Assembly: GCA_017427065.1 (NCBI GenBank)
Contig: JAFRTL010000015.1
Location: forward strand, 1 to 62,080
Direction: 5' to 3'
Length of the DNA: 62,080 nucleotides
From: Bacteroidaceae bacterium
Lineage (GTDB): Bacteria > Bacteroidota > Bacteroidia > Bacteroidales > Bacteroidaceae
Below, piece by piece: positions 1 to 62,080 of the stretch (position 1 is its first letter; each line of letters opens with the position of its first letter). The notes under the pieces are model-generated. The model made no database searches and had not been told where the DNA came from. It was given only the letters and a program-made list of their open reading frames with translations. The translations under genes and the position numbers were made by a program.

Positions 1-272
1 TATACATATATATAAATATATAATATAAAAATATTAGTTATAAAATGTAAGTTATGTGAAGACCAAGAATAGTATAGTCCAAAATAAAAACTGTTATTGT
101 TATTACTGTTATCGTTTACTGCTTTTCCTAATATGGTTGACAACCATTTACTGATATTGTTGCCTATTTCCTAAAAAAGTTGACTATCTTTACTAGTAAT
201 GTGGATTACTTTCACTACTTTCCTTTACCTTTGCACGGAAAATACAAATCATGAAGTCTATTAATAATAACT
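1..272. other. AT-rich non-coding left edge
   Basis: The first 50 bases are an almost pure A/T tract of TATA-like repeats. No coding frame is supported here. A Bacteroidota-type -7 box, TACCTTTG, lies at 226-233, about 40 bases before the exonuclease remnant at 273. I see no -33 element at the right distance, so it may be a leftover promoter. Confidence 0.5.
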
Positions 273-425
273 ATGCATCGCAATCGCCTCTTATTCCTCG
301 ATACTGAATTCACAGGATTGGATAAGGACCAGGACCACTTGGTGCAAGTGGCTTGGGTAATGACAGACTTAGAGGGAAATATACTTACAAACAAGAGGCT
401 GCCTATCCTAAAGAGAAATGGATAA
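273..425 (+). pseudogene. Remnant of a DEDD-type 3'-5' exonuclease (N-terminus only)
   Basis: This 50-codon frame encodes LLFLDTEFTGLDKDQDHLVQ, which matches the Exo I motif (DxE in a FLDTExTGL context) that opens DnaQ/oligoribonuclease-type exonucleases. A functional domain needs about 170 residues with Exo II and Exo III acidic motifs, and none follows before the stop at 423-425. A TACCTTTG promoter-like box lies just upstream at 226-233. The likeliest reading is a truncated, decayed gene. A short functional peptide is possible but unsupported. Confidence 0.5.
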
Positions 426-582
426 AAGCAGCCTCAGACCTTCAACATTAAATCTGATAAATGCATTTTGAAGGTTCCTGACCCTTTTTGCCAAGCGGGG
501 CCTTCACAGGTGCCGCTTGGTTTCCGGGGCTCATTCTATTTTAGCTACATGTATTGTTGCTATGTGTTTAACATAGAAGAGA
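426..582. other. Intergenic region with two imperfect hairpins
   Basis: ACCTTCAA (438-445) pairs with TTGAAGGT (468-475), and CCAAGCGG (491-498) pairs with CCGCTTGG (513-520). Neither is followed by a clear T-tract on either strand. They may form the 3' end of the minus-strand transporter transcript that finishes at 583, but a terminator is not proven. Confidence 0.3.
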
Positions 583-2934
583 TTATTCGTTTTTCAAAGA
601 ATCTACAGGATTGGCATGGGCAATCTTGAGGCAGTTCAATACCACGACTACTAAAACAATGGCCAGCACTACCAATGCCCCGCCAATGAAATAGAGTGGG
701 TGTAGCGTCACCTTCTCAGCAAACTGCTCCAGCCATTTGCCTGCCATATAGTAGGCCGCAGCCATGGCCACGATGGCCATAACGATGGAGAGCTTCTGGA
801 TGTCCCAGGCAAAGATGCCCAGAATGTCTCTTGTGGTGGCACCGTTAATCTTGCGTATGGCCATTTCCTTGCTGCGCCTTTGACTTTCGTCACGAATGAA
901 GCCTATCAGTCCCAGCATGGCGATGAGCAGGCTGAAGATGGCTCCCAGCACCAGCGTGTTCCGCATTTTCTTGCTGTCGGTGTACGCATCCCGGATGGAA
1001 TCCTCGTAAGAGATGAGGTTGATTTCTTTTCCTTCCAGGGCATCGGTCAAAGCTTTCTTCACCTTCTGCAGGGTGGCTTCGTCGGTGTTATTAAGTTTGA
1101 AGAAGATGTGTGGCATCCAGTTGTCCATGCTGCCTATCTCCCCATAGAACAGGGCACTAGGTCGCTCGTCCACACCCGTCAGATTGCCTATCAGGTAGCT
1201 CTTGTAAACACCAGCGATGGTGAACACTGGCTGTACCCCGTTTCGGTCATGTCCGGTCATCTGTATCTGCTTGCCCACAGCCCCGTCGCTCCAGTCGGTA
1301 AATTCTTTCATCTTCTCCACAAACTTTTCATCCACAGCCACTTCTGAAGAATCACGCGGAGCACGGCCCTCTAAGAACTTGATGTCTAAAAGGTCATAGA
1401 AAGTGTCAGTACACTCCATCTGGTCGGCTATGTTGAAGAGATCCTTGTCGTCACCTGGTAGAAAGATGTTATTACCGTTGGAACCTTGGAAAGCCAGATT
1501 ATAGCTGGCAGCCACACCCTTTACTTCAGGAAGATTCTGCAAGGTGCTTGCGGCACGTACTTGTGCCTGACGGTCACCATCAAACAGATCGATATAGTAG
1601 AGGTTGTCGTAGTTATAGCCAGGATTGCTGTGCGCCACCTTATTATATTGTTGCCCTATGATAAGCATCATCACCACCAGGAACACGTTGATAAGCACCT
1701 GTGTGCCCAGCAGTCCGAGCTTCCATTTGCGTGAGTGCTCCGTATAGTTTTTCAGCGCCTCATACACGGGGATGCGCATATAGAGATGGGCTGGCACCAC
1801 GATAGAGATAAACAACACCAAGGCGATAACCACTGCGATGGCTATGATGCTTTGAGGCACCAACAGCGTGGTGAATGGCACTCCCAGCAGGTTCTCCACC
1901 AGACTTCTACCTGCAAATATCAGTAGGGCAGCCAGTGCCAATGCCAATGTCAGGTGCAGCAAAGCCTCACGTGACAGCATGCCGTAGATATGCTTACTCT
2001 CTGCTCCATAGCACTTTCGCACTCCCACTTCCCTAGAGCGCTTCACCATCGATGAGATTACGATAAGGATATAGTTCAAGAGGCTGATGATAAGCAACAG
2101 AGCTGCTACAATGGAGAGCAGGATGATCTGGCTCTTCACCTCAGGATCGGAGGTGTGCATCTTGTCGAAAGGAGAGAGGAAATACCAAAGCGTAGTACCA
2201 TTTTTCTCCAACTGCTCCAGCGGTTGGTGAGCCTCCTGCATCTTGCGTATGGCATCTTTCAGACCGTTGGGATCTACACCGGGAGCCAGTTTCACATAGC
2301 CCTTGTAGCGATCGTTACCCAACCAGTTTTCTGTGCTCTGCTTACCATAGGTATCCATAGAGAGCAGTATGTCATAATCCAAAGTGCCGTTTTTGGGGAA
2401 GTCTTCATACACACCCTCGATAGTTAGTTTGAGTCCTTCCATCGTGGTATTGGCTATCTGCTTACCAATGACGGAAGAGTAATCGCCAGGCGAGGTGACC
2501 AGCTTGTCAGCAAAGCTGCGACTCACCATCAGTGTGCCGAACTTACCCAAAGCCTTTACAGGGTCGCCAGCTAAGATAGGGCGATTGAACACCTCGAAGA
2601 AGCAGGTGTCAGCACACACCAGCGTGCCAGTGATCTTGTTGCCATCCTCGTCCAGATAGGTGTCTTCGTTGAATACAAAGGTTGTACGCGTAGCACTTTC
2701 CACGCCTGGCACTTCGGCCTTGAAACCAGGAGCAGTGGCACCGCTCACCTGCCCATAGTCGTGCGATTCCCCCTGCTGGCTGTAACCCGTTTTAATGATG
2801 TAAACCCGATCCACATCTTGATAGAAGCTATCATAGCTAAGTTCGAAAAACACTTTGGCTATCAGTACGATGCCTACGGCCATTCCAATGCCCAAGGAAA
2901 ATACCTTGATCCAAATATCACTTTTTGTTTTCAT
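583..2934 (-). CDS. FtsX/MacB-family ABC permease (permease F)
   Basis: This 783-residue type VII ABC permease is probably inner-membrane. An N-terminal membrane segment (about 10-30) is followed by a MacB-type periplasmic domain (about 35-265). Membrane segments at about 268-295, 325-342 and 362-380 form the first FtsX unit. A fourth segment (405-428) opens a second periplasmic domain, and three more near the C-terminus close the second FtsX unit. The cytoplasmic ATPase-contact motifs are REVGVRKCYGA and KEMAIRKINGA. It ends in NPVDSLKNE like the permease at 11249-13612, so these two form a subgroup. It is the last gene of the sigma-54-linked transporter cluster, 14 bases after the small exported protein. 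Substrate unknown. It has no ATPase of its own and probably uses the one at 10543-11223. Confidence 0.9.
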   Translation of the reverse strand: MKTKSDIWIKVFSLGIGMAVGIVLIAKVFFELSYDSFYQDVDRVYIIKTGYSQQGESHDYGQVSGATAPGFKAEVPGVESATRTTFVFNEDTYLDEDGNKITGTLVCADTCFFEVFNRPILAGDPVKALGKFGTLMVSRSFADKLVTSPGDYSSVIGKQIANTTMEGLKLTIEGVYEDFPKNGTLDYDILLSMDTYGKQSTENWLGNDRYKGYVKLAPGVDPNGLKDAIRKMQEAHQPLEQLEKNGTTLWYFLSPFDKMHTSDPEVKSQIILLSIVAALLLIISLLNYILIVISSMVKRSREVGVRKCYGAESKHIYGMLSREALLHLTLALALAALLIFAGRSLVENLLGVPFTTLLVPQSIIAIAVVIALVLFISIVVPAHLYMRIPVYEALKNYTEHSRKWKLGLLGTQVLINVFLVVMMLIIGQQYNKVAHSNPGYNYDNLYYIDLFDGDRQAQVRAASTLQNLPEVKGVAASYNLAFQGSNGNNIFLPGDDKDLFNIADQMECTDTFYDLLDIKFLEGRAPRDSSEVAVDEKFVEKMKEFTDWSDGAVGKQIQMTGHDRNGVQPVFTIAGVYKSYLIGNLTGVDERPSALFYGEIGSMDNWMPHIFFKLNNTDEATLQKVKKALTDALEGKEINLISYEDSIRDAYTDSKKMRNTLVLGAIFSLLIAMLGLIGFIRDESQRRSKEMAIRKINGATTRDILGIFAWDIQKLSIVMAIVAMAAAYYMAGKWLEQFAEKVTLHPLYFIGGALVVLAIVLVVVVLNCLKIAHANPVDSLKNE

Positions 2935-2948
2935 TGTTGTCCATTTAA

Positions 2949-3305
2949 TCAGTCATTATTGATGTCTTTCCATTCTATAATTCGGTCTTTATCCTCGTTG
3001 CAGACCACATGTGCTGTATGCTTCTCTTTTGTACCATCTGTTGAGACAATATAATAGCTCACATTGGCAGAGAAGCGCACCTCGCCATTTTCCTTATAGT
3101 CTTCGCATAAATACTTACTGCCGAATTCTACTTTTTCGCCATCAACAATACTGGCAGAAACATGGCTTATCACAGCTTCTTCAAAATTCCTGTTTTCCCT
3201 GTTGCCATGACCAGGCAAATTGATATGGCCACTTTGTGCATACAAGATAAGCAGCACAACGGCTATGCAAGCGGCAATCTTTATAAATTTAGTTTTTTTC
3301 ATCAT
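2949..3305 (-). CDS. Small exported protein of unknown function
   Basis: This 118-residue protein starts with a short basic segment and one hydrophobic stretch (about 8-23), an uncleaved anchor or signal peptide. The remaining ~95 residues are polar and probably lie in the periplasm. Two cysteines are present in the mature part (in YLCEDY and VVCNED) and could form a disulfide. I do not recognise a family. It lies between two permease genes of the efflux cluster, 14 bases before permease F, so an accessory role is plausible by position only. It is preceded by a 120-bp gap containing a strong hairpin. Confidence 0.7.
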   Translation of the reverse strand: MMKKTKFIKIAACIAVVLLILYAQSGHINLPGHGNRENRNFEEAVISHVSASIVDGEKVEFGSKYLCEDYKENGEVRFSANVSYYIVSTDGTKEKHTAHVVCNEDKDRIIEWKDINND

Positions 3306-3398
3306 GTGTCATTCTTTAGTTTATTGATTCTTGTTAAATACTTTACAGTTACTCTTTCTTCAATTAAGTCCTTCAGGGCTTTTCTTCATCGTCGCTCG

Positions 3399-3423
3399 GA
3401 ATAGAAAGCGGGGCTTTCTATTC
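3399..3423 (-). promoter_or_regulatory. Intra-operon hairpin after permease E
   Basis: GAATAGAAAGC (3399-3409) and GCTTTCTATTC (3413-3423) form a perfect 11-bp stem with a 3-base loop. It begins three bases beyond the stop codon of the permease at 3426. On the transcribed strand no T-tract follows, so it fits an mRNA processing or 3'-end stabilising hairpin better than an intrinsic terminator. It separates the first ten structural genes from the last two. Confidence 0.6.
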
Positions 3424-3425
3424 TC

Positions 3426-5810
3426 TCACTCCTTCTTCAGTTCCGTAGCAGGATTGGTCCTTGCTGCTTTTAAGGTTTGCCATAGCACGGTACCAAAGGC
3501 GATGACCAGCGAGATGATGACTGCTACGGCAAATATCCAGCCATAACCCTCGATGCGATAGGCAAAGCGTTCCAGATAGATGCGAGATGCCCAGATGGCC
3601 AGAGGAATACCAATCAGGCAGGCAAGTCCCACCATAATCATATAACTATGAACATTTCTCCAAGTTTCCTTTGTCACATCCGATCCGAATACTTTGCGAA
3701 TGGCTATCTGCTTGGTATTCTCATCGGCAAAATAGGTACTCATAGCCAGCAGACCCAGCAGGGAGATGAGGACGGCTAGTACGGCAAAGAGTTCCACCAG
3801 TCTTAGGGTGCGGCGTTCCAGCTCCAATTGCTGGTAGTTCAGATCTCTCATGAATCCACAGAGCCACGCAGCTTCTTCAGTGCCCGACTGCTCCAACCTG
3901 AAGTCTCGATAGGCCTTACGGATGGCCTCGTCATAAGACTTGTCCTCACCCGTAGTGCCGATGAGCAGGCAGTTGGCATAGTTCAACTCTTCTGCCTTGG
4001 TCACTATTATGCCCCCGTTGGGGTTAATCTCTTTTGAGGAGGCCGCACTGGTGGGGAAATCATGTACGATTCCACCGATAAACTCAGGTTGAGCACCGTT
4101 CACACTTATTCTTCGGGGGAATACTGTAGTAGTATCAGATACACCTGCCGCACGGAAAGCCGATTCGCTCATCCATAGTGAATGTACTAGCGGATGGTCG
4201 AAGTCTTCCTCCACCTCCAGTCCCAATAGCTGGAAATAAGTGGAGTCGCAAAGAATGACAGGCATATCTACATGGTGCTCCTCGTCCACCTTTACGCCCA
4301 CGGTCATGTTTATTAGACCGGGTATGCCGCGTCCCATGCCTACCTTAGTAACAAACGGAAGTGCACTCACCTTGTCCAGAAATAGCTTCGCCATGTCATA
4401 GTCACGTGATGAATATTCTATGTAATAGAGGTTGTCCACTGCCGCATGGGTAGGTCGTGAGAGCATGTGCTGCATCTGCATTTCCATGACCAAGGCTATG
4501 GCAATGAGAAACACTGCCAGCACATTCTGCACTACGATGAAGACACGGCTCAACACCATCTTGTTTTTCCGACGGAAAGATCCCTTAATCACGTCAATGG
4601 GTTGGTAGCGTGAAGCCATATAGGCAGGGAGCAGTCCGCAGATGATACCTAAAATCAGAATCACAGCCAGGTAAGCAAGGATATACCCCGGAGTCATCAT
4701 GAACGAGAGTCCTACACCTAGTTCATCTAATCCGTATGAAACCAGTTCTGGGTCAATGGTAGATACCAGGTTACTCATCATAGGTGCCAGCAGGTAGGCC
4801 AGTACCAGTGCAACTATAAAACACATGGCGGTGAAAGCCACAGACTCTACGATGTATTTCCAGAGAATGGCGTTTCGATCGGCTCCTAAGAGTCGACGGG
4901 TAGCCATCTCCTTGGCACGCTTTCCAGTAAGGGCAAGGTTCAGGTTCACATAGTTGAAGATGGCTGATAGGAGTAGCAGAAGTACCACCACGGTAAGGAG
5001 GTTTAGCATCTGCTTGTTTCCAGAACGGAAGAGTCCCGTGGGACTTCCTTCAAAGAAGAAGGCCTCGTCCATGCGGTAGGGGCGCCATTTGTCTACACGT
5101 TCAGCTCGCCAAGTCTCATCGTAGTTCTTGTGCAGTAAGGCCTTCGCTTTGGCTTCTACGGCAGTAAGGTCTGCATCTGGGCGCACGCGGAACCAGGTGG
5201 CATAGTTGCCTATGCTGTTGAACGCCTTGCTCTGGTTGGCTGCCCAAGTGTCTGAGATGTGGGTGATGACGTCACAAGGCAAGAAGAAGGAATTCTCAAA
5301 ATCGGCATATACGCCCTTGATAGTGCGTTCCGACTCGTTCACCTTGAGGATGCTGCCCACCAGACTCTCCCCATTTATGGCCAGGCGCCTTGCCAACGAC
5401 TGGCTGATGAGGACATCGGTCTTTCCTACAAAATCCTGTACATTTCCTTCTATGATTTGGTACTGTGGGAAAACTTCGAAGAATTCCGCATCGGCCTCCA
5501 TGCCTGTTCCTCTGACCAGATCTTCACCTATCTGAATGGTAGGTTGCCACAGTAAGGCCATATGCGTCACAGCCTCTACTTCAGGGATATTCATTTCCAC
5601 TTCTTCCTTGTCCCAATAGGTGAGTCCTAGGAAATCGTCGCTTCCCAGTACGAAGGTCCGTTTCCACTCAGGCGACTCATGTGCCACTTCATTCTGCTGC
5701 ACCACATAGCTGCCTATCAAGATCACAAACGCTAAGCTCACCGCAAGCCCCACTGCCTCGATGGCAGTGTAGAGCTTGTTGCGGGATAGGAATTTCAGGT
5801 AACTTTTCAT
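3426..5810 (-). CDS. FtsX/MacB-family ABC permease (permease E)
   Basis: This 794-residue permease has the same fused double-FtsX layout as its paralogues. The coupling motifs are AKEMATRRLLGA and TKQIAIRKVFGS. It starts MKSYLKFLSRNKLYT and ends TNPATELKKE, shared almost exactly with permeases D (5840) and C (8137); the DNA coding these ends is also nearly the same. It follows permease D after a 29-base gap and probably assembles with the ATPase at 10543. Substrate unknown. The start is fixed by the conserved N-terminus of the three paralogues. Confidence 0.9.
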   Translation of the reverse strand: MKSYLKFLSRNKLYTAIEAVGLAVSLAFVILIGSYVVQQNEVAHESPEWKRTFVLGSDDFLGLTYWDKEEVEMNIPEVEAVTHMALLWQPTIQIGEDLVRGTGMEADAEFFEVFPQYQIIEGNVQDFVGKTDVLISQSLARRLAINGESLVGSILKVNESERTIKGVYADFENSFFLPCDVITHISDTWAANQSKAFNSIGNYATWFRVRPDADLTAVEAKAKALLHKNYDETWRAERVDKWRPYRMDEAFFFEGSPTGLFRSGNKQMLNLLTVVVLLLLLSAIFNYVNLNLALTGKRAKEMATRRLLGADRNAILWKYIVESVAFTAMCFIVALVLAYLLAPMMSNLVSTIDPELVSYGLDELGVGLSFMMTPGYILAYLAVILILGIICGLLPAYMASRYQPIDVIKGSFRRKNKMVLSRVFIVVQNVLAVFLIAIALVMEMQMQHMLSRPTHAAVDNLYYIEYSSRDYDMAKLFLDKVSALPFVTKVGMGRGIPGLINMTVGVKVDEEHHVDMPVILCDSTYFQLLGLEVEEDFDHPLVHSLWMSESAFRAAGVSDTTTVFPRRISVNGAQPEFIGGIVHDFPTSAASSKEINPNGGIIVTKAEELNYANCLLIGTTGEDKSYDEAIRKAYRDFRLEQSGTEEAAWLCGFMRDLNYQQLELERRTLRLVELFAVLAVLISLLGLLAMSTYFADENTKQIAIRKVFGSDVTKETWRNVHSYMIMVGLACLIGIPLAIWASRIYLERFAYRIEGYGWIFAVAVIISLVIAFGTVLWQTLKAARTNPATELKKE

Positions 5811-5839
5811 ATCATTTTGTTCTTTTTATGCATTTATTC

Positions 5840-8134
5840 TCACTCCTTCTTCAACTCTGTAGCAGGATTGGTTCTTGCTGCCTTTAAGGTTTGCCAAAGG
5901 ACGGAGCCGAAGGCGATAAGCCCGGTGAGGAGCACAGCCACCACGAAAATCCACCAATAGCCTTCCAGCCTGTAAATGAAATCCTTGAGGTATTCCTGAG
6001 CTGCATAGACTGCTATTGGAATTCCCATGACGCAGGCAATCCCTACCAGCACCATATACTCCCGGATGGTGCGCCAGACTTCCGTTTCTATCGTACCTCC
6101 GAATACCTTACGCACGGCAATATCACGGGATTTTTCATCGGCATAATAAGTACTCATGGCCACCAGTCCTAGAAGGGCGATGAGAATGGAAAGCAGCATG
6201 AATATCTCCACCAGTCGCATATTGTTGTGGGCGGGTTTCCAGGCTTCGGCAATGTTCTCATCAATCCAGAAAGAATTGTTTCCAGCGTCTTTGTGCTCTT
6301 TTACATAGGTCTCATAGGCATTGGTAATCTGCTTTTCAGCCTCTTTCCTGTCACCGGTTGTTTCAATTACCCATCCGTTTGCCGAAATGTCTTCCGGTTT
6401 CATGAGGGAGATGATGGCATAATCCTCTTCTCCCAGATTGGCTGGGTTGGTAGGAAATGCCTTGAAGACTCCCGCCGTCTGCTCGCATCCCTTCGTTCGT
6501 CTTGCAAGTTCTCCCACATCGTGGTATTCCTCATCGAACCCGCTTGCTGCAAAGCTCTCATCGGAGAACCACACGCTGTTGAACTGCGGAGCGCCATAGT
6601 CTTCGAGTATCTCAAAGTGAAACATCGAAAAGGCAGTGCTGTCCATCCTCACGTGTTTGTAAAGGATGTCTTGTCCGTCCCGCGTGGTGCTATACTGACC
6701 CATCGAGATCATTCCGGGCACGCCGGTGGTTTTGCCCACCCGTTTTACGCAAGGCAGGGCTTCCAGCATATCCCTGAAGGGGTTCCCGTCTTCATACGAA
6801 TAACTCAGCATAAAGAACTTGTTTGCAATATCGCAATGCATCGGTCTGGTCTGGGTCTTGTGCATCTGTGCTTCCATGGTGATGGCCAGCGCTATCAGGA
6901 TGACCGCCAGGGCATTCTGCAACACGATGAACACTTTGCTGAACACCATCTTGTTCCGGCGCCGATATCCTCCTTTCATTACCTCCACCGGCTTGTAGCG
7001 TCCTGCCATCAGGGCCGGGAAGATGCCGCAGAGGATACCCACAATCAAAATGATGACGATATAAGCCATTACATACCCCGGAGACCAGATGACTTTTATC
7101 GGGATATCCGGATTGTTCAAAAGCTCATTGATTAACGGGCATAAGGCTTCTGCCAGCAAGAGTCCCGCTGCAAAGCATACGGCTGTAAATGCGATGGATT
7201 CAACCACGTACTTCCAGATAATGGCGGCTCTGGATGCTCCGGACAACTGCCTCACAGCCATTTCCTTCGCCCTCTTTCCGGTGAGTGCGACTGACAGGTT
7301 GATATAGTTCAGTATGGCTGAGAAGAGCAGCAGAAGTCCAACCAGCGACAGAACTCTTAGGGTCCCTTTGTCTCCATGTCGGAAAAACCCGTTCGTTTCC
7401 TTGAAAAACAATTCATCATAACGCGATAGTTCCAGATGTTCAAAGAAAGCCTGCCCATAGATGCTTGAATAAACGTCCTTGCAGACAGTTTCCAATTTGT
7501 CATACAGAACTTTCCTGTCTGTTCCAGGACGGACCTTGAGTAGCGTGACCGTACTGCCATAGTTGTCGAAAGGCTGCCAGTCGTCTTTGTAAACAGCAGC
7601 ATTGAGGAATATATCATAAGGCTTGATGACCGTGCCCTTCAGGTCCTCCAGTATGGCACCTACTATATAGCTGTTCTCACTGATTTCAAGATTGTCGCCC
7701 ACCGAAAGGTTATGCTTTCTGGCAAAAGAGGCTGAAATGATGACGTTGGAGGGAGCAGAAAGCACGTCTGCAGAGCCTTCCACAAAGCGGAACTCCGGAC
7801 AAATCTCGAAGAACGCAGGTTCCACGCCGGCACTTTCCGCTTCAAACTCCTCTTCCCGAATAACAGGATGTACCACTACATTACACATCCTGGAAACGGA
7901 CTCTATTTCCGGAATATCTGTAAGGACATCAGGGAAGCCGTAAGTAAGTGCCGGCATCATCTGTAGACCTGGTACATAGATCCTTTCCCGGTCTGGGTTT
8001 TCGCGAGTTACCTCATATTGCTGCCACACATGTGAGCCAATGATAATCACAAACGCTAAACTCACCGCAAGCCCCACCGCCTCAATGGCGGTGTAGAGCT
8101 TGTTGCGGGAGAGGAATTTCAGATAACTTTTCAT
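5840..8134 (-). CDS. FtsX/MacB-family ABC permease (permease D)
   Basis: This permease has 764 residues. The frame is open upstream to 8251, but that part overlaps the end of permease C and encodes unrelated sequence. The start at 8134 gives the MKSYLKFLSRNKLYT N-terminus of permeases C and E and leaves 2 bases after the upstream stop, so translation is probably coupled. Coupling motifs are AKEMAVRQLSGA and SRDIAVRKVFGG; the C-terminus is TNPATELKKE. The layout is an N-terminal membrane helix, periplasmic domain, FtsX unit, second periplasmic domain and second FtsX unit. It is one of three tandem paralogues (C, D, E). Confidence 0.9.
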   Translation of the reverse strand: MKSYLKFLSRNKLYTAIEAVGLAVSLAFVIIIGSHVWQQYEVTRENPDRERIYVPGLQMMPALTYGFPDVLTDIPEIESVSRMCNVVVHPVIREEEFEAESAGVEPAFFEICPEFRFVEGSADVLSAPSNVIISASFARKHNLSVGDNLEISENSYIVGAILEDLKGTVIKPYDIFLNAAVYKDDWQPFDNYGSTVTLLKVRPGTDRKVLYDKLETVCKDVYSSIYGQAFFEHLELSRYDELFFKETNGFFRHGDKGTLRVLSLVGLLLLFSAILNYINLSVALTGKRAKEMAVRQLSGASRAAIIWKYVVESIAFTAVCFAAGLLLAEALCPLINELLNNPDIPIKVIWSPGYVMAYIVIILIVGILCGIFPALMAGRYKPVEVMKGGYRRRNKMVFSKVFIVLQNALAVILIALAITMEAQMHKTQTRPMHCDIANKFFMLSYSYEDGNPFRDMLEALPCVKRVGKTTGVPGMISMGQYSTTRDGQDILYKHVRMDSTAFSMFHFEILEDYGAPQFNSVWFSDESFAASGFDEEYHDVGELARRTKGCEQTAGVFKAFPTNPANLGEEDYAIISLMKPEDISANGWVIETTGDRKEAEKQITNAYETYVKEHKDAGNNSFWIDENIAEAWKPAHNNMRLVEIFMLLSILIALLGLVAMSTYYADEKSRDIAVRKVFGGTIETEVWRTIREYMVLVGIACVMGIPIAVYAAQEYLKDFIYRLEGYWWIFVVAVLLTGLIAFGSVLWQTLKAARTNPATELKKE

Positions 8135-8136
8135 AT

Positions 8137-10518
8137 TTACTCTTTTTTTAGTTCTATAGCAGGGTTGGTTCTTGCAGCCTTCAGCGTCTGCCAAAGGACA
8201 GAGGCGAAAGCGATGGTTATGGAAATAAAGGCTGCTACCACAAATACCCAACTGTAGTTTTCGATGCGGTAAGCAAATTGGCTTAAATACTTTTCAGCTA
8301 TCCAGGTGGCGACTGCTATACCGATAATAACGGCGATTCCTACTAAAACCATATAGCCCTTTATTGTTCTCCAAATCTCATGAGTGATATCGCTGCCAAA
8401 TACTTTTCTTATAGCTATAATTTTGGTGTTCTCGACAGAGTAGTATGCACTCATCGCCAACAGGCCTAATAATGAAATAAGCACTGCCAAGATCATAAAA
8501 AGCTCAATAAGACGAAGGGTCATCTTCTCTGGTACCAATTGCTCGTTCAGGACATCAACTATATAACCAGCTTGTGAGGGCTCTACTTTAGTTCCATCTT
8601 TCTCGATACAGAAATCGGAATATGCCTTTAAGATGGCATCTGCCGCCTCTTTTTCATCCCCATCGACTTCTATCATCACTCCGTTTCCGTACAAGATCTT
8701 ATCTGCGGTGGAAACTACAACTGCTGAATTTTCCGCAGGATTCTCGGAAGAGGCATCTGCGGTAGGAATGTCTTCATACACACCGCCAACATATTCAGTC
8801 GCAGCACCGTTAATCCTGAAACGGGGGGCGTAGTAGGATAGTGTAGAATCGCTGAGTTGTATCTCATCGGCCAGATGCTTTGACATCCATACCGATCCTT
8901 CACGAGGCGTTCCATAGTCTTTGTTTATCTTAAGTCCAAGCATGTCGAAGTACTCTGGTGTGCAGATAATTAGTTGTGTATTTGCGGTCTTGTCTTCTGG
9001 GGTAGAGAACCCAAATCCCATGCTCATCTGACCAGGGAAACCAGCACCATAAGCAACTCGCTTTACCTGTGGAATCTGGGTCAAACGATCAACTAATGGC
9101 TTAATTTCAGAATAATCCCGAGCAGTAAAAGTCAAACGGAAAAGCCCCTCACTGCGGGCATTCAATGGACGGTTCATCATATGTGTGAGTTGTACGCTCA
9201 TCAGGATGGCCATGGCAATGAGCAATACAGAGATGGCATTCTGGAAAATAATGAATATTTTGCTGAATACCATTTTGCTGCGCCTGCAAAATGTACCGCG
9301 TACCACGTCAATAGGCTCATAGCGGGAAGCAATGAGAGCAGGAGCGATACCAACGATAGTGCCAATCATAATGATAGAGAAGACATAAAATGCAAAAGTC
9401 CCAGTCGTCAGATTCAGATTTATTTGGACATAAGCCCAAGTATTGCCAACATCGGAAACATCCATAAGTAGCTTATTCATCATCGGAAGAAGAAACCATG
9501 CCAATAATAAAGCAAGGGCAAAGCATACAGCTGTAAAGGCTATAGATTCAATAATATATTTGAGCATTATGCCTCTTTGCGAAGCTCCCAGCAGACGTCG
9601 GGTAGCCATTTCTTTTGCACGTCTTCCAGAGAGAGCCAGATTTAAATTGACATAGTTGAAGATGGCTGATATGAGAAGGAGCAGAACTACTACAGTCAGC
9701 ATTTGAAGCAGAGACTTGTTTCCCCGTTTAAAGAAATACTGTTGGTTGCTGAAGAATAATTCTGGAAGCGAATAGATTGGGAAATCTTGAATCCAAGTCT
9801 TGCCATAATTGGCGATACATATGTCGTGAATATGATCGGCCAGTGTTTCCCGGTCTGTTCCTTCTGAAACTTTGATTAACGATATATACTGGCCGATAGT
9901 ACTGAAAGCACGCAACTCTCCTGTGGAATAGAATGGATCAAACTCTGCATTGGCTAGAATACCTACATCGGGCATCAGTGTGTTTCGGAAATCTTTGTAA
10001 ATGCCACAAACAGTCAGCTCTTGTCCAGAAAAATAGGTTTCAGCACGAAGATGTGTTCCGATAACGTCTGTCCCGACTATGTTTGCTATCTGCTTTGCAA
10101 AAGATTCGCTCACAAGACAATATCCTTTGAGGGCAAACTCATCCAAAGACCCTTCAATGAGTTGGTAGTTAGGGAATACCTCAAAGAACTCTTTATCTAC
10201 CAGAGTCATTGAGTTTGTTAATTTATTGTCGCCTATAGAGACAATAGCCCCTTCTTCCGTATTGCTGATTCGGCACACAGTTTCAGCTTCTGGCAACTTT
10301 GAATCAAATTCTGCTTTATCCCACCAAGACAATGCCACAAAACTCGAGCTGCCTACGCCGTACACCCTTTCACTGATAGGATTCTCATAGGAGATTCTAT
10401 ACTGTTGCCAGACATAGTTACCGATAAGGATAACGAATGCTATAGAAACCACAAGCCCCACCGCCTCTATGGCGGTGTAGAGCTTGTTGCGGGATAGGAA
10501 TTTCAGGTAGGATTTCAT
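8137..10518 (-). CDS. FtsX/MacB-family ABC permease (permease C)
   Basis: This 793-residue permease is first in the C-D-E tandem set and follows the ATPase gene by 24 bases. The N-terminus MKSYLKFLSRNKLYT and C-terminus TNPAIELKKE match its paralogues. Coupling motifs are AKEMATRRLLGA and TKIIAIRKVFGS. Eight membrane segments are expected from two fused MacB/FtsX units, so one chain could serve as a complete permease for an ATPase dimer. The periplasmic parts have diverged far more than the ends, which fits different substrates or partners. Confidence 0.9.
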   Translation of the reverse strand: MKSYLKFLSRNKLYTAIEAVGLVVSIAFVILIGNYVWQQYRISYENPISERVYGVGSSSFVALSWWDKAEFDSKLPEAETVCRISNTEEGAIVSIGDNKLTNSMTLVDKEFFEVFPNYQLIEGSLDEFALKGYCLVSESFAKQIANIVGTDVIGTHLRAETYFSGQELTVCGIYKDFRNTLMPDVGILANAEFDPFYSTGELRAFSTIGQYISLIKVSEGTDRETLADHIHDICIANYGKTWIQDFPIYSLPELFFSNQQYFFKRGNKSLLQMLTVVVLLLLISAIFNYVNLNLALSGRRAKEMATRRLLGASQRGIMLKYIIESIAFTAVCFALALLLAWFLLPMMNKLLMDVSDVGNTWAYVQINLNLTTGTFAFYVFSIIMIGTIVGIAPALIASRYEPIDVVRGTFCRRSKMVFSKIFIIFQNAISVLLIAMAILMSVQLTHMMNRPLNARSEGLFRLTFTARDYSEIKPLVDRLTQIPQVKRVAYGAGFPGQMSMGFGFSTPEDKTANTQLIICTPEYFDMLGLKINKDYGTPREGSVWMSKHLADEIQLSDSTLSYYAPRFRINGAATEYVGGVYEDIPTADASSENPAENSAVVVSTADKILYGNGVMIEVDGDEKEAADAILKAYSDFCIEKDGTKVEPSQAGYIVDVLNEQLVPEKMTLRLIELFMILAVLISLLGLLAMSAYYSVENTKIIAIRKVFGSDITHEIWRTIKGYMVLVGIAVIIGIAVATWIAEKYLSQFAYRIENYSWVFVVAAFISITIAFASVLWQTLKAARTNPAIELKKE

Positions 10519-10542
10519 TTCAGTTGGTCTATGCAGATCTTT

Positions 10543-11223
10543 TTACAATTCGTTCTTCACATCACTTACTATCTGACCATCGAAGAGGTCGATGGTGCGC
10601 TGGGCGCAGGCGGCATCGCGCTGTGAGTGGGTTACCATCACGATGGTGGTGCCTTCGCGATTCAGCTCCTTCAGCAGATCCATCACCTCCTTACCGTTCT
10701 TGGAGTCCAAGTTACCAGTAGGCTCATCGGCCAATATCAGTTTAGGACCAGCTACCACGGCACGAGCGATGGCCACACGTTGCTGCTGACCACCAGAGAG
10801 TTGCTGTGGAAAGTGCTGCGCGCGATGACTGATAGCCATGCGTTTCATGATCTCCGTCACTTTCTGTTTGCGCTCAGAGGCACTGATGTTGAGGTAGCGC
10901 AGAGGCAGTTCGATGTTCTCATACACGTTCAACTCATCGATGAGGTTGAAGCTCTGGAACACAAAGCCGATGTTGCCTTTGCGGAACTTAGTGCGTTCCT
11001 TTTCCTTGAGGCCACCTACCTCAGTACCCAGAAGTTCATAGCTGCCACTGGTAGGATTGTCCAGCAAGCCCAAAATATTAAGTAAGGTGGACTTGCCACA
11101 GCCAGAAGGGCCCATGATGGCCACGAACTCGCCGTCTTTGATTTCAAACGTTACGCCATTCAGCGCGGTTGTCTCGATTTCTTCCGTACGGAAGATCTTT
11201 GTAAGATTGTTTACTGTAATCAT
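10543..11223 (-). CDS. ABC transporter ATPase, LolD/MacB type
   Basis: This 226-residue cytoplasmic ATPase should drive type VII (mechanotransmission) permeases. Walker A is GPSGCGKSTLL (residues 38-48). The Q-loop is in FVFQSFNLIDELNVYENI, the signature is LSGGQQQRVAIARA, Walker B is LILADEPTGNLDS and the switch histidine is in MVTHSQRD. The extended Q-loop region (FNLIDEL) and length are typical of LolD/MacB/FtsE relatives. It is the only ATPase gene in a cluster of six permease genes and sits between permeases B and C, suggesting that it is shared. Confidence 0.95.
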   Translation of the reverse strand: MITVNNLTKIFRTEEIETTALNGVTFEIKDGEFVAIMGPSGCGKSTLLNILGLLDNPTSGSYELLGTEVGGLKEKERTKFRKGNIGFVFQSFNLIDELNVYENIELPLRYLNISASERKQKVTEIMKRMAISHRAQHFPQQLSGGQQQRVAIARAVVAGPKLILADEPTGNLDSKNGKEVMDLLKELNREGTTIVMVTHSQRDAACAQRTIDLFDGQIVSDVKNEL

Positions 11224-11248
11224 AATTCTTTTATTTATTAGTTATTAA

Positions 11249-13612
11249 TTATTCGTTTTTCAATGAATCTACAGGGTTGGCATTGGCGGCTCTCCAGCTT
11301 TGAAGTGTCACTACCAGCAGAGTGATGGCACCAACTAACACCAGAGAGGCAAGGAAAATCCACACAGGGACTGGTGCCTGATAGGCAAAGCCACTGCGCC
11401 ATGAAATCATTATCCAATAAGCCGCAGGCGCAGCCACCACAAAGCTGAGGCCTGCCAGCAGGAGGTATTTCTTATTGATCATGCTGAGAATACTCTCTAC
11501 TGTGGCACCATTCACACGCCTAACGGCTATTTCCTTCTTTAAGAATTGCGTCTCAAAGAATACCAGGCCGATAATACCGATGATGGCGATGAGTAATGCC
11601 ACTATAGAAGCGATGGTGATGAGCTTGCCAAGCGACTGCTCGCTCTGGTACATATCCTCAATCCACTTGTCAAGATGGCGAACGTTTACCTGGTCTGGTT
11701 CTCGGGAAGGATCAAAGGTGCAGATAGCTTTCTTGATGTAGTCGGACACTTCCTTGAAGTCGGCTCCCGGAGCGGTCTTCACATACATCATACTGAAGTT
11801 TCTCCACTGCGTCTTTCCCCAGATATAGAGTGCCAGCGGACCCATGGGGTGCTTAAGGCTCTTGAAGTTGAAGTCCTTCACGATGCCCACAATCTGAGTG
11901 TCACCCACATGTCCTCCCGTGGTGCTGCCCACGTGGAACTGGGGGTACATTTTTGTAAATGTCTCATTGATAATCATACAGCCCATTTCGCTTTGGCTGT
12001 CCGAAGGCTGGAAATCGCGTCCGTCTGCCATCTGGAGTCCAAAGAACTTCAGGAAATCATCGGTCACTGGGAGCACCTCCATGAAAATCTGCTTTCCGTC
12101 TACGGTGCGTCCCCAACCCATCTTTCCGTCGGATACAATCGCATTGTCGGCAAAAGTGACATCCACAATCGATGGGTTCTGTAGCAGGTTGCTTTTCAAG
12201 GCCTCATGCTGACCACCGGCAGCGTAGCCGCACCACACTTGCAGTATCTGCTCCTGACTGAATCCCATGTCCTTTTTAGTCATGAAGTTCGTTTGTACAT
12301 TTACGAAGAGTGCCGTTAGGATAAAGATAAAGGAGAGGACAAACTGCAGGGCCACCAGGGCATTGCGGAGCCTTCTGCCTTTGACTCCGGTGCCGTAGGA
12401 TCCCTTCAGTACCAGTGCAGGAGGTTGTGAAGTGGAGTAGAGTGCAGGGGCAATGCCTGCCACGATGGCTGAAAGGAGGGCTACCACCAGCGTCAGCACC
12501 AAAATACCGATGTTATCCTGTACTTTCAGACTGTCTGATACGTAGGAAGCCCATGAAGTTCCGGCTACTACGTGCATGATGACACAAGCTAAGCCAAAGG
12601 CAGCCAAAACCAGGAGTCCTGCATGCAGTAGCTGCCTCCTGATGAGTGAGCCTCTTCCTTCACCCAGCACCTTACAGGTATTGATGTTCTTGATACGGAA
12701 CGGAATTTCAGCGAAGGCAAAGTTGATGAAATTGATAATGGCAATCGCAATGAGCAGTACCGCAATGGCAGCCAAGGTGAGGGTAATGGCCTTGTTGGAG
12801 CTGTCGATGTTGGCTCTTACATCCCGTTCATAGTGAGCATCGTGCAGATTGGTGATACGGAAGCCCTTGCGGTAAACTTCCACTTCATCTTTATCGGTTT
12901 CATCGCCATACAGATAGGGACTTATCGCATCCAGTATGGCTGTTTGGGTCTCTGCAGCCTGCTGTGGGTCTTTAAGCTTTACGAAAGCATTGAAAGACCA
13001 TTCGCTAGAATCCTCCAGAGAATATTTCCCGATATTTGAGATAATCCCGAAATGCATGCTGTAATTGCGGTGTTTATCTCTGAATACTCCCACGATACGA
13101 GACGTCAATTTTTCGCCCGTCTGGAGTGTACCCGTCTGGAGTGTCTTGCCGATGGCACTTTCTTCACCGAAGAACATTTTTGCGAAAGCTTCGTGCAGCA
13201 CGGCAGTCCCTGGGGCAGTAAAATCTTTGGCAGAGCCTTCTACCCATTCAAAGGGGAAGACAGAGAACAGGGTGCTGTCTACGAGAGCAGCAGGCACGGT
13301 GATGGCCGATTCTTTGTCGTCTTCACGGTAAAAGACCATATCTCCTTGGTTCGATAGGGTGCCTATGGCTTCGATATTCGGGCTAGCGGTCCTCATGACT
13401 TCAATAACCGGTCTGGCGAAGAAGGTACTGAACAATCCATTGTCTAGCCAGTTGTTCTCCAAACGGAACACCTGCTTGTGCCCCTCGAAGTTTTTGTCAT
13501 AAGTGGCATCCCAGCGCACCTGCACCATCAGGATCATGGCTGCGGCAAACGCCACACTCATACCTATTATATTAATCAGCGTAGAAACGCCTGTCTTTCT
13601 AAATACTTTCAT
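11249..13612 (-). CDS. FtsX/MacB-family ABC permease (permease B)
   Basis: This 787-residue double-FtsX permease starts MKVFRKTGVSTLINIIGMSV, a typical amphipathic segment plus first membrane helix. The first coupling motif is weakly conserved (IKNINTCKVLGE) and the second is canonical (KKEIAVRRVNGA). It ends NPVDSLKNE like permease F. It lies 25 bases upstream of the ATPase and 15 bases downstream of permease A. The degenerate first motif, shared in kind with permease A, suggests one half may contact the ATPase differently. Confidence 0.9.
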   Translation of the reverse strand: MKVFRKTGVSTLINIIGMSVAFAAAMILMVQVRWDATYDKNFEGHKQVFRLENNWLDNGLFSTFFARPVIEVMRTASPNIEAIGTLSNQGDMVFYREDDKESAITVPAALVDSTLFSVFPFEWVEGSAKDFTAPGTAVLHEAFAKMFFGEESAIGKTLQTGTLQTGEKLTSRIVGVFRDKHRNYSMHFGIISNIGKYSLEDSSEWSFNAFVKLKDPQQAAETQTAILDAISPYLYGDETDKDEVEVYRKGFRITNLHDAHYERDVRANIDSSNKAITLTLAAIAVLLIAIAIINFINFAFAEIPFRIKNINTCKVLGEGRGSLIRRQLLHAGLLVLAAFGLACVIMHVVAGTSWASYVSDSLKVQDNIGILVLTLVVALLSAIVAGIAPALYSTSQPPALVLKGSYGTGVKGRRLRNALVALQFVLSFIFILTALFVNVQTNFMTKKDMGFSQEQILQVWCGYAAGGQHEALKSNLLQNPSIVDVTFADNAIVSDGKMGWGRTVDGKQIFMEVLPVTDDFLKFFGLQMADGRDFQPSDSQSEMGCMIINETFTKMYPQFHVGSTTGGHVGDTQIVGIVKDFNFKSLKHPMGPLALYIWGKTQWRNFSMMYVKTAPGADFKEVSDYIKKAICTFDPSREPDQVNVRHLDKWIEDMYQSEQSLGKLITIASIVALLIAIIGIIGLVFFETQFLKKEIAVRRVNGATVESILSMINKKYLLLAGLSFVVAAPAAYWIMISWRSGFAYQAPVPVWIFLASLVLVGAITLLVVTLQSWRAANANPVDSLKNE

Positions 13613-13627
13613 TCTTTCTCTCTTTAT

Positions 13628-15964
13628 TTATTCTTTTTTCAATACTTCGGCAGGATTCGTCCTTGTCGCTTTCAGATAGTGTGATAGCACAACTATGGCA
13701 CACAGTGCTGCCACAACAATGAGTGTCACGGCAAATATACCTACAGAGAATCCCACTCGATGCGAGAACTGTTGCAAGTAGTACCGTGCGATCAGCCAGC
13801 CAATTGGCGCAGCAATAACGTAGCAAATGGCCACCGTCCGTAGATAAAGCCATAGACCCTCCGAAGTAATCTGAGGTATCTCTGCCCCCAATACGCGCTT
13901 TATAGAAATCTCTGTCCGCTTGTACTGCACATCCATTAGCACCTGACCCCAAATGCCCACGAGAGAGAGTAGCACTGCCAGCAGTGAGAACAGCCACACA
14001 GCCAGGCGCAGTCGCTCTTCTCCACTATAGAGGTTTTTACCGATTGCATCATAGAACTGTAATTCGTAAGGCATAGTTGGGTCCATTTCCGTCAGGAAGG
14101 ATTGAATCTTTTCAATCGCTGCCAGTCGGTCAGCACCTTCGGGGAACCGAATATAAGCGAAAGGCATCGAGTGTCCTCGTTTGGTATGCACTTGGAAGGC
14201 TACGGGAGAATCCGCTTTACGCATCGATGTAATATTTACATTATTGATGAAGCCAACAATCGGAGCTCCGTCACCGAATTCATCCTCATAAACCATCAAC
14301 TCGGCGCCTCGTGTTTTCAAGTCCTGCGTGAAGAGAATCGGTCCGAACTCTCCTTCATTGAAACTACGTCCTTCCATAACTTCCAATCCAAGAACCTGAG
14401 GCAAATTCCAGCTGCAAAAGATCATGCTCATCGACACCTGTCCATCGCCAAAATCAGCGCTCTGTGTGGTATAGGCATCTGCCCCGCCAATAAGATCATT
14501 TGCGTAAGCTACGTCTTCCACTTCAGGAAGTGTGCATAAGCGTTCCCGCAGCCAGTCTGCTTTTTCCCTGCTGTTCTCGCCGCCGATATTCACAACGGCC
14601 AGGTTATTCTTGTTGAATCCACAAGGATACTCCTTCATGAAGCGACTCTGCTTCTGCACGAAGAGGACAAAGATTAGCAGGGCAATGGAAACTACAAACT
14701 GCACACCTACAAGTACCGAGCGCAGCGTCTTTCCTGACTGTGACAGCCCATAATTGCCCCGAAGGATAAGTGCAGGCTGACCAGAGGTCGAATAGATGCC
14801 TGGCCAAATACCTGCAATGATGCCCGTGGCCAGCGCAACTGTTCCTACGAAGATAATAAGTTCCCAATGCTTGCTAATTGCAAATGCTTGCATCAGTACA
14901 CCTTGCGTAGCCAGTGCCTCCGATACTGGCTTCAGTAGGAGGGCTGCCATAGTAAAGGCGCAGATACACCAGATGACGGCCTCTGTCACCACCAGTGTCC
15001 GCAAGCGTGTCGTTGAAGATCCCAGAATCTTCTGCAGGTTGACATTCTTTATTCTGAGAGGTGTCAGAGCTACATAGAAGTTCGTGAAATTGATGAGACC
15101 AATAGTCAGAATCAAGATAGCGATAGCAATCAGTAAAAGTAGCTGTGAGCGACTACCGCTCTTGTAGATGTTCCCCTCGTTCCGGAAATAAATGCTTGTG
15201 AGAGGCACCAACTTGATGGGCGTGAGCCAATCTCCATGAGGCGCAAAGTCAAAATGGCTGTTGAAATCATTGGCCACGGTCTCTGCATTGTTAGCATCGT
15301 CCAACAGCAGATAGCAGACAAAATTGGCTCCGCCATAAGACCCTTTATTGATGTCTCCGATTGTCAAATACAGATCATTCCCGAGTTGCGTGTTTGTAGG
15401 GAAATCTTCATAAACACCAGTCACAGTGACTTCCCGAGGCAATTCCATATACTTGGCATCTGTCTTCAGTAGTTTGCCAACTGCCGATTCTCCAGAGAAC
15501 AGATTTTCTGCTAACGATTGGGGTATGATGACTGAATTAGGGCCTTCCAGTGCGTGAGAGTCTCCCTCCAACATCTTGATGCCAAATACATCGATAAATC
15601 GTTCCGATACGAAAATAATATCTCGCTTGTAACCGACAGGAGTACCACCGTCCTCTGCGGCGGAGAAATAGATTTCTCCCAAGAAAGGCATAAAAGTACA
15701 GCCAGCTTCAATGTGTACTGACGATCCGATGATGTCATCGGCAAAGCCTCTCGGAAGTATATTGCGGAACATAGATTCATCGGCCTTTTTGTCAGCTCTG
15801 AACACACGCTTCGCTGTGGGATGGCACTTATCAAACGACAGCTCATAGTCGGCCTGCAGGAAGATTAGTGCGAACGCTATGAAAGCGGCCACCAGCCCTG
15901 TGAAATTCAGCACTACTGCTATTGGGTATCGACGTATCAGGCTTTTGAGGTTCTTTATAATCAT
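13628..15964 (-). CDS. FtsX/MacB-family ABC permease (permease A)
   Basis: This 778-residue permease is first in the operon after the adaptor gene (30-base gap). The N-terminus MIIKNLKSLIRRYPIAVVLN leads into membrane helix 1. The first coupling motif is degenerate (IKNVNLQKILGS), the second is RTEISIKRVLGA, and the C-terminus is TNPAEVLKKE. The layout is the fused MacB/FtsX pair seen in the other five. Substrate unknown. Confidence 0.9.
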   Translation of the reverse strand: MIIKNLKSLIRRYPIAVVLNFTGLVAAFIAFALIFLQADYELSFDKCHPTAKRVFRADKKADESMFRNILPRGFADDIIGSSVHIEAGCTFMPFLGEIYFSAAEDGGTPVGYKRDIIFVSERFIDVFGIKMLEGDSHALEGPNSVIIPQSLAENLFSGESAVGKLLKTDAKYMELPREVTVTGVYEDFPTNTQLGNDLYLTIGDINKGSYGGANFVCYLLLDDANNAETVANDFNSHFDFAPHGDWLTPIKLVPLTSIYFRNEGNIYKSGSRSQLLLLIAIAILILTIGLINFTNFYVALTPLRIKNVNLQKILGSSTTRLRTLVVTEAVIWCICAFTMAALLLKPVSEALATQGVLMQAFAISKHWELIIFVGTVALATGIIAGIWPGIYSTSGQPALILRGNYGLSQSGKTLRSVLVGVQFVVSIALLIFVLFVQKQSRFMKEYPCGFNKNNLAVVNIGGENSREKADWLRERLCTLPEVEDVAYANDLIGGADAYTTQSADFGDGQVSMSMIFCSWNLPQVLGLEVMEGRSFNEGEFGPILFTQDLKTRGAELMVYEDEFGDGAPIVGFINNVNITSMRKADSPVAFQVHTKRGHSMPFAYIRFPEGADRLAAIEKIQSFLTEMDPTMPYELQFYDAIGKNLYSGEERLRLAVWLFSLLAVLLSLVGIWGQVLMDVQYKRTEISIKRVLGAEIPQITSEGLWLYLRTVAICYVIAAPIGWLIARYYLQQFSHRVGFSVGIFAVTLIVVAALCAIVVLSHYLKATRTNPAEVLKKE

Positions 15965-15994
15965 ATATTATTGTATTATTGGGTTTAAGTAATA

Positions 15995-17251
15995 TTAAAA
16001 CACTAATACATCACTATCCCCATAAGTCTCATACCCAGAGGTTATGACTTTCTCTCCTGGCTCCAGGCCTTCCAGCACTTCGTAGTACTGCGGATTCTGG
16101 CGTCCGATGCGGATTTCACGCTTCACGGCTCTGTTGCCATCTTTATTCACTACATAGATCCACTTGCCACCTGTCTGCTGGTAGAAGGAACCGCGAGGGA
16201 TGAGGATGGCTTCTTCGGGCTGTCCCAGTTGCAGATTGAGGTAGTAGGTCTGTCCGCTGCGGATGTTGTCAGGCTGCTCGCCATCAAACTTGAAGTCGGC
16301 CTTGAACTTGCCATCACGTACCTCTGGATAGACTTTGCGAATGAGGGTGGAGTAGGTATCTCCCTGGCGTTCGAAAGTGGCCTCCAGACCCTCTACTACG
16401 CGATCGATGTAGTGCTCGTCTATCTGTGCTTCTACCTTATAGGTACCCACGGAGTTGATCTGTCCTATCTTGGTGCCGCTGGCGATGCTCTGACCAAGCA
16501 CCACATCCAGTAGGCCAAGCTCTCCATCGATGGGAGCCTTCACGATGAGGTTGCTCTTGCGCTTGCGAATCATCTGCATATTGAGCTGCATATTCTCTAA
16601 GCTCTCCTCCATGCGGTCTATCTGCGTGCCACGATAGAGGCTGTCTTGCTTGGAGCGCTCACGGATAAGTTCGTATTTCTGCTGTGCCAGTCGGTAGTCT
16701 TCCTCTGCTTTCAGGTAGTCCTCCTTGGCGATGAGCTTATCCTCATAGAGTGCCTTTTGCTGCTCGTAGGTGCGACGCAGGCGTTCTACCTGCGTGCCAT
16801 ATTCCAGCACGTTCTGGCGCACGTCGAGCTTCTGTTGCTCCATCTGGATTTGTGTGTTGCGCAGGATGTTCTCCTTCTCTGCCAGCTCGGCTTCGGAGTT
16901 CAGGATGGAGAGGTCCAGATTATCATTGCTCAGCACCAGGATGGCATCGCCAGCCTTCACGGCAGAGCCTTCTTCGATGAGGATGGTCTGCACGATGCCA
17001 CCTTCCTGCGGACTCAGTTGGATGGTGGTCATGGGTTGTACTCGTCCGCTGATGCGGATGTAATCGTTGAACTCTCCCCGCTCTGTGGTAGATACCACCA
17101 CTGAATCTTTGTCCACACGTAGGGTCTTGTTGTTGGGCCTTGCTATCAGGTAGGCGATGAATGCCAGGAGCAGTGCGCCACCCCAGTAAGGTAAAGCTTT
17201 CTTGGTGAATGCCACCTTCCAGCCTGTCTGTTTTTCTAGAATCTTATCCAT
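15995..17251 (-). CDS. HlyD/MacA-family periplasmic adaptor
   Basis: This 418-residue membrane fusion protein links an inner-membrane transporter to an outer-membrane channel. One membrane helix (about 23-40) anchors it. A split lipoyl/barrel-sandwich domain flanks a long helical hairpin: the first half is near residues 70-110 (GGIVQTILIEEGSAVKAGD) and the hairpin is about 120-235, rich in Gln, Glu, Lys and Arg heptads. The second lipoyl half (NLIVKAPIDGELGLLDV) and beta-barrel and membrane-proximal domains follow. The gene starts 2 bases after the tolC-type gene stops, so the two are co-expressed. Together they build a tripartite pump with the permeases and ATPase. Confidence 0.92.
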   Translation of the reverse strand: MDKILEKQTGWKVAFTKKALPYWGGALLLAFIAYLIARPNNKTLRVDKDSVVVSTTERGEFNDYIRISGRVQPMTTIQLSPQEGGIVQTILIEEGSAVKAGDAILVLSNDNLDLSILNSEAELAEKENILRNTQIQMEQQKLDVRQNVLEYGTQVERLRRTYEQQKALYEDKLIAKEDYLKAEEDYRLAQQKYELIRERSKQDSLYRGTQIDRMEESLENMQLNMQMIRKRKSNLIVKAPIDGELGLLDVVLGQSIASGTKIGQINSVGTYKVEAQIDEHYIDRVVEGLEATFERQGDTYSTLIRKVYPEVRDGKFKADFKFDGEQPDNIRSGQTYYLNLQLGQPEEAILIPRGSFYQQTGGKWIYVVNKDGNRAVKREIRIGRQNPQYYEVLEGLEPGEKVITSGYETYGDSDVLVF

Positions 17252-17253
17252 AG

Positions 17254-18597
17254 TTATTGATCTATATATGCTATACCATTATAATATCTTACTACTGCCT
17301 GCTTGATGAGGTATTTGTAGAGCGAGTTCATCTCGTCGGCCTGTGCCTTGAGGTAGTTGTTGCTTGCTGTCTGAAACTCCAGTGGTGAGATGAGGCCTTG
17401 CTCCAATCTCTTGCAGTTGAGTTCGTAAGCTTCTTCTTGCACCTCTGCCTTGCGCTGAGCCTGCAGATGGGCCGTGGCACTGCCATCGCGATCCAGAATG
17501 GCACGACGTACCTCCGACTCCACATCACGTCGTTTCTGCTCCAGCTCCGCAGTAGCTTTCTTGTAGGCATTACGCTTCTTGGAGATATTGGAGGCTCTGC
17601 TCAGACGATCCCACAGAGGGATGGAGACAGACATCTCTACGTATTCACCACGGTTGTTGCGAAACTGGTTGCCAAATGAGGCAGTGTGTGCGCCCTCATA
17701 GGTGTAGTAGCTGGTGTTCCATCCAGCATAGATGCCTATGGTGGGCAGCAGCTGCCATTTAGCAGTGTTCAGTTCCCTGCGGGCATTCAGTTGTTGCCAA
17801 GTGGCTTTCTGTACCTCTGGATTGTTTGCCAAAGCATAGCCCACTGTACTCTCAGCATCGGCTTCAGGCAAGGTAGGCGTAGCCTCCACTTCTGTCTCTA
17901 TCAGCAGCTCTTCCTCCTCGGGCCAGAACATCAGGTCGGAGAGAATCATCCGCTGATCCAGATACATGTTGCGCGTGTTGGTAAGGTCGTACTGCCTATC
18001 AGCCAGGTCGGCTTCCATCTGCACCACATCGGCATGTCCCTTCAGTCCCAGTTCCTCTTGGCGACGTGCCAGTTGCAGGGAAGTTTCTGCAGCAGCTACT
18101 TGCTCCTCATACACGGCCGTCAGACGCTGGTAATACGCCACGTTGTAGAAGGCTTCCATCACTGCCAGGCAGATATCGGCCTCGGCCTGCTGCTCTTCCG
18201 ACTTGGCGATGAGCATGCCCGTCTTGGAGATTTTATAGTTGTTCACTGCCTTGAAACCATCGAACAGGTCGTAACCCACACTGATGCTGTAGTTGTTGTG
18301 AAACGACGTGGTCGTGAAATAGGTATTGGTCTGCGGGTCTATGCTACGTCCGAAGTTGTAGTAGGCATAGGTCTGCGCATTGATGGCTGGGGTGAACAGC
18401 GTGAGGGCAGCATCACGGCGGGCAATGCGGGCATCACCTTTGGCTGCCTCTTGAATCCGCATCTTGGTGGAGTTGGAGATGGCATACTGCATGCAGTCGT
18501 GTAGTGTCATTTCCTTTCCCGTGTCTACGATAGATTGTCCGTAGGCATTGGCTCCAGCAGCCATTAAAAATAACGATAAGTAAAATGTTTTTATCAT
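17254..18597 (-). CDS. TolC-family outer membrane efflux protein
   Basis: This 447-residue outer-membrane channel has a signal peptide of about 20 residues (MIKTFYLSLFLMAAGANAYG). Two OEP repeats of long alpha-helical hairpins rich in Ala, Gln and Glu follow, with aromatic beta-strand segments such as YAYYNFGRSIDPQTNTYF. It is the first gene of the transport operon. The ATG lies about 24 bases downstream of the transcription start predicted from the sigma-54 promoter at 18632-18647, and the adaptor gene follows after 2 bases. It provides the exit duct for the tripartite system. Confidence 0.93.
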   Translation of the reverse strand: MIKTFYLSLFLMAAGANAYGQSIVDTGKEMTLHDCMQYAISNSTKMRIQEAAKGDARIARRDAALTLFTPAINAQTYAYYNFGRSIDPQTNTYFTTTSFHNNYSISVGYDLFDGFKAVNNYKISKTGMLIAKSEEQQAEADICLAVMEAFYNVAYYQRLTAVYEEQVAAAETSLQLARRQEELGLKGHADVVQMEADLADRQYDLTNTRNMYLDQRMILSDLMFWPEEEELLIETEVEATPTLPEADAESTVGYALANNPEVQKATWQQLNARRELNTAKWQLLPTIGIYAGWNTSYYTYEGAHTASFGNQFRNNRGEYVEMSVSIPLWDRLSRASNISKKRNAYKKATAELEQKRRDVESEVRRAILDRDGSATAHLQAQRKAEVQEEAYELNCKRLEQGLISPLEFQTASNNYLKAQADEMNSLYKYLIKQAVVRYYNGIAYIDQ

Positions 18598-18631
18598 CTT
18601 GTCAAAAAATTTAATCTCATGCCAAACTTAC

Positions 18632-18647
18632 CGCATTTATCGTGCCA
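18632..18647 (-). promoter_or_regulatory. Sigma-54 promoter of the efflux operon
   Basis: On the minus strand this reads TGGCACGATAAATGCG. The consensus is TGGCACG-N4-TTGCW; GG and GC are exactly 10 bases apart, the full TGGCACG is present, and the main deviation is A for T in the first -12 position. Transcription would begin near 18621, leaving a short leader before tolC at 18597. The genes immediately upstream encode an NtrC-type activator and its kinase. Confidence 0.8.
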
Positions 18648-18692
18648 AACTTGTAAGATGTTGATTTTTAGTGATTTGCTTAAAACAGAAAA

Positions 18693-18740
18693 GTGTAAAA
18701 TGTTGTAAAACACTTTACACCTTTTACACTTTACTTTACA
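18693..18740. promoter_or_regulatory. Candidate activator-binding half-sites upstream of tolC
   Basis: GTGTAAA occurs at 18693-18699 and its inverse TTTACAC at 18714-18720 and 18723-18729, with TTTACA at 18735-18740. TGTAAA-N4-TTTACA (18704-18719) is a compact palindrome. The same GTGTAAA/TTTACAC words form two clean palindromes upstream of the regulator gene (21116-21155). The position, about 50-100 bases upstream of a sigma-54 promoter, fits an enhancer for the adjacent NtrC-type activator. Confidence 0.6.
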
Positions 18741-18750
18741 GTTTTGACGC

Positions 18751-19632
18751 TTATCTGAATCGTAATTCAAAGAGGGTTTTCGATGCATCACTTTGCAGCA
18801 GTTCGATGCTGCCATTGTGGTTGCGCATGATTTGGCGGGAGATGCTGAGGCCTATTCCTGAACCTTCTTTCTTGGTGGTGAAGAAGGGGATGAAGATTTG
18901 CTCCTGACTGCTCAATGGGATGGGGGCCCCATCATTGGATACTTGGATAATGACTTCATCGTCTTTGTCCATCTTAGCCATGATATGGATGTGCTTGGCT
19001 CCTGCTTGGAGGGCATTCTTTATTAGGTTGATGAAGATCTGTGAAATCTGTCCTTCATCGGCATAAATCATTAAATCGGCATCCATGGGATGATAGGTAC
19101 ATACGGCCCCACAAGAGGCCACATATTCGCTGTTGAGAGCGATGACTTGGTTCATCAATTCTTGCAGGTCCAAAGCTTTACGTATGGGTTTAGCCACACC
19201 GCTCAGCTGGCGATAGGTCTGCACAAACTCAATCAGATTTTTAGAACTGTCGGAGATGGTTTCCAAACCGGCTTTGATATCTAATTCACTATGCCCGTCT
19301 TCATCCAACGACTTGGCCAAAGCATCGCTCAATGAGGATATAGGGGATACAGTATTCATGATTTCATGGGTGAGTACACGTATCAACTTGGTCCACGAGT
19401 CTTGTTCATGGGCTTGCCTTTGTCGCTCGAAAATGGTACGGATACGGTTCAGTGTGCGGTTGAATTTGTTCTTTTCTTGAAAGCGGAAATTGAGTTCTCC
19501 ATCTTCGAGCGCATCCATCATGTAGGCCACCTTTTTAATATCTTTATGGCGGGTATAAAGTACTGCAATCACTGCTACCACAATGGCAACGATGACTGCC
19601 GTTCCTATGATATGCCAGATGGTGAAGGTCAT
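18751..19632 (-). CDS. Sensor histidine kinase, NtrB/NtrY-like, without a periplasmic sensor domain
   Basis: This 293-residue kinase has one N-terminal membrane helix (about 7-27) and a short HAMP-like linker (about 30-70). The phosphoacceptor helix is LTHEIMNTVSPISSL, and the ATPase domain carries the N box NLIKNALQAG and G box KKEGSGIGLSISRQIM. No extracytoplasmic, PAS or GAF domain is visible. The start overlaps the regulator gene by 4 bases (19629-19632), so translation is coupled. It presumably phosphorylates the sigma-54 activator encoded just upstream. The lack of a sensor suggests that it reads the membrane or a partner such as one of the permeases (inference). Confidence 0.9.
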   Translation of the reverse strand: MTFTIWHIIGTAVIVAIVVAVIAVLYTRHKDIKKVAYMMDALEDGELNFRFQEKNKFNRTLNRIRTIFERQRQAHEQDSWTKLIRVLTHEIMNTVSPISSLSDALAKSLDEDGHSELDIKAGLETISDSSKNLIEFVQTYRQLSGVAKPIRKALDLQELMNQVIALNSEYVASCGAVCTYHPMDADLMIYADEGQISQIFINLIKNALQAGAKHIHIMAKMDKDDEVIIQVSNDGAPIPLSSQEQIFIPFFTTKKEGSGIGLSISRQIMRNHNGSIELLQSDASKTLFELRFR

Positions 19633-21002
19633 AGGCCGTATTTCTTCAGTTTGGTGTAAAGGGTGGGACGACTGACTCCAAGCAGTTTGGCTGCTGCTGA
19701 GATATTTCCGCCAGTGCGCGTCATGGCATCGCGTACCAATCGTTCTTCGTCGGCTTCACTAATCGCTTTGATGGTACCAACGGACTTGAAGGTAACCGAC
19801 TGCTCTAATTGGATGTCCTTGGCGCTTAAAGTAGTTCCGTCTGAAAGGATTACTGCTTTCTCCATACAGTTTTGCAGTTCTCTGATATTACCTCCCCAAT
19901 GGTAGTTCTTCAGTATTTGGGCAGCACTTTCATCCAGTCCGATGAGAGGGCGATGGTATTTCTCGGCATAATGTTCCAGGAACATTTCTGCTAAAGGAAT
20001 GATGTCTTCACGTCGTTCTCTCAAAGGAGGCAGTGCGATGTGTACCGTATTGATGCGGTAATACAGGTCTTCACGGAACCGTCCTTCTTTCACGAGGGCT
20101 TCCAAATCCATGTTGGTGGCACAGATAAGACGGATGTTCACAGGCTTGGTTTCCGTACCACCTACGCGCACGATACTCCGGTTTTGGATGGCACGCAAGA
20201 GTTTGGCTTGTAAGTGAAGGGGGATATTACCTATTTCGTCCAAAAAGAGCGTGCTGCCTTCGGCTTGTTCGAACTTGCCTGCATGATCGGTATGGGCATC
20301 GGTGAAAGCACCTTTCACATGGCCGAAAAGTTCACTTTCAAACAGGGTTTCGGTAATGGCTCCAGCATCTACTGCCACCATAGGTTTTCCGTTACGGAGA
20401 CTATGGGCATGGATCTCTTGTGCTAGTATATCCTTGCCGGTTCCATTCTCACCGGTGATGAGAACGGTGGCATCGGTAGGCGCTATTTTGGTAAGTGTCT
20501 TTTGGATGGTTGCCATGACGGCAGTGGTTCCCCAGAACATCTGTGTTCTTGGAGAAGTGGCATCCATTGCTGTTGCGACAGATTTGGTACGGGCATCTCT
20601 TTGCAGTGCTTTACGGGCTTTATCTCTTGCTGCGGTCAGCACTTCTATGAGTTTCTCGTTCTTCCAAGGTTTCACGATAAAATCGAATGCTCCTCGTTTC
20701 ATTCCTTCCACCGCCAGTTGAATGTCGGCATAGGCCGTAAAGAGCACCACTTCTACGTTGGGTGCCATTTTCTTGAGTTCAGAGGTCCAATATAAGCCCT
20801 CATTCCCCGTATTGATGGAGGTATTGAAATTCATGTCGAGCAGCACCACATCTGGACGATATTGCTCCAATACTGTTACCAAGGAGGCTGGAGATGGGAG
20901 TGTCTTCACCTCGGCAAAGTACATGGGTAAGAGTATCTCCAGTGTCTTGCGGATACCGGCATTATCATCTACAATCAGTATTTTTCCAACTTTAGAAGTC
21001 AT
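19629..21002 (-). CDS. Sigma-54-dependent response regulator (NtrC family)
   Basis: This 457-residue activator has three domains. The receiver (about 7-125) has acidic pocket DDN, phospho-acceptor in VVLLDMNF and Lys in VKPWKN. The AAA+ domain (about 155-390) has Walker A GENGTGKD, the sigma-54-contact loop as GAFTDA rather than GAFTGA, Walker B TLFLDEIGNIP and an arginine-finger region. The Fis-type helix-turn-helix at the C-terminus is GGNISAAAKLLGVSRPTLY. It overlaps the kinase gene by 4 bases. A sigma-54-like promoter at 21044-21059 and palindromes at 21116-21155 suggest autoactivation, and the same motif lies before the efflux operon. Confidence 0.95.
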   Translation of the reverse strand: MTSKVGKILIVDDNAGIRKTLEILLPMYFAEVKTLPSPASLVTVLEQYRPDVVLLDMNFNTSINTGNEGLYWTSELKKMAPNVEVVLFTAYADIQLAVEGMKRGAFDFIVKPWKNEKLIEVLTAARDKARKALQRDARTKSVATAMDATSPRTQMFWGTTAVMATIQKTLTKIAPTDATVLITGENGTGKDILAQEIHAHSLRNGKPMVAVDAGAITETLFESELFGHVKGAFTDAHTDHAGKFEQAEGSTLFLDEIGNIPLHLQAKLLRAIQNRSIVRVGGTETKPVNIRLICATNMDLEALVKEGRFREDLYYRINTVHIALPPLRERREDIIPLAEMFLEHYAEKYHRPLIGLDESAAQILKNYHWGGNIRELQNCMEKAVILSDGTTLSAKDIQLEQSVTFKSVGTIKAISEADEERLVRDAMTRTGGNISAAAKLLGVSRPTLYTKLKKYGL

Positions 21003-21043
21003 CTTAGTTTTTATTTTACACCATACTTATTTTTTTACTCAGT

Positions 21044-21059
21044 AACAAGTTTCGTGCCA
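21044..21059 (-). promoter_or_regulatory. Sigma-54-like promoter of the regulator-kinase operon
   Basis: The minus strand reads TGGCACGAAACTTGTT. The -24 element TGGCACG is perfect and the spacing is right, but the -12 element is TTGTT instead of TTGCW. It lies 42 bases upstream of the regulator start. Taken with the palindromes at 21116-21155, it suggests autoregulation through sigma-54. The changed -12 base could make it weak or leaky. Confidence 0.65.
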
Positions 21060-21115
21060 TTCATTGTATGCTGCTGTATTTCAATCGTTTTTGGTTACAT
21101 TGTTCTTGAAAGAGA

Positions 21116-21155
21116 GTGTAAAGGGATTTTACAAAAGTGTAAAGTCATTTTACAC
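21116..21155. promoter_or_regulatory. Two tandem palindromes, candidate upstream activating sequence
   Basis: GTGTAAA-N5-TTTACAA (21116-21134) and GTGTAAA-N5-TTTACAC (21137-21155) are 19-bp palindromes offset by 21 bp, two helical turns, so two activator dimers would bind the same face. They lie about 60-110 bases upstream of the sigma-54-like promoter at 21044-21059. The second overlaps the 3' end of the metallophosphoesterase gene. Confidence 0.65.
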
Positions 21156-22308
21156 CTTTCTCTAGCGTGAACACGGTGATTTCGGGCCAAGCACCAAAGC
21201 GGAAGGGGAGGCCTACGAAGCCAATGCCGATGTTGACATAAAGCTGCTGGGTACCTTCTTGGTAGAGCCCGCCCCATTCGTCGTAGATGTATTGTGCGGG
21301 CGACCATCCGAAGAGTATGAACTGGGTGGCATGGGTATGACCAGAAAGCATGAGGTCGATGTCGGTATCGGGCAGTACTTCCTTACGCCAATGGGTAGGG
21401 TCGTGTGAGAGCAAGATTTGTGTCATCCCCTCAGTGCCACGCATGGCTTTGGGAAGGTCGGCTACCTGTGGAAAGGGGGGACGGCCTTCGTTCTCCACAC
21501 CGATGATGGCTATGCTGTCGGTTCCACGATGGAGGATGTCGTGCTCATTGCGTAGCATCTTCCATCCCATCTGTCGCTGAAGGTCGCAGAGACGGTCGGT
21601 ATCGCGGGCTTCGTCATTTTCTCCCTGCCAACGATAATAGCGTCCGTAATCGTGATTTCCTAAGATGGAGTAAACACCATCGGGAGCACGTAAGCCACTG
21701 AGTGCCTGTGAGAACTGCTCCAACTCGGAGGAGCGTTGATTCACTAAGTCGCCCGTGAAGAGGATCACATCGGCTTGCTGTGCATTGACTTGTTTTACCA
21801 GTTCGTCGAGCACATCGGGCATGCCTCGGAAACTGCCTGAATGGATGTCGGAAATCTGAACCATGCGATAGCCCTCGAAACTCTGTGGGAGAGAAGGGAT
21901 GTGCAGCGTGACTTCATGGACCACAAAGTGGCGTATGCCTTCTATGCGGGCGTAGAGGATCATGCAGAATGTACAGAGGGCGACGATACAGCCTGTCACT
22001 GTGAAGAATCGGTGGATGGGACGGAGGAGGTCACCAAGGAGGCCAAATAGCATGAAGAAGAACTTAGGAAAGCCAAAGGCGAGCATCAGGATACTGAGCC
22101 ATCCGATGGCGTCACTGCGTTCTGACATGGGGTTGGCACTTCCGATATACATCAACAGTATGAAGGCGGCGATAAGTGCGAAGGAGGGAAGCCACCAAAG
22201 GAGCTTCAGTCCCTTGCTCTTCACGCGACGGGTGATGTATCCCCAGAAGATATAGCTATCGGGTATCAGGAGTAGTAGGACGAATATGTAGGCGAAACGC
22301 TGTAACAT
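21145..22308 (-). CDS. Membrane metallophosphoesterase, YkuE-like
   Basis: This 387-residue protein has an N-terminal membrane part (about 4-120, four hydrophobic segments) followed by a calcineurin-like phosphoesterase domain. The metal-binding motifs are in order: ISDIHSGSF, GDLVNQ, GNHDYG, SHDPTHW and SGHTHATQ. Relatives include YkuE-type and UDP-diacylglucosamine-hydrolase-like enzymes, but the membrane-anchored type has no fixed substrate. The domain probably faces the periplasm or the cytoplasmic membrane surface. Its last codons overlap the putative enhancer of the downstream regulator gene. Confidence 0.88.
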   Translation of the reverse strand: MLQRFAYIFVLLLLIPDSYIFWGYITRRVKSKGLKLLWWLPSFALIAAFILLMYIGSANPMSERSDAIGWLSILMLAFGFPKFFFMLFGLLGDLLRPIHRFFTVTGCIVALCTFCMILYARIEGIRHFVVHEVTLHIPSLPQSFEGYRMVQISDIHSGSFRGMPDVLDELVKQVNAQQADVILFTGDLVNQRSSELEQFSQALSGLRAPDGVYSILGNHDYGRYYRWQGENDEARDTDRLCDLQRQMGWKMLRNEHDILHRGTDSIAIIGVENEGRPPFPQVADLPKAMRGTEGMTQILLSHDPTHWRKEVLPDTDIDLMLSGHTHATQFILFGWSPAQYIYDEWGGLYQEGTQQLYVNIGIGFVGLPFRFGAWPEITVFTLEKGVK

Positions 22309-22316
22309 CTTTATTA

Positions 22317-22341
22317 ATTGTAAATTGAAAATTGAGAATTA
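22317..22341. repeat. Heptad tandem repeat (ATTGANN family)
   Basis: ATTGTAA, ATTGAAA, ATTGAGA and ATTA run with a 7-base period between the metallophosphoesterase and MetH-domain genes, spilling into the stop codon of the latter. The 18-base stretch at 22324-22341 is the exact reverse complement of 45754-45771 next to yidC. Confidence 0.7.
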
Positions 22342-23232
22342 TTCTATGCAGGCGGCTAGGAACTGTCGCATGCGATCGAGGGGGAGACCACGACGGGCGG
22401 CATAGTCCTTGAGTTGGTCTTCTCCAATTTTACCGATACTGAAATAGCGGGCTTGGGGATGTGAGAACATCAGTCCGCTGACAGATGCATGGGGGTTCAT
22501 GGCGCCATTCTCCGTGAGTGTGATGCCTATCTGCAGCATGTGGAGCAACTCATCGAGGAGGAAGTTCACAGATTGGTCGGGCAAACTTGGATAGCCCACA
22601 GCGGGACGGATGCCTTGGAACTCTTCTTTATGGAGTTGTTCAATGGTGAGATTTTCATCAGGGGCGTATCCCCAGGCTTCACGGCGTACGTACTGGTGCA
22701 TCTTTTCCACAGCTGCCTCTGCCAGTCGGTCGGCTAGGGTTTGTATCAGCAGTCGTTTATAAGGATCGGATTCCGTTTCTTCAGGTTCATGAGTGGTAGC
22801 TGCAAAGACACCGATGGTATCGGGCATTCCACTGTGGAGCGGACGAATATAGTCGCTCAGACAGAGATAGGGTTGTCCGTCTTCATGGGTGGTCTGCTGC
22901 CTAAGTAACGGGAAGCGCGTGCCAGCAATTAGGAGATCGTCACCTTGCGCATTAGCAGGACAGAGTCGATACAGGACACGTGCTTCTGTGAGCTTATCAA
23001 GGGCTTTAAGCTGTCGTTGTGCCTCGCTGAAGAGTTGACAGGCTTCTTGGGCCTTGATGCGTTCTTCGTATGGGAAGCTGAAGATCCAACTGGATTGACA
23101 GGACACGCAGTCGCACACGTTGGCAACGGTGGCGTAGCGTGGAGAGAATCCCCAAGCATGGAAGAAGTAAACCCAGTTGATGTACTCGGCCACGTCGTGT
23201 ACGCGATATGTCAGGATTTCCTGCTTATCCAT
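22339..23232 (-). CDS. Stand-alone methionine synthase reactivation (AdoMet-binding) domain
   Basis: This 297-residue protein corresponds to the C-terminal activation domain of cobalamin-dependent methionine synthase MetH. That domain binds AdoMet and supports reductive methylation of inactive cob(II)alamin. Recognisable blocks are YFFHAWGF near the N-terminus, the AdoMet-binding stretch RPAVGYPSLPDQ (209-220), and VSGLMFSHPQARYFSIGKIG near the C-terminus. No homocysteine, folate or B12 domain is attached. It should work in trans on a MetH lacking this domain, encoded elsewhere. It sits 3 bases downstream of pyrC. Confidence 0.9.
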   Translation of the reverse strand: MDKQEILTYRVHDVAEYINWVYFFHAWGFSPRYATVANVCDCVSCQSSWIFSFPYEERIKAQEACQLFSEAQRQLKALDKLTEARVLYRLCPANAQGDDLLIAGTRFPLLRQQTTHEDGQPYLCLSDYIRPLHSGMPDTIGVFAATTHEPEETESDPYKRLLIQTLADRLAEAAVEKMHQYVRREAWGYAPDENLTIEQLHKEEFQGIRPAVGYPSLPDQSVNFLLDELLHMLQIGITLTENGAMNPHASVSGLMFSHPQARYFSIGKIGEDQLKDYAARRGLPLDRMRQFLAACIE

Positions 23233-23235
23233 TTC

Positions 23236-24570
23236 TTAGAAGTTGAACCACAATGCTTTGCCCTTACGACTTTCATCTACCGTCTTTCCATCATACACCA
23301 GATGGCCGTTGCAGAAGGTCTTATCTACACGCCAACGGAACTGATGGCCCATCAGTGGACTCCAGCCACACTTGCTGAGTATCACCTCTGGAGTGACCAC
23401 CCATGGTCTCGGGCGCACCAACACCAGGTCGGCCCAACAACCTTCTTCGATGTATCCACGATGGTCGATGCCAAAGAGACGGGCGGGGGCGTGACACATC
23501 TTTTCCACAAGGGTCTCGATAGGCATCACTCCCTCATCTACCAATTGCAACATGCAAGGCAGTGAGAATTGTATCATTGGCATGCCGGAAGTTGCCTTGA
23601 GGGCACCGCCTTGCTTTTCTTCCAATGTATGGGGGGCATGATCGGTGGCGATGGTATCTATCTTTCCACTGGTGAGTGCTGCACGTAGGCTTTCTCGATC
23701 GTGTAGGCGCTTCACAGAAGGATTGCACTTGATAAGGGTTCCTAACGAAGGGTAGTCCTGATCGGAGAACATCAGATGAGCCACACAGGCTTCTGCCGTG
23801 ATCTTCTTCTTGAACAGGGGTTCGTCACTGAGCAAGGAGAGTTCACGTGCCGTACTGAGATGAGCGATATGTAGTCGGGCTCCTGTCTTCTTGGCCAACT
23901 TTATCGCTAATTTAGAGGATTGATAACAGGCTTCGCTACTGCGGATCAGACGGTGTTTCCACACGGGGATATCTGTCGATTCACCACGATATTTCTGGGT
24001 GTTCTGACTGATGATATGCTGGTCTTCGCAATGGGCCACGATGAGCTGGTCGGTACCTCCGAAAATGCGTTCCAGACTTTCCAAACGATCGACCAGCATG
24101 TTGCCTGTACTACTACCCATGAAAAGTTTTACGCCACAGGTACGGTGACGATCGAGGTGAGGAAGCTCTTTGTAGTTGCTATTCGTGGCACCAAAGAAGC
24201 ACGAATAGTTCACAACGGACTTCTCTGCCATGAGTTGCATCTTCTGCTCCCATGCTTCTGTGGTGGTGGTTTGCGGAAGGGTATTGGGCATGTCCATAAT
24301 GGAAGTGACACCTCCTGCAGCCGCCGCCATGCTTTCCGTACGGATATCGGCCTTATGCGTGAGTCCTGGATCACGGAAATGAACGTGTTCGTCAATGACC
24401 CCTGGGAGCAGATAGCAACCAGTAGCATCGATGAACTCGGTATAGGGTAGGGTGAGTGGTTTACCATTCGTAAGCACCTGTGCTATCACACCATCCTCTA
24501 TCAAGACTGACCCTTGCGTCTGTCTGCCATTGTTCACAATGATGGCATTGTGTATGAGTGTTCGTCTCAT
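23236..24570 (-). CDS. pyrC: Dihydroorotase (class I)
   Basis: This 444-residue zinc amidohydrolase cyclises N-carbamoyl-aspartate to dihydroorotate in pyrimidine synthesis. The metal-binding motif DEHVHFRDPGLTHK contains H62 and H64, and later histidines lie in IVAHCEDQH, LHIAHLS and IATDHAPHT. MDMPNTLPQTTT is a class I/allantoinase-type substrate block. The length fits class I enzymes, which carry extra N- and C-terminal barrel segments. The start overlaps the upstream glycosyltransferase gene by 4 bases. Allantoinase is an alternative, but the core-gene context favours dihydroorotase. Confidence 0.9.
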   Translation of the reverse strand: MRRTLIHNAIIVNNGRQTQGSVLIEDGVIAQVLTNGKPLTLPYTEFIDATGCYLLPGVIDEHVHFRDPGLTHKADIRTESMAAAAGGVTSIMDMPNTLPQTTTTEAWEQKMQLMAEKSVVNYSCFFGATNSNYKELPHLDRHRTCGVKLFMGSSTGNMLVDRLESLERIFGGTDQLIVAHCEDQHIISQNTQKYRGESTDIPVWKHRLIRSSEACYQSSKLAIKLAKKTGARLHIAHLSTARELSLLSDEPLFKKKITAEACVAHLMFSDQDYPSLGTLIKCNPSVKRLHDRESLRAALTSGKIDTIATDHAPHTLEEKQGGALKATSGMPMIQFSLPCMLQLVDEGVMPIETLVEKMCHAPARLFGIDHRGYIEEGCWADLVLVRPRPWVVTPEVILSKCGWSPLMGHQFRWRVDKTFCNGHLVYDGKTVDESRKGKALWFNF

Positions 24571-25310
24571 TTCCGTTTGAATTTACCCTTCAAAGCATCG
24601 ATCCTCAGTTGTATCACGCCAAACAATGCTTCGCCAAAGATGCTTGAATTCATCTTGGAAGTGCCTAAAACACGATTGACGAATATGACGGACACTTCCT
24701 TCAGCTTAAATCCTAATTTATAGGCACTGTATTTCATCTCTATCTGGAAGGCATATCCTTTAAAACGCACGGTGTTTAGGTTGATTGCTTCCAGCACACG
24801 ACGATGATAGCATACAAAACCGGCTGTGGTATCGCGTACAGGCATCCCTGTGATGATGCGCACATAGACAGAAGCGAAGTAAGACATGAGAATGCGTCCA
24901 ATGGGCCAGTTCACCACATTCACACCACTGATGTAGCGAGAGCCAATGGAGAGGTCGGCCCCTTCCACTGCACAAGCATGGTAAAGACGAGGCAAGTCGT
25001 CTGGATTATGACTGAAGTCGGCATCCATCTCGAAGATATATTCATATCCATGCTCTAATGCCCATTTGAACCCCATGAGGTAGGCGGTACCCAACCCTAG
25101 TTTGCCACTACGCTCCAGAAGGAAAAGACGCTCAGGAAACACCTCTTTTTTCAGGCGCTTTACAATATCGGCAGTACCATCTGGAGACCCGTCGTCTATG
25201 ACTAGGATGTGGAATCCTTGTTCCAATCCCATTACCGCCTTGATGATGTTCAAGATATTTTCCTTTTCGTTGTACGTAGGAATGATAACTAAACTGTCTG
25301 TTGTTCGCAT
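24567..25310 (-). CDS. Polyprenol-phosphate mannosyltransferase-like GT2
   Basis: This 247-residue family 2 glycosyltransferase resembles dolichol-phosphate mannose synthase. Motifs are IIPTYNEKENI (nucleotide-sugar binding), DDGSPDGT, the DxD-like EMDADFSHNP, and SIGSRYISG. No membrane domain is attached, as in the single-domain DPM1 type. It would transfer a sugar from a nucleotide sugar to polyprenyl phosphate at the inner membrane, feeding envelope glycosylation. It overlaps pyrC by 4 bases and is divergent from mfd. Confidence 0.88.
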   Translation of the reverse strand: MRTTDSLVIIPTYNEKENILNIIKAVMGLEQGFHILVIDDGSPDGTADIVKRLKKEVFPERLFLLERSGKLGLGTAYLMGFKWALEHGYEYIFEMDADFSHNPDDLPRLYHACAVEGADLSIGSRYISGVNVVNWPIGRILMSYFASVYVRIITGMPVRDTTAGFVCYHRRVLEAINLNTVRFKGYAFQIEMKYSAYKLGFKLKEVSVIFVNRVLGTSKMNSSIFGEALFGVIQLRIDALKGKFKRK

Positions 25311-25417
25311 TTTAATCGGATTAATTATGAAACAAAAGTAATGCTTTTCTTGAAAAGGGGAACTATTTTAAAGAATAATTTGTATCTTCGCAGGCGTTTT
25401 AATAATTTTTGACTGAG

Positions 25418-28400
25418 ATGACCTTGAAAGAAGTGCAGCAACTCTATGCTGCCCACCCTAGTGTAGAAGGCTTGCGACGCTTGCTTTCCGATGCTTCTGT
25501 GCATCATATCTATGGTGGAGGATTGCAGGCTTCATCGGCTTCATTGGTGGCTTCTGTCCTGGTATCTGAGGGAAAGACTCCTTTCTTATATATCTTGAGT
25601 GATCAGGAAGACGCTGGTTACTTTTACCATGATCTGACACAGATTCTGGGCGATGAGCAGGTCCTCTTTTTCCCATCATCGTTCCGCAGAGCCATTAAGT
25701 ATGGTCAGAAAGATGCTGCCAACGAAGTGCTTCGAACAGAGGTACTTAGTCGGTTGTCCAAGGGTGACTGCAAGGGCCTTTGTATTGTGACCTATCCTGA
25801 TGCAGTGGCAGAGAAGGTCGTTTCTAAGGAGGAATTAAAGGACAAAACCATCCTGTTGCATAAGGGAGAGCGTGTAGACATGAAGTTCATTACCGATCTG
25901 TTGCATAGCTTAGGTTTCGAGTATGTGGACTATGTCTATGAACCTGGACAGTATGCCGTGCGTGGAAGTATCATCGATGTGTTCAGTTTCTCTTCTGAAT
26001 ATCCTTTCCGTATCGATTTCTTTGGAGATGAGGTGGATAGCCTCCGTACCTTTGAGGTGGAGAATCAACTTTCAAAGGATAAGTTGGAGGATATCGTGAT
26101 TGTGCCAGATTTGAGCAGAGCACTTAAGGAGCAGAGTAACGGTATGGTTTCTGTATTCCAGTCGCTACCAGAAGATACAGTCATCGGTATGAAAGACTTT
26201 TTCTGGCTTCGTGAACGTATCCATCAAGTGCATGATGAGGCGCTTTTGCCACAAGCCATTGCAGCCCGTGAAGCTGAAGAAACGGAATATATTGAGCTGA
26301 ACGGAAAGTTGATGGATGGGGATGAGTTCCAGATGCGTGTACTGGTTTTCCGTAGGATAGAATTTGGTACGAAACCTACGGGTACTCCTGATGCTTCCAT
26401 TCAGTTCAACATCTCTTTGCAACCGCTTTTTCATAAGAACTTCGATTTGTTGGCAGAACGTTTCAGTCAGTATCTGGCCAGTGGCTATAAATTGTATATC
26501 TGTAGTGATAGTCAGAAACAAACGGCTCGCATCCGTAGCATCTTTGAAGACCGAGGCGATGACATTAGTTTCATCGCTGTGGATCGTACGCTGCATGAGG
26601 GCTTTGCTGATGATACGCTGAAAATAGGAGTCTTCACTGATCACCAAATATTCGATCGTTTCCATAAATTCAACCTTAAGAGCGATCGTGCTCGCAGTGG
26701 TAAAGTGGCATTAAGTCTGAAGGAGTTGAATGAGTTCCAACCAGGTGACTATGTGGTGCACATTGATCATGGAGTGGGGCGCTTTGCAGGCTTGGTGCGT
26801 ATTCCTAATGGAAACACGACGCAAGAGGTGATCAAATTGGTGTATCAGCACGATGATGTGGTGTTCGTTTCTATTCACTCCTTGCATAAAGTGTCTAAGT
26901 ATAAGGGACGCGATGGAGCTCCACCCCACTTGGGAAAGTTAGGCAGTGGTGCATGGGAAAAATTGAAGGAGCGCACTAAGAAAAAGATTAAAGACATTGC
27001 ACGTGACCTAATAAGACTTTATGCTGCCCGTAAGGAGGAGAAAGGATTCCAATATAGTCCGGATAGCTATCTGCAAAGGGAATTGGAGGCCTCTTTCCTC
27101 TATGAAGATACGCCAGATCAAAGTAAGGCTACAGCAGAGGTGAAGGCCGATATGGAGAGCGATCGTCCGATGGATAGGCTTGTCTGTGGTGATGTGGGAT
27201 TTGGAAAGACAGAGGTTGCTATACGTGCGGCTTTCAAGGCGGCTACAGATGGTAAACAAGTCGCAGTTTTAGTTCCTACTACCGTGCTTGCTTATCAGCA
27301 TTATCAGACTTTCAAGGATCGATTGAAGGACATGCCAGTAAGGGTGGAATACCTGTCGAGGGCACGTACTGTCAAGCAGCAGAAAGATATCATCAAAGCA
27401 TTAGGAGCGGGCGATGTGAATATCCTTATAGGTACGCACAAACTTCTTGGAAAGGAAGTGAAATTCAAGGATTTAGGGCTGCTTATTATAGATGAAGAGC
27501 AGAAGTTTGGCGTGAGTACTAAAGAGAAACTTCGTCAGCTCAGAGTGAATGTTGATACGCTTACCATGAGCGCTACACCTATCCCTCGTACCCTGCAGTT
27601 CTCTCTAATGGGTGCCAGAGACTTATCTGTCATTCAGACTCCACCGCCCAACAGACACCCGATACAAACAGAAGTGCATACGTTCAACCCTCAGGTAATA
27701 GCTGATGCTATCAATTTTGAGATGAGTCGCAATGGACAGGTGTTCTTTGTGAACAACCGCATCAGTCGTCTGCCTGAACTTAAACTTATTATAGAACGGG
27801 AGGTGCCCGACTGTCGTGTGGTCATTGGACATGGACAGATGAATCCTGAGGAACTGGAGAAGGTCATCATGGGCTTTATCAATTACGACTATGATGTGCT
27901 GCTCTCCACTACCATTGTGGAAAACGGTATAGATATACCTAACGCCAATACGATTATCATCAATGATGCACAAAACTTCGGATTAAGCGACTTGCACCAG
28001 ATGCGTGGTCGTGTGGGAAGAAGTAACCGCAAGGCTTTTTGTTATTTGATGTCTCCACCACTTTCTGTGATAACTCCCGAAGCTCGTAGGCGTTTGCAAG
28101 CGATAGAAAACTTCAGTGATTTGGGTAGTGGCATCCACATCGCCATGCAAGACCTCGATATCCGTGGGGCAGGCAATTTGTTGGGTGCAGAGCAGAGTGG
28201 TTTTATTGCTGACTTGGGTTACGAGACATATCAGAAGGTTTTGGCAGAAGCCGTCCATGAGTTGCGCATGGATGAGTTTGGCGAACTCTTTGCAGCAGAA
28301 GAGAAAGAGGCAGAGGCAAAAGGTAAAGATGAGGCGGTATATGTAGAAGACTGTCAGGTAGAAAGTGACTTAGAGTTGCTCCTTCCTCAAGAATATGTGG

Positions 28401-28807
28401 CTGGCAGTAGTGAGCGTATGTTGCTTTATAGAGAGTTGGATGGTTTGCAAGACGAGAAACAGGTAGATGCCTTCCGTCTGCGATTAATCGATCGTTTTGG
28501 ACCAATTCCTAAGGAAACAGCAGAATTGCTTCGCATTGTTCCACTCCGCAGATTAGCAGCACGTCTTGGAGTAGAAAAGGTGGTTCTAAAGGGTGGTCAG
28601 ATGATGCTTTATTTGGTGTCCAATGCCCAAAGTCCTTACTATCAAAGCAACACATTTGGTAAACTTATAGCTTACATGATGAAATACACCCGCCGTTGTG
28701 AACTGCGTGAAAAGAACGACAAGCGCAGCATGGTGGTGAAGATGATATCTTCTGTAGAAGATGCGCTTGCCGTTCTTCAGGAAATAGTGGAAATGAAACC
28801 TGAATAG
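25418..28807 (+). CDS. mfd: Transcription-repair coupling factor Mfd
   Basis: This 1129-residue DNA translocase displaces RNA polymerase stalled at lesions and recruits UvrA. The order is: a UvrB-like N-terminal module, the RNA polymerase-interaction domain (FQPGDYVVHIDHGVGRFAGL), two RecG-like helicase lobes with GDVGFGKTEVA (Walker A) and IIDEEQKFGV (DEEQ), helicase motif VI near MRGRVGRSNRKAFCY, and a C-terminal TRCF domain. A TTG at 25409 is also in frame, but the ATG at 25418 gives the usual start. A TATCTTCG -7-like box is at 25383-25390. uvrB of the same pathway lies at 39581. Confidence 0.97.
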   Translation: MTLKEVQQLYAAHPSVEGLRRLLSDASVHHIYGGGLQASSASLVASVLVSEGKTPFLYILSDQEDAGYFYHDLTQILGDEQVLFFPSSFRRAIKYGQKDAANEVLRTEVLSRLSKGDCKGLCIVTYPDAVAEKVVSKEELKDKTILLHKGERVDMKFITDLLHSLGFEYVDYVYEPGQYAVRGSIIDVFSFSSEYPFRIDFFGDEVDSLRTFEVENQLSKDKLEDIVIVPDLSRALKEQSNGMVSVFQSLPEDTVIGMKDFFWLRERIHQVHDEALLPQAIAAREAEETEYIELNGKLMDGDEFQMRVLVFRRIEFGTKPTGTPDASIQFNISLQPLFHKNFDLLAERFSQYLASGYKLYICSDSQKQTARIRSIFEDRGDDISFIAVDRTLHEGFADDTLKIGVFTDHQIFDRFHKFNLKSDRARSGKVALSLKELNEFQPGDYVVHIDHGVGRFAGLVRIPNGNTTQEVIKLVYQHDDVVFVSIHSLHKVSKYKGRDGAPPHLGKLGSGAWEKLKERTKKKIKDIARDLIRLYAARKEEKGFQYSPDSYLQRELEASFLYEDTPDQSKATAEVKADMESDRPMDRLVCGDVGFGKTEVAIRAAFKAATDGKQVAVLVPTTVLAYQHYQTFKDRLKDMPVRVEYLSRARTVKQQKDIIKALGAGDVNILIGTHKLLGKEVKFKDLGLLIIDEEQKFGVSTKEKLRQLRVNVDTLTMSATPIPRTLQFSLMGARDLSVIQTPPPNRHPIQTEVHTFNPQVIADAINFEMSRNGQVFFVNNRISRLPELKLIIEREVPDCRVVIGHGQMNPEELEKVIMGFINYDYDVLLSTTIVENGIDIPNANTIIINDAQNFGLSDLHQMRGRVGRSNRKAFCYLMSPPLSVITPEARRRLQAIENFSDLGSGIHIAMQDLDIRGAGNLLGAEQSGFIADLGYETYQKVLAEAVHELRMDEFGELFAAEEKEAEAKGKDEAVYVEDCQVESDLELLLPQEYVAGSSERMLLYRELDGLQDEKQVDAFRLRLIDRFGPIPKETAELLRIVPLRRLAARLGVEKVVLKGGQMMLYLVSNAQSPYYQSNTFGKLIAYMMKYTRRCELREKNDKRSMVVKMISSVEDALAVLQEIVEMKPE

Positions 28808-28830
28808 TTTAGGGTTTAGGGTTTAGAGTT
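28807..28830. repeat. Heptad tandem repeat (GTTTAGG family)
   Basis: GTTTAGG, GTTTAGG and GTTTAGA repeat with a 7-base period in the convergent junction between mfd and the sugar kinase gene. A related array lies at the other end of the kinase gene (29900-29932). Confidence 0.75.
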
Positions 28831-29891
28831 TTTATAAACGCCTTCATTTCAGCATCGTGTGCTTCAACACTTTCTAATAGCTTAAACTGTGCTTTAGTCC
28901 TGACGAGATTATGATCAGGATACTTGATCTTATAGTACGTATCGCCGTTCAAGTAATCTGTCAGGAAGCGTACACATTGCATGTAGGGGAAAAGGGCCAC
29001 GGCATAGGGTAGGAGGTCTTTCTCTAATGGCGTGAGGAATGTACTGGCACTCTCCAGATAACCACGGGTAAATGCCTGGAATATTTCCATGTTGAATTCA
29101 ACATTCGCCAAATCCTTATCATCTTCTGCACCAGTATTGGCTGCTGTACGCAAGAAATCACCATAATCGGAGAAAATGAAACTTGGCATCACGGTATCGA
29201 GGTCGATGACGCACAGTACTTCTCCGTTCTCATCGAACATCATATTGTTCACTTTCGTGTCGCAGTGACAGATGCGTTTAGGTAGTTTTCCTTCGCGATG
29301 AAGGCGTTCTGCCTGACACATGTAGGTTTCACGTTTTTCTATCTCATCGATGAAATAAGTCACCTCTTTCAATCGTCCAGCAGCATCAGCAGCGATAGCC
29401 TCATGCAGTTGCTTCCTGCGGAACTCCATATTGTGAAAATCGGGAATGGTTTCTCCCAATTCCTCAGGCAAGTCAGAAAGCATGGCTTGGAAATGTCCAA
29501 AAGCCTTTCCTGCATCGTAAGAGTAGGAAGCATTGACGGTTTCAAACGTTTGGGCATTAGGGATAAAGACCATCATGCGCCAGTAGCTTTCTCCATCGAA
29601 GGCATAAGTTTTTCCTTCAGGAGTAGGGATGAAGCGCAGCACTTTGCGATCGATGTCATCAGTACCCGCAGCCTCCAGTTTTCGACGGATATGTGAAGTC
29701 ACAACCTCGATATTGTGCTGCAACAGATCCACATCCTGAAAGATATGGTGGTTGATGCGCTGCAAGACATAATCGGGCTTGTTGGCTTCTTTCGTCGTGA
29801 CCTTATAGGTGTCATTGATAAGGCCATTGCCTAGTGGCTCCACTTTTTCAATAGTACCTTCTATTTGAAATTTTGAAATAATATTTTCCAC
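28809..29891 (-). CDS. nahK: N-acetylhexosamine 1-kinase-like phosphotransferase
   Basis: This 360-residue protein has an aminoglycoside-phosphotransferase fold. From memory its whole length resembles Bifidobacterium NahK, which phosphorylates GlcNAc/GalNAc at C1. Shared blocks are LGNGLINDTY (nucleotide loop), catalytic HCDTKVNNMMFD (H209, D211, N216), CVIDLDTVMPSFIFSDYGD (metal-binding D230/D232) and the C-terminal FLTDYLNGDTYYKIKYPDHN. It is downstream of a GH109-like gene on the same strand (38-base gap filled by a repeat), so both likely serve GalNAc salvage. Specificity between GalNAc, GlcNAc and other hexoses cannot be read from sequence. The gene symbol is by similarity. Confidence 0.8.
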   Translation of the reverse strand: MENIISKFQIEGTIEKVEPLGNGLINDTYKVTTKEANKPDYVLQRINHHIFQDVDLLQHNIEVVTSHIRRKLEAAGTDDIDRKVLRFIPTPEGKTYAFDGESYWRMMVFIPNAQTFETVNASYSYDAGKAFGHFQAMLSDLPEELGETIPDFHNMEFRRKQLHEAIAADAAGRLKEVTYFIDEIEKRETYMCQAERLHREGKLPKRICHCDTKVNNMMFDENGEVLCVIDLDTVMPSFIFSDYGDFLRTAANTGAEDDKDLANVEFNMEIFQAFTRGYLESASTFLTPLEKDLLPYAVALFPYMQCVRFLTDYLNGDTYYKIKYPDHNLVRTKAQFKLLESVEAHDAEMKAFIKTLNPKP

Positions 29892-29899
29892 GATATTTA

Positions 29900-29932
29900 G
29901 TGTAGAGTTTAGGGTGTAGAGTTTAGGGTTTA
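29900..29932. repeat. Heptad tandem repeat (GTGTAGA/GTTTAGG)
   Basis: Alternating GTGTAGA and GTTTAGG units with a strict 7-base period fill the gap between the GH109-like and NahK-like genes. Its last bases contribute the stop codon of the GH109-like gene. Confidence 0.75.
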
Positions 29933-31336
29933 ATTAGCAAACGCGTAGCTGAATCCCTTGATCTTATCCTGTCCACCACGCGTAAAGTCGGGCACTTCCA
30001 CAGGGGCTGAGTTGTTCTCCAAGGAGATACGGGAAAGTTCACTTACAGCACACCATTCTGCCAAGTCATAAACGTCCATATCCAATGGCAGACCATTGTG
30101 CAAACAATATACCAGACGGTAATCCATGATGAAATCCATACCTCCATGTCCACCAACGGTCTTTGCTGTTTCTTCGAGATCTTTGGTTAGGATAGGGTTG
30201 GCATAGCGTTCCGTCAATGCCTCTTGTAGTTCCTTGGTAGCTATGAATTCACCATCACCCTTGAGATCCTTCGGAAGCAAATCGGAAGGAAGCATTTCAG
30301 GCAACAGACAGAGTTGTTGTGTAGGATACTTGGCAGCAAATCCTTTGGTTCCAACTACTTGATACATACGACTGTAAGGACGTGGAGTCATTACTCCATG
30401 TTCGATAAGAATGGTCTTTCCTTGTTCCGTCTTAATGAGTGTAGAAGTCTCATCACCATTCTGAAAGTCGGTCACTTCTTCGCCTGTAGTCTTCTTGATG
30501 TAAGCAGGTCCGTTCACGGCCTTGGTATCCATCGCTACCAAAGTCTTCAGCTGATCGCCACGATGGATGTTTAACACCTGACAAATAGGGCCAAATCCAT
30601 GCGTAGGATACACATCACCACGATGCAGACGGTTGAAATCCATGCGCCAATTGTTCCAATACTCTCCCCAATAAGGATCAAGGTTGTGCAGATAGGCCCC
30701 TTCCATGTGAAGCACCTCTCCGAAGAGTCCCTGTTGTGCCATCGCTAAAGTCGAAAGTTCAAAGAAGTCATAGCAGCAATTCTCCAGTTGGATGCAATGT
30801 TTGCGTGTCCGTTCAGAAGTGTTGATGAGTTGCCAGATCTCATCGAGCGAAGTGGCAGATGGTACCTCGATGGCCGCGTGTTTTCCATGCTCCATTGCAT
30901 AGACAGCGATAGGTGTATGGTGAATCCAGTCGGTAGCGATATACACCAAGTCGATATCGTCACGCTCGCAAAGTTGTTTGTAAACCTCCGTATCGCCACT
31001 GTAAGCGGCTGCCTCAGGAAGTCCAGCCTTGCGGAGAATCTCTTGGCAATTCTCTACATTTTCAGGAATGACATCACAAAGCGCCACAATCTTGGTGCCA
31101 GGTATATGGGTGAAACGTTCCACTGCTCCGGGACCTCTCATGCCTAAGCCAACGAAGCCTACACGTACGGTATCGATGGCTGGTGCGCGGAAAGCCAACA
31201 TGTCTTCCTGGCCTTCAGGACGTTGTGGAATTTCCACCTTTATGGGTGCATATGGATCGGGTTTTTCTTTCTTCTCGTTGGCACAGCCCATAAGAGCAAT
31301 GCATAAGGTTCCTGTTAAAATAATGTTTTTCCACAT
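29930..31336 (-). CDS. GH109-like NAD-dependent glycosidase lipoprotein (Gfo/Idh/MocA fold)
   Basis: This 468-residue protein has a lipoprotein signal peptide (LMGC, lipidated C18). A Rossmann domain follows with the NAD-binding glycines in GFVGLGMRGPG (60-70) and a Gfo/Idh/MocA substrate domain. Blocks EVPSATSLDEIW, LENCCYDFFEL, HRGDVYPTHGFGP and GVMTPRPYSRMYQV resemble family GH109 alpha-N-acetylgalactosaminidases, which use NAD+ in a redox-assisted cleavage. GH109 proteins commonly carry export signals, as here. A divergent promoter (31370-31398) lies upstream and a NahK-like kinase gene follows. A plain sugar dehydrogenase is the alternative. Confidence 0.82.
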   Translation of the reverse strand: MWKNIILTGTLCIALMGCANEKKEKPDPYAPIKVEIPQRPEGQEDMLAFRAPAIDTVRVGFVGLGMRGPGAVERFTHIPGTKIVALCDVIPENVENCQEILRKAGLPEAAAYSGDTEVYKQLCERDDIDLVYIATDWIHHTPIAVYAMEHGKHAAIEVPSATSLDEIWQLINTSERTRKHCIQLENCCYDFFELSTLAMAQQGLFGEVLHMEGAYLHNLDPYWGEYWNNWRMDFNRLHRGDVYPTHGFGPICQVLNIHRGDQLKTLVAMDTKAVNGPAYIKKTTGEEVTDFQNGDETSTLIKTEQGKTILIEHGVMTPRPYSRMYQVVGTKGFAAKYPTQQLCLLPEMLPSDLLPKDLKGDGEFIATKELQEALTERYANPILTKDLEETAKTVGGHGGMDFIMDYRLVYCLHNGLPLDMDVYDLAEWCAVSELSRISLENNSAPVEVPDFTRGGQDKIKGFSYAFAN

Positions 31337-31369
31337 AGTTTAGAATCTTTAATTGTTGTTTTAATTGTA

Positions 31370-31398
31370 CAAATTTACAATAATAATTCATCTTACAA
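31370..31398 (-). promoter_or_regulatory. Promoter of the GH109-like/kinase operon
   Basis: On the minus strand TTG (31398-31396) is followed after 18 bases by TAAATTTG (31377-31370), matching the Bacteroidota pattern TTTG-N19-TAnnTTTG within one base of spacing. It is 34 bases upstream of the ATG. Confidence 0.55.
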
Positions 31399-31475
31399 CA
31401 ATATTTTGCAGATAAAAAGTATTCTTATTGCTAAGTTTTATCTAACTTTGCAGCACTTATTATAATATAGCAAAA

Positions 31476-33800
31476 ATGATAAAGAAGATTGTTGCCGTTC
31501 TTTGGGCATTATTGATAGTTGGCTTTTTGGCATTCGTTGGAGTATTTGTTGCCATAGCCAAAGGGTGGATTGGCTATATGCCTCCACTGGAAGATCTGGA
31601 AAACCCTGATTACAAATTCGCCACACAGGTATTCTCTAGTGATGGTGAAGTATTAGGAACATATTCTTTAAGTAAGGAAAACCGTGTTTATGTGGGTTAC
31701 AACGATCTTTCTCCAGATTTGGTGAAAGCGCTGATATCTACAGAGGATGTCCGTTTTACGAATCACTCTGGTATTGATGCCATCGGACTCTTCCGTGCTA
31801 TCTTGAAGCGTGGTATATTGATGCAAAAAAATGCGGGTGGTGGTAGTACCATCACGCAACAGCTTTCCAAGCAGCTCTATTCTCCTAGTGCTGGAACCAC
31901 GATGGAACGATTGATGCAGAAACCTATTGAATGGGTAATTGCTGTCAATTTGGAACGCTATTATACCAAGGAAGAAATTTTAACGATGTACCTCAATAAA
32001 TTCGACTTCCTGAACAATGCCGTAGGTATCAAGACGGCTGCATATACTTATTTTGGATGTGAGCCTTCCGAACTGAAACCTGAGGAAGCTGCTACGCTGG
32101 TAGGTATGTGTAAGAACCCATCACTCTATAATCCGCTCCGATTCAATGAGCGTTCACGTGGGCGCAGAAATGTGGTACTTGGTCAGATGGAAAAGGCTGG
32201 ATATATTACAGAATCTCAAAAGGATTCTCTCAGTGCTCTGCCTTTGACGCTCCATTACAACCGTGTGGATCATAAGGAAGGACTGGCACCATACTTCCGC
32301 GAGTATCTTCGTGGGGTACTAACAGCTAAGAAACCAGATAAGTCTAACTATCGTGCATGGCAAGCACAGCAATACTACGAGGATTCTTTGAATTGGGAAA
32401 CCAATCCGCTTTATGGCTGGTGCGAAAAGAATTTCAAGAAGGATGGTTCTAAGTACAACCTTTATACTGATGGTTTGAAGGTCTTCTCTACCATCGATTC
32501 GCGTATGCAACGCTATGCTGAGGAATCTGTCGTAGAGCATATGAAAGAATTGCAAGCCGAGTTCTTCAAAGAAAAGAAAGGACGTAAGACGGCTCCATAT
32601 ACTTCCCGACTTACTCAGGAACAGGTTGATGAGATTATGAACAGAGCCGTGAGACAGTCGGATAGGTATCGCGTGATGAATAATGCAGGGGCCTCTGAAG
32701 CTGAAATCAATAAAGCCTTTAATACCCCACAGGAGATGTCAGTATTCACATGGGATGGTGTGATCGATACCATTATGACACCTATGGACTCCATCCGTTA
32801 TTACAAGCATTTCCTTCGCTCAGGATTTATGTCTATGGATCCACGTAACGGTCATGTGAAGGCTTATGTTGGTGGAACGAACTTCAACTATTTCCAGTAC
32901 GACATGGTGATGCAAGGACGTCGTCAGGTAGGTTCTACTATCAAACCGTTCGTCTATACGTTGGCTATGGAAAGCGGCATTTCTCCTTGTGATCCCGTTC
33001 GTCATGTGGAATATACCTTGCTCGACGAAAATGGACGAGCTTGGACTCCAAGAAATGCCAGCCGTAGTCGTTATGGAGAAATGGTGACGGTGAAGTGGGG
33101 TTTGCAGAATTCCGACAACTGGATCACTGCTTATCTCATGAGTCGTCTTAGTCCGTATAGCTTAAAGCGCTTGATTCATAGCTTTGGTGTACGCAATCAG
33201 GAAATCGATCCAACCGTCTCTCTCTGTCTGGGACCTTGTGAGATTTCAGTTGGAGAGATGGTTAGTGCCTATACGGCATTCCCCAATAAGGGTATTCGCA
33301 TTGCCCCTCTGTTTGTTTCCAGAATAGAGGATAGCGATGGCAATATTGTGGCGACGTTCACTTCTGATATGAATGAGGTAATCAGTCAGACCAGTGCTTA
33401 TAAGATGCTCGACATGCTGCGTGCGGTAGTGAATGGAGGTACGGGTAGTCGTGTACGTAACCGTTATAACATCACCGCCGACATGGGAGCCAAGACGGGT
33501 ACCACCAATTCCAATTCTGATGGTTGGTTCATGGGTTTCACTCCTACATTGGTTTCAGGATGTTGGGTAGGTGGTGAAGATCGTGACATTCATTTCGATA
33601 CGATGGCATTTGGACAAGGTGCTTCTATGGCATTACCTATTTGGGCAAAGTATATGAACAAGGTGTTTGCAGACCCGGAATTGGGTTATTCACAAGAAGA
33701 TCGATTCTCATTCCCTGCGGGCTTTGATCCTTGTCACGATGATTCTGAGATCAGTAGTGAGGTACCCGCTGGGGTAGGCTTGGATGAGATTTTCGACTGA
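31476..33800 (+). CDS. Penicillin-binding protein 1A (bifunctional transglycosylase/transpeptidase)
   Basis: This 774-residue class A PBP has one membrane helix (about 5-28). A GT51 transglycosylase domain follows with EDVRFTNHSGID and the GGGSTITQQLSKQLY block, then a transpeptidase domain. SxxK is in GSTIKPFVYT, SxN is in QNSDNW, and KTGTTNSNSDGWFMGF is the KTG motif. It polymerises and crosslinks peptidoglycan in the periplasm. A TAACTTTG -7 box at 31443-31450 precedes it. It stops 15 bases before the FolK-like/KdsB gene. Confidence 0.95.
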   Translation: MIKKIVAVLWALLIVGFLAFVGVFVAIAKGWIGYMPPLEDLENPDYKFATQVFSSDGEVLGTYSLSKENRVYVGYNDLSPDLVKALISTEDVRFTNHSGIDAIGLFRAILKRGILMQKNAGGGSTITQQLSKQLYSPSAGTTMERLMQKPIEWVIAVNLERYYTKEEILTMYLNKFDFLNNAVGIKTAAYTYFGCEPSELKPEEAATLVGMCKNPSLYNPLRFNERSRGRRNVVLGQMEKAGYITESQKDSLSALPLTLHYNRVDHKEGLAPYFREYLRGVLTAKKPDKSNYRAWQAQQYYEDSLNWETNPLYGWCEKNFKKDGSKYNLYTDGLKVFSTIDSRMQRYAEESVVEHMKELQAEFFKEKKGRKTAPYTSRLTQEQVDEIMNRAVRQSDRYRVMNNAGASEAEINKAFNTPQEMSVFTWDGVIDTIMTPMDSIRYYKHFLRSGFMSMDPRNGHVKAYVGGTNFNYFQYDMVMQGRRQVGSTIKPFVYTLAMESGISPCDPVRHVEYTLLDENGRAWTPRNASRSRYGEMVTVKWGLQNSDNWITAYLMSRLSPYSLKRLIHSFGVRNQEIDPTVSLCLGPCEISVGEMVSAYTAFPNKGIRIAPLFVSRIEDSDGNIVATFTSDMNEVISQTSAYKMLDMLRAVVNGGTGSRVRNRYNITADMGAKTGTTNSNSDGWFMGFTPTLVSGCWVGGEDRDIHFDTMAFGQGASMALPIWAKYMNKVFADPELGYSQEDRFSFPAGFDPCHDDSEISSEVPAGVGLDEIFD

Positions 33801-33815
33801 TGTGTTTTGGGGGTA

Positions 33816-34943
33816 ATGAAGTATCAGATTTCCATAGGAAGTAATACTGCACCAGAAACCAACTTGCAGAAAGCCCACGAAGCACTTGATACGCTTTTCC
33901 CAGACATCCGTTACAGCACCGTCAAAGAGACCCCATCCTTCGGATTCCATCATCTGTCAGTGTTTCTTGATCAGGTGGCACAGTTTTCTTCATCCTTGTC
34001 AGCTTCTGAGATCATTCGACTCTTGAAAGGTGTAGAGCGTGAAATCGGGCGGTTGCCAGGAGAGAAGGAACGTGAGATAGTAAAGATAGATTTGGATTTA
34101 TTGGCAAGTGAGGTGGAGGTATTTAAGGCTGAAGACTTGAAAAGAACCTACATTCAGGAAGGACTTGCCGAACTAAATAAAAAGACCATGAGATTTTTAG
34201 GACTTATACCAGCACGCTATGCATCAACCAGATTCCCTGCAAAGCCTTTGGCTATGCTTGGTGGTAAGACGGTAATACAGCGTGTATATGAACAAGTGGT
34301 GGGCTGTGTAGATGATGCTTATGTTGCTACTGATGATGAGCGAATTGCTAAGGTCGTAGAGAATTTTGGTGGTAAAGTGGTGATGACCTCTACGTCACAT
34401 AAAAGTGGTACAGACCGTTGTCGTGAGGCGGCTTCGAAGGTGGATGGTCAGTTTGATGTTATTATCAACATCCAAGGAGACGAGCCATTCATTCATCCAT
34501 CTCAGATAGAGACCGTCAAACAATGCTTTGATGACGATACGACGCAGATTGCTACTTTAGTGAGACCTTTTCCTTTTGATGCGTCTATAGAACAACTCCA
34601 GAATCCTAATGGTGTCAAGGTTGTGATAGATAAGGACCTCCATGCCCTTTATTTCAGTCGTTCTGTGATTCCTTATCTTCGTGGAGTGGAGTCTTCAGAA
34701 TGGTTGACGCATCATACTTTTTATAAACACATCGGACTCTATGCTTACCAACGGACTGTGCTTGATGAAATCACATCATTACCACAATCATCATTGGAAT
34801 TGGCAGAGTCTCTAGAGCAATTACGCTGGCTAGAAAATGGCTATACGATAAAAGTAGGTCTCACAGATGTAGAAACTATAGGTATTGATACTCCGGAAGA
34901 CCTTCGTCGTGCGGAGGAATTTTTGAAGAATCATGTTGGATAG
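33816..34943 (+). CDS. kdsB: FolK-like domain fused to CMP-KDO synthetase (KdsB)
   Basis: This is a 375-residue frame with two parts. Residues 1-124 resemble 6-hydroxymethyl-dihydropterin pyrophosphokinase: ISIGSN at the start, LLKGVEREIGR in the middle and the metal-binding IDLDLL. The usual RWGPR before IDLDLL is missing and the C-terminal part is short. Residues 125-375 are a full CMP-KDO synthetase (MRFLGLIPARYASTRFPAKP, SGTDRC, NIQGDEPFI, IGIDTPEDL), which activates KDO for lipid A core. No stop separates them. An internal ATG at 34188 could give a separate 251-residue KdsB. A TTG at 33807 is in frame but less likely than the ATG at 33816. Confidence 0.85.
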   Translation: MKYQISIGSNTAPETNLQKAHEALDTLFPDIRYSTVKETPSFGFHHLSVFLDQVAQFSSSLSASEIIRLLKGVEREIGRLPGEKEREIVKIDLDLLASEVEVFKAEDLKRTYIQEGLAELNKKTMRFLGLIPARYASTRFPAKPLAMLGGKTVIQRVYEQVVGCVDDAYVATDDERIAKVVENFGGKVVMTSTSHKSGTDRCREAASKVDGQFDVIINIQGDEPFIHPSQIETVKQCFDDDTTQIATLVRPFPFDASIEQLQNPNGVKVVIDKDLHALYFSRSVIPYLRGVESSEWLTHHTFYKHIGLYAYQRTVLDEITSLPQSSLELAESLEQLRWLENGYTIKVGLTDVETIGIDTPEDLRRAEEFLKNHVG

Positions 34944-36222
34944 AATGATACAACCAGCCATCAAGTCGCCTGCAGAGTTTAATGTGCTATATCCTCAGCA
35001 GTCAGTTCTTCCCAATGGAGTTCCTTTGAACATTCTGAACGTTGGAGATAAGGAGATCATTCGTATAGATTTTGTCTTTGAGGCTGGCAGATGGCAACAG
35101 CAACAGCTTTTGCAAGCTGTTTTCACGAACAGGATGCTTCGCGAAGGTACGGCTTCCATGACTGCTGCACAGATAGCTGAGCAACTGGATTTTTATGGTG
35201 CTTGGCTTGATTTGTCAGTTTCAGCCTGTCATGCTTTCATTACGCTCTATTCTTTGAGTAAATACCTGCAACCTACGCTTGATGTCTTAGAGTCTATGCT
35301 GAAAGACCCCATATTCCCAGATAAAGAATTGGGAATCATCGTGGCAACCAATTTGCAGCAATATTATATAGGATTAAAGAAAACTGATGTTCTGGCACGA
35401 AAAGCTTTCTTGAAAGCGCTCTATGGAGATCATCATCCTTATGGCAGATCTGCAGAAGAAGAGGATTATAGAGTGATTACGGCTTCCTCATTGCAGACAT
35501 TCTTTAACGAGTTTTACCATTCGAAGAATTGTTCGATTTTCATAGCTGGTAAAGTGACCACAGTGTGTGTGGAGATGATAACCTCACGTTTCGGAGAATC
35601 CCCATTTGGAAGGACAACTGAAAAAGTGTCAGCTAAGGATTATAATCCAGAAACGGCACAGGAGAAATCTTTCTTTATTGAGCAACCAGAAGCTTTGCAG
35701 AGTTCCGTGCGTATGGGTATGCTGACGCTTCCATGCACTCATCCCGATTTTCTGAAGATGCGTGTGCTGACAACCATCTTCGGAGGTTATTTTGGCAGTC
35801 GATTGATGTCCAATATCCGTGAAGAAAAAGGTTATACCTATGGCATCAATGCTGGCATTGCTCCCTATCCGCAGGATACCATGTTGCTGATTTCTGCAGA
35901 AACAGCCCCCGAATATGTCCGTCCACTTATAGCAGAAGTCTATCATGAAATAGACCGTTTGCAACAAGAATTGGTGTCAGAGAAAGAGCTTTCTATGGTG
36001 AAGAATTATATGATAGGCGAATTATGTCGTAACTACGAAAATTCTTTTTCCTGGTTAGATGCATGGGTATATGCCTATACGCTCAACCTTCCAAAGACTC
36101 ATTTCATCGATACATTTAGGACCATCAAAGAGATCAATGCAGAAGAAATCAGGGAGATGGCAAGGCGTTATTTATGTCAAGATACCTTAAAAGAAGTCGT
36201 TTCTGGCAAAAAAATGTCATAA
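34933..36222 (+). CDS. M16-family (insulinase-like) protein lacking the zinc motif
   Basis: This 429-residue protein has the two-lobed M16B fold length. At the usual HxxEH position the sequence reads FVFEAGRWQQQQLLQAVFTN, without the metal ligands. The C-terminal lobe keeps REEKGYTYGINAG, the Arg/Tyr substrate-binding block of the family. It is therefore probably the non-catalytic partner of an active M16 subunit encoded elsewhere, or a folding factor. No signal peptide is obvious. It overlaps kdsB by 11 bases. A second ATG at 34945 would avoid the overlap. Confidence 0.8.
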   Translation: MLDRMIQPAIKSPAEFNVLYPQQSVLPNGVPLNILNVGDKEIIRIDFVFEAGRWQQQQLLQAVFTNRMLREGTASMTAAQIAEQLDFYGAWLDLSVSACHAFITLYSLSKYLQPTLDVLESMLKDPIFPDKELGIIVATNLQQYYIGLKKTDVLARKAFLKALYGDHHPYGRSAEEEDYRVITASSLQTFFNEFYHSKNCSIFIAGKVTTVCVEMITSRFGESPFGRTTEKVSAKDYNPETAQEKSFFIEQPEALQSSVRMGMLTLPCTHPDFLKMRVLTTIFGGYFGSRLMSNIREEKGYTYGINAGIAPYPQDTMLLISAETAPEYVRPLIAEVYHEIDRLQQELVSEKELSMVKNYMIGELCRNYENSFSWLDAWVYAYTLNLPKTHFIDTFRTIKEINAEEIREMARRYLCQDTLKEVVSGKKMS

Positions 36223-36286
36223 TTTGCACGATTCTTTTTTATTTTAGGGCTGAAATAATAACTTTGCAGCCAAAACAGCTGAACTA

Positions 36287-37432
36287 ATGAAATATTTGAA
36301 CATAATAATATTATCTGTTATTCTCACTCTTCCAGTCGGCATTCAAGCGCAAGGTCTGGGAAATCTTTTCGATTCCAATACTTCTATAAGCATTAAGACA
36401 TATACTTTCAAGGACGGCTCTGTGTATTCTGGAGAAATGAAAAAGAATAAACCAGACGGTAAGGGCAGAACGGTATTTCCAACAGGTGACACCTATGAAG
36501 GCGACTATGTAAAAGGTATGCGTGAAGGCTATGGCATTTATACTTTCACAGATGGAGAAAAGTATGAAGGACAGTGGTCTCAGGATAAGCAGCATGGTAA
36601 AGGTATCTATTATTTTGCTAATAATAACCGCTATGATGGTATGTGGTTTGAGGATTATCAGCAAGGTGAAGGCACCATGTATTATTATACAGGCGATGTA
36701 TATGAAGGAAATTGGATTGCCGATAAACGTGAAGGTAAAGGTACTTACACTTGGAAGAACGGTGCCCGTTACGAAGGCGATTGGAAAGACGACAAAAAAG
36801 AAGGACAAGGTGTTTTCATTTGGGAAGATGGTTCAAAGTACGAAGGTGGCTGGAAAGACAATAAGCGTTCTGGTAAGGGCACTTTTGAGTATGCCAATGG
36901 GGATAAATATATAGGCGATTGGGAGAATGATGTGCAACATGGAAAAGGCATCTATTATTCCAATACTGGTGACCGCTATGAAGGGAACTATGTGGATGGT
37001 GAACGTAGTGGCGAAGGTGTTTGCTATTTTGCTGATGGTAATAAGTATGTTGGCATGTTTAAGAACGGATACCAGAATGGTAAGGGAACCTACACATGGT
37101 CCAATGGGGCAGTCTATGAAGGCGAATGGCTCAACAACGAACGTAGTGGTACAGGAACCTATCGTTGGGATTCTGGCGATGTGTATGAAGGCCAGTGGAA
37201 GAACAATCTGTTCGATGGAGAAGGCAAATTAACACAAGCCGATGGTGCCATGTATAGCGGACACTTCAGTAAAGGACAGAAAAACGGAAGTGGCGTGGAG
37301 ATTTCCAAGGATGGTACACGTATGGAATGTATATATAAGGATGGCAAAAAAGAAGGACCATTTGTAGAAACAGATGCCAATGGAAATGTCATTCGTAAAG
37401 GTACCTATAAAAATGACCGCCTCCAACCATAA
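36287..37432 (+). CDS. MORN-repeat protein
   Basis: This 381-residue protein has a signal peptide of about 21 residues (ending GIQAQG) and 13-14 consecutive MORN repeats of about 23 residues, each with YxGxW/Y followed by GxGxY/F. MORN repeats form extended beta-hairpin rods, and in bacteria their partners are mostly unknown. It is predicted to be exported. Its last 20 bases overlap the NusG-like gene. A TAACTTTG -7 box lies at 36259-36266. Confidence 0.9.
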   Translation: MKYLNIIILSVILTLPVGIQAQGLGNLFDSNTSISIKTYTFKDGSVYSGEMKKNKPDGKGRTVFPTGDTYEGDYVKGMREGYGIYTFTDGEKYEGQWSQDKQHGKGIYYFANNNRYDGMWFEDYQQGEGTMYYYTGDVYEGNWIADKREGKGTYTWKNGARYEGDWKDDKKEGQGVFIWEDGSKYEGGWKDNKRSGKGTFEYANGDKYIGDWENDVQHGKGIYYSNTGDRYEGNYVDGERSGEGVCYFADGNKYVGMFKNGYQNGKGTYTWSNGAVYEGEWLNNERSGTGTYRWDSGDVYEGQWKNNLFDGEGKLTQADGAMYSGHFSKGQKNGSGVEISKDGTRMECIYKDGKKEGPFVETDANGNVIRKGTYKNDRLQP

Positions 37433-38510
37433 CAAAACGAGAATCACAGAATTATCAGATTCTCCCGAGCGACTGGAATATCTGAAAAGTCTTCGTGACA
37501 TTCATTGGTATGTTCTGAGACTGCCTGCTACTACTCGTAACTGTGAGGCTGAACTGAGTGCTGAAGTTGAACGTCGAAAAGAGATTGGTGAACCTACGTT
37601 TGATTTCTTCGCTCCAACGTATATCCCTGCCTCTTCTAATGATAAAAAGGGTGGTAGTCGTCAGCGTCGTTATTTGCTCTACAATTATGTCTTCATCCAT
37701 TCTTCTGTACAGGATATTTTTCAGTTGAAGAAGCGCTTTCCAAAGTATAATTTCCTTCCTCGTAAGGGAGTAGGCCCCTATGCACGTTATCCTTTTGTCT
37801 CTGATGAAGAGATGGAAAGGTTTAAATGGGTTGCTGCTGCTTATGCCAACAAGGTTCCTATGATAGAGCCTACGCTTCAGCAACTTTCCAAGGGTGACCG
37901 CATTCGTATCACTGCAGGACAGTTTGCTGGCATTGAAGCCACACTTGTTAGTTATAACGGAACAGGGCGTAAAGATATCGTAGTACGTGTAGAAAATGTG
38001 CTTTGGGTGCCATTGCTACATGTAGAGCCAGGACAATACGAATTGATCTCGCTAAACGAAAAGGGGAAACATCTGTATTTTCAATTGGATTCTTCTAAGT
38101 ATTGGCAAGGGCTGCATGAAGCATTGGGCCATTTTTTTACAGGTGCGCTGGTTGATAAGGATAAGATACTAGCCAATGAAGTAATTACCACATTCAAGCA
38201 TCTGGAAGTCGATACGGATGTTACACGTACCAAACGTCTTTGTTTACTTCTTTTTTCATATATGATTATGGATAGAATAATGGAGAAGGGACAGGTGATT
38301 GTAGAAATGGAAACGATGCTTTCTACCGTAAAGGCTGAGATACCTTATGCATTACTTCTTTCCTCTCTTTATGTGAGTACGAACAATTATTTGTACTATG
38401 AAAGTATCCACAACATAGTGAATCAATGGAAGAAAGAAGAGAAGCAGAAAAAGAACAAACTTCAAATAATCAGTCGTCTGGAAGATTATGATCGTTGGCT
38501 AAAGCATTAA
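37413..38510 (+). CDS. NusG/UpxY-like antitermination factor with a C-terminal extension
   Basis: This protein has 365 residues from the ATG at 37413; an upstream in-frame ATG at 37374 lies deeper within the MORN gene. An N-terminal NGN domain (about 30-150, IHWYVLRLPATTRN and YLLYNYVFIHSS) is followed by a KOW-like segment (LSKGDRIRITAGQFAGIEAT). About 170 further residues are helical and match nothing I recognise. NusG paralogues (RfaH, UpxY, LoaP) help RNA polymerase read long operons. Those are usually first in their operon, whereas this one is last, overlapping a MORN gene and ending at a terminator. Confidence 0.82.
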   Translation: MTASNHNKTRITELSDSPERLEYLKSLRDIHWYVLRLPATTRNCEAELSAEVERRKEIGEPTFDFFAPTYIPASSNDKKGGSRQRRYLLYNYVFIHSSVQDIFQLKKRFPKYNFLPRKGVGPYARYPFVSDEEMERFKWVAAAYANKVPMIEPTLQQLSKGDRIRITAGQFAGIEATLVSYNGTGRKDIVVRVENVLWVPLLHVEPGQYELISLNEKGKHLYFQLDSSKYWQGLHEALGHFFTGALVDKDKILANEVITTFKHLEVDTDVTRTKRLCLLLFSYMIMDRIMEKGQVIVEMETMLSTVKAEIPYALLLSSLYVSTNNYLYYESIHNIVNQWKKEEKQKKNKLQIISRLEDYDRWLKH

Positions 38511-38540
38511 AAAAGCGTCAAGATTTTTCTTGACGCTTTT
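38511..38540. terminator. Bidirectional intrinsic terminator
   Basis: A perfect 13-bp stem (38511-38523 with 38528-38540, core AGCGTCAAGA) closes a TTTT loop. A-tract and T-tract flanks serve both strands. It lies between the convergent NusG-like gene and prs. Confidence 0.9.
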
Positions 38541-38558
38541 TATATCTACGGTGACAAA

Positions 38559-39497
38559 TCAAATCAGATATAGCGAACTGATAGGTTCGTTATTCACTAC
38601 ACGGCGAATGGTCTCTGCAAACATGGCAGCAATGCTCAGCTGCTTTACCTTACTACACTTTTTGGTATAAGGAATACTGTCAGTGAAGACCATTTCCTCA
38701 AGTCCAGATTCCTGAACACGGAAAGAGGCCGGATCTGACATTACGCAATGGCTTGCCATAGCACGTACACTATGAGCGCCATTTTCCAACATCAGGTTCG
38801 CAGCCTTTGTAATGGTACCTGCAGTATCAACAATATCGTCAAGAAGTACCACGTCTGCATTAGTGACATCACCTATTACTTGCATGGAAGCCACCACATT
38901 TGCTTTCTCACGCTTCTTGTCGCAAATCACCATCGGAGCACCAAGATATTTGGCAAAAGAACTGGCACGCTTGGAACCTCCAGCATCAGGCGTTGCAATC
39001 ACTAGATTAGGCAAATTCAGTGATTCGATGTAAGGCAGGAAAACAGAAGAAGCGTACAAGTGATCCACGGGGATGTTGAAGAAACCTTGAATCTGGTCAG
39101 CATGCAAATCCATTGTGATCAGACGGTCGATACCTGCTACAGACAATAAGTCGGCAACCAACTTGGCTCCAATGGATACGCGAGGTTTATCCTTGCGGTC
39201 CTGTCTTGCCCAACCGAAGTAAGGAACCACTGCAACGATACTGCGTGCTGATGCGCGCTTTGCTGCATCAATCATCAAGAGTAACTCCATCAGATTGTCT
39301 GAGTTAGGAAACGTAGATTGAACCAAGAAAACGATTTTTCCACGAATAGATTCCTCGTAAGATACAGCAAATTCCCCATCGGCAAAGTGGGTAATGTTCA
39401 TTTGTCCCAGCGGACAATTTAATTCTGCACAGATTTTCTCAGCCAAATATCTGGAATTAGTTCCAGAAAAAACTCTAAAAGGTGCTAGCTCGCTCAT
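38559..39497 (-). CDS. prs: Ribose-phosphate pyrophosphokinase
   Basis: This 312-residue cytoplasmic enzyme makes PRPP from ribose 5-phosphate and ATP. Motifs are FSGTNSRYLAEKI, FADGEF, VVPYFGWARQDRKDKPR (flexible loop), TMDLHADQIQGFF and the PRPP-binding VVLLDDIVDTAGTI. The length and full motif set match class I Prs. A -7 box (TACCTTTG on the minus strand, 39537-39530) precedes the start, and a heptad repeat at 39547-39577 fills the gap to uvrB. Confidence 0.97.
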   Translation of the reverse strand: MSELAPFRVFSGTNSRYLAEKICAELNCPLGQMNITHFADGEFAVSYEESIRGKIVFLVQSTFPNSDNLMELLLMIDAAKRASARSIVAVVPYFGWARQDRKDKPRVSIGAKLVADLLSVAGIDRLITMDLHADQIQGFFNIPVDHLYASSVFLPYIESLNLPNLVIATPDAGGSKRASSFAKYLGAPMVICDKKREKANVVASMQVIGDVTNADVVLLDDIVDTAGTITKAANLMLENGAHSVRAMASHCVMSDPASFRVQESGLEEMVFTDSIPYTKKCSKVKQLSIAAMFAETIRRVVNNEPISSLYLI

Positions 39498-39546
39498 TGT
39501 TATAATTAGAAGATTTGGTTATTTGCTTGCAAAGGTAGTATTTTAT

Positions 39547-39577
39547 ATTGAACATTGCACATTGAATATTGAACATT
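39547..39577. repeat. Heptad tandem repeat (ATTGANN family)
   Basis: ATTGAAC, ATTGCAC, ATTGAAT, ATTGAAC and ATT are arranged with an exact 7-base period between uvrB and prs, ending just downstream of the uvrB stop. Confidence 0.75.
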
Positions 39578-39580
39578 TTT

Positions 39581-41647
39581 TTATTTCTTCATTTTTAATA
39601 GATCTTCGAGTCGTAATAATTCATCACGATATTGGGCTGCTTGAATGAATTCAAGGGCTTTGGCAGCTTTCTTCATCAGGCGGCGGGTCTGTTCTATGCT
39701 CTTTTCCAACTGTTCCTTACTCATATATTCCAAGATTGGATCTGCAGCGGCAGCAATGATATGCTCTTGTTCAACGTATGGGACAGGTTTCTTCTCTGCT
39801 GCATTGGTAGCAGTGGAAGTTCCACTGGTGACTTCATACGATTCAATGGAGCCCTTGAACACATCGAGATTTTTGCCTTTCTTAATCTGTTGAGGAGTGA
39901 TATTATTCTCTTCATTGTATCGTAACTGAAGTTCTCTACGACGATTGGTTTCGTCGATGGTCTTTTGCATACTTTCCGTTATGACATCAGCATACATAAT
40001 GACCAACCCATTGACATTACGTGCCGCACGTCCTGCAGTTTGGGTAAGTGAGCGTGCAGAGCGCAGGAATCCTTCCTTGTCTGCATCAATGATGGCAACG
40101 AGTGATACTTCTGGTAAATCCAGACCTTCACGCAATAGGTTTACTCCTATCAGTACATCGTAGATGCCTTCGCGCAGATCACTCATGATTTTTACGCGCT
40201 CCAAGGTATCCACATCGCTGTGGATATAATTGCAACGGAACCCAAGGTTCAGTAGATGTTCCGTTAGTTCTTCAGCCATACGTTTAGTCAGGGTGGTGAC
40301 CAAAGTACGTTCCTCACGTTCCACTCGGAGCTGTATTTCTTCCATTAAGTCATCTATCTGATTCATGCTTGGACGTACTTCGATAGGAGGGTCAAGCAAG
40401 CCTGTAGGACGAATGATTTGTTCAACAACGATGCCTTCCGAACGTTCCAATTCATAATCAGCAGGAGTGGCACTAACATAGATGGTTTGTGGGGTAAGCT
40501 CCATGAACTCATCGTATTTCAGTGGACGGTTATCTAAAGCTGCAGGAAGACGGAATCCATATTCTACCAGGTTCACCTTTCTCGCACGGTCACCTCCATA
40601 CATGGCATGAATCTGAGGTACACTCACATGACTCTCGTCTATTACCAGTAGATAGTCTTTGGGAAAAAAGTCCAGAAGGCAATAGGGACGTGTACCCGCA
40701 GCACGTCCGTCAAAGTAGCGTGAATAGTTTTCTATACCCGAGCAGTGTCCCAATTCTCGTAGCATTTCCATGTCATAGGTAACACGCTCATTTAATCGTT
40801 TTGCCTCTGTCATAAGTCCTTGATCCTCAAACCAACATACACGTTCGTGTAAGTCATGCTCTATCTCATGAATGGCACGTAGTGTACTCTCTTTGCTTGT
40901 CATAAAGAGGTTGGCTGGATAGATTTTATAGCTATCAAATGTCCCAATACGGACATTCGTCAGAGGGTCAATTTCCTCGATGCTATCCACCTCATCTCCC
41001 CAAAAAGTAATACGAAGGATATGGTCAGCGTATGCCAGATAGATGTCCACATTGTCACCCTTTACGCGGAAGTTCCCTCGATTTAGATCCACATCGTTCC
41101 TTACATATAGACACTCAACCAGTCTTCGAAGAAACACGTTTCTGCTGAAATTTTTACCACGTTGTACCTCTATAACATTATTATAGAAGTCGGCAGGATT
41201 GCCCATACCATAAATGCAACTCACACTTGATACCACGATTACATCATTCCTTCCAGAGAGTAGGGCAGAGGTTGCTGCTAATCTCAGTTTGTCAATTTCA
41301 TCGTTGATGGCTAGGTCTTTTTCTATATAAGTATCACTCTTTGGGAGGTACGCTTCAGGTTGGTAATAGTCATAATAAGACACATAGTACTCCACTGCAT
41401 TGTTTGGAAAAAAACTTTTGAATTCGCTGTAAAGTTGTGCTGCTAATGTCTTGTTGTGACTTAGTACTAAGGTCGGTTTGTTCACATTGGCTATCACATT
41501 GGCAATAGTAAATGTCTTACCAGAACCAGTGACGCCTAATAATGTTTGTGCAGGCAATCCTTCCAGCACGCCCTCAGTGAGTTGATGAATGGCTTCTGGT
41601 TGATCGCCCGTAGGCTTGTAAGCAGATGTAAGTTCGAATTGGTTCAT
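39581..41647 (-). CDS. uvrB: UvrABC system protein B
   Basis: This 688-residue subunit of the nucleotide excision repair system verifies damage and loads UvrC. Walker A is [14 protein letters not shown], and the beta-hairpin region is near [14 protein letters not shown]-box-like VIDESHVS, helicase motif [11 protein letters not shown] and a C-terminal UVR domain ([20 protein letters not shown]) follow. An in-frame TTG at 41671 would add eight residues, but the ATG at 41647 gives the usual MNQFEL start. A TACTTTTG -7-like box (minus strand) is at 41676-41669. Confidence 0.97.
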
Positions 41648-41706
41648 ACTCTTGCAATTTTTACTGCACAAAAGTAATGAAATTTTGAAAATTTAAGATA
41701 GAGGTG

Positions 41707-41737
41707 TTGGTATATTCGTTGCGAATGTCTAACTTTG
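41707..41737 (+). promoter_or_regulatory. Promoter of the bamD-like operon
   Basis: TTG (41707-41709), N20, TAACTTTG (41730-41737). It fits the Bacteroidota primary sigma pattern and lies 19 bases before the chosen ATG. Confidence 0.6.
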
Positions 41738-41755
41738 CACATTATTTCGTTCAGA

Positions 41756-42577
41756 ATGAAGAAAAGTTACTATATACTCGCTTTGCTGGCCACGATTTTA
41801 TTCAGTTCCTGTCAAGGATTCAACAAACTGATGAACAATCCTGACCAATCTTACAAATACGAAGCAGCAAAGGCTTACTTCGCACAAGGGAAATATACCA
41901 AGGCAGAAACCCTGCTTAATGATATTATCGTAGTGTTGAAGGGTTCAGACAAAGGCGAAGAATCCCTCTATATGTTGGGTATGAGCTATTACAACGATAA
42001 TGACATGACTATGGCTCACGAAACCTTCTCTCAATATGTCACCACCTATCCACGTGGCACTTTCATTGAGTTGGCTAGGTTCTACTCAGGCAAATCTCTT
42101 TATTTGTATTCGCCAGAGGCTCGTCTCGACCAAAGTGGTACATATAACGCTATCAGTGAGTTGCAGGCATTCGTGGAATTGTTCCCCAACAGCGAAAAGA
42201 ATAATGAAGCCCAGTTCATGATCTTCGATCTGCAGGATAAGTTGGTAGAGAAGGAACTCTATTCCGCTCGCCTCTATTACAATATGGGTAACTATCTGGG
42301 AAACAATTACCAGGCTTGTGTGATAACAGCTCAAAACGCATTGAACGATTTTCCTTACAGCGAGCATCGTGAAGAACTTTCTTACCTGGTGCTTCGTGCT
42401 AAGTATGAGATGGCAGAAAACAGCGTGTTGAGCAGACGAATTGAACGCTATCGTGATGCACAGGATGAGTGCTATGCTTTCCGTAACGAATTCCCAGAGA
42501 GCAAGTACATCAAAGAAGCCAATGAGATGCTGGAAAAAACAGAAAAAGTGTTGGCCAACGTTTCAGACGATGAATAA
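41756..42577 (+). CDS. bamD: BamD-like outer membrane assembly lipoprotein
   Basis: This 273-residue protein has a lipoprotein signal (ATILFSSC) followed by tetratricopeptide-like helices (YEAAKAYFAQGKYTKAETLL and later repeats). Its pattern matches BamD, the essential lipoprotein of the barrel assembly machine. An in-frame TTG at 41735 overlaps the promoter -7 box, so the ATG at 41756 is preferred. The same operon continues with an omega-like subunit and a DUF4293 protein, a familiar order in Bacteroidota. Confidence 0.88.
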   Translation: MKKSYYILALLATILFSSCQGFNKLMNNPDQSYKYEAAKAYFAQGKYTKAETLLNDIIVVLKGSDKGEESLYMLGMSYYNDNDMTMAHETFSQYVTTYPRGTFIELARFYSGKSLYLYSPEARLDQSGTYNAISELQAFVELFPNSEKNNEAQFMIFDLQDKLVEKELYSARLYYNMGNYLGNNYQACVITAQNALNDFPYSEHREELSYLVLRAKYEMAENSVLSRRIERYRDAQDECYAFRNEFPESKYIKEANEMLEKTEKVLANVSDDE

Positions 42578-42607
42578 TTTATAATTAATAATATATATTT
42601 AGTAAGA

Positions 42608-42946
42608 ATGGATTACAGAAAGACAAATGCCGCTAACACCACGGTGGTGCGCGACTTGGAGAAAATTTGGAAACGTACAGGTAATATCTATGAGAGCATT
42701 GCCATCATTAGTAAGCGTTCCAACCAGATCAGTCAGGATATCAAAAATGACCTCTCTAAGAAACTTGCAGAGTTTGCATCATACAATGACAACCTTGAAG
42801 AGGTTTTCGAGAACCGTGAGCAAATAGAAATTTCACGCTATTACGAGAAGTTGCCAAAACCTACCCTGATGGCTATCCAAGAATTTATGGAAGGTAAAAC
42901 TTACTTCCGTAATCCTGCTAAGGATAAGGAGAAAATGGACTTATGA
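42608..42946 (+). CDS. rpoZ: RNA polymerase omega subunit (Rpb6-like)
   Basis: This 112-residue protein has TGNIYESIAIISKRSNQIS, the omega/Rpb6 signature region, followed by a lineage-specific helical tail. It supports RNA polymerase assembly. It lies 30 bases after bamD and overlaps the following DUF4293 gene by 4 bases. Confidence 0.85.
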   Translation: MDYRKTNAANTTVVRDLEKIWKRTGNIYESIAIISKRSNQISQDIKNDLSKKLAEFASYNDNLEEVFENREQIEISRYYEKLPKPTLMAIQEFMEGKTYFRNPAKDKEKMDL

Positions 42947-43401
42947 TACAGCGCATCCAATCCATATACCTGCTTTTGGCTGCCGTAGCAGTGGCTATCG
43001 CTATGTGCATCACCATAGGTTCCTATGTTGAGGTCGATGGTATCACCACCCATGTGCTCAAGCCTCTGGGCATCAGCTATGCCAATGGAGAGTTTCAATC
43101 CACTTGGGGATTGTTTGGTCTTTTATTCCTCAGTGCTGTGATTTCTATTGCAACCATCTTCCTCTTCCGTAATCGCATGTTGCAGATACGCATGACCATC
43201 TTCAATGCCGTGTTACTGGTAGGATACTACGTTGCTGTTGCAGTCTTTATCTTCTCTCTTAAAGGTGGTATGGACGATGCCAGTTTCCGTCCAGGTATTG
43301 GCTTGGCCTTGCCTGCGGTGAGCATCATTCTTTGCTATCTGGCCTTTAGGGGCATCTTCCGTGACGAGGTAATGGTCAAGGCAGCTGATAGGTTGAGGTG
43401 A
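42943..43401 (+). CDS. DUF4293 membrane protein
   Basis: This 152-residue protein starts MIQRIQSIYLLL, the family hallmark, with four predicted membrane helices (about 6-24, 52-72, 80-102 and 122-140). Function unknown. It overlaps the omega gene by 4 bases and is followed by a strong terminator. Confidence 0.85.
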   Translation: MIQRIQSIYLLLAAVAVAIAMCITIGSYVEVDGITTHVLKPLGISYANGEFQSTWGLFGLLFLSAVISIATIFLFRNRMLQIRMTIFNAVLLVGYYVAVAVFIFSLKGGMDDASFRPGIGLALPAVSIILCYLAFRGIFRDEVMVKAADRLR

Positions 43402-43421
43402 TCACACCATACGAAAAGTAT

Positions 43422-43458
43422 AAATAAGGCCATGAATTCATGGCCTTATTTTTTTTCT
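43422..43458 (+). terminator. Intrinsic terminator after the DUF4293 gene
   Basis: A 30-base perfect palindrome (43422-43451, centre GAATTC) forms a GC-containing stem (AAGGCCATG) followed by a run of eight T residues. Confidence 0.9.
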
Positions 43459-43480
43459 TAGGTTCAAAACTTTATCTTTT

Positions 43481-43511
43481 TTGCAATAATACGAAAATGT
43501 TTATATCTTTG
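43481..43511 (+). promoter_or_regulatory. Promoter of the CE1 esterase gene
   Basis: TTG (43481-43483), N20, TATCTTTG (43504-43511). It leaves an AT-rich leader of about 80 bases before the ATG at 43597. Confidence 0.55.
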
Positions 43512-43581
43512 CATAAGATGGATGGTTAATAATTAAATCAACTAAAAGCAACCAATAATCGTTCTATAATCATTGATATAA

Positions 43582-44763
<1,182 letters not shown>

Positions 44764-44782
44764 AAAAACTAACTGAAAAAAT

Positions 44783-44820
44783 ACGCCTGCTTCTTGACAT
44801 GAGAGGCAGGCGTTTTGCTT
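44783..44820. terminator. Terminator between convergent esterase genes
   Basis: ACGCCTGC (44783-44790) pairs with GCAGGCGT (44806-44813), followed by TTTTGCTTT on the plus strand. The loop is 15 bases. Confidence 0.7.
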
Positions 44821-44842
44821 TATGGGAGCGGGTGTCGTTTCT

Positions 44843-45673
44843 TTAGAAGGCAGCTTCTCTTTCTGGCCAACGGCCACGCTCCATAGAGAGGATGTAGCGC
44901 TTCATGATGAGGGCGGCAGGGCTGGCCATGTTGCCATGATTGAAGCCCTGAAGTTCGAACATGTGTACGTTTTTATGACCACAGACTTTCAGCATGCGCC
45001 AGAAGTAGGCTGTCTCTTCGTAGCGTCCCAGCATCTCCATCTCACGATCGGCACTGATGATGACGATAGGAGGAGCGTCTGGACGGATATGAAAGAGAGG
45101 GGCGAACTCGTCGATAAGTGGAGTGGTATTCTTAATGCCACGCTGATCACGCAGTGCGAAGTGGGTAATCACCTGTCCGCTGAAAGGAAACAGCGCACAG
45201 ATAGAGTCGGCATCTACTCCGTACTTGGCGAGCCATTTCTTCTCCAGGCCAATCATGTCTGTGAGGTAGCCACCTGCGGAGTGTCCAGATACGTAGATGC
45301 GCTGCACATTGCCACCATACTGGGCGATGTTCTTGAAAGTCCACGCTACGGCTGCTGCAGCATCGTCGATAACGTCAGGCAGCTCTGCCTTTGGCAGCAG
45401 GCGATAGTTCACGGTCACAATGCCAATGCCGCTCTCCATGAGTTCGGCTGGCAGGTATTTCTCTCCGCCTGTGAGACCACCTCCGTGGAAGAATACGGCT
45501 ACAGGGAAATTCTCCTTATCAGTAGGGTAGTAGAAATCGAGCTTACAACGCTCGTCTGCATACGCATTGCCCGTACCAGTGTGGTAGGGGATGTTCTCAA
45601 TGGTCTTGTAGTTCTGTGCCACTGTTGCCAATGCTATGAGCAAGAGGGCAAAAAGGGTGAAGGGCTTTTTCAT
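44843..45673 (-). CDS. Secreted alpha/beta hydrolase (HGGG-type esterase)
   Basis: This 276-residue protein has a signal peptide (about 1-19, ending ATVAQ). The oxyanion motif is HGGGLTGGEKY, the nucleophile elbow GHSAGGYL and the histidine near QGFNHGNM. It belongs to the BD-FAE/hormone-sensitive-lipase-like esterases and probably acts on acylated carbohydrates in the periplasm or outside. It is convergent with the CE1 esterase across a terminator. Substrate not determinable. Confidence 0.85.
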   Translation of the reverse strand: MKKPFTLFALLLIALATVAQNYKTIENIPYHTGTGNAYADERCKLDFYYPTDKENFPVAVFFHGGGLTGGEKYLPAELMESGIGIVTVNYRLLPKAELPDVIDDAAAAVAWTFKNIAQYGGNVQRIYVSGHSAGGYLTDMIGLEKKWLAKYGVDADSICALFPFSGQVITHFALRDQRGIKNTTPLIDEFAPLFHIRPDAPPIVIISADREMEMLGRYEETAYFWRMLKVCGHKNVHMFELQGFNHGNMASPAALIMKRYILSMERGRWPEREAAF

Positions 45674-45689
45674 AATAATCTTATTATTT

Positions 45690-45774
45690 ATTGAGGATTG
45701 AGAATTGAGGATTATCCATCCGGATGGGTTAATTCATGGCTGACAGCGCAGCCTAATTCTCAATTTTCAATTAT
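45690..45774. repeat. Inverted pair of heptad repeats around a 12-bp palindrome
   Basis: The left array has ATTGAGG, ATTGAGA and ATTGAGG (45690-45710). The right array is the same family inverted, TAATTCT, CAATTTT and CAATTAT (45754-45774). The 18-base arms 45697-45714 and 45754-45771 pair with 16 matches. Between them lies the perfect palindrome CCATCCGGATGG (45716-45727). The right arm runs into the yidC stop codon. Confidence 0.65.
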
Positions 45775-47624
45775 CGCTTGTTCTGCTGTTGACGGCGCAG
45801 GGCTTCCTGCTGCTCTTGCATAGCTTGCAGACGGGCGGCAAAGCCTCCGCCAGTAGCCATTTCTTTCTGAGTCTTTTTGTTAGCCTCCAACATGGCAAGA
45901 AGTTTCTCTTCATTGGTTGTCTTCTTCAGCACGGTCATGATGATAACGGTGATGAGTGTAGAAAGGAAGTAGTAATAGTTCAAACCAGAAGGATAGTCGT
46001 TCAGTACGAAGAAGAACATCAGCGGCATGAGGATGCTCATCCACTTCATCGCGGAAAGTTGTGGATTTGCTCCTGTATCCTGCATCTTCATGGTGTAGCT
46101 AGTATAGATGATGTTAGTACAGGTCATTAATAGACAGAACAGACTTATGTGGCTACCCAGGAAGGGAATGTTGAAAGGCAAGTTTACGATGGCATCATAG
46201 GTGCTGAGGTCATCGGCCCAGAGGAAGCTCTGTTGACGTAGCTCGATAGCACTCGGAACGAAGAAGAAGAGTGCCATAAGAATAGGGAACTGTATGATCA
46301 TAGGAAGACAGCCACCCATAGGGCTGACGCGATATTGACTGTAGAGCTGCATCACCTCCTGTTGCTTCTTCATGTTGTCTTCTTCTTTGGGGTATTTAGC
46401 ATTGATGGCATCTACTTTAGGTTTCAGCACACGCATCTTGGCACTACTCATATAGGTTTTGTAGGTAGCAGGATAGACTACAGCCTTGACGATAAGTGTC
46501 ATAAGTAGAAGAACCCAACCCATACCTAAGCCAAGTTTCGTCAGCCAGTCGAACACGTTGATGGTGAAGAATTGGTTCACCCAGCGAACAAGTGGCCAAC
46601 CAAGGTAAACCAGACGGTTGAGCTTCCAGCTCTTGCCCATCTCGCTGCCAGTGGCACCTAAGATCTTGTAGTGGTTGGGACCGAAGTAGAAGTACATCTG
46701 AGTGGCCTCGGCACCAGAAGGGTCGAATGCGGTGTTCATCTCAGCACTGTAGTGCTTGATGTAACCACTGTCGCGCTGCTCCATCTTGGAGGTGAGCTTT
46801 GACTTTTGGAAGCCTGCATCGCTGATGAGAATAGCGGAGAAGAACTGGTTCTTGAAAGCGATCCAGTTTAGCGTTTCCTCGGGTTGCTTCTCGTCGTCAC
46901 GACCTGCATTCATCTCTTTCACACTGCCGTCAAGGATCTTGTAGGTAAGCTGTGCCAAACGGTTCTCGTAGGTATAGCCCTTCTCTATCTGACGAGCACG
47001 CTGATTCCACTCGATATCCACGCTCTTGTTGCCTTGTGCCAGATTACTGCCCATACCATGTGCCTGAATCTTGAAATCGACCAAATAGCTGCCTGGTTGA
47101 AGGGCATAACTGAAATCGATGTAGCTGCCTTCACTGGCTGCCAAACGCATGGTCACAGAGGAGTCGGTACGGTCCACAGGTGTGAAGTAATAATCCTTGG
47201 TCTGAATGGCTTCACGTGTGTTGTAGAAGAGGTAGTTCATCTGAACATCCTCGCCTAGGAAGAGGGTTACTGGTGTGACTTTGTCCTGCTCCATATAGTC
47301 GTTCAGCACGGCACTGTAGAGGGACCCTCCCTTGGTGTTGAGGGTGAGCTGAAGCACATCGTTGCTTATGGTCACCTGCTGGTTGGCACCTTGTGTGGCA
47401 CTGAAGAACGTGGAGGTGCTGTCGATCACAGCCACTTGCCTTTCGTTGGCCAGCGCTGCTTCCTGTTTGGCTCTGAGTTCTTCTTCGTGCTGCTGAACCT
47501 GCGTCAGAGAGTCGTAGTAGCGTTGTTGTGCCTCACGCTGTTCAGCCGTAGGTCTGCTCAGATAACTGAAAACCACCAATAATATACCTATCAATACCAA
47601 TCCGGTTATAGTATTTTTATCCAT
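45771..47624 (-). CDS. yidC: Membrane protein insertase YidC
   Basis: This 617-residue protein starts [20 protein letters not shown] (membrane helix 1), then has a large periplasmic P1 domain. The conserved insertase core (about 350-560) includes the [15 protein letters not shown] coiled-coil loop and [15 protein letters not shown]. The tail is rich in Gln and Arg. An upstream in-frame start at 47681 would add 19 residues and overlap the -7 box at 47669-47662 (TACCTTTG, minus strand), so 47624 is preferred. It inserts and folds inner-membrane proteins with or without Sec. Confidence 0.96.
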
Positions 47625-47719
47625 TTCTTTTCTTATTTTATACTTAGCGCAATTTTGCTGGCAAAGGTAGGTATTTTTCATGGAATGACCGCCAGTTTTG
47701 TGAATTTTTTCCTTCAGTG

Positions 47720-47750
47720 TTTGATAACTAAACTATTTAAATTAAATTTG
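47720..47750 (+). promoter_or_regulatory. Promoter of the DUF3078 gene
   Basis: TTTG (47720-47723), exactly 19 bases, then TAAATTTG (47743-47750). This is a perfect match to the Bacteroidota consensus, 45 bases before the ATG. Confidence 0.8.
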
Positions 47751-47794
47751 CATGTTGATAAGTCGTCTATAATTAATTTAACAACATATTCAGT

Positions 47795-49231
47795 ATGAAT
47801 ACACGAAATTCTATTTTCATGATGGCTGCAACATTGTCATTGACATTGGCAACGAACACACGGGCAGCATCTATTTCAGGGACTGAACCTGATTCTGAGA
47901 CACATATATATGCTGAAGCTGATTCGCTTGGAGGATTGCTTGGCGAGTATTTCATGGTGAAATGGATGCCTGTTGGTGGAAGTAATTATGTGGCTGATAC
48001 AGTTTCTCATGCCTATGAGCATTACTTCGCTACAATGAACGATCCTGAAATGGTAGAAGCCAATGCTGATTATTATAAACTCTTCTTACCTCTGACGTAT
48101 TTCAATAGTTCGATAGAACAGTATTCTACAGTCGACAAAGTACAGAATGACGGTACATCAGAATCTGACTTGATGCGCTCATTGTTACCTATTGATGAGC
48201 AGACTTTTACTACAAAAGACCGTATTGATACTCAGGTGAACGGGGCTTTGCTCAGCGCATACGTTAATGATCCTGCTAAGGTTCTTTTCACAGAGGATGA
48301 GATCAATAATGGTGGTACTTTTGAGGATCGTTTGGAGGAACAGCAAGAAGACTTGGCAAAGGTGACAGCAGAAATCCTTGACGTGAAAGTGGTTCCGCAG
48401 GAGGTGACGGAGGATGCTGTAGCAGAGATCACCAAGCCTAATTGGTGGAAGTTCACAGGTAATGGTTCTTTCCAGATGTCTCAGAATTATATCTCGGACA
48501 ATTGGTATAAGGGTGGTGAAAGTAATGTGGCAGAAATAGCTACTTTGCAATTGAAAGCCGATTATAATGACAATGAGAAGGTTCAGTGGGAGAACATGCT
48601 GGATGCAAAACTTGGTGTTGCCAGTTCGCCATCAGATCAGTACCATGACTATTTGGTAAATACAGATCTGCTGAGACTCTACAGCAAGTTTGGCGTTCAG
48701 GCAGCCAAGCATTGGTACTATACCATTGCAGGTGAGGCCAAGACTCAGTTTATGGAGAGCTATGGTTCCAATAGTCAGGACATGAAGGCTGCCTTCCTGG
48801 CACCTCTGGATGTGAATGTCAGCCTTGGTATGGACTATAAGTTGGAGAAACCCAACTTCAAGTTCTCTGTGATGATAGCGCCTATCACGTGGACCATGCG
48901 TTATATAGGTAATGATGGTGTAAGTCATAAGAGCTATGGTCTCGACGAGGATAAGAACACACGTCACAACATTGGTTCGGAGATTCTGCCAACGTTTACG
49001 TGGAACATCGCGAAGAACATCACTTGGGAATCTCGTCTGGATTATCTCACTAGTTATACATGGACACGTATCGACTGGGAGAATACCTTCAACTTCGCTG
49101 TGAACAAGTACTTGAGCACGAAGTTCTATGTGCATGCACGTATGGACGATAGTGCCGAACCTCGCAGTGGCAGCAGGGGTGACATTCAGGTGAATGAGTT
49201 GTTCAGCTTTGGTATCAACTATACTTGGTAA
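47795..49231 (+). CDS. DUF3078 outer membrane protein
   Basis: This 478-residue protein has a signal peptide of about 24 residues. An N-terminal helical part (about 30-205) is followed by a C-terminal beta-rich part of DUF3078 type (from WWKFTGNGSFQMSQNYISDN onward). Alternating polar and aromatic strands end in FSFGINYTW, a terminal aromatic typical of outer-membrane barrels. Function unknown. It is followed by the rnf operon promoter. Confidence 0.85.
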   Translation: MNTRNSIFMMAATLSLTLATNTRAASISGTEPDSETHIYAEADSLGGLLGEYFMVKWMPVGGSNYVADTVSHAYEHYFATMNDPEMVEANADYYKLFLPLTYFNSSIEQYSTVDKVQNDGTSESDLMRSLLPIDEQTFTTKDRIDTQVNGALLSAYVNDPAKVLFTEDEINNGGTFEDRLEEQQEDLAKVTAEILDVKVVPQEVTEDAVAEITKPNWWKFTGNGSFQMSQNYISDNWYKGGESNVAEIATLQLKADYNDNEKVQWENMLDAKLGVASSPSDQYHDYLVNTDLLRLYSKFGVQAAKHWYYTIAGEAKTQFMESYGSNSQDMKAAFLAPLDVNVSLGMDYKLEKPNFKFSVMIAPITWTMRYIGNDGVSHKSYGLDEDKNTRHNIGSEILPTFTWNIAKNITWESRLDYLTSYTWTRIDWENTFNFAVNKYLSTKFYVHARMDDSAEPRSGSRGDIQVNELFSFGINYTW

Positions 49232-49256
49232 TTGGAAAACATTTTGTAATTTTGTA
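49227..49256 (+). promoter_or_regulatory. Promoter of the rseC-rnf operon
   Basis: TTG (49227-49229) overlaps the end of the DUF3078 gene. A spacer of 19-20 bases follows, then TAATTTTG (49249-49256). The next gene, rseC, begins at 49287. Confidence 0.7.
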
Positions 49257-49286
49257 GCCTAAAGGCAATCTGTATCTAATTAATAG

Positions 49287-49718
49287 ATGGAAAACACAGT
49301 CAGATATCACGGAGTGGTGAAGGAGGTGAGCGATGGTCACTTGCAGGTGGGCATTGTGAAATCTTCTGCGTGTGGGGGCTGTACGATAAAGGGTCATTGC
49401 AACTCTGCCGAAGCGAAAGAGCGGATGGTGGATGTGGATGACCCTTCTGCATATCTGTACCACGAGGGGCAGGATGTGTGGATTGTGGGCTCATCGAGTA
49501 TCGGATGGAAGGCGTTGGGTTACGGTATCTTGTTACCTTTCGCGATGGTGTTCGTTTCGCTCTTTGTGTTTTCTGCGCTGTTGAAGAACGATTTGTGGGC
49601 AGCACTCTGTGCGTTGGCCATGCTGATACCTTATTATATAATAATATACAACAGTAGGGAGAAGTTGAAGAAACAGCTCTCTTTTGCAGTGCTTCCGTTT
49701 GAGGAAAATAATAACTAA
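49287..49718 (+). CDS. rseC: RseC/MucC-like protein
   Basis: This 143-residue protein has an N-terminal beta domain with cysteines in SSACGGCTIKGHCN and two membrane helices (about 73-95 and 100-118). RseC-family proteins are linked to redox signalling (SoxR reduction) and often sit next to rnf genes. It is the first gene of the rnf operon, 14 bases before rnfB. Confidence 0.88.
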   Translation: MENTVRYHGVVKEVSDGHLQVGIVKSSACGGCTIKGHCNSAEAKERMVDVDDPSAYLYHEGQDVWIVGSSSIGWKALGYGILLPFAMVFVSLFVFSALLKNDLWAALCALAMLIPYYIIIYNSREKLKKQLSFAVLPFEENNN

Positions 49719-49732
49719 CTTTATATCGTATT

Positions 49733-51202
49733 ATGAATCTAATTCTGATTGCAGTGGTTTCTCTGGGCATCATCGCCCTGGTGGCAGCAGGTATCCTATA
49801 TGCTGCTTCCAAGAGATTCGCTGTCTATGAAGACCCCCGCATTGCCAAGGTAGCGGAAGTGTTGCCTCAAGCCAACTGCGGTGGATGTGGCTATCCGGGA
49901 TGTAGCGGATTGGCTGGTGCCATTGTGAAGGCTGGCTCTCTAGAGGGAAAATTCTGTCCCGTAGGTGGACAACCCGTGATGGAGAAGGTAGCTGCCGTGA
50001 TGGGACTTGCTGCTGAAGCTAGCGAACCGATGGTGGCTGTAGTGAGATGTAACGGTACCTGTGAGCACAGACCTCGCCTGACGGAGTATGACGGCGTTCG
50101 CACATGTGCGATTGCTGCTGCTACGTATGGCGGCGAGACGGGCTGTAGCTATGGCTGTCTGGGATGTGGCGACTGTGTGGCTGCTTGTAAGTTCGATGCC
50201 ATTCACATGAATCCTGAAACAGGACTTCCAGAGGTGGATGACGAGAAGTGTACGGGTTGTGGTGCTTGTACGAAGGCTTGTCCGCGAAGCATCATCGAAC
50301 TGCGTTACAAGGGTAAGAACAACCGTCGTGTGTATGTGCGCTGTGTGAACAAGGATAAAGGTCCGGTGGCTAAGAAGGCTTGTTCTGTGGCTTGTATCGC
50401 TTGTGGTAAGTGCGAAAAGGCTTGTCCGTTTGGTGCCATTACTGTGGAGAACAACGTGGCTTACATCGATTTCCATAAGTGTAAGTCGTGCCGCAAGTGC
50501 GTTCAGGAATGTCCACAGCATACCATCATCGACCTTAACTTCCCTCCATTGCCTCCAAAGAAGGAAACCCCTAAGGCTGAAGCTACTAAGGTTGCAGAGG
50601 CTCCTAAGGCTGCAGCATTGACACAACCATTGCCAGTTGGAGCGATGCCAAGTGCTGCTGCGATTGAGGCACTTCTTCCACAAGCCAATTGTGGTGGTTG
50701 TGGTTTCGACGACTGTCCTGCATTTGCAGCTGCTGTGGTGAACGATGGTGGAGTAGGTGAGAAGTTCTGTTCTGTTGGTGGCGCAGAAGTGATGGATAAG
50801 ATTGCTGCACTGCTGGCCTCTGCTGCTGCCTCTCCTGTGACTGAAGCTGCTCCTGTAGTTGAAGCTCCAAAGGCTGAAACACCTGCAGCTCCTAAAAAGG
50901 AAGAGCCTAAGACACCAGAGGATCTGTGGCGTGAGAAGATGGGCTATACTGCTAAGGCTATCGGATTGGTGAGCATTCCAGTGAGCCGTTGGAGCAATGG
51001 TCTCTTCCAACCACTGCCTCCGAAGACAGGCCTGGAGAAGAAGGTGGAAGCTGCTTCTGTAGTAGAAGCTCCAAAGGCAGTGGAAGCACCTAAGAGCCCG
51101 TTCGACAGCTATACGGCAAAAGGTATTGGTTTGGTAGCCATTCCAGCGAGTCGTTGGAGCAATGGTATCTTCCAGCCCCTGCCTCCGAAAGCGAGGGTTT
51201 AA
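49733..51202 (+). CDS. rnfB: Rnf complex subunit RnfB, extended form
   Basis: This 489-residue protein is longer than typical RnfB proteins, which have about 200-330 residues. Membrane helix 5-25 is followed by an Fe-S domain (C49, C52, C57, C75) and four ferredoxin-type CxxCxxCxxxC motifs (about 142-152, 173-183, 221-231 and 250-260). After a Lys/Pro/Ala-rich linker (275-300) comes a second copy of the first Fe-S motif (C320, C323, C328, C346). Another linker leads to two copies of a 30-residue block containing SRWSNG(L/I)FQPLPPK (about 405-431 and 460-487). It transfers electrons from ferredoxin to the other Rnf subunits at the inner membrane. Confidence 0.95.
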   Translation: MNLILIAVVSLGIIALVAAGILYAASKRFAVYEDPRIAKVAEVLPQANCGGCGYPGCSGLAGAIVKAGSLEGKFCPVGGQPVMEKVAAVMGLAAEASEPMVAVVRCNGTCEHRPRLTEYDGVRTCAIAAATYGGETGCSYGCLGCGDCVAACKFDAIHMNPETGLPEVDDEKCTGCGACTKACPRSIIELRYKGKNNRRVYVRCVNKDKGPVAKKACSVACIACGKCEKACPFGAITVENNVAYIDFHKCKSCRKCVQECPQHTIIDLNFPPLPPKKETPKAEATKVAEAPKAAALTQPLPVGAMPSAAAIEALLPQANCGGCGFDDCPAFAAAVVNDGGVGEKFCSVGGAEVMDKIAALLASAAASPVTEAAPVVEAPKAETPAAPKKEEPKTPEDLWREKMGYTAKAIGLVSIPVSRWSNGLFQPLPPKTGLEKKVEAASVVEAPKAVEAPKSPFDSYTAKGIGLVAIPASRWSNGIFQPLPPKARV

Positions 51203-51238
51203 ATAGATTGTTAACCAGATTATTCAGTAAACCAGATA

Positions 51239-52573
51239 ATGAAGACATTTTCAATTGGTGGAGTTCATCCCCACGGAAATAAACTTTCAGCAGGAAAGCC
51301 CATTGTCACAGCAGCGTTGCCACAGAAGGCATATATTCTGTTGGGACAACACATCGGAGCGCCTGCCAAACCTATCGTGGCACGAGGCGACGAAGTGAAA
51401 GTGGGGCAGAAGATTGCAGAGCCTGGTGGCTTTGTCTCTGCTGCCATCTACTCCTCTGTGAGCGGTAAGGTTTCAAAGATTGATACGATTGTGGATGCCA
51501 GTGGTTACCCTCGTCCTGCCATCATCATTGATGTACAAGGCGATGAATGGGTAGAGAGCATCGACCGTTCGGATACCATTGTCCGCACATGCGACTTGAC
51601 TCCTGAAGAGATTGTAAAGAAAGTGGCAGAGATGGGTATCGTAGGTATGGGTGGTGCCCAGTTCCCCACACAGGTGAAGTTGGCTCCTCCGCCAACTGCC
51701 AAGCCCGAGTGTGTGGTAATCAACGGTGCAGAGTGTGAGCCATATCTGACCTCTGACCACGCCTTGATGCTGGAACATGCAGAGGAGATCCTCGTAGGTG
51801 TGAGCATCTTGATGAAGGCCATGAAGGTGAACAAGGCTTATGTGGGCATAGAGAACAACAAGGCGGATGCCATCAGTAAGATGGAGGCCGCTGCGAAGGA
51901 TTTCCAAGGCATCGAGATTGTGCCGCTGAAGATGAAGTATCCACAAGGTGGTGAGAAACAGCTGATACAAGCCATTATCGACCGTTATGTGGGGAGTGGG
52001 GCACTGCCTATCACTACGGGTGCTTTGGTACAGAATGTAGGAACTGCTTTTGCTGTCTATCAGGCCGTGCAAAAGAATAAACCATTGATAGAGCGTGTAG
52101 TAACCATCACAGGAAAGTCTTTGGCAAATCCAAGCAATATGCTGGTACGTATTGGTACACCTATCCAGCAGTTGATCGACGCTTGCGGTGGTTTGCCAGA
52201 GGATACTGGTAAGGTCATCAGTGGTGGTCCTATGATGGGTAAGGCTGTGGCTACTACAGATGTGCCTACTACAAAGGGAACCTCGGGTATCACCATCATG
52301 AACCGTAAGGACGCCCGTCGTGGAGAGGTACAGCCTTGCATCCGCTGTGCCAAGTGCGTAGGCGCCTGTCCGATGGGACTGGAACCTTACCTGTTGGCAC
52401 AACTCGCAGAGCATGCGGAGTTTGAGAGATTAATCAATGAACAGATCATGGACTGTCTGTCGTGTGGTGCTTGTCAGTTTACCTGCCCAGCCAATCGTCC
52501 GTTGTTGGACTACATCAATCTGGGTAAGGCGAAAGCGGGTGCCATCCTTCGTTCACGCAGTGCAAAAAAATAA
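51239..52573 (+). CDS. rnfC: Rnf complex subunit RnfC
   Basis: This 444-residue protein has an N-terminal barrel-sandwich part (GAPAKPIVARGDEVKVGQKI), a nucleotide/flavin-binding Complex1-51K-like domain (GMGGAQFPTQVKL, INGAECEPYLTSDH) and two 4Fe-4S motifs (CIRCAKCVGACP and CLSCGACQFTCP). It would exchange electrons with NADH as part of the Rnf ferredoxin:NAD+ oxidoreductase. It lies between rnfB and rnfD. Confidence 0.96.
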   Translation: MKTFSIGGVHPHGNKLSAGKPIVTAALPQKAYILLGQHIGAPAKPIVARGDEVKVGQKIAEPGGFVSAAIYSSVSGKVSKIDTIVDASGYPRPAIIIDVQGDEWVESIDRSDTIVRTCDLTPEEIVKKVAEMGIVGMGGAQFPTQVKLAPPPTAKPECVVINGAECEPYLTSDHALMLEHAEEILVGVSILMKAMKVNKAYVGIENNKADAISKMEAAAKDFQGIEIVPLKMKYPQGGEKQLIQAIIDRYVGSGALPITTGALVQNVGTAFAVYQAVQKNKPLIERVVTITGKSLANPSNMLVRIGTPIQQLIDACGGLPEDTGKVISGGPMMGKAVATTDVPTTKGTSGITIMNRKDARRGEVQPCIRCAKCVGACPMGLEPYLLAQLAEHAEFERLINEQIMDCLSCGACQFTCPANRPLLDYINLGKAKAGAILRSRSAKK

Positions 52574-52583
52574 CTAGGTAATT

Positions 52584-53576
52584 ATGGAAAAGTTAATCGT
52601 ATCACTTTCACCCCATGACCACGCGAACGACAGTGTGCAGCGGAACATGTATGCAGTGCTGATAGCGCTGATACCTGCTTTCTTGGTTTCACTCTACATG
52701 TTTGGTCTGGGAGCATTGATTGTCATGCTCACTTCGGTTGCTGCGTGCGTCTTCTTCGAGTGGGCCATTGTGAAATTTATCCTGAAACGCGAACGTACGA
52801 CGATCCTTGACGGTTCTGCTGCCATCACAGGTGTGCTGCTGGGATTCAACCTTCCTTCCAATCTGCCCATCTGGATCATTATCCTGGGTGCGTTGTTTGC
52901 CATTGGTGTGGCAAAGATGAGCTTTGGTGGACTGGGTTGCAATCCTTTCAATCCTGCCATAGTAGGTCGTATCTTCCTGTTGATATCATTCCCCGTACAG
53001 ATGACTACTTGGCCAGTGGCTGGTCAGTGGATGCACTATACGGATGTGCAGACAGGTGCCACCCCTCTAGGTATCATGAAGGGGGTGATTTCTGGAGCTC
53101 CAGGCGTGTCGCTCGATCAGTTGCCTTCTTCCTTGGATCTGTTCCTTGGTAACAATCCTGGTTCTTTTGGTGAGATCAGTGCTTTGGCGTTGATTCTTGG
53201 AGGTATCTACCTGATTTGGAAGAAGGTCATCACTTGGCATATTCCTGTGAGTATCCTGGTGACGGTCTTTGTGTTCTCTGGCATCATGTATCTGGTGAAT
53301 CCAGCACTTTATGCCTCTCCTTTGACACATCTGCTGACTGGTGGTCTGATGCTGGGTGCTTTCTTTATGGCAACCGACTATGTGACCTCTCCGATGAATC
53401 CAAAGGGACAACTTCTCTACGGTGTCTGCATCGGATTGATTACCGTGATTATCCGTTTGTTCGGAAGTTATCCTGAGGGTATGAGTTTTGCGATCCTTAT
53501 CATGAACTCATTCACTCCACTGATTAATAATTACATTAAACCGACCCGCTTCAGCAGCAGGGCTATAAAGAAATGA
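52584..53576 (+). CDS. rnfD: Rnf complex subunit RnfD
   Basis: This 330-residue integral membrane subunit has about nine helices. The covalent FMN attachment motif is TGATPLG (157-163, flavin expected on T160). GGLGCNPFNPAIVGR is conserved with NqrB/RnfD. It ends overlapping rnfG by 4 bases. It forms part of the ion path of the complex. Confidence 0.95.
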   Translation: MEKLIVSLSPHDHANDSVQRNMYAVLIALIPAFLVSLYMFGLGALIVMLTSVAACVFFEWAIVKFILKRERTTILDGSAAITGVLLGFNLPSNLPIWIIILGALFAIGVAKMSFGGLGCNPFNPAIVGRIFLLISFPVQMTTWPVAGQWMHYTDVQTGATPLGIMKGVISGAPGVSLDQLPSSLDLFLGNNPGSFGEISALALILGGIYLIWKKVITWHIPVSILVTVFVFSGIMYLVNPALYASPLTHLLTGGLMLGAFFMATDYVTSPMNPKGQLLYGVCIGLITVIIRLFGSYPEGMSFAILIMNSFTPLINNYIKPTRFSSRAIKK

Positions 53577-54178
53577 AAAAGTTAGAATCAACATTGACCA
53601 ATATGTTGCTGGCGCTTACAGGCATCACCGTGGTGATGGTAGGCATACTGGCATTTATGAATGAGCTCACGCGTGAGCCCATTGCACAGGCAAACGCCAA
53701 GACGCTGAGCGATGCTGTGGCGGCGGTGGTTCCTGGCTTTGACAATGACCCTATCGCTGAAAAGCGTGTAGAAAATGTAGAAGGAGTGGATTACACTATC
53801 TATCCTGCTACGAAGGGTGGGGAATACCTGGGCGCTGCTGTAGAATCCACGGCGCTGGGTTTTGGCGGTAATTTGACCATTATCGTTGGCTTCGACAAGG
53901 ATGGTGTGATCAATGACTACTCACTGCTGAATCATGCCGAGACTCCAGGATTGGGGGCCAAGGCGGATCAGTGGTTCAAGAAAGGACAGAAGGGAGACAT
54001 CACAGGAAAGACACCTGCTAATGGTGATCTGACGGTAAGTAAGGACGGTGGACAGATAGATGCCATTACAGCATCTACCATCACCTCTCGTGCGTTCCTG
54101 AAGGCTGTGAATAATGCATATAAGGTGTATAAGGGAAGCCCCGATGCAGTGAGTGGTGCCACCCAGTCGGCTAATTAA
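53573..54178 (+). CDS. rnfG: Rnf complex subunit RnfG
   Basis: This 201-residue subunit has one membrane helix (about 10-28) and a periplasmic FMN-binding domain. The family's flavinylation region is DAITASTITS (163-172, probable flavin on T169), which differs from the common SGAT form. A second sequence, DAVSGATQS (191-199), at the very C-terminus matches the generic ApbE target motif better. It overlaps rnfD by 4 bases. Confidence 0.93.
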   Translation: MKKLESTLTNMLLALTGITVVMVGILAFMNELTREPIAQANAKTLSDAVAAVVPGFDNDPIAEKRVENVEGVDYTIYPATKGGEYLGAAVESTALGFGGNLTIIVGFDKDGVINDYSLLNHAETPGLGAKADQWFKKGQKGDITGKTPANGDLTVSKDGGQIDAITASTITSRAFLKAVNNAYKVYKGSPDAVSGATQSAN

Positions 54179-54180
54179 AA

Positions 54181-54187
54181 AAGGAGG
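54181..54187 (+). promoter_or_regulatory. Strong ribosome-binding site of rnfE
   Basis: AAGGAGG lies 7 bases before the rnfE ATG. Shine-Dalgarno sequences are rare in this window, so this one may set rnfE expression apart from its neighbours. Confidence 0.6.
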
Positions 54188-54194
54188 ATAGAAT

Positions 54195-54785
54195 ATGAGT
54201 AATTTGAAAGTATTAATCAATGGTATAGTTAAGGAGAACCCTACGTTCGTATTGATGTTGGGTATGTGTCCTACACTGGGTACCACCTCCTCTGCTATCA
54301 ATGGTATGAGCATGGGACTGGCTACAACCTTCGTGCTGATTTGTTCCAATACGGTAATTTCATCTATTAAGAGGATAGTTCCAGATATGGTCCGCATTCC
54401 ATGTTTCATTGTGGTGATTGCGTCTTTCGTGACCCTCCTTCAGATGGTGATGCAGGCCTATACTCCTGCACTTTATACCACGTTGGGTTTGTTCATTCCG
54501 CTGATTGTGGTGAACTGTATCGTTCTTGGTAGAGCAGAAGCCTTTGCCTCTAAGAACGGTCCTGTGGCTTCTTTCTTCGACGGACTTGGTATTGGTTTGG
54601 GCTTCACCTTTGCACTGACATTGCTTGGTGCTGTACGTGAATTGTTGGGAACAGGTAAGATTTTCGGTCTGGGCCTCATTCCTGAAGACTATGGCATGTT
54701 GCTCTTTGTATTGGCTCCAGGTGCATTTATTGCGCTGGGATACCTCATTGCAGCGTTCAACAAGATTAAGAGCTCTAAAGCATAA
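54195..54785 (+). CDS. rnfE: Rnf complex subunit RnfE
   Basis: This 196-residue membrane subunit has about six helices, with LGMCPTLGTTSSAINGMSMG near the start and GLGIGLGFTFALTLLGAVRE later. RnfE pairs with its homologue RnfA. It has the clearest Shine-Dalgarno sequence in the operon. Confidence 0.95.
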   Translation: MSNLKVLINGIVKENPTFVLMLGMCPTLGTTSSAINGMSMGLATTFVLICSNTVISSIKRIVPDMVRIPCFIVVIASFVTLLQMVMQAYTPALYTTLGLFIPLIVVNCIVLGRAEAFASKNGPVASFFDGLGIGLGFTFALTLLGAVRELLGTGKIFGLGLIPEDYGMLLFVLAPGAFIALGYLIAAFNKIKSSKA

Positions 54786-54798
54786 CTAAATAAAACGA

Positions 54799-55383
54799 AT
54801 GATTATGGAATATATATTGCTGTTTATATTTGCGGTTTTCGTTAATAATATCATCTTCTCGCAGTTCCTTGGCATTTGTCCATTCCTAGGTGTTTCACAG
54901 AAGATAGACACTGCGTTAGGCATGAGTGCTGCTGTGGCTTTCGTGCTGACCATTGCTACGATTGTAACCTTCCTCATTCAGTATTATGTGCTGAATGCCT
55001 TTGAGTTGCAATACCTGCAGACCATTACCTTCATTTTGGTTATTGCATCTCTAGTGCAGATGCTGGAGATCATGCTGAAGAAGATTTCTCCTTCGCTCTA
55101 TCAGGCATTGGGCGTCTTCTTGCCTTTGATCACTACCAATTGCGCTGTTTTGGGTGTGGCTATCCTGGTGATTCAGAAAGAATACAACTTATTGCAGAGC
55201 GTGGTTTATGCCTTTTCTACTGCCTTGGGCTTTGGTTTGGCACTTATCATGTTTGCAGGTATCCGTGAGAGTTTGGCATTGGTGAATGTACCCAAGGCCA
55301 TGAAGGGTACTCCGATTGCCTTGATCGTTGCAGGTATCATGGCGATGGCATTTATGGGATTTAGTGGTGTAGTTAAAATTTAA
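54799..55383 (+). CDS. rnfA: Rnf complex subunit RnfA
   Basis: This 194-residue protein has six membrane helices and the conserved [18 protein letters not shown] and [12 protein letters not shown] blocks. Two starts two codons apart are possible (54799 and 54805); the second gives the usual MEYILL. It is the last gene of the rnf operon. Gene order here is B-C-D-G-E-A. Confidence 0.96.
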
Positions 55384-55405
55384 TTACATTTTTTTCATTA
55401 TTTCC

Positions 55406-55435
55406 TTGTTTTTTAGAAAATTATAATTATATTTG
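55406..55435 (+). promoter_or_regulatory. Promoter of galE
   Basis: TTG (55406-55408), 19 bases, TATATTTG (55428-55435), a full consensus match. It also shows that the in-frame start at 55433, inside the -7 box, is not used. Confidence 0.8.
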
Positions 55436-55465
55436 CGTCATATTTCGGTAAAAGCATTTTTAAAG

Positions 55466-56506
55466 ATGACTTTGAAAGACAAGATCCTGGTTACAGGTGG
55501 AACAGGTTTTATTGGGTCACATACAGTTGTAGAACTTCAAAATGCAGGGTACGAAGTAGTCATTGTCGATAACTTAAGTAACTCTCGCGAAGAAGTTGTA
55601 GATAGTATAGAACAAATTACAGGAGAACGTCCTTCGTTCGAAAAAGTTGATTGTTTGGATAAGGAATCTCTAAAGAAAGTTTTTGAGGAATATGCGGGTA
55701 TCCGCGCCATCATTCATTTTGCGGCAAGCAAGGCTGTGGGAGAGTCGGTTCAGAAACCGTTGATGTATTATCGCAACAATCTGGGGTCGCTCTTGAATCT
55801 TCTAGACTTGATGCCACAATACGGAGTGGAAGGCATAGTGTTCTCTTCTTCTTGTACAGTATATGGTCAGCCAGATGTGCTTCCTGTTACAGAAAGAGCT
55901 CCGATAAAGAAAGCGGAGTCTCCTTATGGTAATACGAAGCAGATTTGTGAAGCTATCATTCAGGATGATGTGAAGTCAGGAGCACCTATCAGTGCCATTT
56001 TGCTGAGGTACTTCAATCCTATAGGAGCGCATCCATCAGGTTTGATAGGGGAGCTGCCAAACGGTGTACCACAGAATTTGGTACCATTCATCACGCAGAC
56101 AGCCATGGGCATCCGTGAGCAGTTGAGTGTATTTGGTGATGATTACGATACACCTGACGGTTCCTGTATTCGTGACTATATAAATGTGGTGGATTTAGCT
56201 AAGGCACATGTGCATGCCATAAGCCGCATACTTCAGAAGAAGCAGGAAGAACCTGTAGAGGTGTTCAATGTTGGAACAGGTCGTGGTCTTTCTGTGTTGG
56301 AGTTGGTACATGCTTTTGAGGCATCCACAGGCGTGAAGCTTAATTACAAAATTGCTGGTCGTCGTGCTGGTGATATTGTAAAAGTTTGGGCAGATCCGAA
56401 GAAAGCCAATGAGGTTTTAGGATGGCATGCTGAGGAAACCATTGAGGATACATTGCGAAGCGCATGGAAGTGGCAAGTACACTTGCGTGAAACAGGTATT
56501 CAATAA
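55466..56506 (+). CDS. galE: UDP-glucose 4-epimerase
   Basis: This 346-residue SDR enzyme interconverts UDP-glucose and UDP-galactose. The NAD-binding motif is VTGGTGFIGSHTVVEL. The catalytic Ser/Tyr region is SSSCTVYGQ, with YGNTK holding the Tyr-xxx-Lys. RYFNPIGAHPSG and the substrate block VFNVGTGRGLSVLEL are also present. The start at 55466 follows the promoter. It provides UDP-Gal or UDP-GalNAc for surface glycans. Confidence 0.93.
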   Translation: MTLKDKILVTGGTGFIGSHTVVELQNAGYEVVIVDNLSNSREEVVDSIEQITGERPSFEKVDCLDKESLKKVFEEYAGIRAIIHFAASKAVGESVQKPLMYYRNNLGSLLNLLDLMPQYGVEGIVFSSSCTVYGQPDVLPVTERAPIKKAESPYGNTKQICEAIIQDDVKSGAPISAILLRYFNPIGAHPSGLIGELPNGVPQNLVPFITQTAMGIREQLSVFGDDYDTPDGSCIRDYINVVDLAKAHVHAISRILQKKQEEPVEVFNVGTGRGLSVLELVHAFEASTGVKLNYKIAGRRAGDIVKVWADPKKANEVLGWHAEETIEDTLRSAWKWQVHLRETGIQ

Positions 56507-56668
56507 GTAAGAAGAGATTTATTTGATTAAGCTAATAAAAGATACAAGTTTTTATATTACCCTCATATCTTTCATTTGGTATGTGAATATAAAATGAGAG
56601 ATCTATACTCCCTAAGTATAAGGTAATTATAATAGTTTTGTCGTGTTTTATTTTGTGTTTGTGTTGTG
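56507..56668. other. Non-coding region after galE
   Basis: AT-rich, no coding frame supported. TAGTTTTG at 56633-56640 matches the -7 pattern without a -33 box at the right distance. Together with the terminator at 56669-56699 it could delimit a very short transcript, but the evidence is weak. Confidence 0.3.
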
Positions 56669-56699
56669 ATAGCTCCGTCGTGAGACGGGGCTATTTTTT
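56669..56699 (+). terminator. Intrinsic terminator downstream of galE
   Basis: ATAGCTCCGTC (56669-56679) pairs with GACGGGGCTAT (56684-56694) with one G-T pair. The loop is GTGA, followed by six T residues. Confidence 0.85.
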
Positions 56700-56716
56700 G
56701 TATCTGTACATCCATA

Positions 56717-56743
56717 AATAAAGGGGCTACATCAGAGCCCCTT
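56717..56743 (-). terminator. Terminator of the PfkB kinase gene
   Basis: AAGGGGCT (56721-56728) pairs with AGCCCCTT (56736-56743). On the minus strand it lies directly after the kinase stop and is followed by TTATTTAT. Confidence 0.75.
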
Positions 56744-56748
56744 CTTTA

Positions 56749-57678
56749 TTACTTGGAAGATCCAAACTTTAAATTAGTAACCAATTTTTCCAGCGAATTA
56801 CTGCTGTTCATGATCTGTCTTATGGCCTGTTCGCTGCCATTGAAAGGACCATATCCTTGCAGTTTGATGGTACACATGGCAGCTGCAAAACAACCTGCCT
56901 CATAGACTGGGGCACCTTTACTGCGTTGATAAAGGTAACCTACCATATATGTATCTCCACACCCTGTTGCATCCACTACGTTGATGGTAGGGAAAGCTGG
57001 GATTTCAATGAATTCGCCTTTCGTATAGACCAAAGAGCCTTCTTCATCAAAGGTCAGCACAACTTCTTTGACGCCCCAATCTGCCAGCATTAAGGCGGCT
57101 TCGTGTGGTTCGTCACATCCCGTAATGGTCAGCATCTCGTCACGATTGGCCTTCAGCGTATGAATGTAACGTAAAGCAACCAACTTGTCTTTCCAATCGA
57201 TGGCATGCACCTCTTCGCCCTTCACTTCACGGAGAAATCCCTGCACATCCACAGATACCTTTCCTCTAGAAGCCAATGCCTGAATGACCTCTAAGGAGAA
57301 ATCCGTTTGCAGCAGACTCCCCAGATGTATTATCTCGGCATCTACATCTTTCAGCATTTCCAAAGTGAAAGGAGCAGCCATTGCAGTCACGCGTTGGGTG
57401 CGGTTGCTCTGATTGATACTGTGATAGATGTTCTCGAAGCAAACCGAATGCTCACACAAATGACATTCTACAGCGATGCCTGTTTGTCGTATGTCCTCCA
57501 CTGCTGGCATTCCCTCATCACCCACAGCTGTGACTAATTGAAACTCTGAGACATCCAATCGACTCAAGGCTTTGGCAAAATAGTATGCCGTTCCCCCAGG
57601 CATTTCCACCACGTTGTTGGGTGTCACCACTTTATCCTGTGTGATATGTCCTATGCAGCAAAGTTTGTATTTTTTCAT
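56749..57678 (-). CDS. PfkB-family carbohydrate kinase
   Basis: This 309-residue ribokinase-fold kinase has an N-terminal GGTAYYFAKALSRL glycine motif, LKANRDEM in the middle and the catalytic/anion-hole block VDATGCGDTYMVGY. The last has Cys in place of the second Ala of the usual DTxGAGD. The phosphate acceptor could be a sugar, nucleoside or inositol; the sequence does not decide. Its promoter (-7 TATCTTTG on the minus strand, 57712-57705) overlaps the palindrome shared with the divergent metal ATPase. Confidence 0.85.
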   Translation of the reverse strand: MKKYKLCCIGHITQDKVVTPNNVVEMPGGTAYYFAKALSRLDVSEFQLVTAVGDEGMPAVEDIRQTGIAVECHLCEHSVCFENIYHSINQSNRTQRVTAMAAPFTLEMLKDVDAEIIHLGSLLQTDFSLEVIQALASRGKVSVDVQGFLREVKGEEVHAIDWKDKLVALRYIHTLKANRDEMLTITGCDEPHEAALMLADWGVKEVVLTFDEEGSLVYTKGEFIEIPAFPTINVVDATGCGDTYMVGYLYQRSKGAPVYEAGCFAAAMCTIKLQGYGPFNGSEQAIRQIMNSSNSLEKLVTNLKFGSSK

Positions 57679-57730
57679 AATTCCAATACCATTTATTTAG
57701 CATGCAAAGATAATAATACCCAGTGAACTT

Positions 57731-57745
57731 TGCAACTTAGTTGCA
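57731..57745. promoter_or_regulatory. 15-bp palindromic operator between the PfkB and metal ATPase genes
   Basis: TGCAACTTAGTTGCA is a perfect 7-1-7 palindrome. It covers the probable -33 element of the PfkB gene (CAA at 57733-57735, 20 bases from its -7 box). It lies 12 bases upstream of the ATPase -7 box TACCTTTG (57758-57765). The 7-1-7 form is like Fur-family boxes, and the ATPase is a metal exporter, so a metal-sensing repressor or activator is likely (inference). Confidence 0.6.
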
Positions 57746-57791
57746 TGAAGAACTTCCTACCTTTGCATCAGTAAAACAAAAAGAGTTAGTT

Positions 57792-59741
57792 ATGTCACAT
57801 CCTCATCATCACGAAGAATCCCACGAGTGTTGCCATGATCATCATCATGAGCATCATCCCGAGGGAGGACTGCATCAGAAATTAGGACTGATTATCTCTA
57901 GTGCCGTACTACTGTTAGCAGCCGTACTGATAGAGCATACTTTCAACCTCCCGACTTGGCAATTGTTGCTGATCTATCTGATACCATACTTACTGATAGG
58001 CTATGATACACTGAAAGAAGCTGCAGAAGGCTTGCTGCATGGCGATGCGTTCAACGAGCATTTCCTGATGTCTGTCGCTACCATTGGGGCCCTGTGTATA
58101 GGTTTCCTGCCAGGGGCAGCCACACAGTTTCCAGAAGCCGTATTTGTGATGCTCTTCTTTCAAGTGGGCGAACTCTTTGAAGGCTATGCCGAAGGAAAAA
58201 GCAAGGAGAGCATTTCGCACTTGATGGATATTCGTCCCGATGTGGCGAATGTGGAACGCAATGGTCAGGTGCTTGTGGTCAATCCCGAACAAGTGTCGAT
58301 TGGAGAGACTATTATCATTCGCCCTGGTGAGAAGGTTCCTCTCGATGGCGTGGTGATAGAGGGTGAAACCTCGCTGAATACCGTGGCTCTTACGGGTGAA
58401 AGTCTGCCTCGTGCAATTACGGTGGGTGATGAGGTGATTTCTGGTTGTGTGAACATCCTGGGAGTGGTGCGAGTGCGTACCACCAAGGATTTTGGTGAAA
58501 GCACTGCTTCAAAGATCATTCGTCTGGTACAGGATGCAGGCGAGCATAAATCTAAGAGTGAGGCGTTTATCACACGCTTTGCACGAATCTACACGCCGAT
58601 TGTCGTATTGGCAGCTGTGTTGCTTGCTTTTCTTCCGCCGTTATTGTCAGGCCATTTCGCTGATACCTTTGCCACCTGGCTCTATCGGGCCTTGATGTTC
58701 CTCGTGGTTTCTTGTCCTTGTGCGCTGGTCATTAGCGTTCCCCTCACATTCTTTGGTGGCATAGGTGGCGCTTCGCGACATGGTATTTTGGTAAAAGGTG
58801 CCAACTATCTGGATGTGTTGTCAAAGGTACGTACGGTGGTGTTCGACAAGACGGGTACTCTTACGCACGGACAGTTTGCTGTTGAGGCAGTTCATCCCGA
58901 CCAGTTTGATGAACACCAGTTGCTTCATCTCGCTGCGCATGTAGAACATTTTTCCACGCATCCAATAGGAGCAGCTTTGCGCGATGCCTTTCCTGAGGAA
59001 GCTACCGATGGCTGTCGTGTGACTGAAGTTGAGGAAGTGGCAGGACAGGGAATTCGTGCGCGGGTAGGAGAGCAGTTGGTTTGCGTTGGCAATGAGAAGA
59101 TGATGGAGGCTATAGGCGCCCAATGGCATGACTGTACGCATGTGGGGACCATTATCCATGTGGCAGTGGATGGTGTTTATGCTGGTCATATCGTGATAAA
59201 CGATCGTATCAAGGAGGATAGCGCCTCTGCCATTGCTTCTTTGGGAGAATTAGGTGTAGATCGTCTTGTGATGCTGACAGGCGATAGGAAAGCGGTAGCT
59301 GACGATGTGGCAAAGAAGCTTGGACTTTCTGAATACCATGCGGAGCTGTTGCCTACTGATAAGGTGGCATTGGTAGAGCAATATGCTAGTGCGCACAAAG
59401 ATGGATTTATGGCGTTTGTAGGCGATGGTATCAACGATGCTCCTGTGTTGGCACGTGCCGATGTGGGACTTGCGATGGGAGGCTTGGGAAGTGATGCCGC
59501 CATCGAGGCTGCCGATGTGGTACTGATGGACGACAAACCTTCTAAGATAGCTTTGGCTATCAGAATCGCCCGCCGCACGTTGGCCATTGCCCGTCAGAAT
59601 GTATGGTTTGCCATTGGTGTGAAGATCGCTGTACTCTTGTTGGCAGCTTTTGGCATTGCTACCATGTGGATGGCAGTCTTTGCCGATGTGGGTGTCACTG
59701 TCTTGGCAGTGCTCAATGCCATGAGGGCATTGCGAGTGTAA
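57792..59741 (+). CDS. Heavy-metal translocating P1B-type ATPase (Zn/Cd or Fe exporter)
   Basis: This protein has 649 residues from the ATG at 57792. The N-terminus is His-rich (about 10 His in the first 25 residues, plus a Cys pair) in place of a classical HMA domain. Later motifs are the actuator block TLTGESLPR, the transport motif SCPCALVIS, the phosphorylation site DKTGTLTHG, the family HP motif STHPIGAAL and the hinge GDGINDAPVLARADVGLAMG. CPC plus a His-rich tail points to zinc/cadmium or ferrous iron export. An earlier in-frame start at 57741 overlaps the promoter, so it is rejected. Confidence 0.92.
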   Translation: MSHPHHHEESHECCHDHHHEHHPEGGLHQKLGLIISSAVLLLAAVLIEHTFNLPTWQLLLIYLIPYLLIGYDTLKEAAEGLLHGDAFNEHFLMSVATIGALCIGFLPGAATQFPEAVFVMLFFQVGELFEGYAEGKSKESISHLMDIRPDVANVERNGQVLVVNPEQVSIGETIIIRPGEKVPLDGVVIEGETSLNTVALTGESLPRAITVGDEVISGCVNILGVVRVRTTKDFGESTASKIIRLVQDAGEHKSKSEAFITRFARIYTPIVVLAAVLLAFLPPLLSGHFADTFATWLYRALMFLVVSCPCALVISVPLTFFGGIGGASRHGILVKGANYLDVLSKVRTVVFDKTGTLTHGQFAVEAVHPDQFDEHQLLHLAAHVEHFSTHPIGAALRDAFPEEATDGCRVTEVEEVAGQGIRARVGEQLVCVGNEKMMEAIGAQWHDCTHVGTIIHVAVDGVYAGHIVINDRIKEDSASAIASLGELGVDRLVMLTGDRKAVADDVAKKLGLSEYHAELLPTDKVALVEQYASAHKDGFMAFVGDGINDAPVLARADVGLAMGGLGSDAAIEAADVVLMDDKPSKIALAIRIARRTLAIARQNVWFAIGVKIAVLLLAAFGIATMWMAVFADVGVTVLAVLNAMRALRV

Positions 59742-59760
59742 AGAATTCTTCCTATCTTTG
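59730..59760 (+). promoter_or_regulatory. Promoter of the split lysO pair
   Basis: TTG (59730-59732, inside the end of the ATPase gene), N20, TATCTTTG (59753-59760), 30 bases before the ATG at 59791. Confidence 0.65.
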
Positions 59761-59790
59761 CACCTTAGAAGAACCCAACGAATACAAATT

Positions 59791-60096
59791 ATGCTGAAAG
59801 TCATACTGGTGATGATAAGTGGCATGTTGGTGGGCTATGCCTTCCGCCGCTTCTATAAAATGTCTGATACTGCAGAGAAACGCCTTGTCGATGGGATAGG
59901 AAGTTTCTTGAAACTCACTATCTGGTTATTGTTATTCGTCTTAGGTGTGCAGGTTGGTAGTGACGAACATATCATGTCGAGCCTCCACACTTTAGGATTA
60001 GAGGCACTGGTGATTGGCCTATTGGCTACTTTTGGAAGCTGCATAGGGGCTTGGCTGCTTTGGCGTTATGTCTCGCGGAAAGGAGGACAAGCATGA
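59791..60096 (+). CDS. LysO-like lysine exporter, N-terminal half
   Basis: This 101-residue protein has three membrane helices (about 2-18, 37-58 and 70-92). It corresponds to the first third of LysO/YbjE (DUF340), with LFVLGVQVGSDEHI as the family block. The start at 59791 is supported by the promoter. It overlaps the second half by 4 bases (ATGA). Together the two chains have 299 residues, close to single-chain LysO. Confidence 0.8.
   Translation: MLKVILVMISGMLVGYAFRRFYKMSDTAEKRLVDGIGSFLKLTIWLLLFVLGVQVGSDEHIMSSLHTLGLEALVIGLLATFGSCIGAWLLWRYVSRKGGQA
60081..60086 (+). promoter_or_regulatory. Strong ribosome-binding site of the second lysO gene
   Basis: AGGAGG lies six bases before the ATG at 60093, inside the last codons of the first half. 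Such a site is uncommon in this genome region and supports separate initiation of the second chain. Confidence 0.55.
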
Positions 60097-60689
60097 AAGG
60101 CAGTTTCATCATCGTAGGCTTTTTCCTCATGGGCGTGTTTTGTGGTGTGACACATCTTTTGCCAACTTGGATTACCGACTATAATTTCTATGTGCTCTGC
60201 GTCTTACTCTTTGCGGTGGGACTGACTGTGGGAACAGATGCAGGTATCGTGCAGCGTTTCCGTGCCTTGAATCCTCGTTTGGCATGGCTACCTTTCTGCT
60301 CCATCTTAGGAACATTGGCAGGTAGCATAGTGGCGTGGCTGCTGTTTTCTGGCAGAACCTTACCCCATGTGATGGCAGTTGGCTCTGGCTTTGGCTACTA
60401 TTCCCTTTCTAGCATTCTGATTACAGAATACGAAGGCATAGAATTGGGCACAGTGGCATTGTTGGCCAACATCATCCGTGAGATTTTCACCCTTTTGGCA
60501 GCCCCGTTGTTAGTGCGTTTCTTTGGCACTTTAGCACCCATTGCAGCAGGTGGTGCCACTGCAATGGACACCACGTTGCCCATTATCACCCAGACCGCGG
60601 GACGAGAGTATGTGCCCGTCTCCATCTATTGCGGCTTCGTCACCGATTTCAGCGTTCCATTCCTGGTAACTTTGTTCTGTTCGTTGTGA
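60093..60689 (+). CDS. LysO-like lysine exporter, C-terminal part
   Basis: This 198-residue membrane protein has about six helices. It matches the larger C-terminal part of LysO (AVGLTVGTDAGIVQ, GSGFGYYSLSSILI, AAGGATAMDTTLPIITQ), which exports lysine and toxic analogues. The ATG at 60093 overlaps the stop of the first half, and a strong AGGAGG site precedes it. Confidence 0.85.
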   Translation: MKGSFIIVGFFLMGVFCGVTHLLPTWITDYNFYVLCVLLFAVGLTVGTDAGIVQRFRALNPRLAWLPFCSILGTLAGSIVAWLLFSGRTLPHVMAVGSGFGYYSLSSILITEYEGIELGTVALLANIIREIFTLLAAPLLVRFFGTLAPIAAGGATAMDTTLPIITQTAGREYVPVSIYCGFVTDFSVPFLVTLFCSL

Positions 60690-60729
60690 TGAATGTGCCG
60701 ATTATGTGTTACAAATAAGTTCTGTTTAT

Positions 60730-60760
60730 TTTGATTTCTCGAAACGAATATTTATTTTTG
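60730..60760 (+). promoter_or_regulatory. Promoter of the mntA-hepT pair
   Basis: TTTG (60730-60733), 19 bases, TATTTTTG (60753-60760), a full consensus match, 28 bases before the ATG. Confidence 0.75.
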
Positions 60761-60788
60761 TCGTGTTTATATGAGATATTGATAGAAG

Positions 60789-61088
60789 ATGACGTTGTTA
60801 GATCGTAACATATTACAGATTAATAACCTATGTGAGAAACATCAGGTAGATAATCTTTTTGTGTTTGGCTCTATTCTTACAGACAGATTCAATGATGAGA
60901 GTGACATTGATTTTGTAGTAGATTTCAAAGATATAGAATTGTCTAATTACGTCAACAATTACATAGATTTTAAAGATTCATTACAAAATCTATTAGGTAG
61001 GAAAATTGATTTGTTGGAAGATAAGGCAATCAAAAATCCTATTTTAAGACGAAATATAGACCGAACAAAACTGCAAATTTATGGATGA
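60789..61088 (+). CDS. mntA: MntA-type nucleotidyltransferase antitoxin
   Basis: This 99-residue minimal nucleotidyltransferase has GSILTDRFNDESDIDF, the GSx10DxD active-site motif, and a further Asp in GRKIDLLE. Type VII antitoxins of this family AMPylate a tyrosine of the HepT toxin. It overlaps the HepT gene by 8 bases. The A+T content is higher than in the neighbours, which fits recent transfer. Confidence 0.9.
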   Translation: MTLLDRNILQINNLCEKHQVDNLFVFGSILTDRFNDESDIDFVVDFKDIELSNYVNNYIDFKDSLQNLLGRKIDLLEDKAIKNPILRRNIDRTKLQIYG

Positions 61089-61418
61089 GAGAATTGAAAA
61101 GCATCTTTATGATGTATTGAATGCTGCAAATGAAGTAGAAGAGTTTTTTGAGGGCAAACCTAAAATCTATGAAGATTTCTGTAATAGCCGACTTCTTCAA
61201 AGAGCTGTAGAGCGTAATGTGGAAATTATGGGTGAGGCTATCAATAGAATCCTTAAAATAGATAATAGTTTTCAACTCCCAAATTCTAAAGCAATTATCA
61301 ATACAAGGAACCGTGTGATTCATGGTTACGATAGTGTAACCACAGATTTCTTTGGGGATTGGTTATTATTCATATTCCTGCTATGAAAGCTGACGTTGAG
61401 AAGTTGTTATCGTTTTAA
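61081..61418 (+). pseudogene. hepT: HepT-type toxin with an apparent frameshift
   Basis: The first frame (61081-61386) encodes a HEPN toxin with the R-x4-H-x-Y motif RNRVIHGY, then ends abruptly in DFFGDWLLFIFLL. The other frame just downstream reads LVIIHIPAMKADVEKLLSF to a stop at 61416-61418, which fits the usual HepT C-terminus. Adding one base near 61351 (in GATTTCTTTGGGG) joins the two. So this is either a natural single-base deletion or a sequence error. The catalytic motif is upstream of the break. The intact chain would have about 112 residues. Confidence 0.75.
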
Positions 61419-61736
61419 TGGAAAGTTGGGAGTACGTTTCCCACTTTTTTCTATAGTTTACAATTTTGATTGCATTCTTTCTTCCGCTCCTTCTTCCACC
61501 AAATTCTGAATAATAATAATCTATCTGAGTTTAGCGGAAGAAGAATCTTTCAAAAAGAAATTATTTACCAAAAGTCGGAGTGTTTTTCAGAAACACAAGG
61601 AGTTGTCGCGGAAATATCCAGCATTATAGTAAGTATTATTGAAGTATTTTGGTGATAACGCTGGACATTTCCGCGAAAATTGCTTGCATTTTCTGGATCA
61701 TACTTGATGTATGGCCTACTGATACGTTATCTCCCT
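61419..61736. other. Non-coding region with an inverted repeat
   Basis: No gene recognised. A 61-codon open frame at 61470-61655 has no family features. CGCGGAAATATCCAGC (61607-61622) and GCTGGACATTTCCGCG (61660-61675) form an inverted repeat with 15 of 16 matches and a 37-base spacer. A smaller one is GTGTTT (61580-61585) with AAACAC (61591-61596). Confidence 0.5.
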
Positions 61737-61825
61737 GCTCAGTCACCGTTAGGACTTAGCTCAGTCATCGTTAGGATTTAGCTCAGTCAAGGTTAAGACT
61801 TAACTCAGTCATCAGTGTGACTGAG
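61737..61825. repeat. 22-bp tandem repeat ending in a hairpin
   Basis: Three near-identical 22-base units begin with GCTCAGTCA at 61737, 61759 and 61781. A degenerate fourth starts at 61803. The fourth merges into CTCAGTCA-N6-TGACTGAG (61804-61825), an 8-bp-stem hairpin. There is no spacer between units, so this is not CRISPR. Confidence 0.8.
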
Positions 61826-61886
61826 CATGAAGGTATTAATACTAATTATTGAAAGATCCCTATTCTTCAAGCGAAAAATGCAAAAA

Positions 61887-62046
61887 ACACCTCACACCTC
61901 ACCTTTTTCGAATTAGCGAATGATTTATATGTGCTCCCAAGGGTGAGGTGTTGAAATGACACCTCACCACTCCTCACCCTTACAACTATGGAAAGACCTT
62001 CATGAAGGTGAGGTGTGGTGAGGAGTGCTCGAAACACCTCACCGCT
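61887..62046. repeat. Cluster of direct and inverted ACACCTCACC/GGTGAGGTGT words
   Basis: ACACCTCAC(A)CC occurs at 61887-61903, 61959-61978 and 62034-62043. The inverted form GGTGAGGTGT occurs at 61942-61951 and 62008-62017, with a GGTGAGGAGT variant following it at 62018. Neighbouring copies can pair into long hairpins. The weak open frame across it on the minus strand (61867-62055) has no support as a gene. The rest of the region to the window edge holds nothing else recognisable. Confidence 0.65.
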
Positions 62047-62080
62047 ACATCGCATTGATAATCAGCATTTTAAATGCCAA

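What the first reader, a model, noticed from the sequence alone, without database searches (positions are those of the whole stretch)
583..21160. Sigma-54-controlled tripartite export island with six fused FtsX permeases
Seen: twelve same-strand genes after gaps of mostly 2-30 bases encode regulator, kinase, TolC, adaptor, one ATPase, six about 780-residue double-FtsX permeases and a small exported protein. Sigma-54 promoters precede the first structural gene and the regulator gene. Known: MacAB-TolC and Bce-type systems use one or two permeases. Inference: a self-regulated envelope defence or export system in which several permeases share one channel and one energy source.
Basis: partly seen in the sequence, partly recalled or inferred. 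Interest (0 to 1): 0.78.

Follow-up and report, generated by a model that had tools for sequence, protein, structure and literature searches.

The report
One pump with swappable permease genes
In some gut Bacteroidales a three-part export pump with one motor gene is encoded beside a changeable row of membrane-gate genes that appear to have been swapped between species, so one machine may be refitted to handle different molecules; what it exports is not known.

Summary
In detail: twelve same-strand genes encode an NtrC-type regulator, kinase, TolC, adaptor, one ATPase, six double-FtsX permeases and a small anchored protein. In the window plus 18 relatives, TolC, adaptor and exactly one ATPase form a stable core (17 of 19 with regulator and kinase), while 1 to 7 permease genes vary in set and order. 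Single permeases look laterally exchanged: window P4 is 97% identical (87% at silent sites) to one in a relative whose regulator, kinase, TolC and adaptor match at 35-53% of silent sites. In one subset of permease families the gene ends are homogenised within a genome (silent-site identity 0.66 and 0.70, middle 0.35), as expected of cassettes recombining through shared ends. A sigma-54 site and an upstream palindrome are conserved before TolC (56 and 45 of 65) but not before the regulator (3 and 6 of 61). The P5 model is most like E. coli YbbP; ATPase and adaptor are nearest the darobactin exporter. Best reading: a DarBCD/MacB-like tripartite exporter with an exchangeable permease array, probably for envelope-active compounds. 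Shared ATPase use and substrates are inferred.

The parts
19629..21002 (-). RR: NtrC-type sigma-54-dependent response regulator
   Evidence: Pfam Response_reg, Sigma54_activat 1.7e-66, HTH_8; one of two strong PF00158 matches in the genome
18751..19632 (-). HK: histidine kinase, 293 aa, one N-terminal hydrophobic segment, no periplasmic domain seen
   Evidence: Pfam HATPase_c; membrane segment read by eye; longer relatives
18632..18647 (-). sigma-54 -24/-12 promoter before TolC
   Evidence: TGGCACN6TG upstream of TolC in 56 of 65 loci (window included), 0.2 expected
18704..18719 (-). TGTAAAN4TTTACA palindrome, likely RR binding site
   Evidence: within 2 mismatches in 45 of 65 loci, 2.4 expected; that the RR binds it is inferred
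21044..21059 (-). sigma-54-like site before RR
   Evidence: 1 mismatch; TGGCACN6TG in 3 of 61 loci
21137..21155 (-). GTGTAAAATGACTTTACAC palindrome before RR
   Evidence: read; inner spacing one base longer than the TolC-side palindrome
17254..18597 (-). TolC-type outer membrane channel
   Evidence: Pfam OEP 2.4e-49
15995..17251 (-). periplasmic adaptor (MFP), N-terminal hydrophobic anchor by eye
   Evidence: Pfam HlyD_3; NCBIfam best ABC_adapt_DarC 218.8 bits, cut-off 450
13628..15964 (-). P1, double-FtsX permease, orthogroup E
11249..13612 (-). P2, double-FtsX permease, orthogroup C
   Evidence: 84% 4-fold-site identity to G075
10543..11223 (-). single ABC ATPase
   Evidence: Pfam ABC_tran; NCBIfam best ABC_ATP_DarD 283.1 bits, cut-off 375; next best in genome 50% identical
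8137..10518 (-). P3, double-FtsX permease, alone in its group at 55% identity
5840..8134 (-). P4, double-FtsX permease, orthogroup D, apparently recently exchanged
   Evidence: 97% aa, 87% 4-fold identity to G075, RR/HK/TolC/adaptor 35-53%; 94.2% DNA block ending within about 150 bases of the gene ends
3426..5810 (-). P5, double-FtsX permease, orthogroup A
   Evidence: AlphaFold model pLDDT 83.5, best match YbbP
2949..3305 (-). SP, 118-aa small protein with N-terminal hydrophobic segment
   Evidence: no Pfam match; 65% identical homologues between adaptor and first permease in G013, G027, G029; weak cystatin/NTF2-like model
583..2934 (-). P6, double-FtsX permease, orthogroup B

Best explanation
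A sigma-54-controlled tripartite ABC exporter of the MacB/DarBCD/YbbAP kind whose permease is interchangeable. Each ~780-residue permease is a fused pseudo-dimer (YbbP-like) that could take two copies of the one ATPase at its two coupling segments and dock on the common adaptor and TolC channel; different periplasmic domains would choose different substrates. The kinase, in which no periplasmic sensor domain is seen, would sense membrane stress or the working permease and phosphorylate the NtrC-type regulator, which switches on the TolC-to-P6 genes through sigma-54. The permease genes behave as cassettes: in the MKSYLKFL-type families (among them P3, P4, P5) near-common 5' and 3' ends would let genes recombine into, out of and along the array and between species, adapting the pump to changing envelope-active compounds such as antimicrobial peptides or bacteriocins. 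Shown by sequence: anatomy, conserved promoter and palindrome, one ATPase per array, variable set and order, permease-specific silent-site similarity between species, homogenised ends in that subset. Inferred: one transcript, sharing of ATPase and channel by all permeases, substrate choice by the periplasmic domains, RR binding to the palindrome, kinase signal, recombination as the cause of the homogenised ends, toxin defence.
Against: No experiment. The common ends are seen in one subset of families only; B, C and E (P6, P2, P1) have other 5' ends, yet C is among the exchanged genes. The ATPase also shows excess silent-site similarity in 22 of 153 pairs, so the core is not purely vertical; P2 and the ATPase form one shared block with G075. 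End homogenisation is not consistent in 9 more distant arrays (no cross-genome control there). The middles also show a slight same-genome excess (0.347 against 0.328, 1 of 300 shuffles reached it), so a small part of the end effect may be base composition. Genome pairs and loci in these counts are related, not independent. Nothing tested links the system to a toxin, and G925's missing ATPase lies 20 kb beyond the fetched stretch on the same strand, so a longer array there is not excluded.
Confidence: 0.6

Rival explanations
1. Only the permease beside the ATPase (orthogroup C or F slot) forms the pump; the others are sensors, spare genes or users of other ATPases.
For: 17 of 19 clusters have C or F immediately before the ATPase (exceptions G065 and G080; read); in G072 F is the only permease.
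Against: The coupling segments are conserved over 58 permeases of many families; the own genome, 83% complete, shows no second close ATPase (best 50%); the downstream permeases are mostly open frames and are shared between species; in G080 another permease takes the slot and a C start lies at the far end of the array.
Confidence: 0.2
2. Exporter of the cell's own products (peptide or lipid), one permease per product, like DarBCD for darobactin.
For: Nearest named ATPase and adaptor are DarD and DarC; SP lies in the array.
Against: No peptide-modification gene among the 26 window proteins scanned by Pfam, the twelve genes and 14 on one side of them (small precursor ORFs not searched); SP is in 1 of 19 clusters.
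Confidence: 0.2
3. Envelope housekeeping: lipoprotein or lipid extraction like LolCDE or YbbAP-TesA.
For: Fold matches to YbbP and LolE.
Against: Linked TolC and sigma-54 promoter; variable, apparently exchanged permeases are unlike housekeeping (inference).
Confidence: 0.1
4. The mosaic arrays are partly assembly chimeras of metagenome contigs.
For: The loci are nearly all labelled as MAGs or uncultured bins; junctions between cassettes are similar.
Against: Longest exact match between ends of different permeases of one array is 51 bases (medians 23 and 20, 38 pairs); the shared blocks listed are 82-98% identical, not identical; many bins share the same families; single-contig genomes of more distant Bacteroidia also hold several double permeases (G439, G373, G474).
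Confidence: 0.08

Closest known systems
Darobactin exporter DarBCD (NCBIfam NF038008, NF038010, NF038007)
   Same: Separate ATPase, adaptor and ~777-position double permease; best named match for ATPase and adaptor; described as a tripartite efflux pump, and exporter genes raise darobactin tolerance (PMC11559228, passages).
   Different: One permease; beside RiPP genes; the window proteins scanned score below the DarB, DarC and DarD cut-offs.
YbbAP-TesA (E. coli)
   Same: Pseudo-dimeric duplicated permease with a separate ATPase; best fold match of P5.
   Different: Partner is the hydrolase TesA, not adaptor and TolC; single permease.
MacAB-TolC
   Same: Adaptor, TolC, FtsX/MacB_PCD domains.
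   Different: MacB fuses ATPase and one permease half; here the ATPase is separate, the permease duplicated, and several per ATPase.
VarACDEF of Vibrio cholerae
   Same: Tripartite MacB-like pump with two permease genes and one separate ATPase (PMC5595328, passages).
   Different: Single-length 4-TM subunits; LysR-type regulator; no variable array described in the passages seen.
ADOP duplicated permeases (TIGR03434)
   Same: Duplicated architecture; best-scoring NCBIfam profile for the permeases scanned (150-177 bits).
   Different: Cut-off 622 bits not reached.
BceAB-BceRS
   Different: 10-TM permease, no adaptor or TolC, OmpR-type regulator (all recalled).

Membership tests
FtsX/MacB-type (type VII) ABC permeases | FtsX and MacB_PCD domains above curated cut-off | tested here: met
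   six of six permeases
FtsX/MacB-type (type VII) ABC permeases | type VII fold | tested here: met
DarBCD darobactin exporter | NCBIfam equivalog cut-offs for DarB, DarC, DarD | tested here: not met
   DarD 283 of 375, DarC 219 of 450, DarB at most 57 of 700 in the four permeases scanned (P1, P4, P5, P6)
DarBCD darobactin exporter | linked RiPP precursor and radical SAM enzyme | tested here: inconclusive
   no radical SAM match among 26 window proteins scanned; the side beyond base 1 is not held and small precursor ORFs were not searched
MacAB-TolC | ATPase fused to permease in one chain | tested here: not met
   ATPase is a separate 226-aa gene
MacAB-TolC | adaptor and TolC linked | tested here: met
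ADOP permeases | TIGR03434 cut-off 622 bits | tested here: not met
   150-177 bits in the four of six permeases scanned
Sigma-54 (NtrC-type) regulons | AAA+ sigma-54 activator, rpoN in genome, -24/-12 promoter | tested here: met
   binding and activity not tested
Bce-type flux-sensing modules | permease relays the signal to the kinase | not testable with these tools
   only the lack of a visible sensor domain was read
Known anti-phage systems | PADLOC system models | tested here: inconclusive
   10 of 12 proteins scanned: matches only for the ATPase and the regulator, to models of other ATPases and AAA+/receiver proteins

The most novel reading that the evidence does not exclude
A modular exporter in which one motor, adaptor and channel serve a recombining library of permease cassettes: homogenised gene ends act as recombination handles, so lineages acquire and reorder substrate specificities by horizontal cassette exchange under a single sigma-54 promoter, a transporter counterpart of cassette-based diversification.
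Probability: 0.4. Interest if true: 0.82.

Novelty: new variant of a known kind. Interest (0 to 1): 0.62.

Why it matters
If permeases are plug-in specificity parts, a bacterium could gain tolerance or export of a new compound by acquiring a single ~2.4-kb gene, without a new ATPase, channel or promoter. It would offer a ready set of natural swaps to map which part of a type VII permease binds substrate, and a clue to how gut Bacteroidales compete. Adaptors of this family are common in Bacteroidia (56 of 395 sampled genomes at E<=1e-90), and of 20 such clusters fetched 10 have an ATPase after the adaptor and at least two double permeases. Searches of the held library listed no paper whose title or abstract describes such arrays; papers of many subscription journals are not held.
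Full report
What is there. The window is a whole contig (62,080 bases) of a 2.5-Mb, 83% complete genome; the closest adaptor relatives in named records are uncultured Bacteroidales, many from ruminant stomachs and rumen (titles). On the minus strand, 21002 to 583, twelve genes follow each other: NtrC-type regulator, kinase, TolC, adaptor, P1, P2, ATPase, P3, P4, P5, small protein SP, P6. Six of six permeases carry FtsX and MacB_PCD domains above cut-off.

Relatives. An adaptor search in species genomes confirmed 345 relatives, of which the best 80 loci were returned. Where a locus reaches far enough, regulator, kinase, TolC and adaptor usually follow in this order; in five loci (L052, L098, L108, L111, L118) regulator and kinase lie on the opposite strand. 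Of 25 of these genomes searched, 22 have one adaptor match at E<=1e-60, three have two or more. I fetched longer stretches for 18 of the 25, those whose contig runs on far enough past the adaptor.

The array varies. With the window there are 19 clusters. Each array has exactly one ATPase gene and 1 to 7 permease frames of at least 450 codons; G065's only one is 492 codons, C and D in G066 are broken, and G080 and G081 run off the contig inside a further permease. Regulator and kinase were found in 17 of 19: G067's contig ends in TolC, G065 shows none upstream, and in G080 they are divergent. At 55% identity the permeases fall into groups A (P5), B (P6), C (P2), D (P4), E (P1), F, G, H, L and singletons including P3; groups A to H occur at most once per cluster (A in 16, B 14, C 13, D 13, E 7, F 7, G 5, H 4 of 19). 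Order is not kept: A precedes B in 6 clusters and follows it in 7; A precedes D in 9 and follows in 3. C or F stands directly before the ATPase in 17 of 19.

Exchange. At fourfold-degenerate sites the window and G075 agree at 43, 35, 50 and 53% in RR, HK, TolC and adaptor and 57% in the ATPase, but at 64% in P5, 84% in P2 and 87% in P4; DHOase agrees at 35% (59% aa). G080 and G081 agree at 85-98% in A, G, H and L against 55% in the core. Between window and G075, blocks of high DNA identity start and end within about 150 bases of gene ends; one block holds P2 and the ATPase, another P4, and P4 has different neighbours in the two species. Control: the excess over the mean of the other core genes exceeds 0.2 in 0 of 465 comparisons for RR, HK, TolC and adaptor, 22 of 153 for the ATPase and 26 of 383 for permeases; it exceeds 0.3 in 3 of 618 core comparisons (all ATPase) and 10 of 383 permease comparisons. 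Pairs are not independent, and most permease pairs show no excess.

Ends. In 41 genes of the families that begin like MKSYLKFL, silent-site identity between different families in one genome is 0.66 in the first 30 codons and 0.70 in the last 30, against 0.35 in the middle. With genome labels shuffled within families the means are 0.58, 0.46 and 0.33; 0, 0 and 1 of 300 shuffles reach the observed value. Spacers can be alike too: 26 bases identical twice in G075, 54 bases nearly so twice in G077; and the F gene of G082 carries the local 3' end. I read this as recombination or gene conversion through common ends. Families B, C and E have other 5' ends. In 9 more distant arrays the pattern is not consistent.

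Insertions. At junctions of some relatives lie reverse-strand genes: ORF6N-domain proteins in five clusters by Pfam and in G080 by eye, a ParDE pair in G062, a HicAB pair in G067; and a same-strand GIY-YIG gene in G063. The window has none.

Control region. TGGCACN6TG stands 29-74 bases before TolC in 56 of 65 loci (0.2 expected), and the palindrome TGTAAAN4TTTACA, within 2 mismatches, in 45 of 65 (2.4 expected), nearly all 101-162 bases before TolC; 38 have both. The 65 are those of 81 loci, window included, whose TolC start and at least 120 bases of upstream DNA were held; some are near-duplicates. Before the regulator the figures are 3 and 6 of 61. rpoN is present once, and two strong sigma-54 activators exist in the genome. 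The kinase has one hydrophobic segment and no visible sensor domain; in G013, G027 and G029, genomes of the same genus, it has two segments with a short loop and a further stretch that looks like PAS (by eye).

Known relatives. The nearest named families are DarD, DarC and, for permeases, ADOP and DarB, all below cut-off. A pump with two permease genes and one ATPase is known, VarACDEF (passages). Of 20 clusters fetched from the 56 genomes with a match, 10 have an ATPase after the adaptor and at least two double permeases, two of these with a second ATPase-like gene in the stretch; the other ten show one or none, no ATPase, or run off the contig. Searches of the held library listed no description of such arrays by title or abstract.

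Verdict. A real, conserved exporter of known kind with an unusual, exchangeable permease array. Function is inferred.

Noticed in passing
L121, L129, L135, L146, L149 (between permeases or after the ATPase): ORF6N-domain genes on the reverse strand at array junctions in five relatives (Pfam), a sixth in G080 by eye; also ParDE in L121 and HicAB in L131. Possibly small mobile or selfish inserts.
   Followed up: partly
G966, G925, G871, G912, G828, G953 (L209, L210, L211, L212, L214, L215): Adaptor-permease clusters without an ATPase in the fetched stretch, while ATPases 74-78% identical to the window's lie elsewhere in the genome.
   Followed up: partly
window 18751-19632: The kinase is shorter than its relatives in G013, G027 and G029 (open frames of 436-451 codons against 293 aa); its signal input is unclear.
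   Followed up: partly
L203 and L204: SP homologues lie beside a TonB-receptor-like outer membrane barrel gene (OMP_b-brl_3); in L203 this is inside a permease cluster.
   Followed up: partly
G069 (RUG13810; L063, L083, L084): Six adaptor matches, four of them full or nearly full length at 89-90% identity, where 22 of the 25 genomes searched have one: several copies or a mixed bin.
   Followed up: no
window 273-425: Short plus-strand frame (50 aa) that looks like the start of a DEDDh exonuclease (motif recalled), cut short just beyond the array end; possibly a remnant.
   Followed up: no
G000:C20:52642-56339: A longer double-FtsX frame (1034 aa; one of its two FtsX matches below cut-off) with an ATPase-like gene beside it that has one stop inside.
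   Followed up: no
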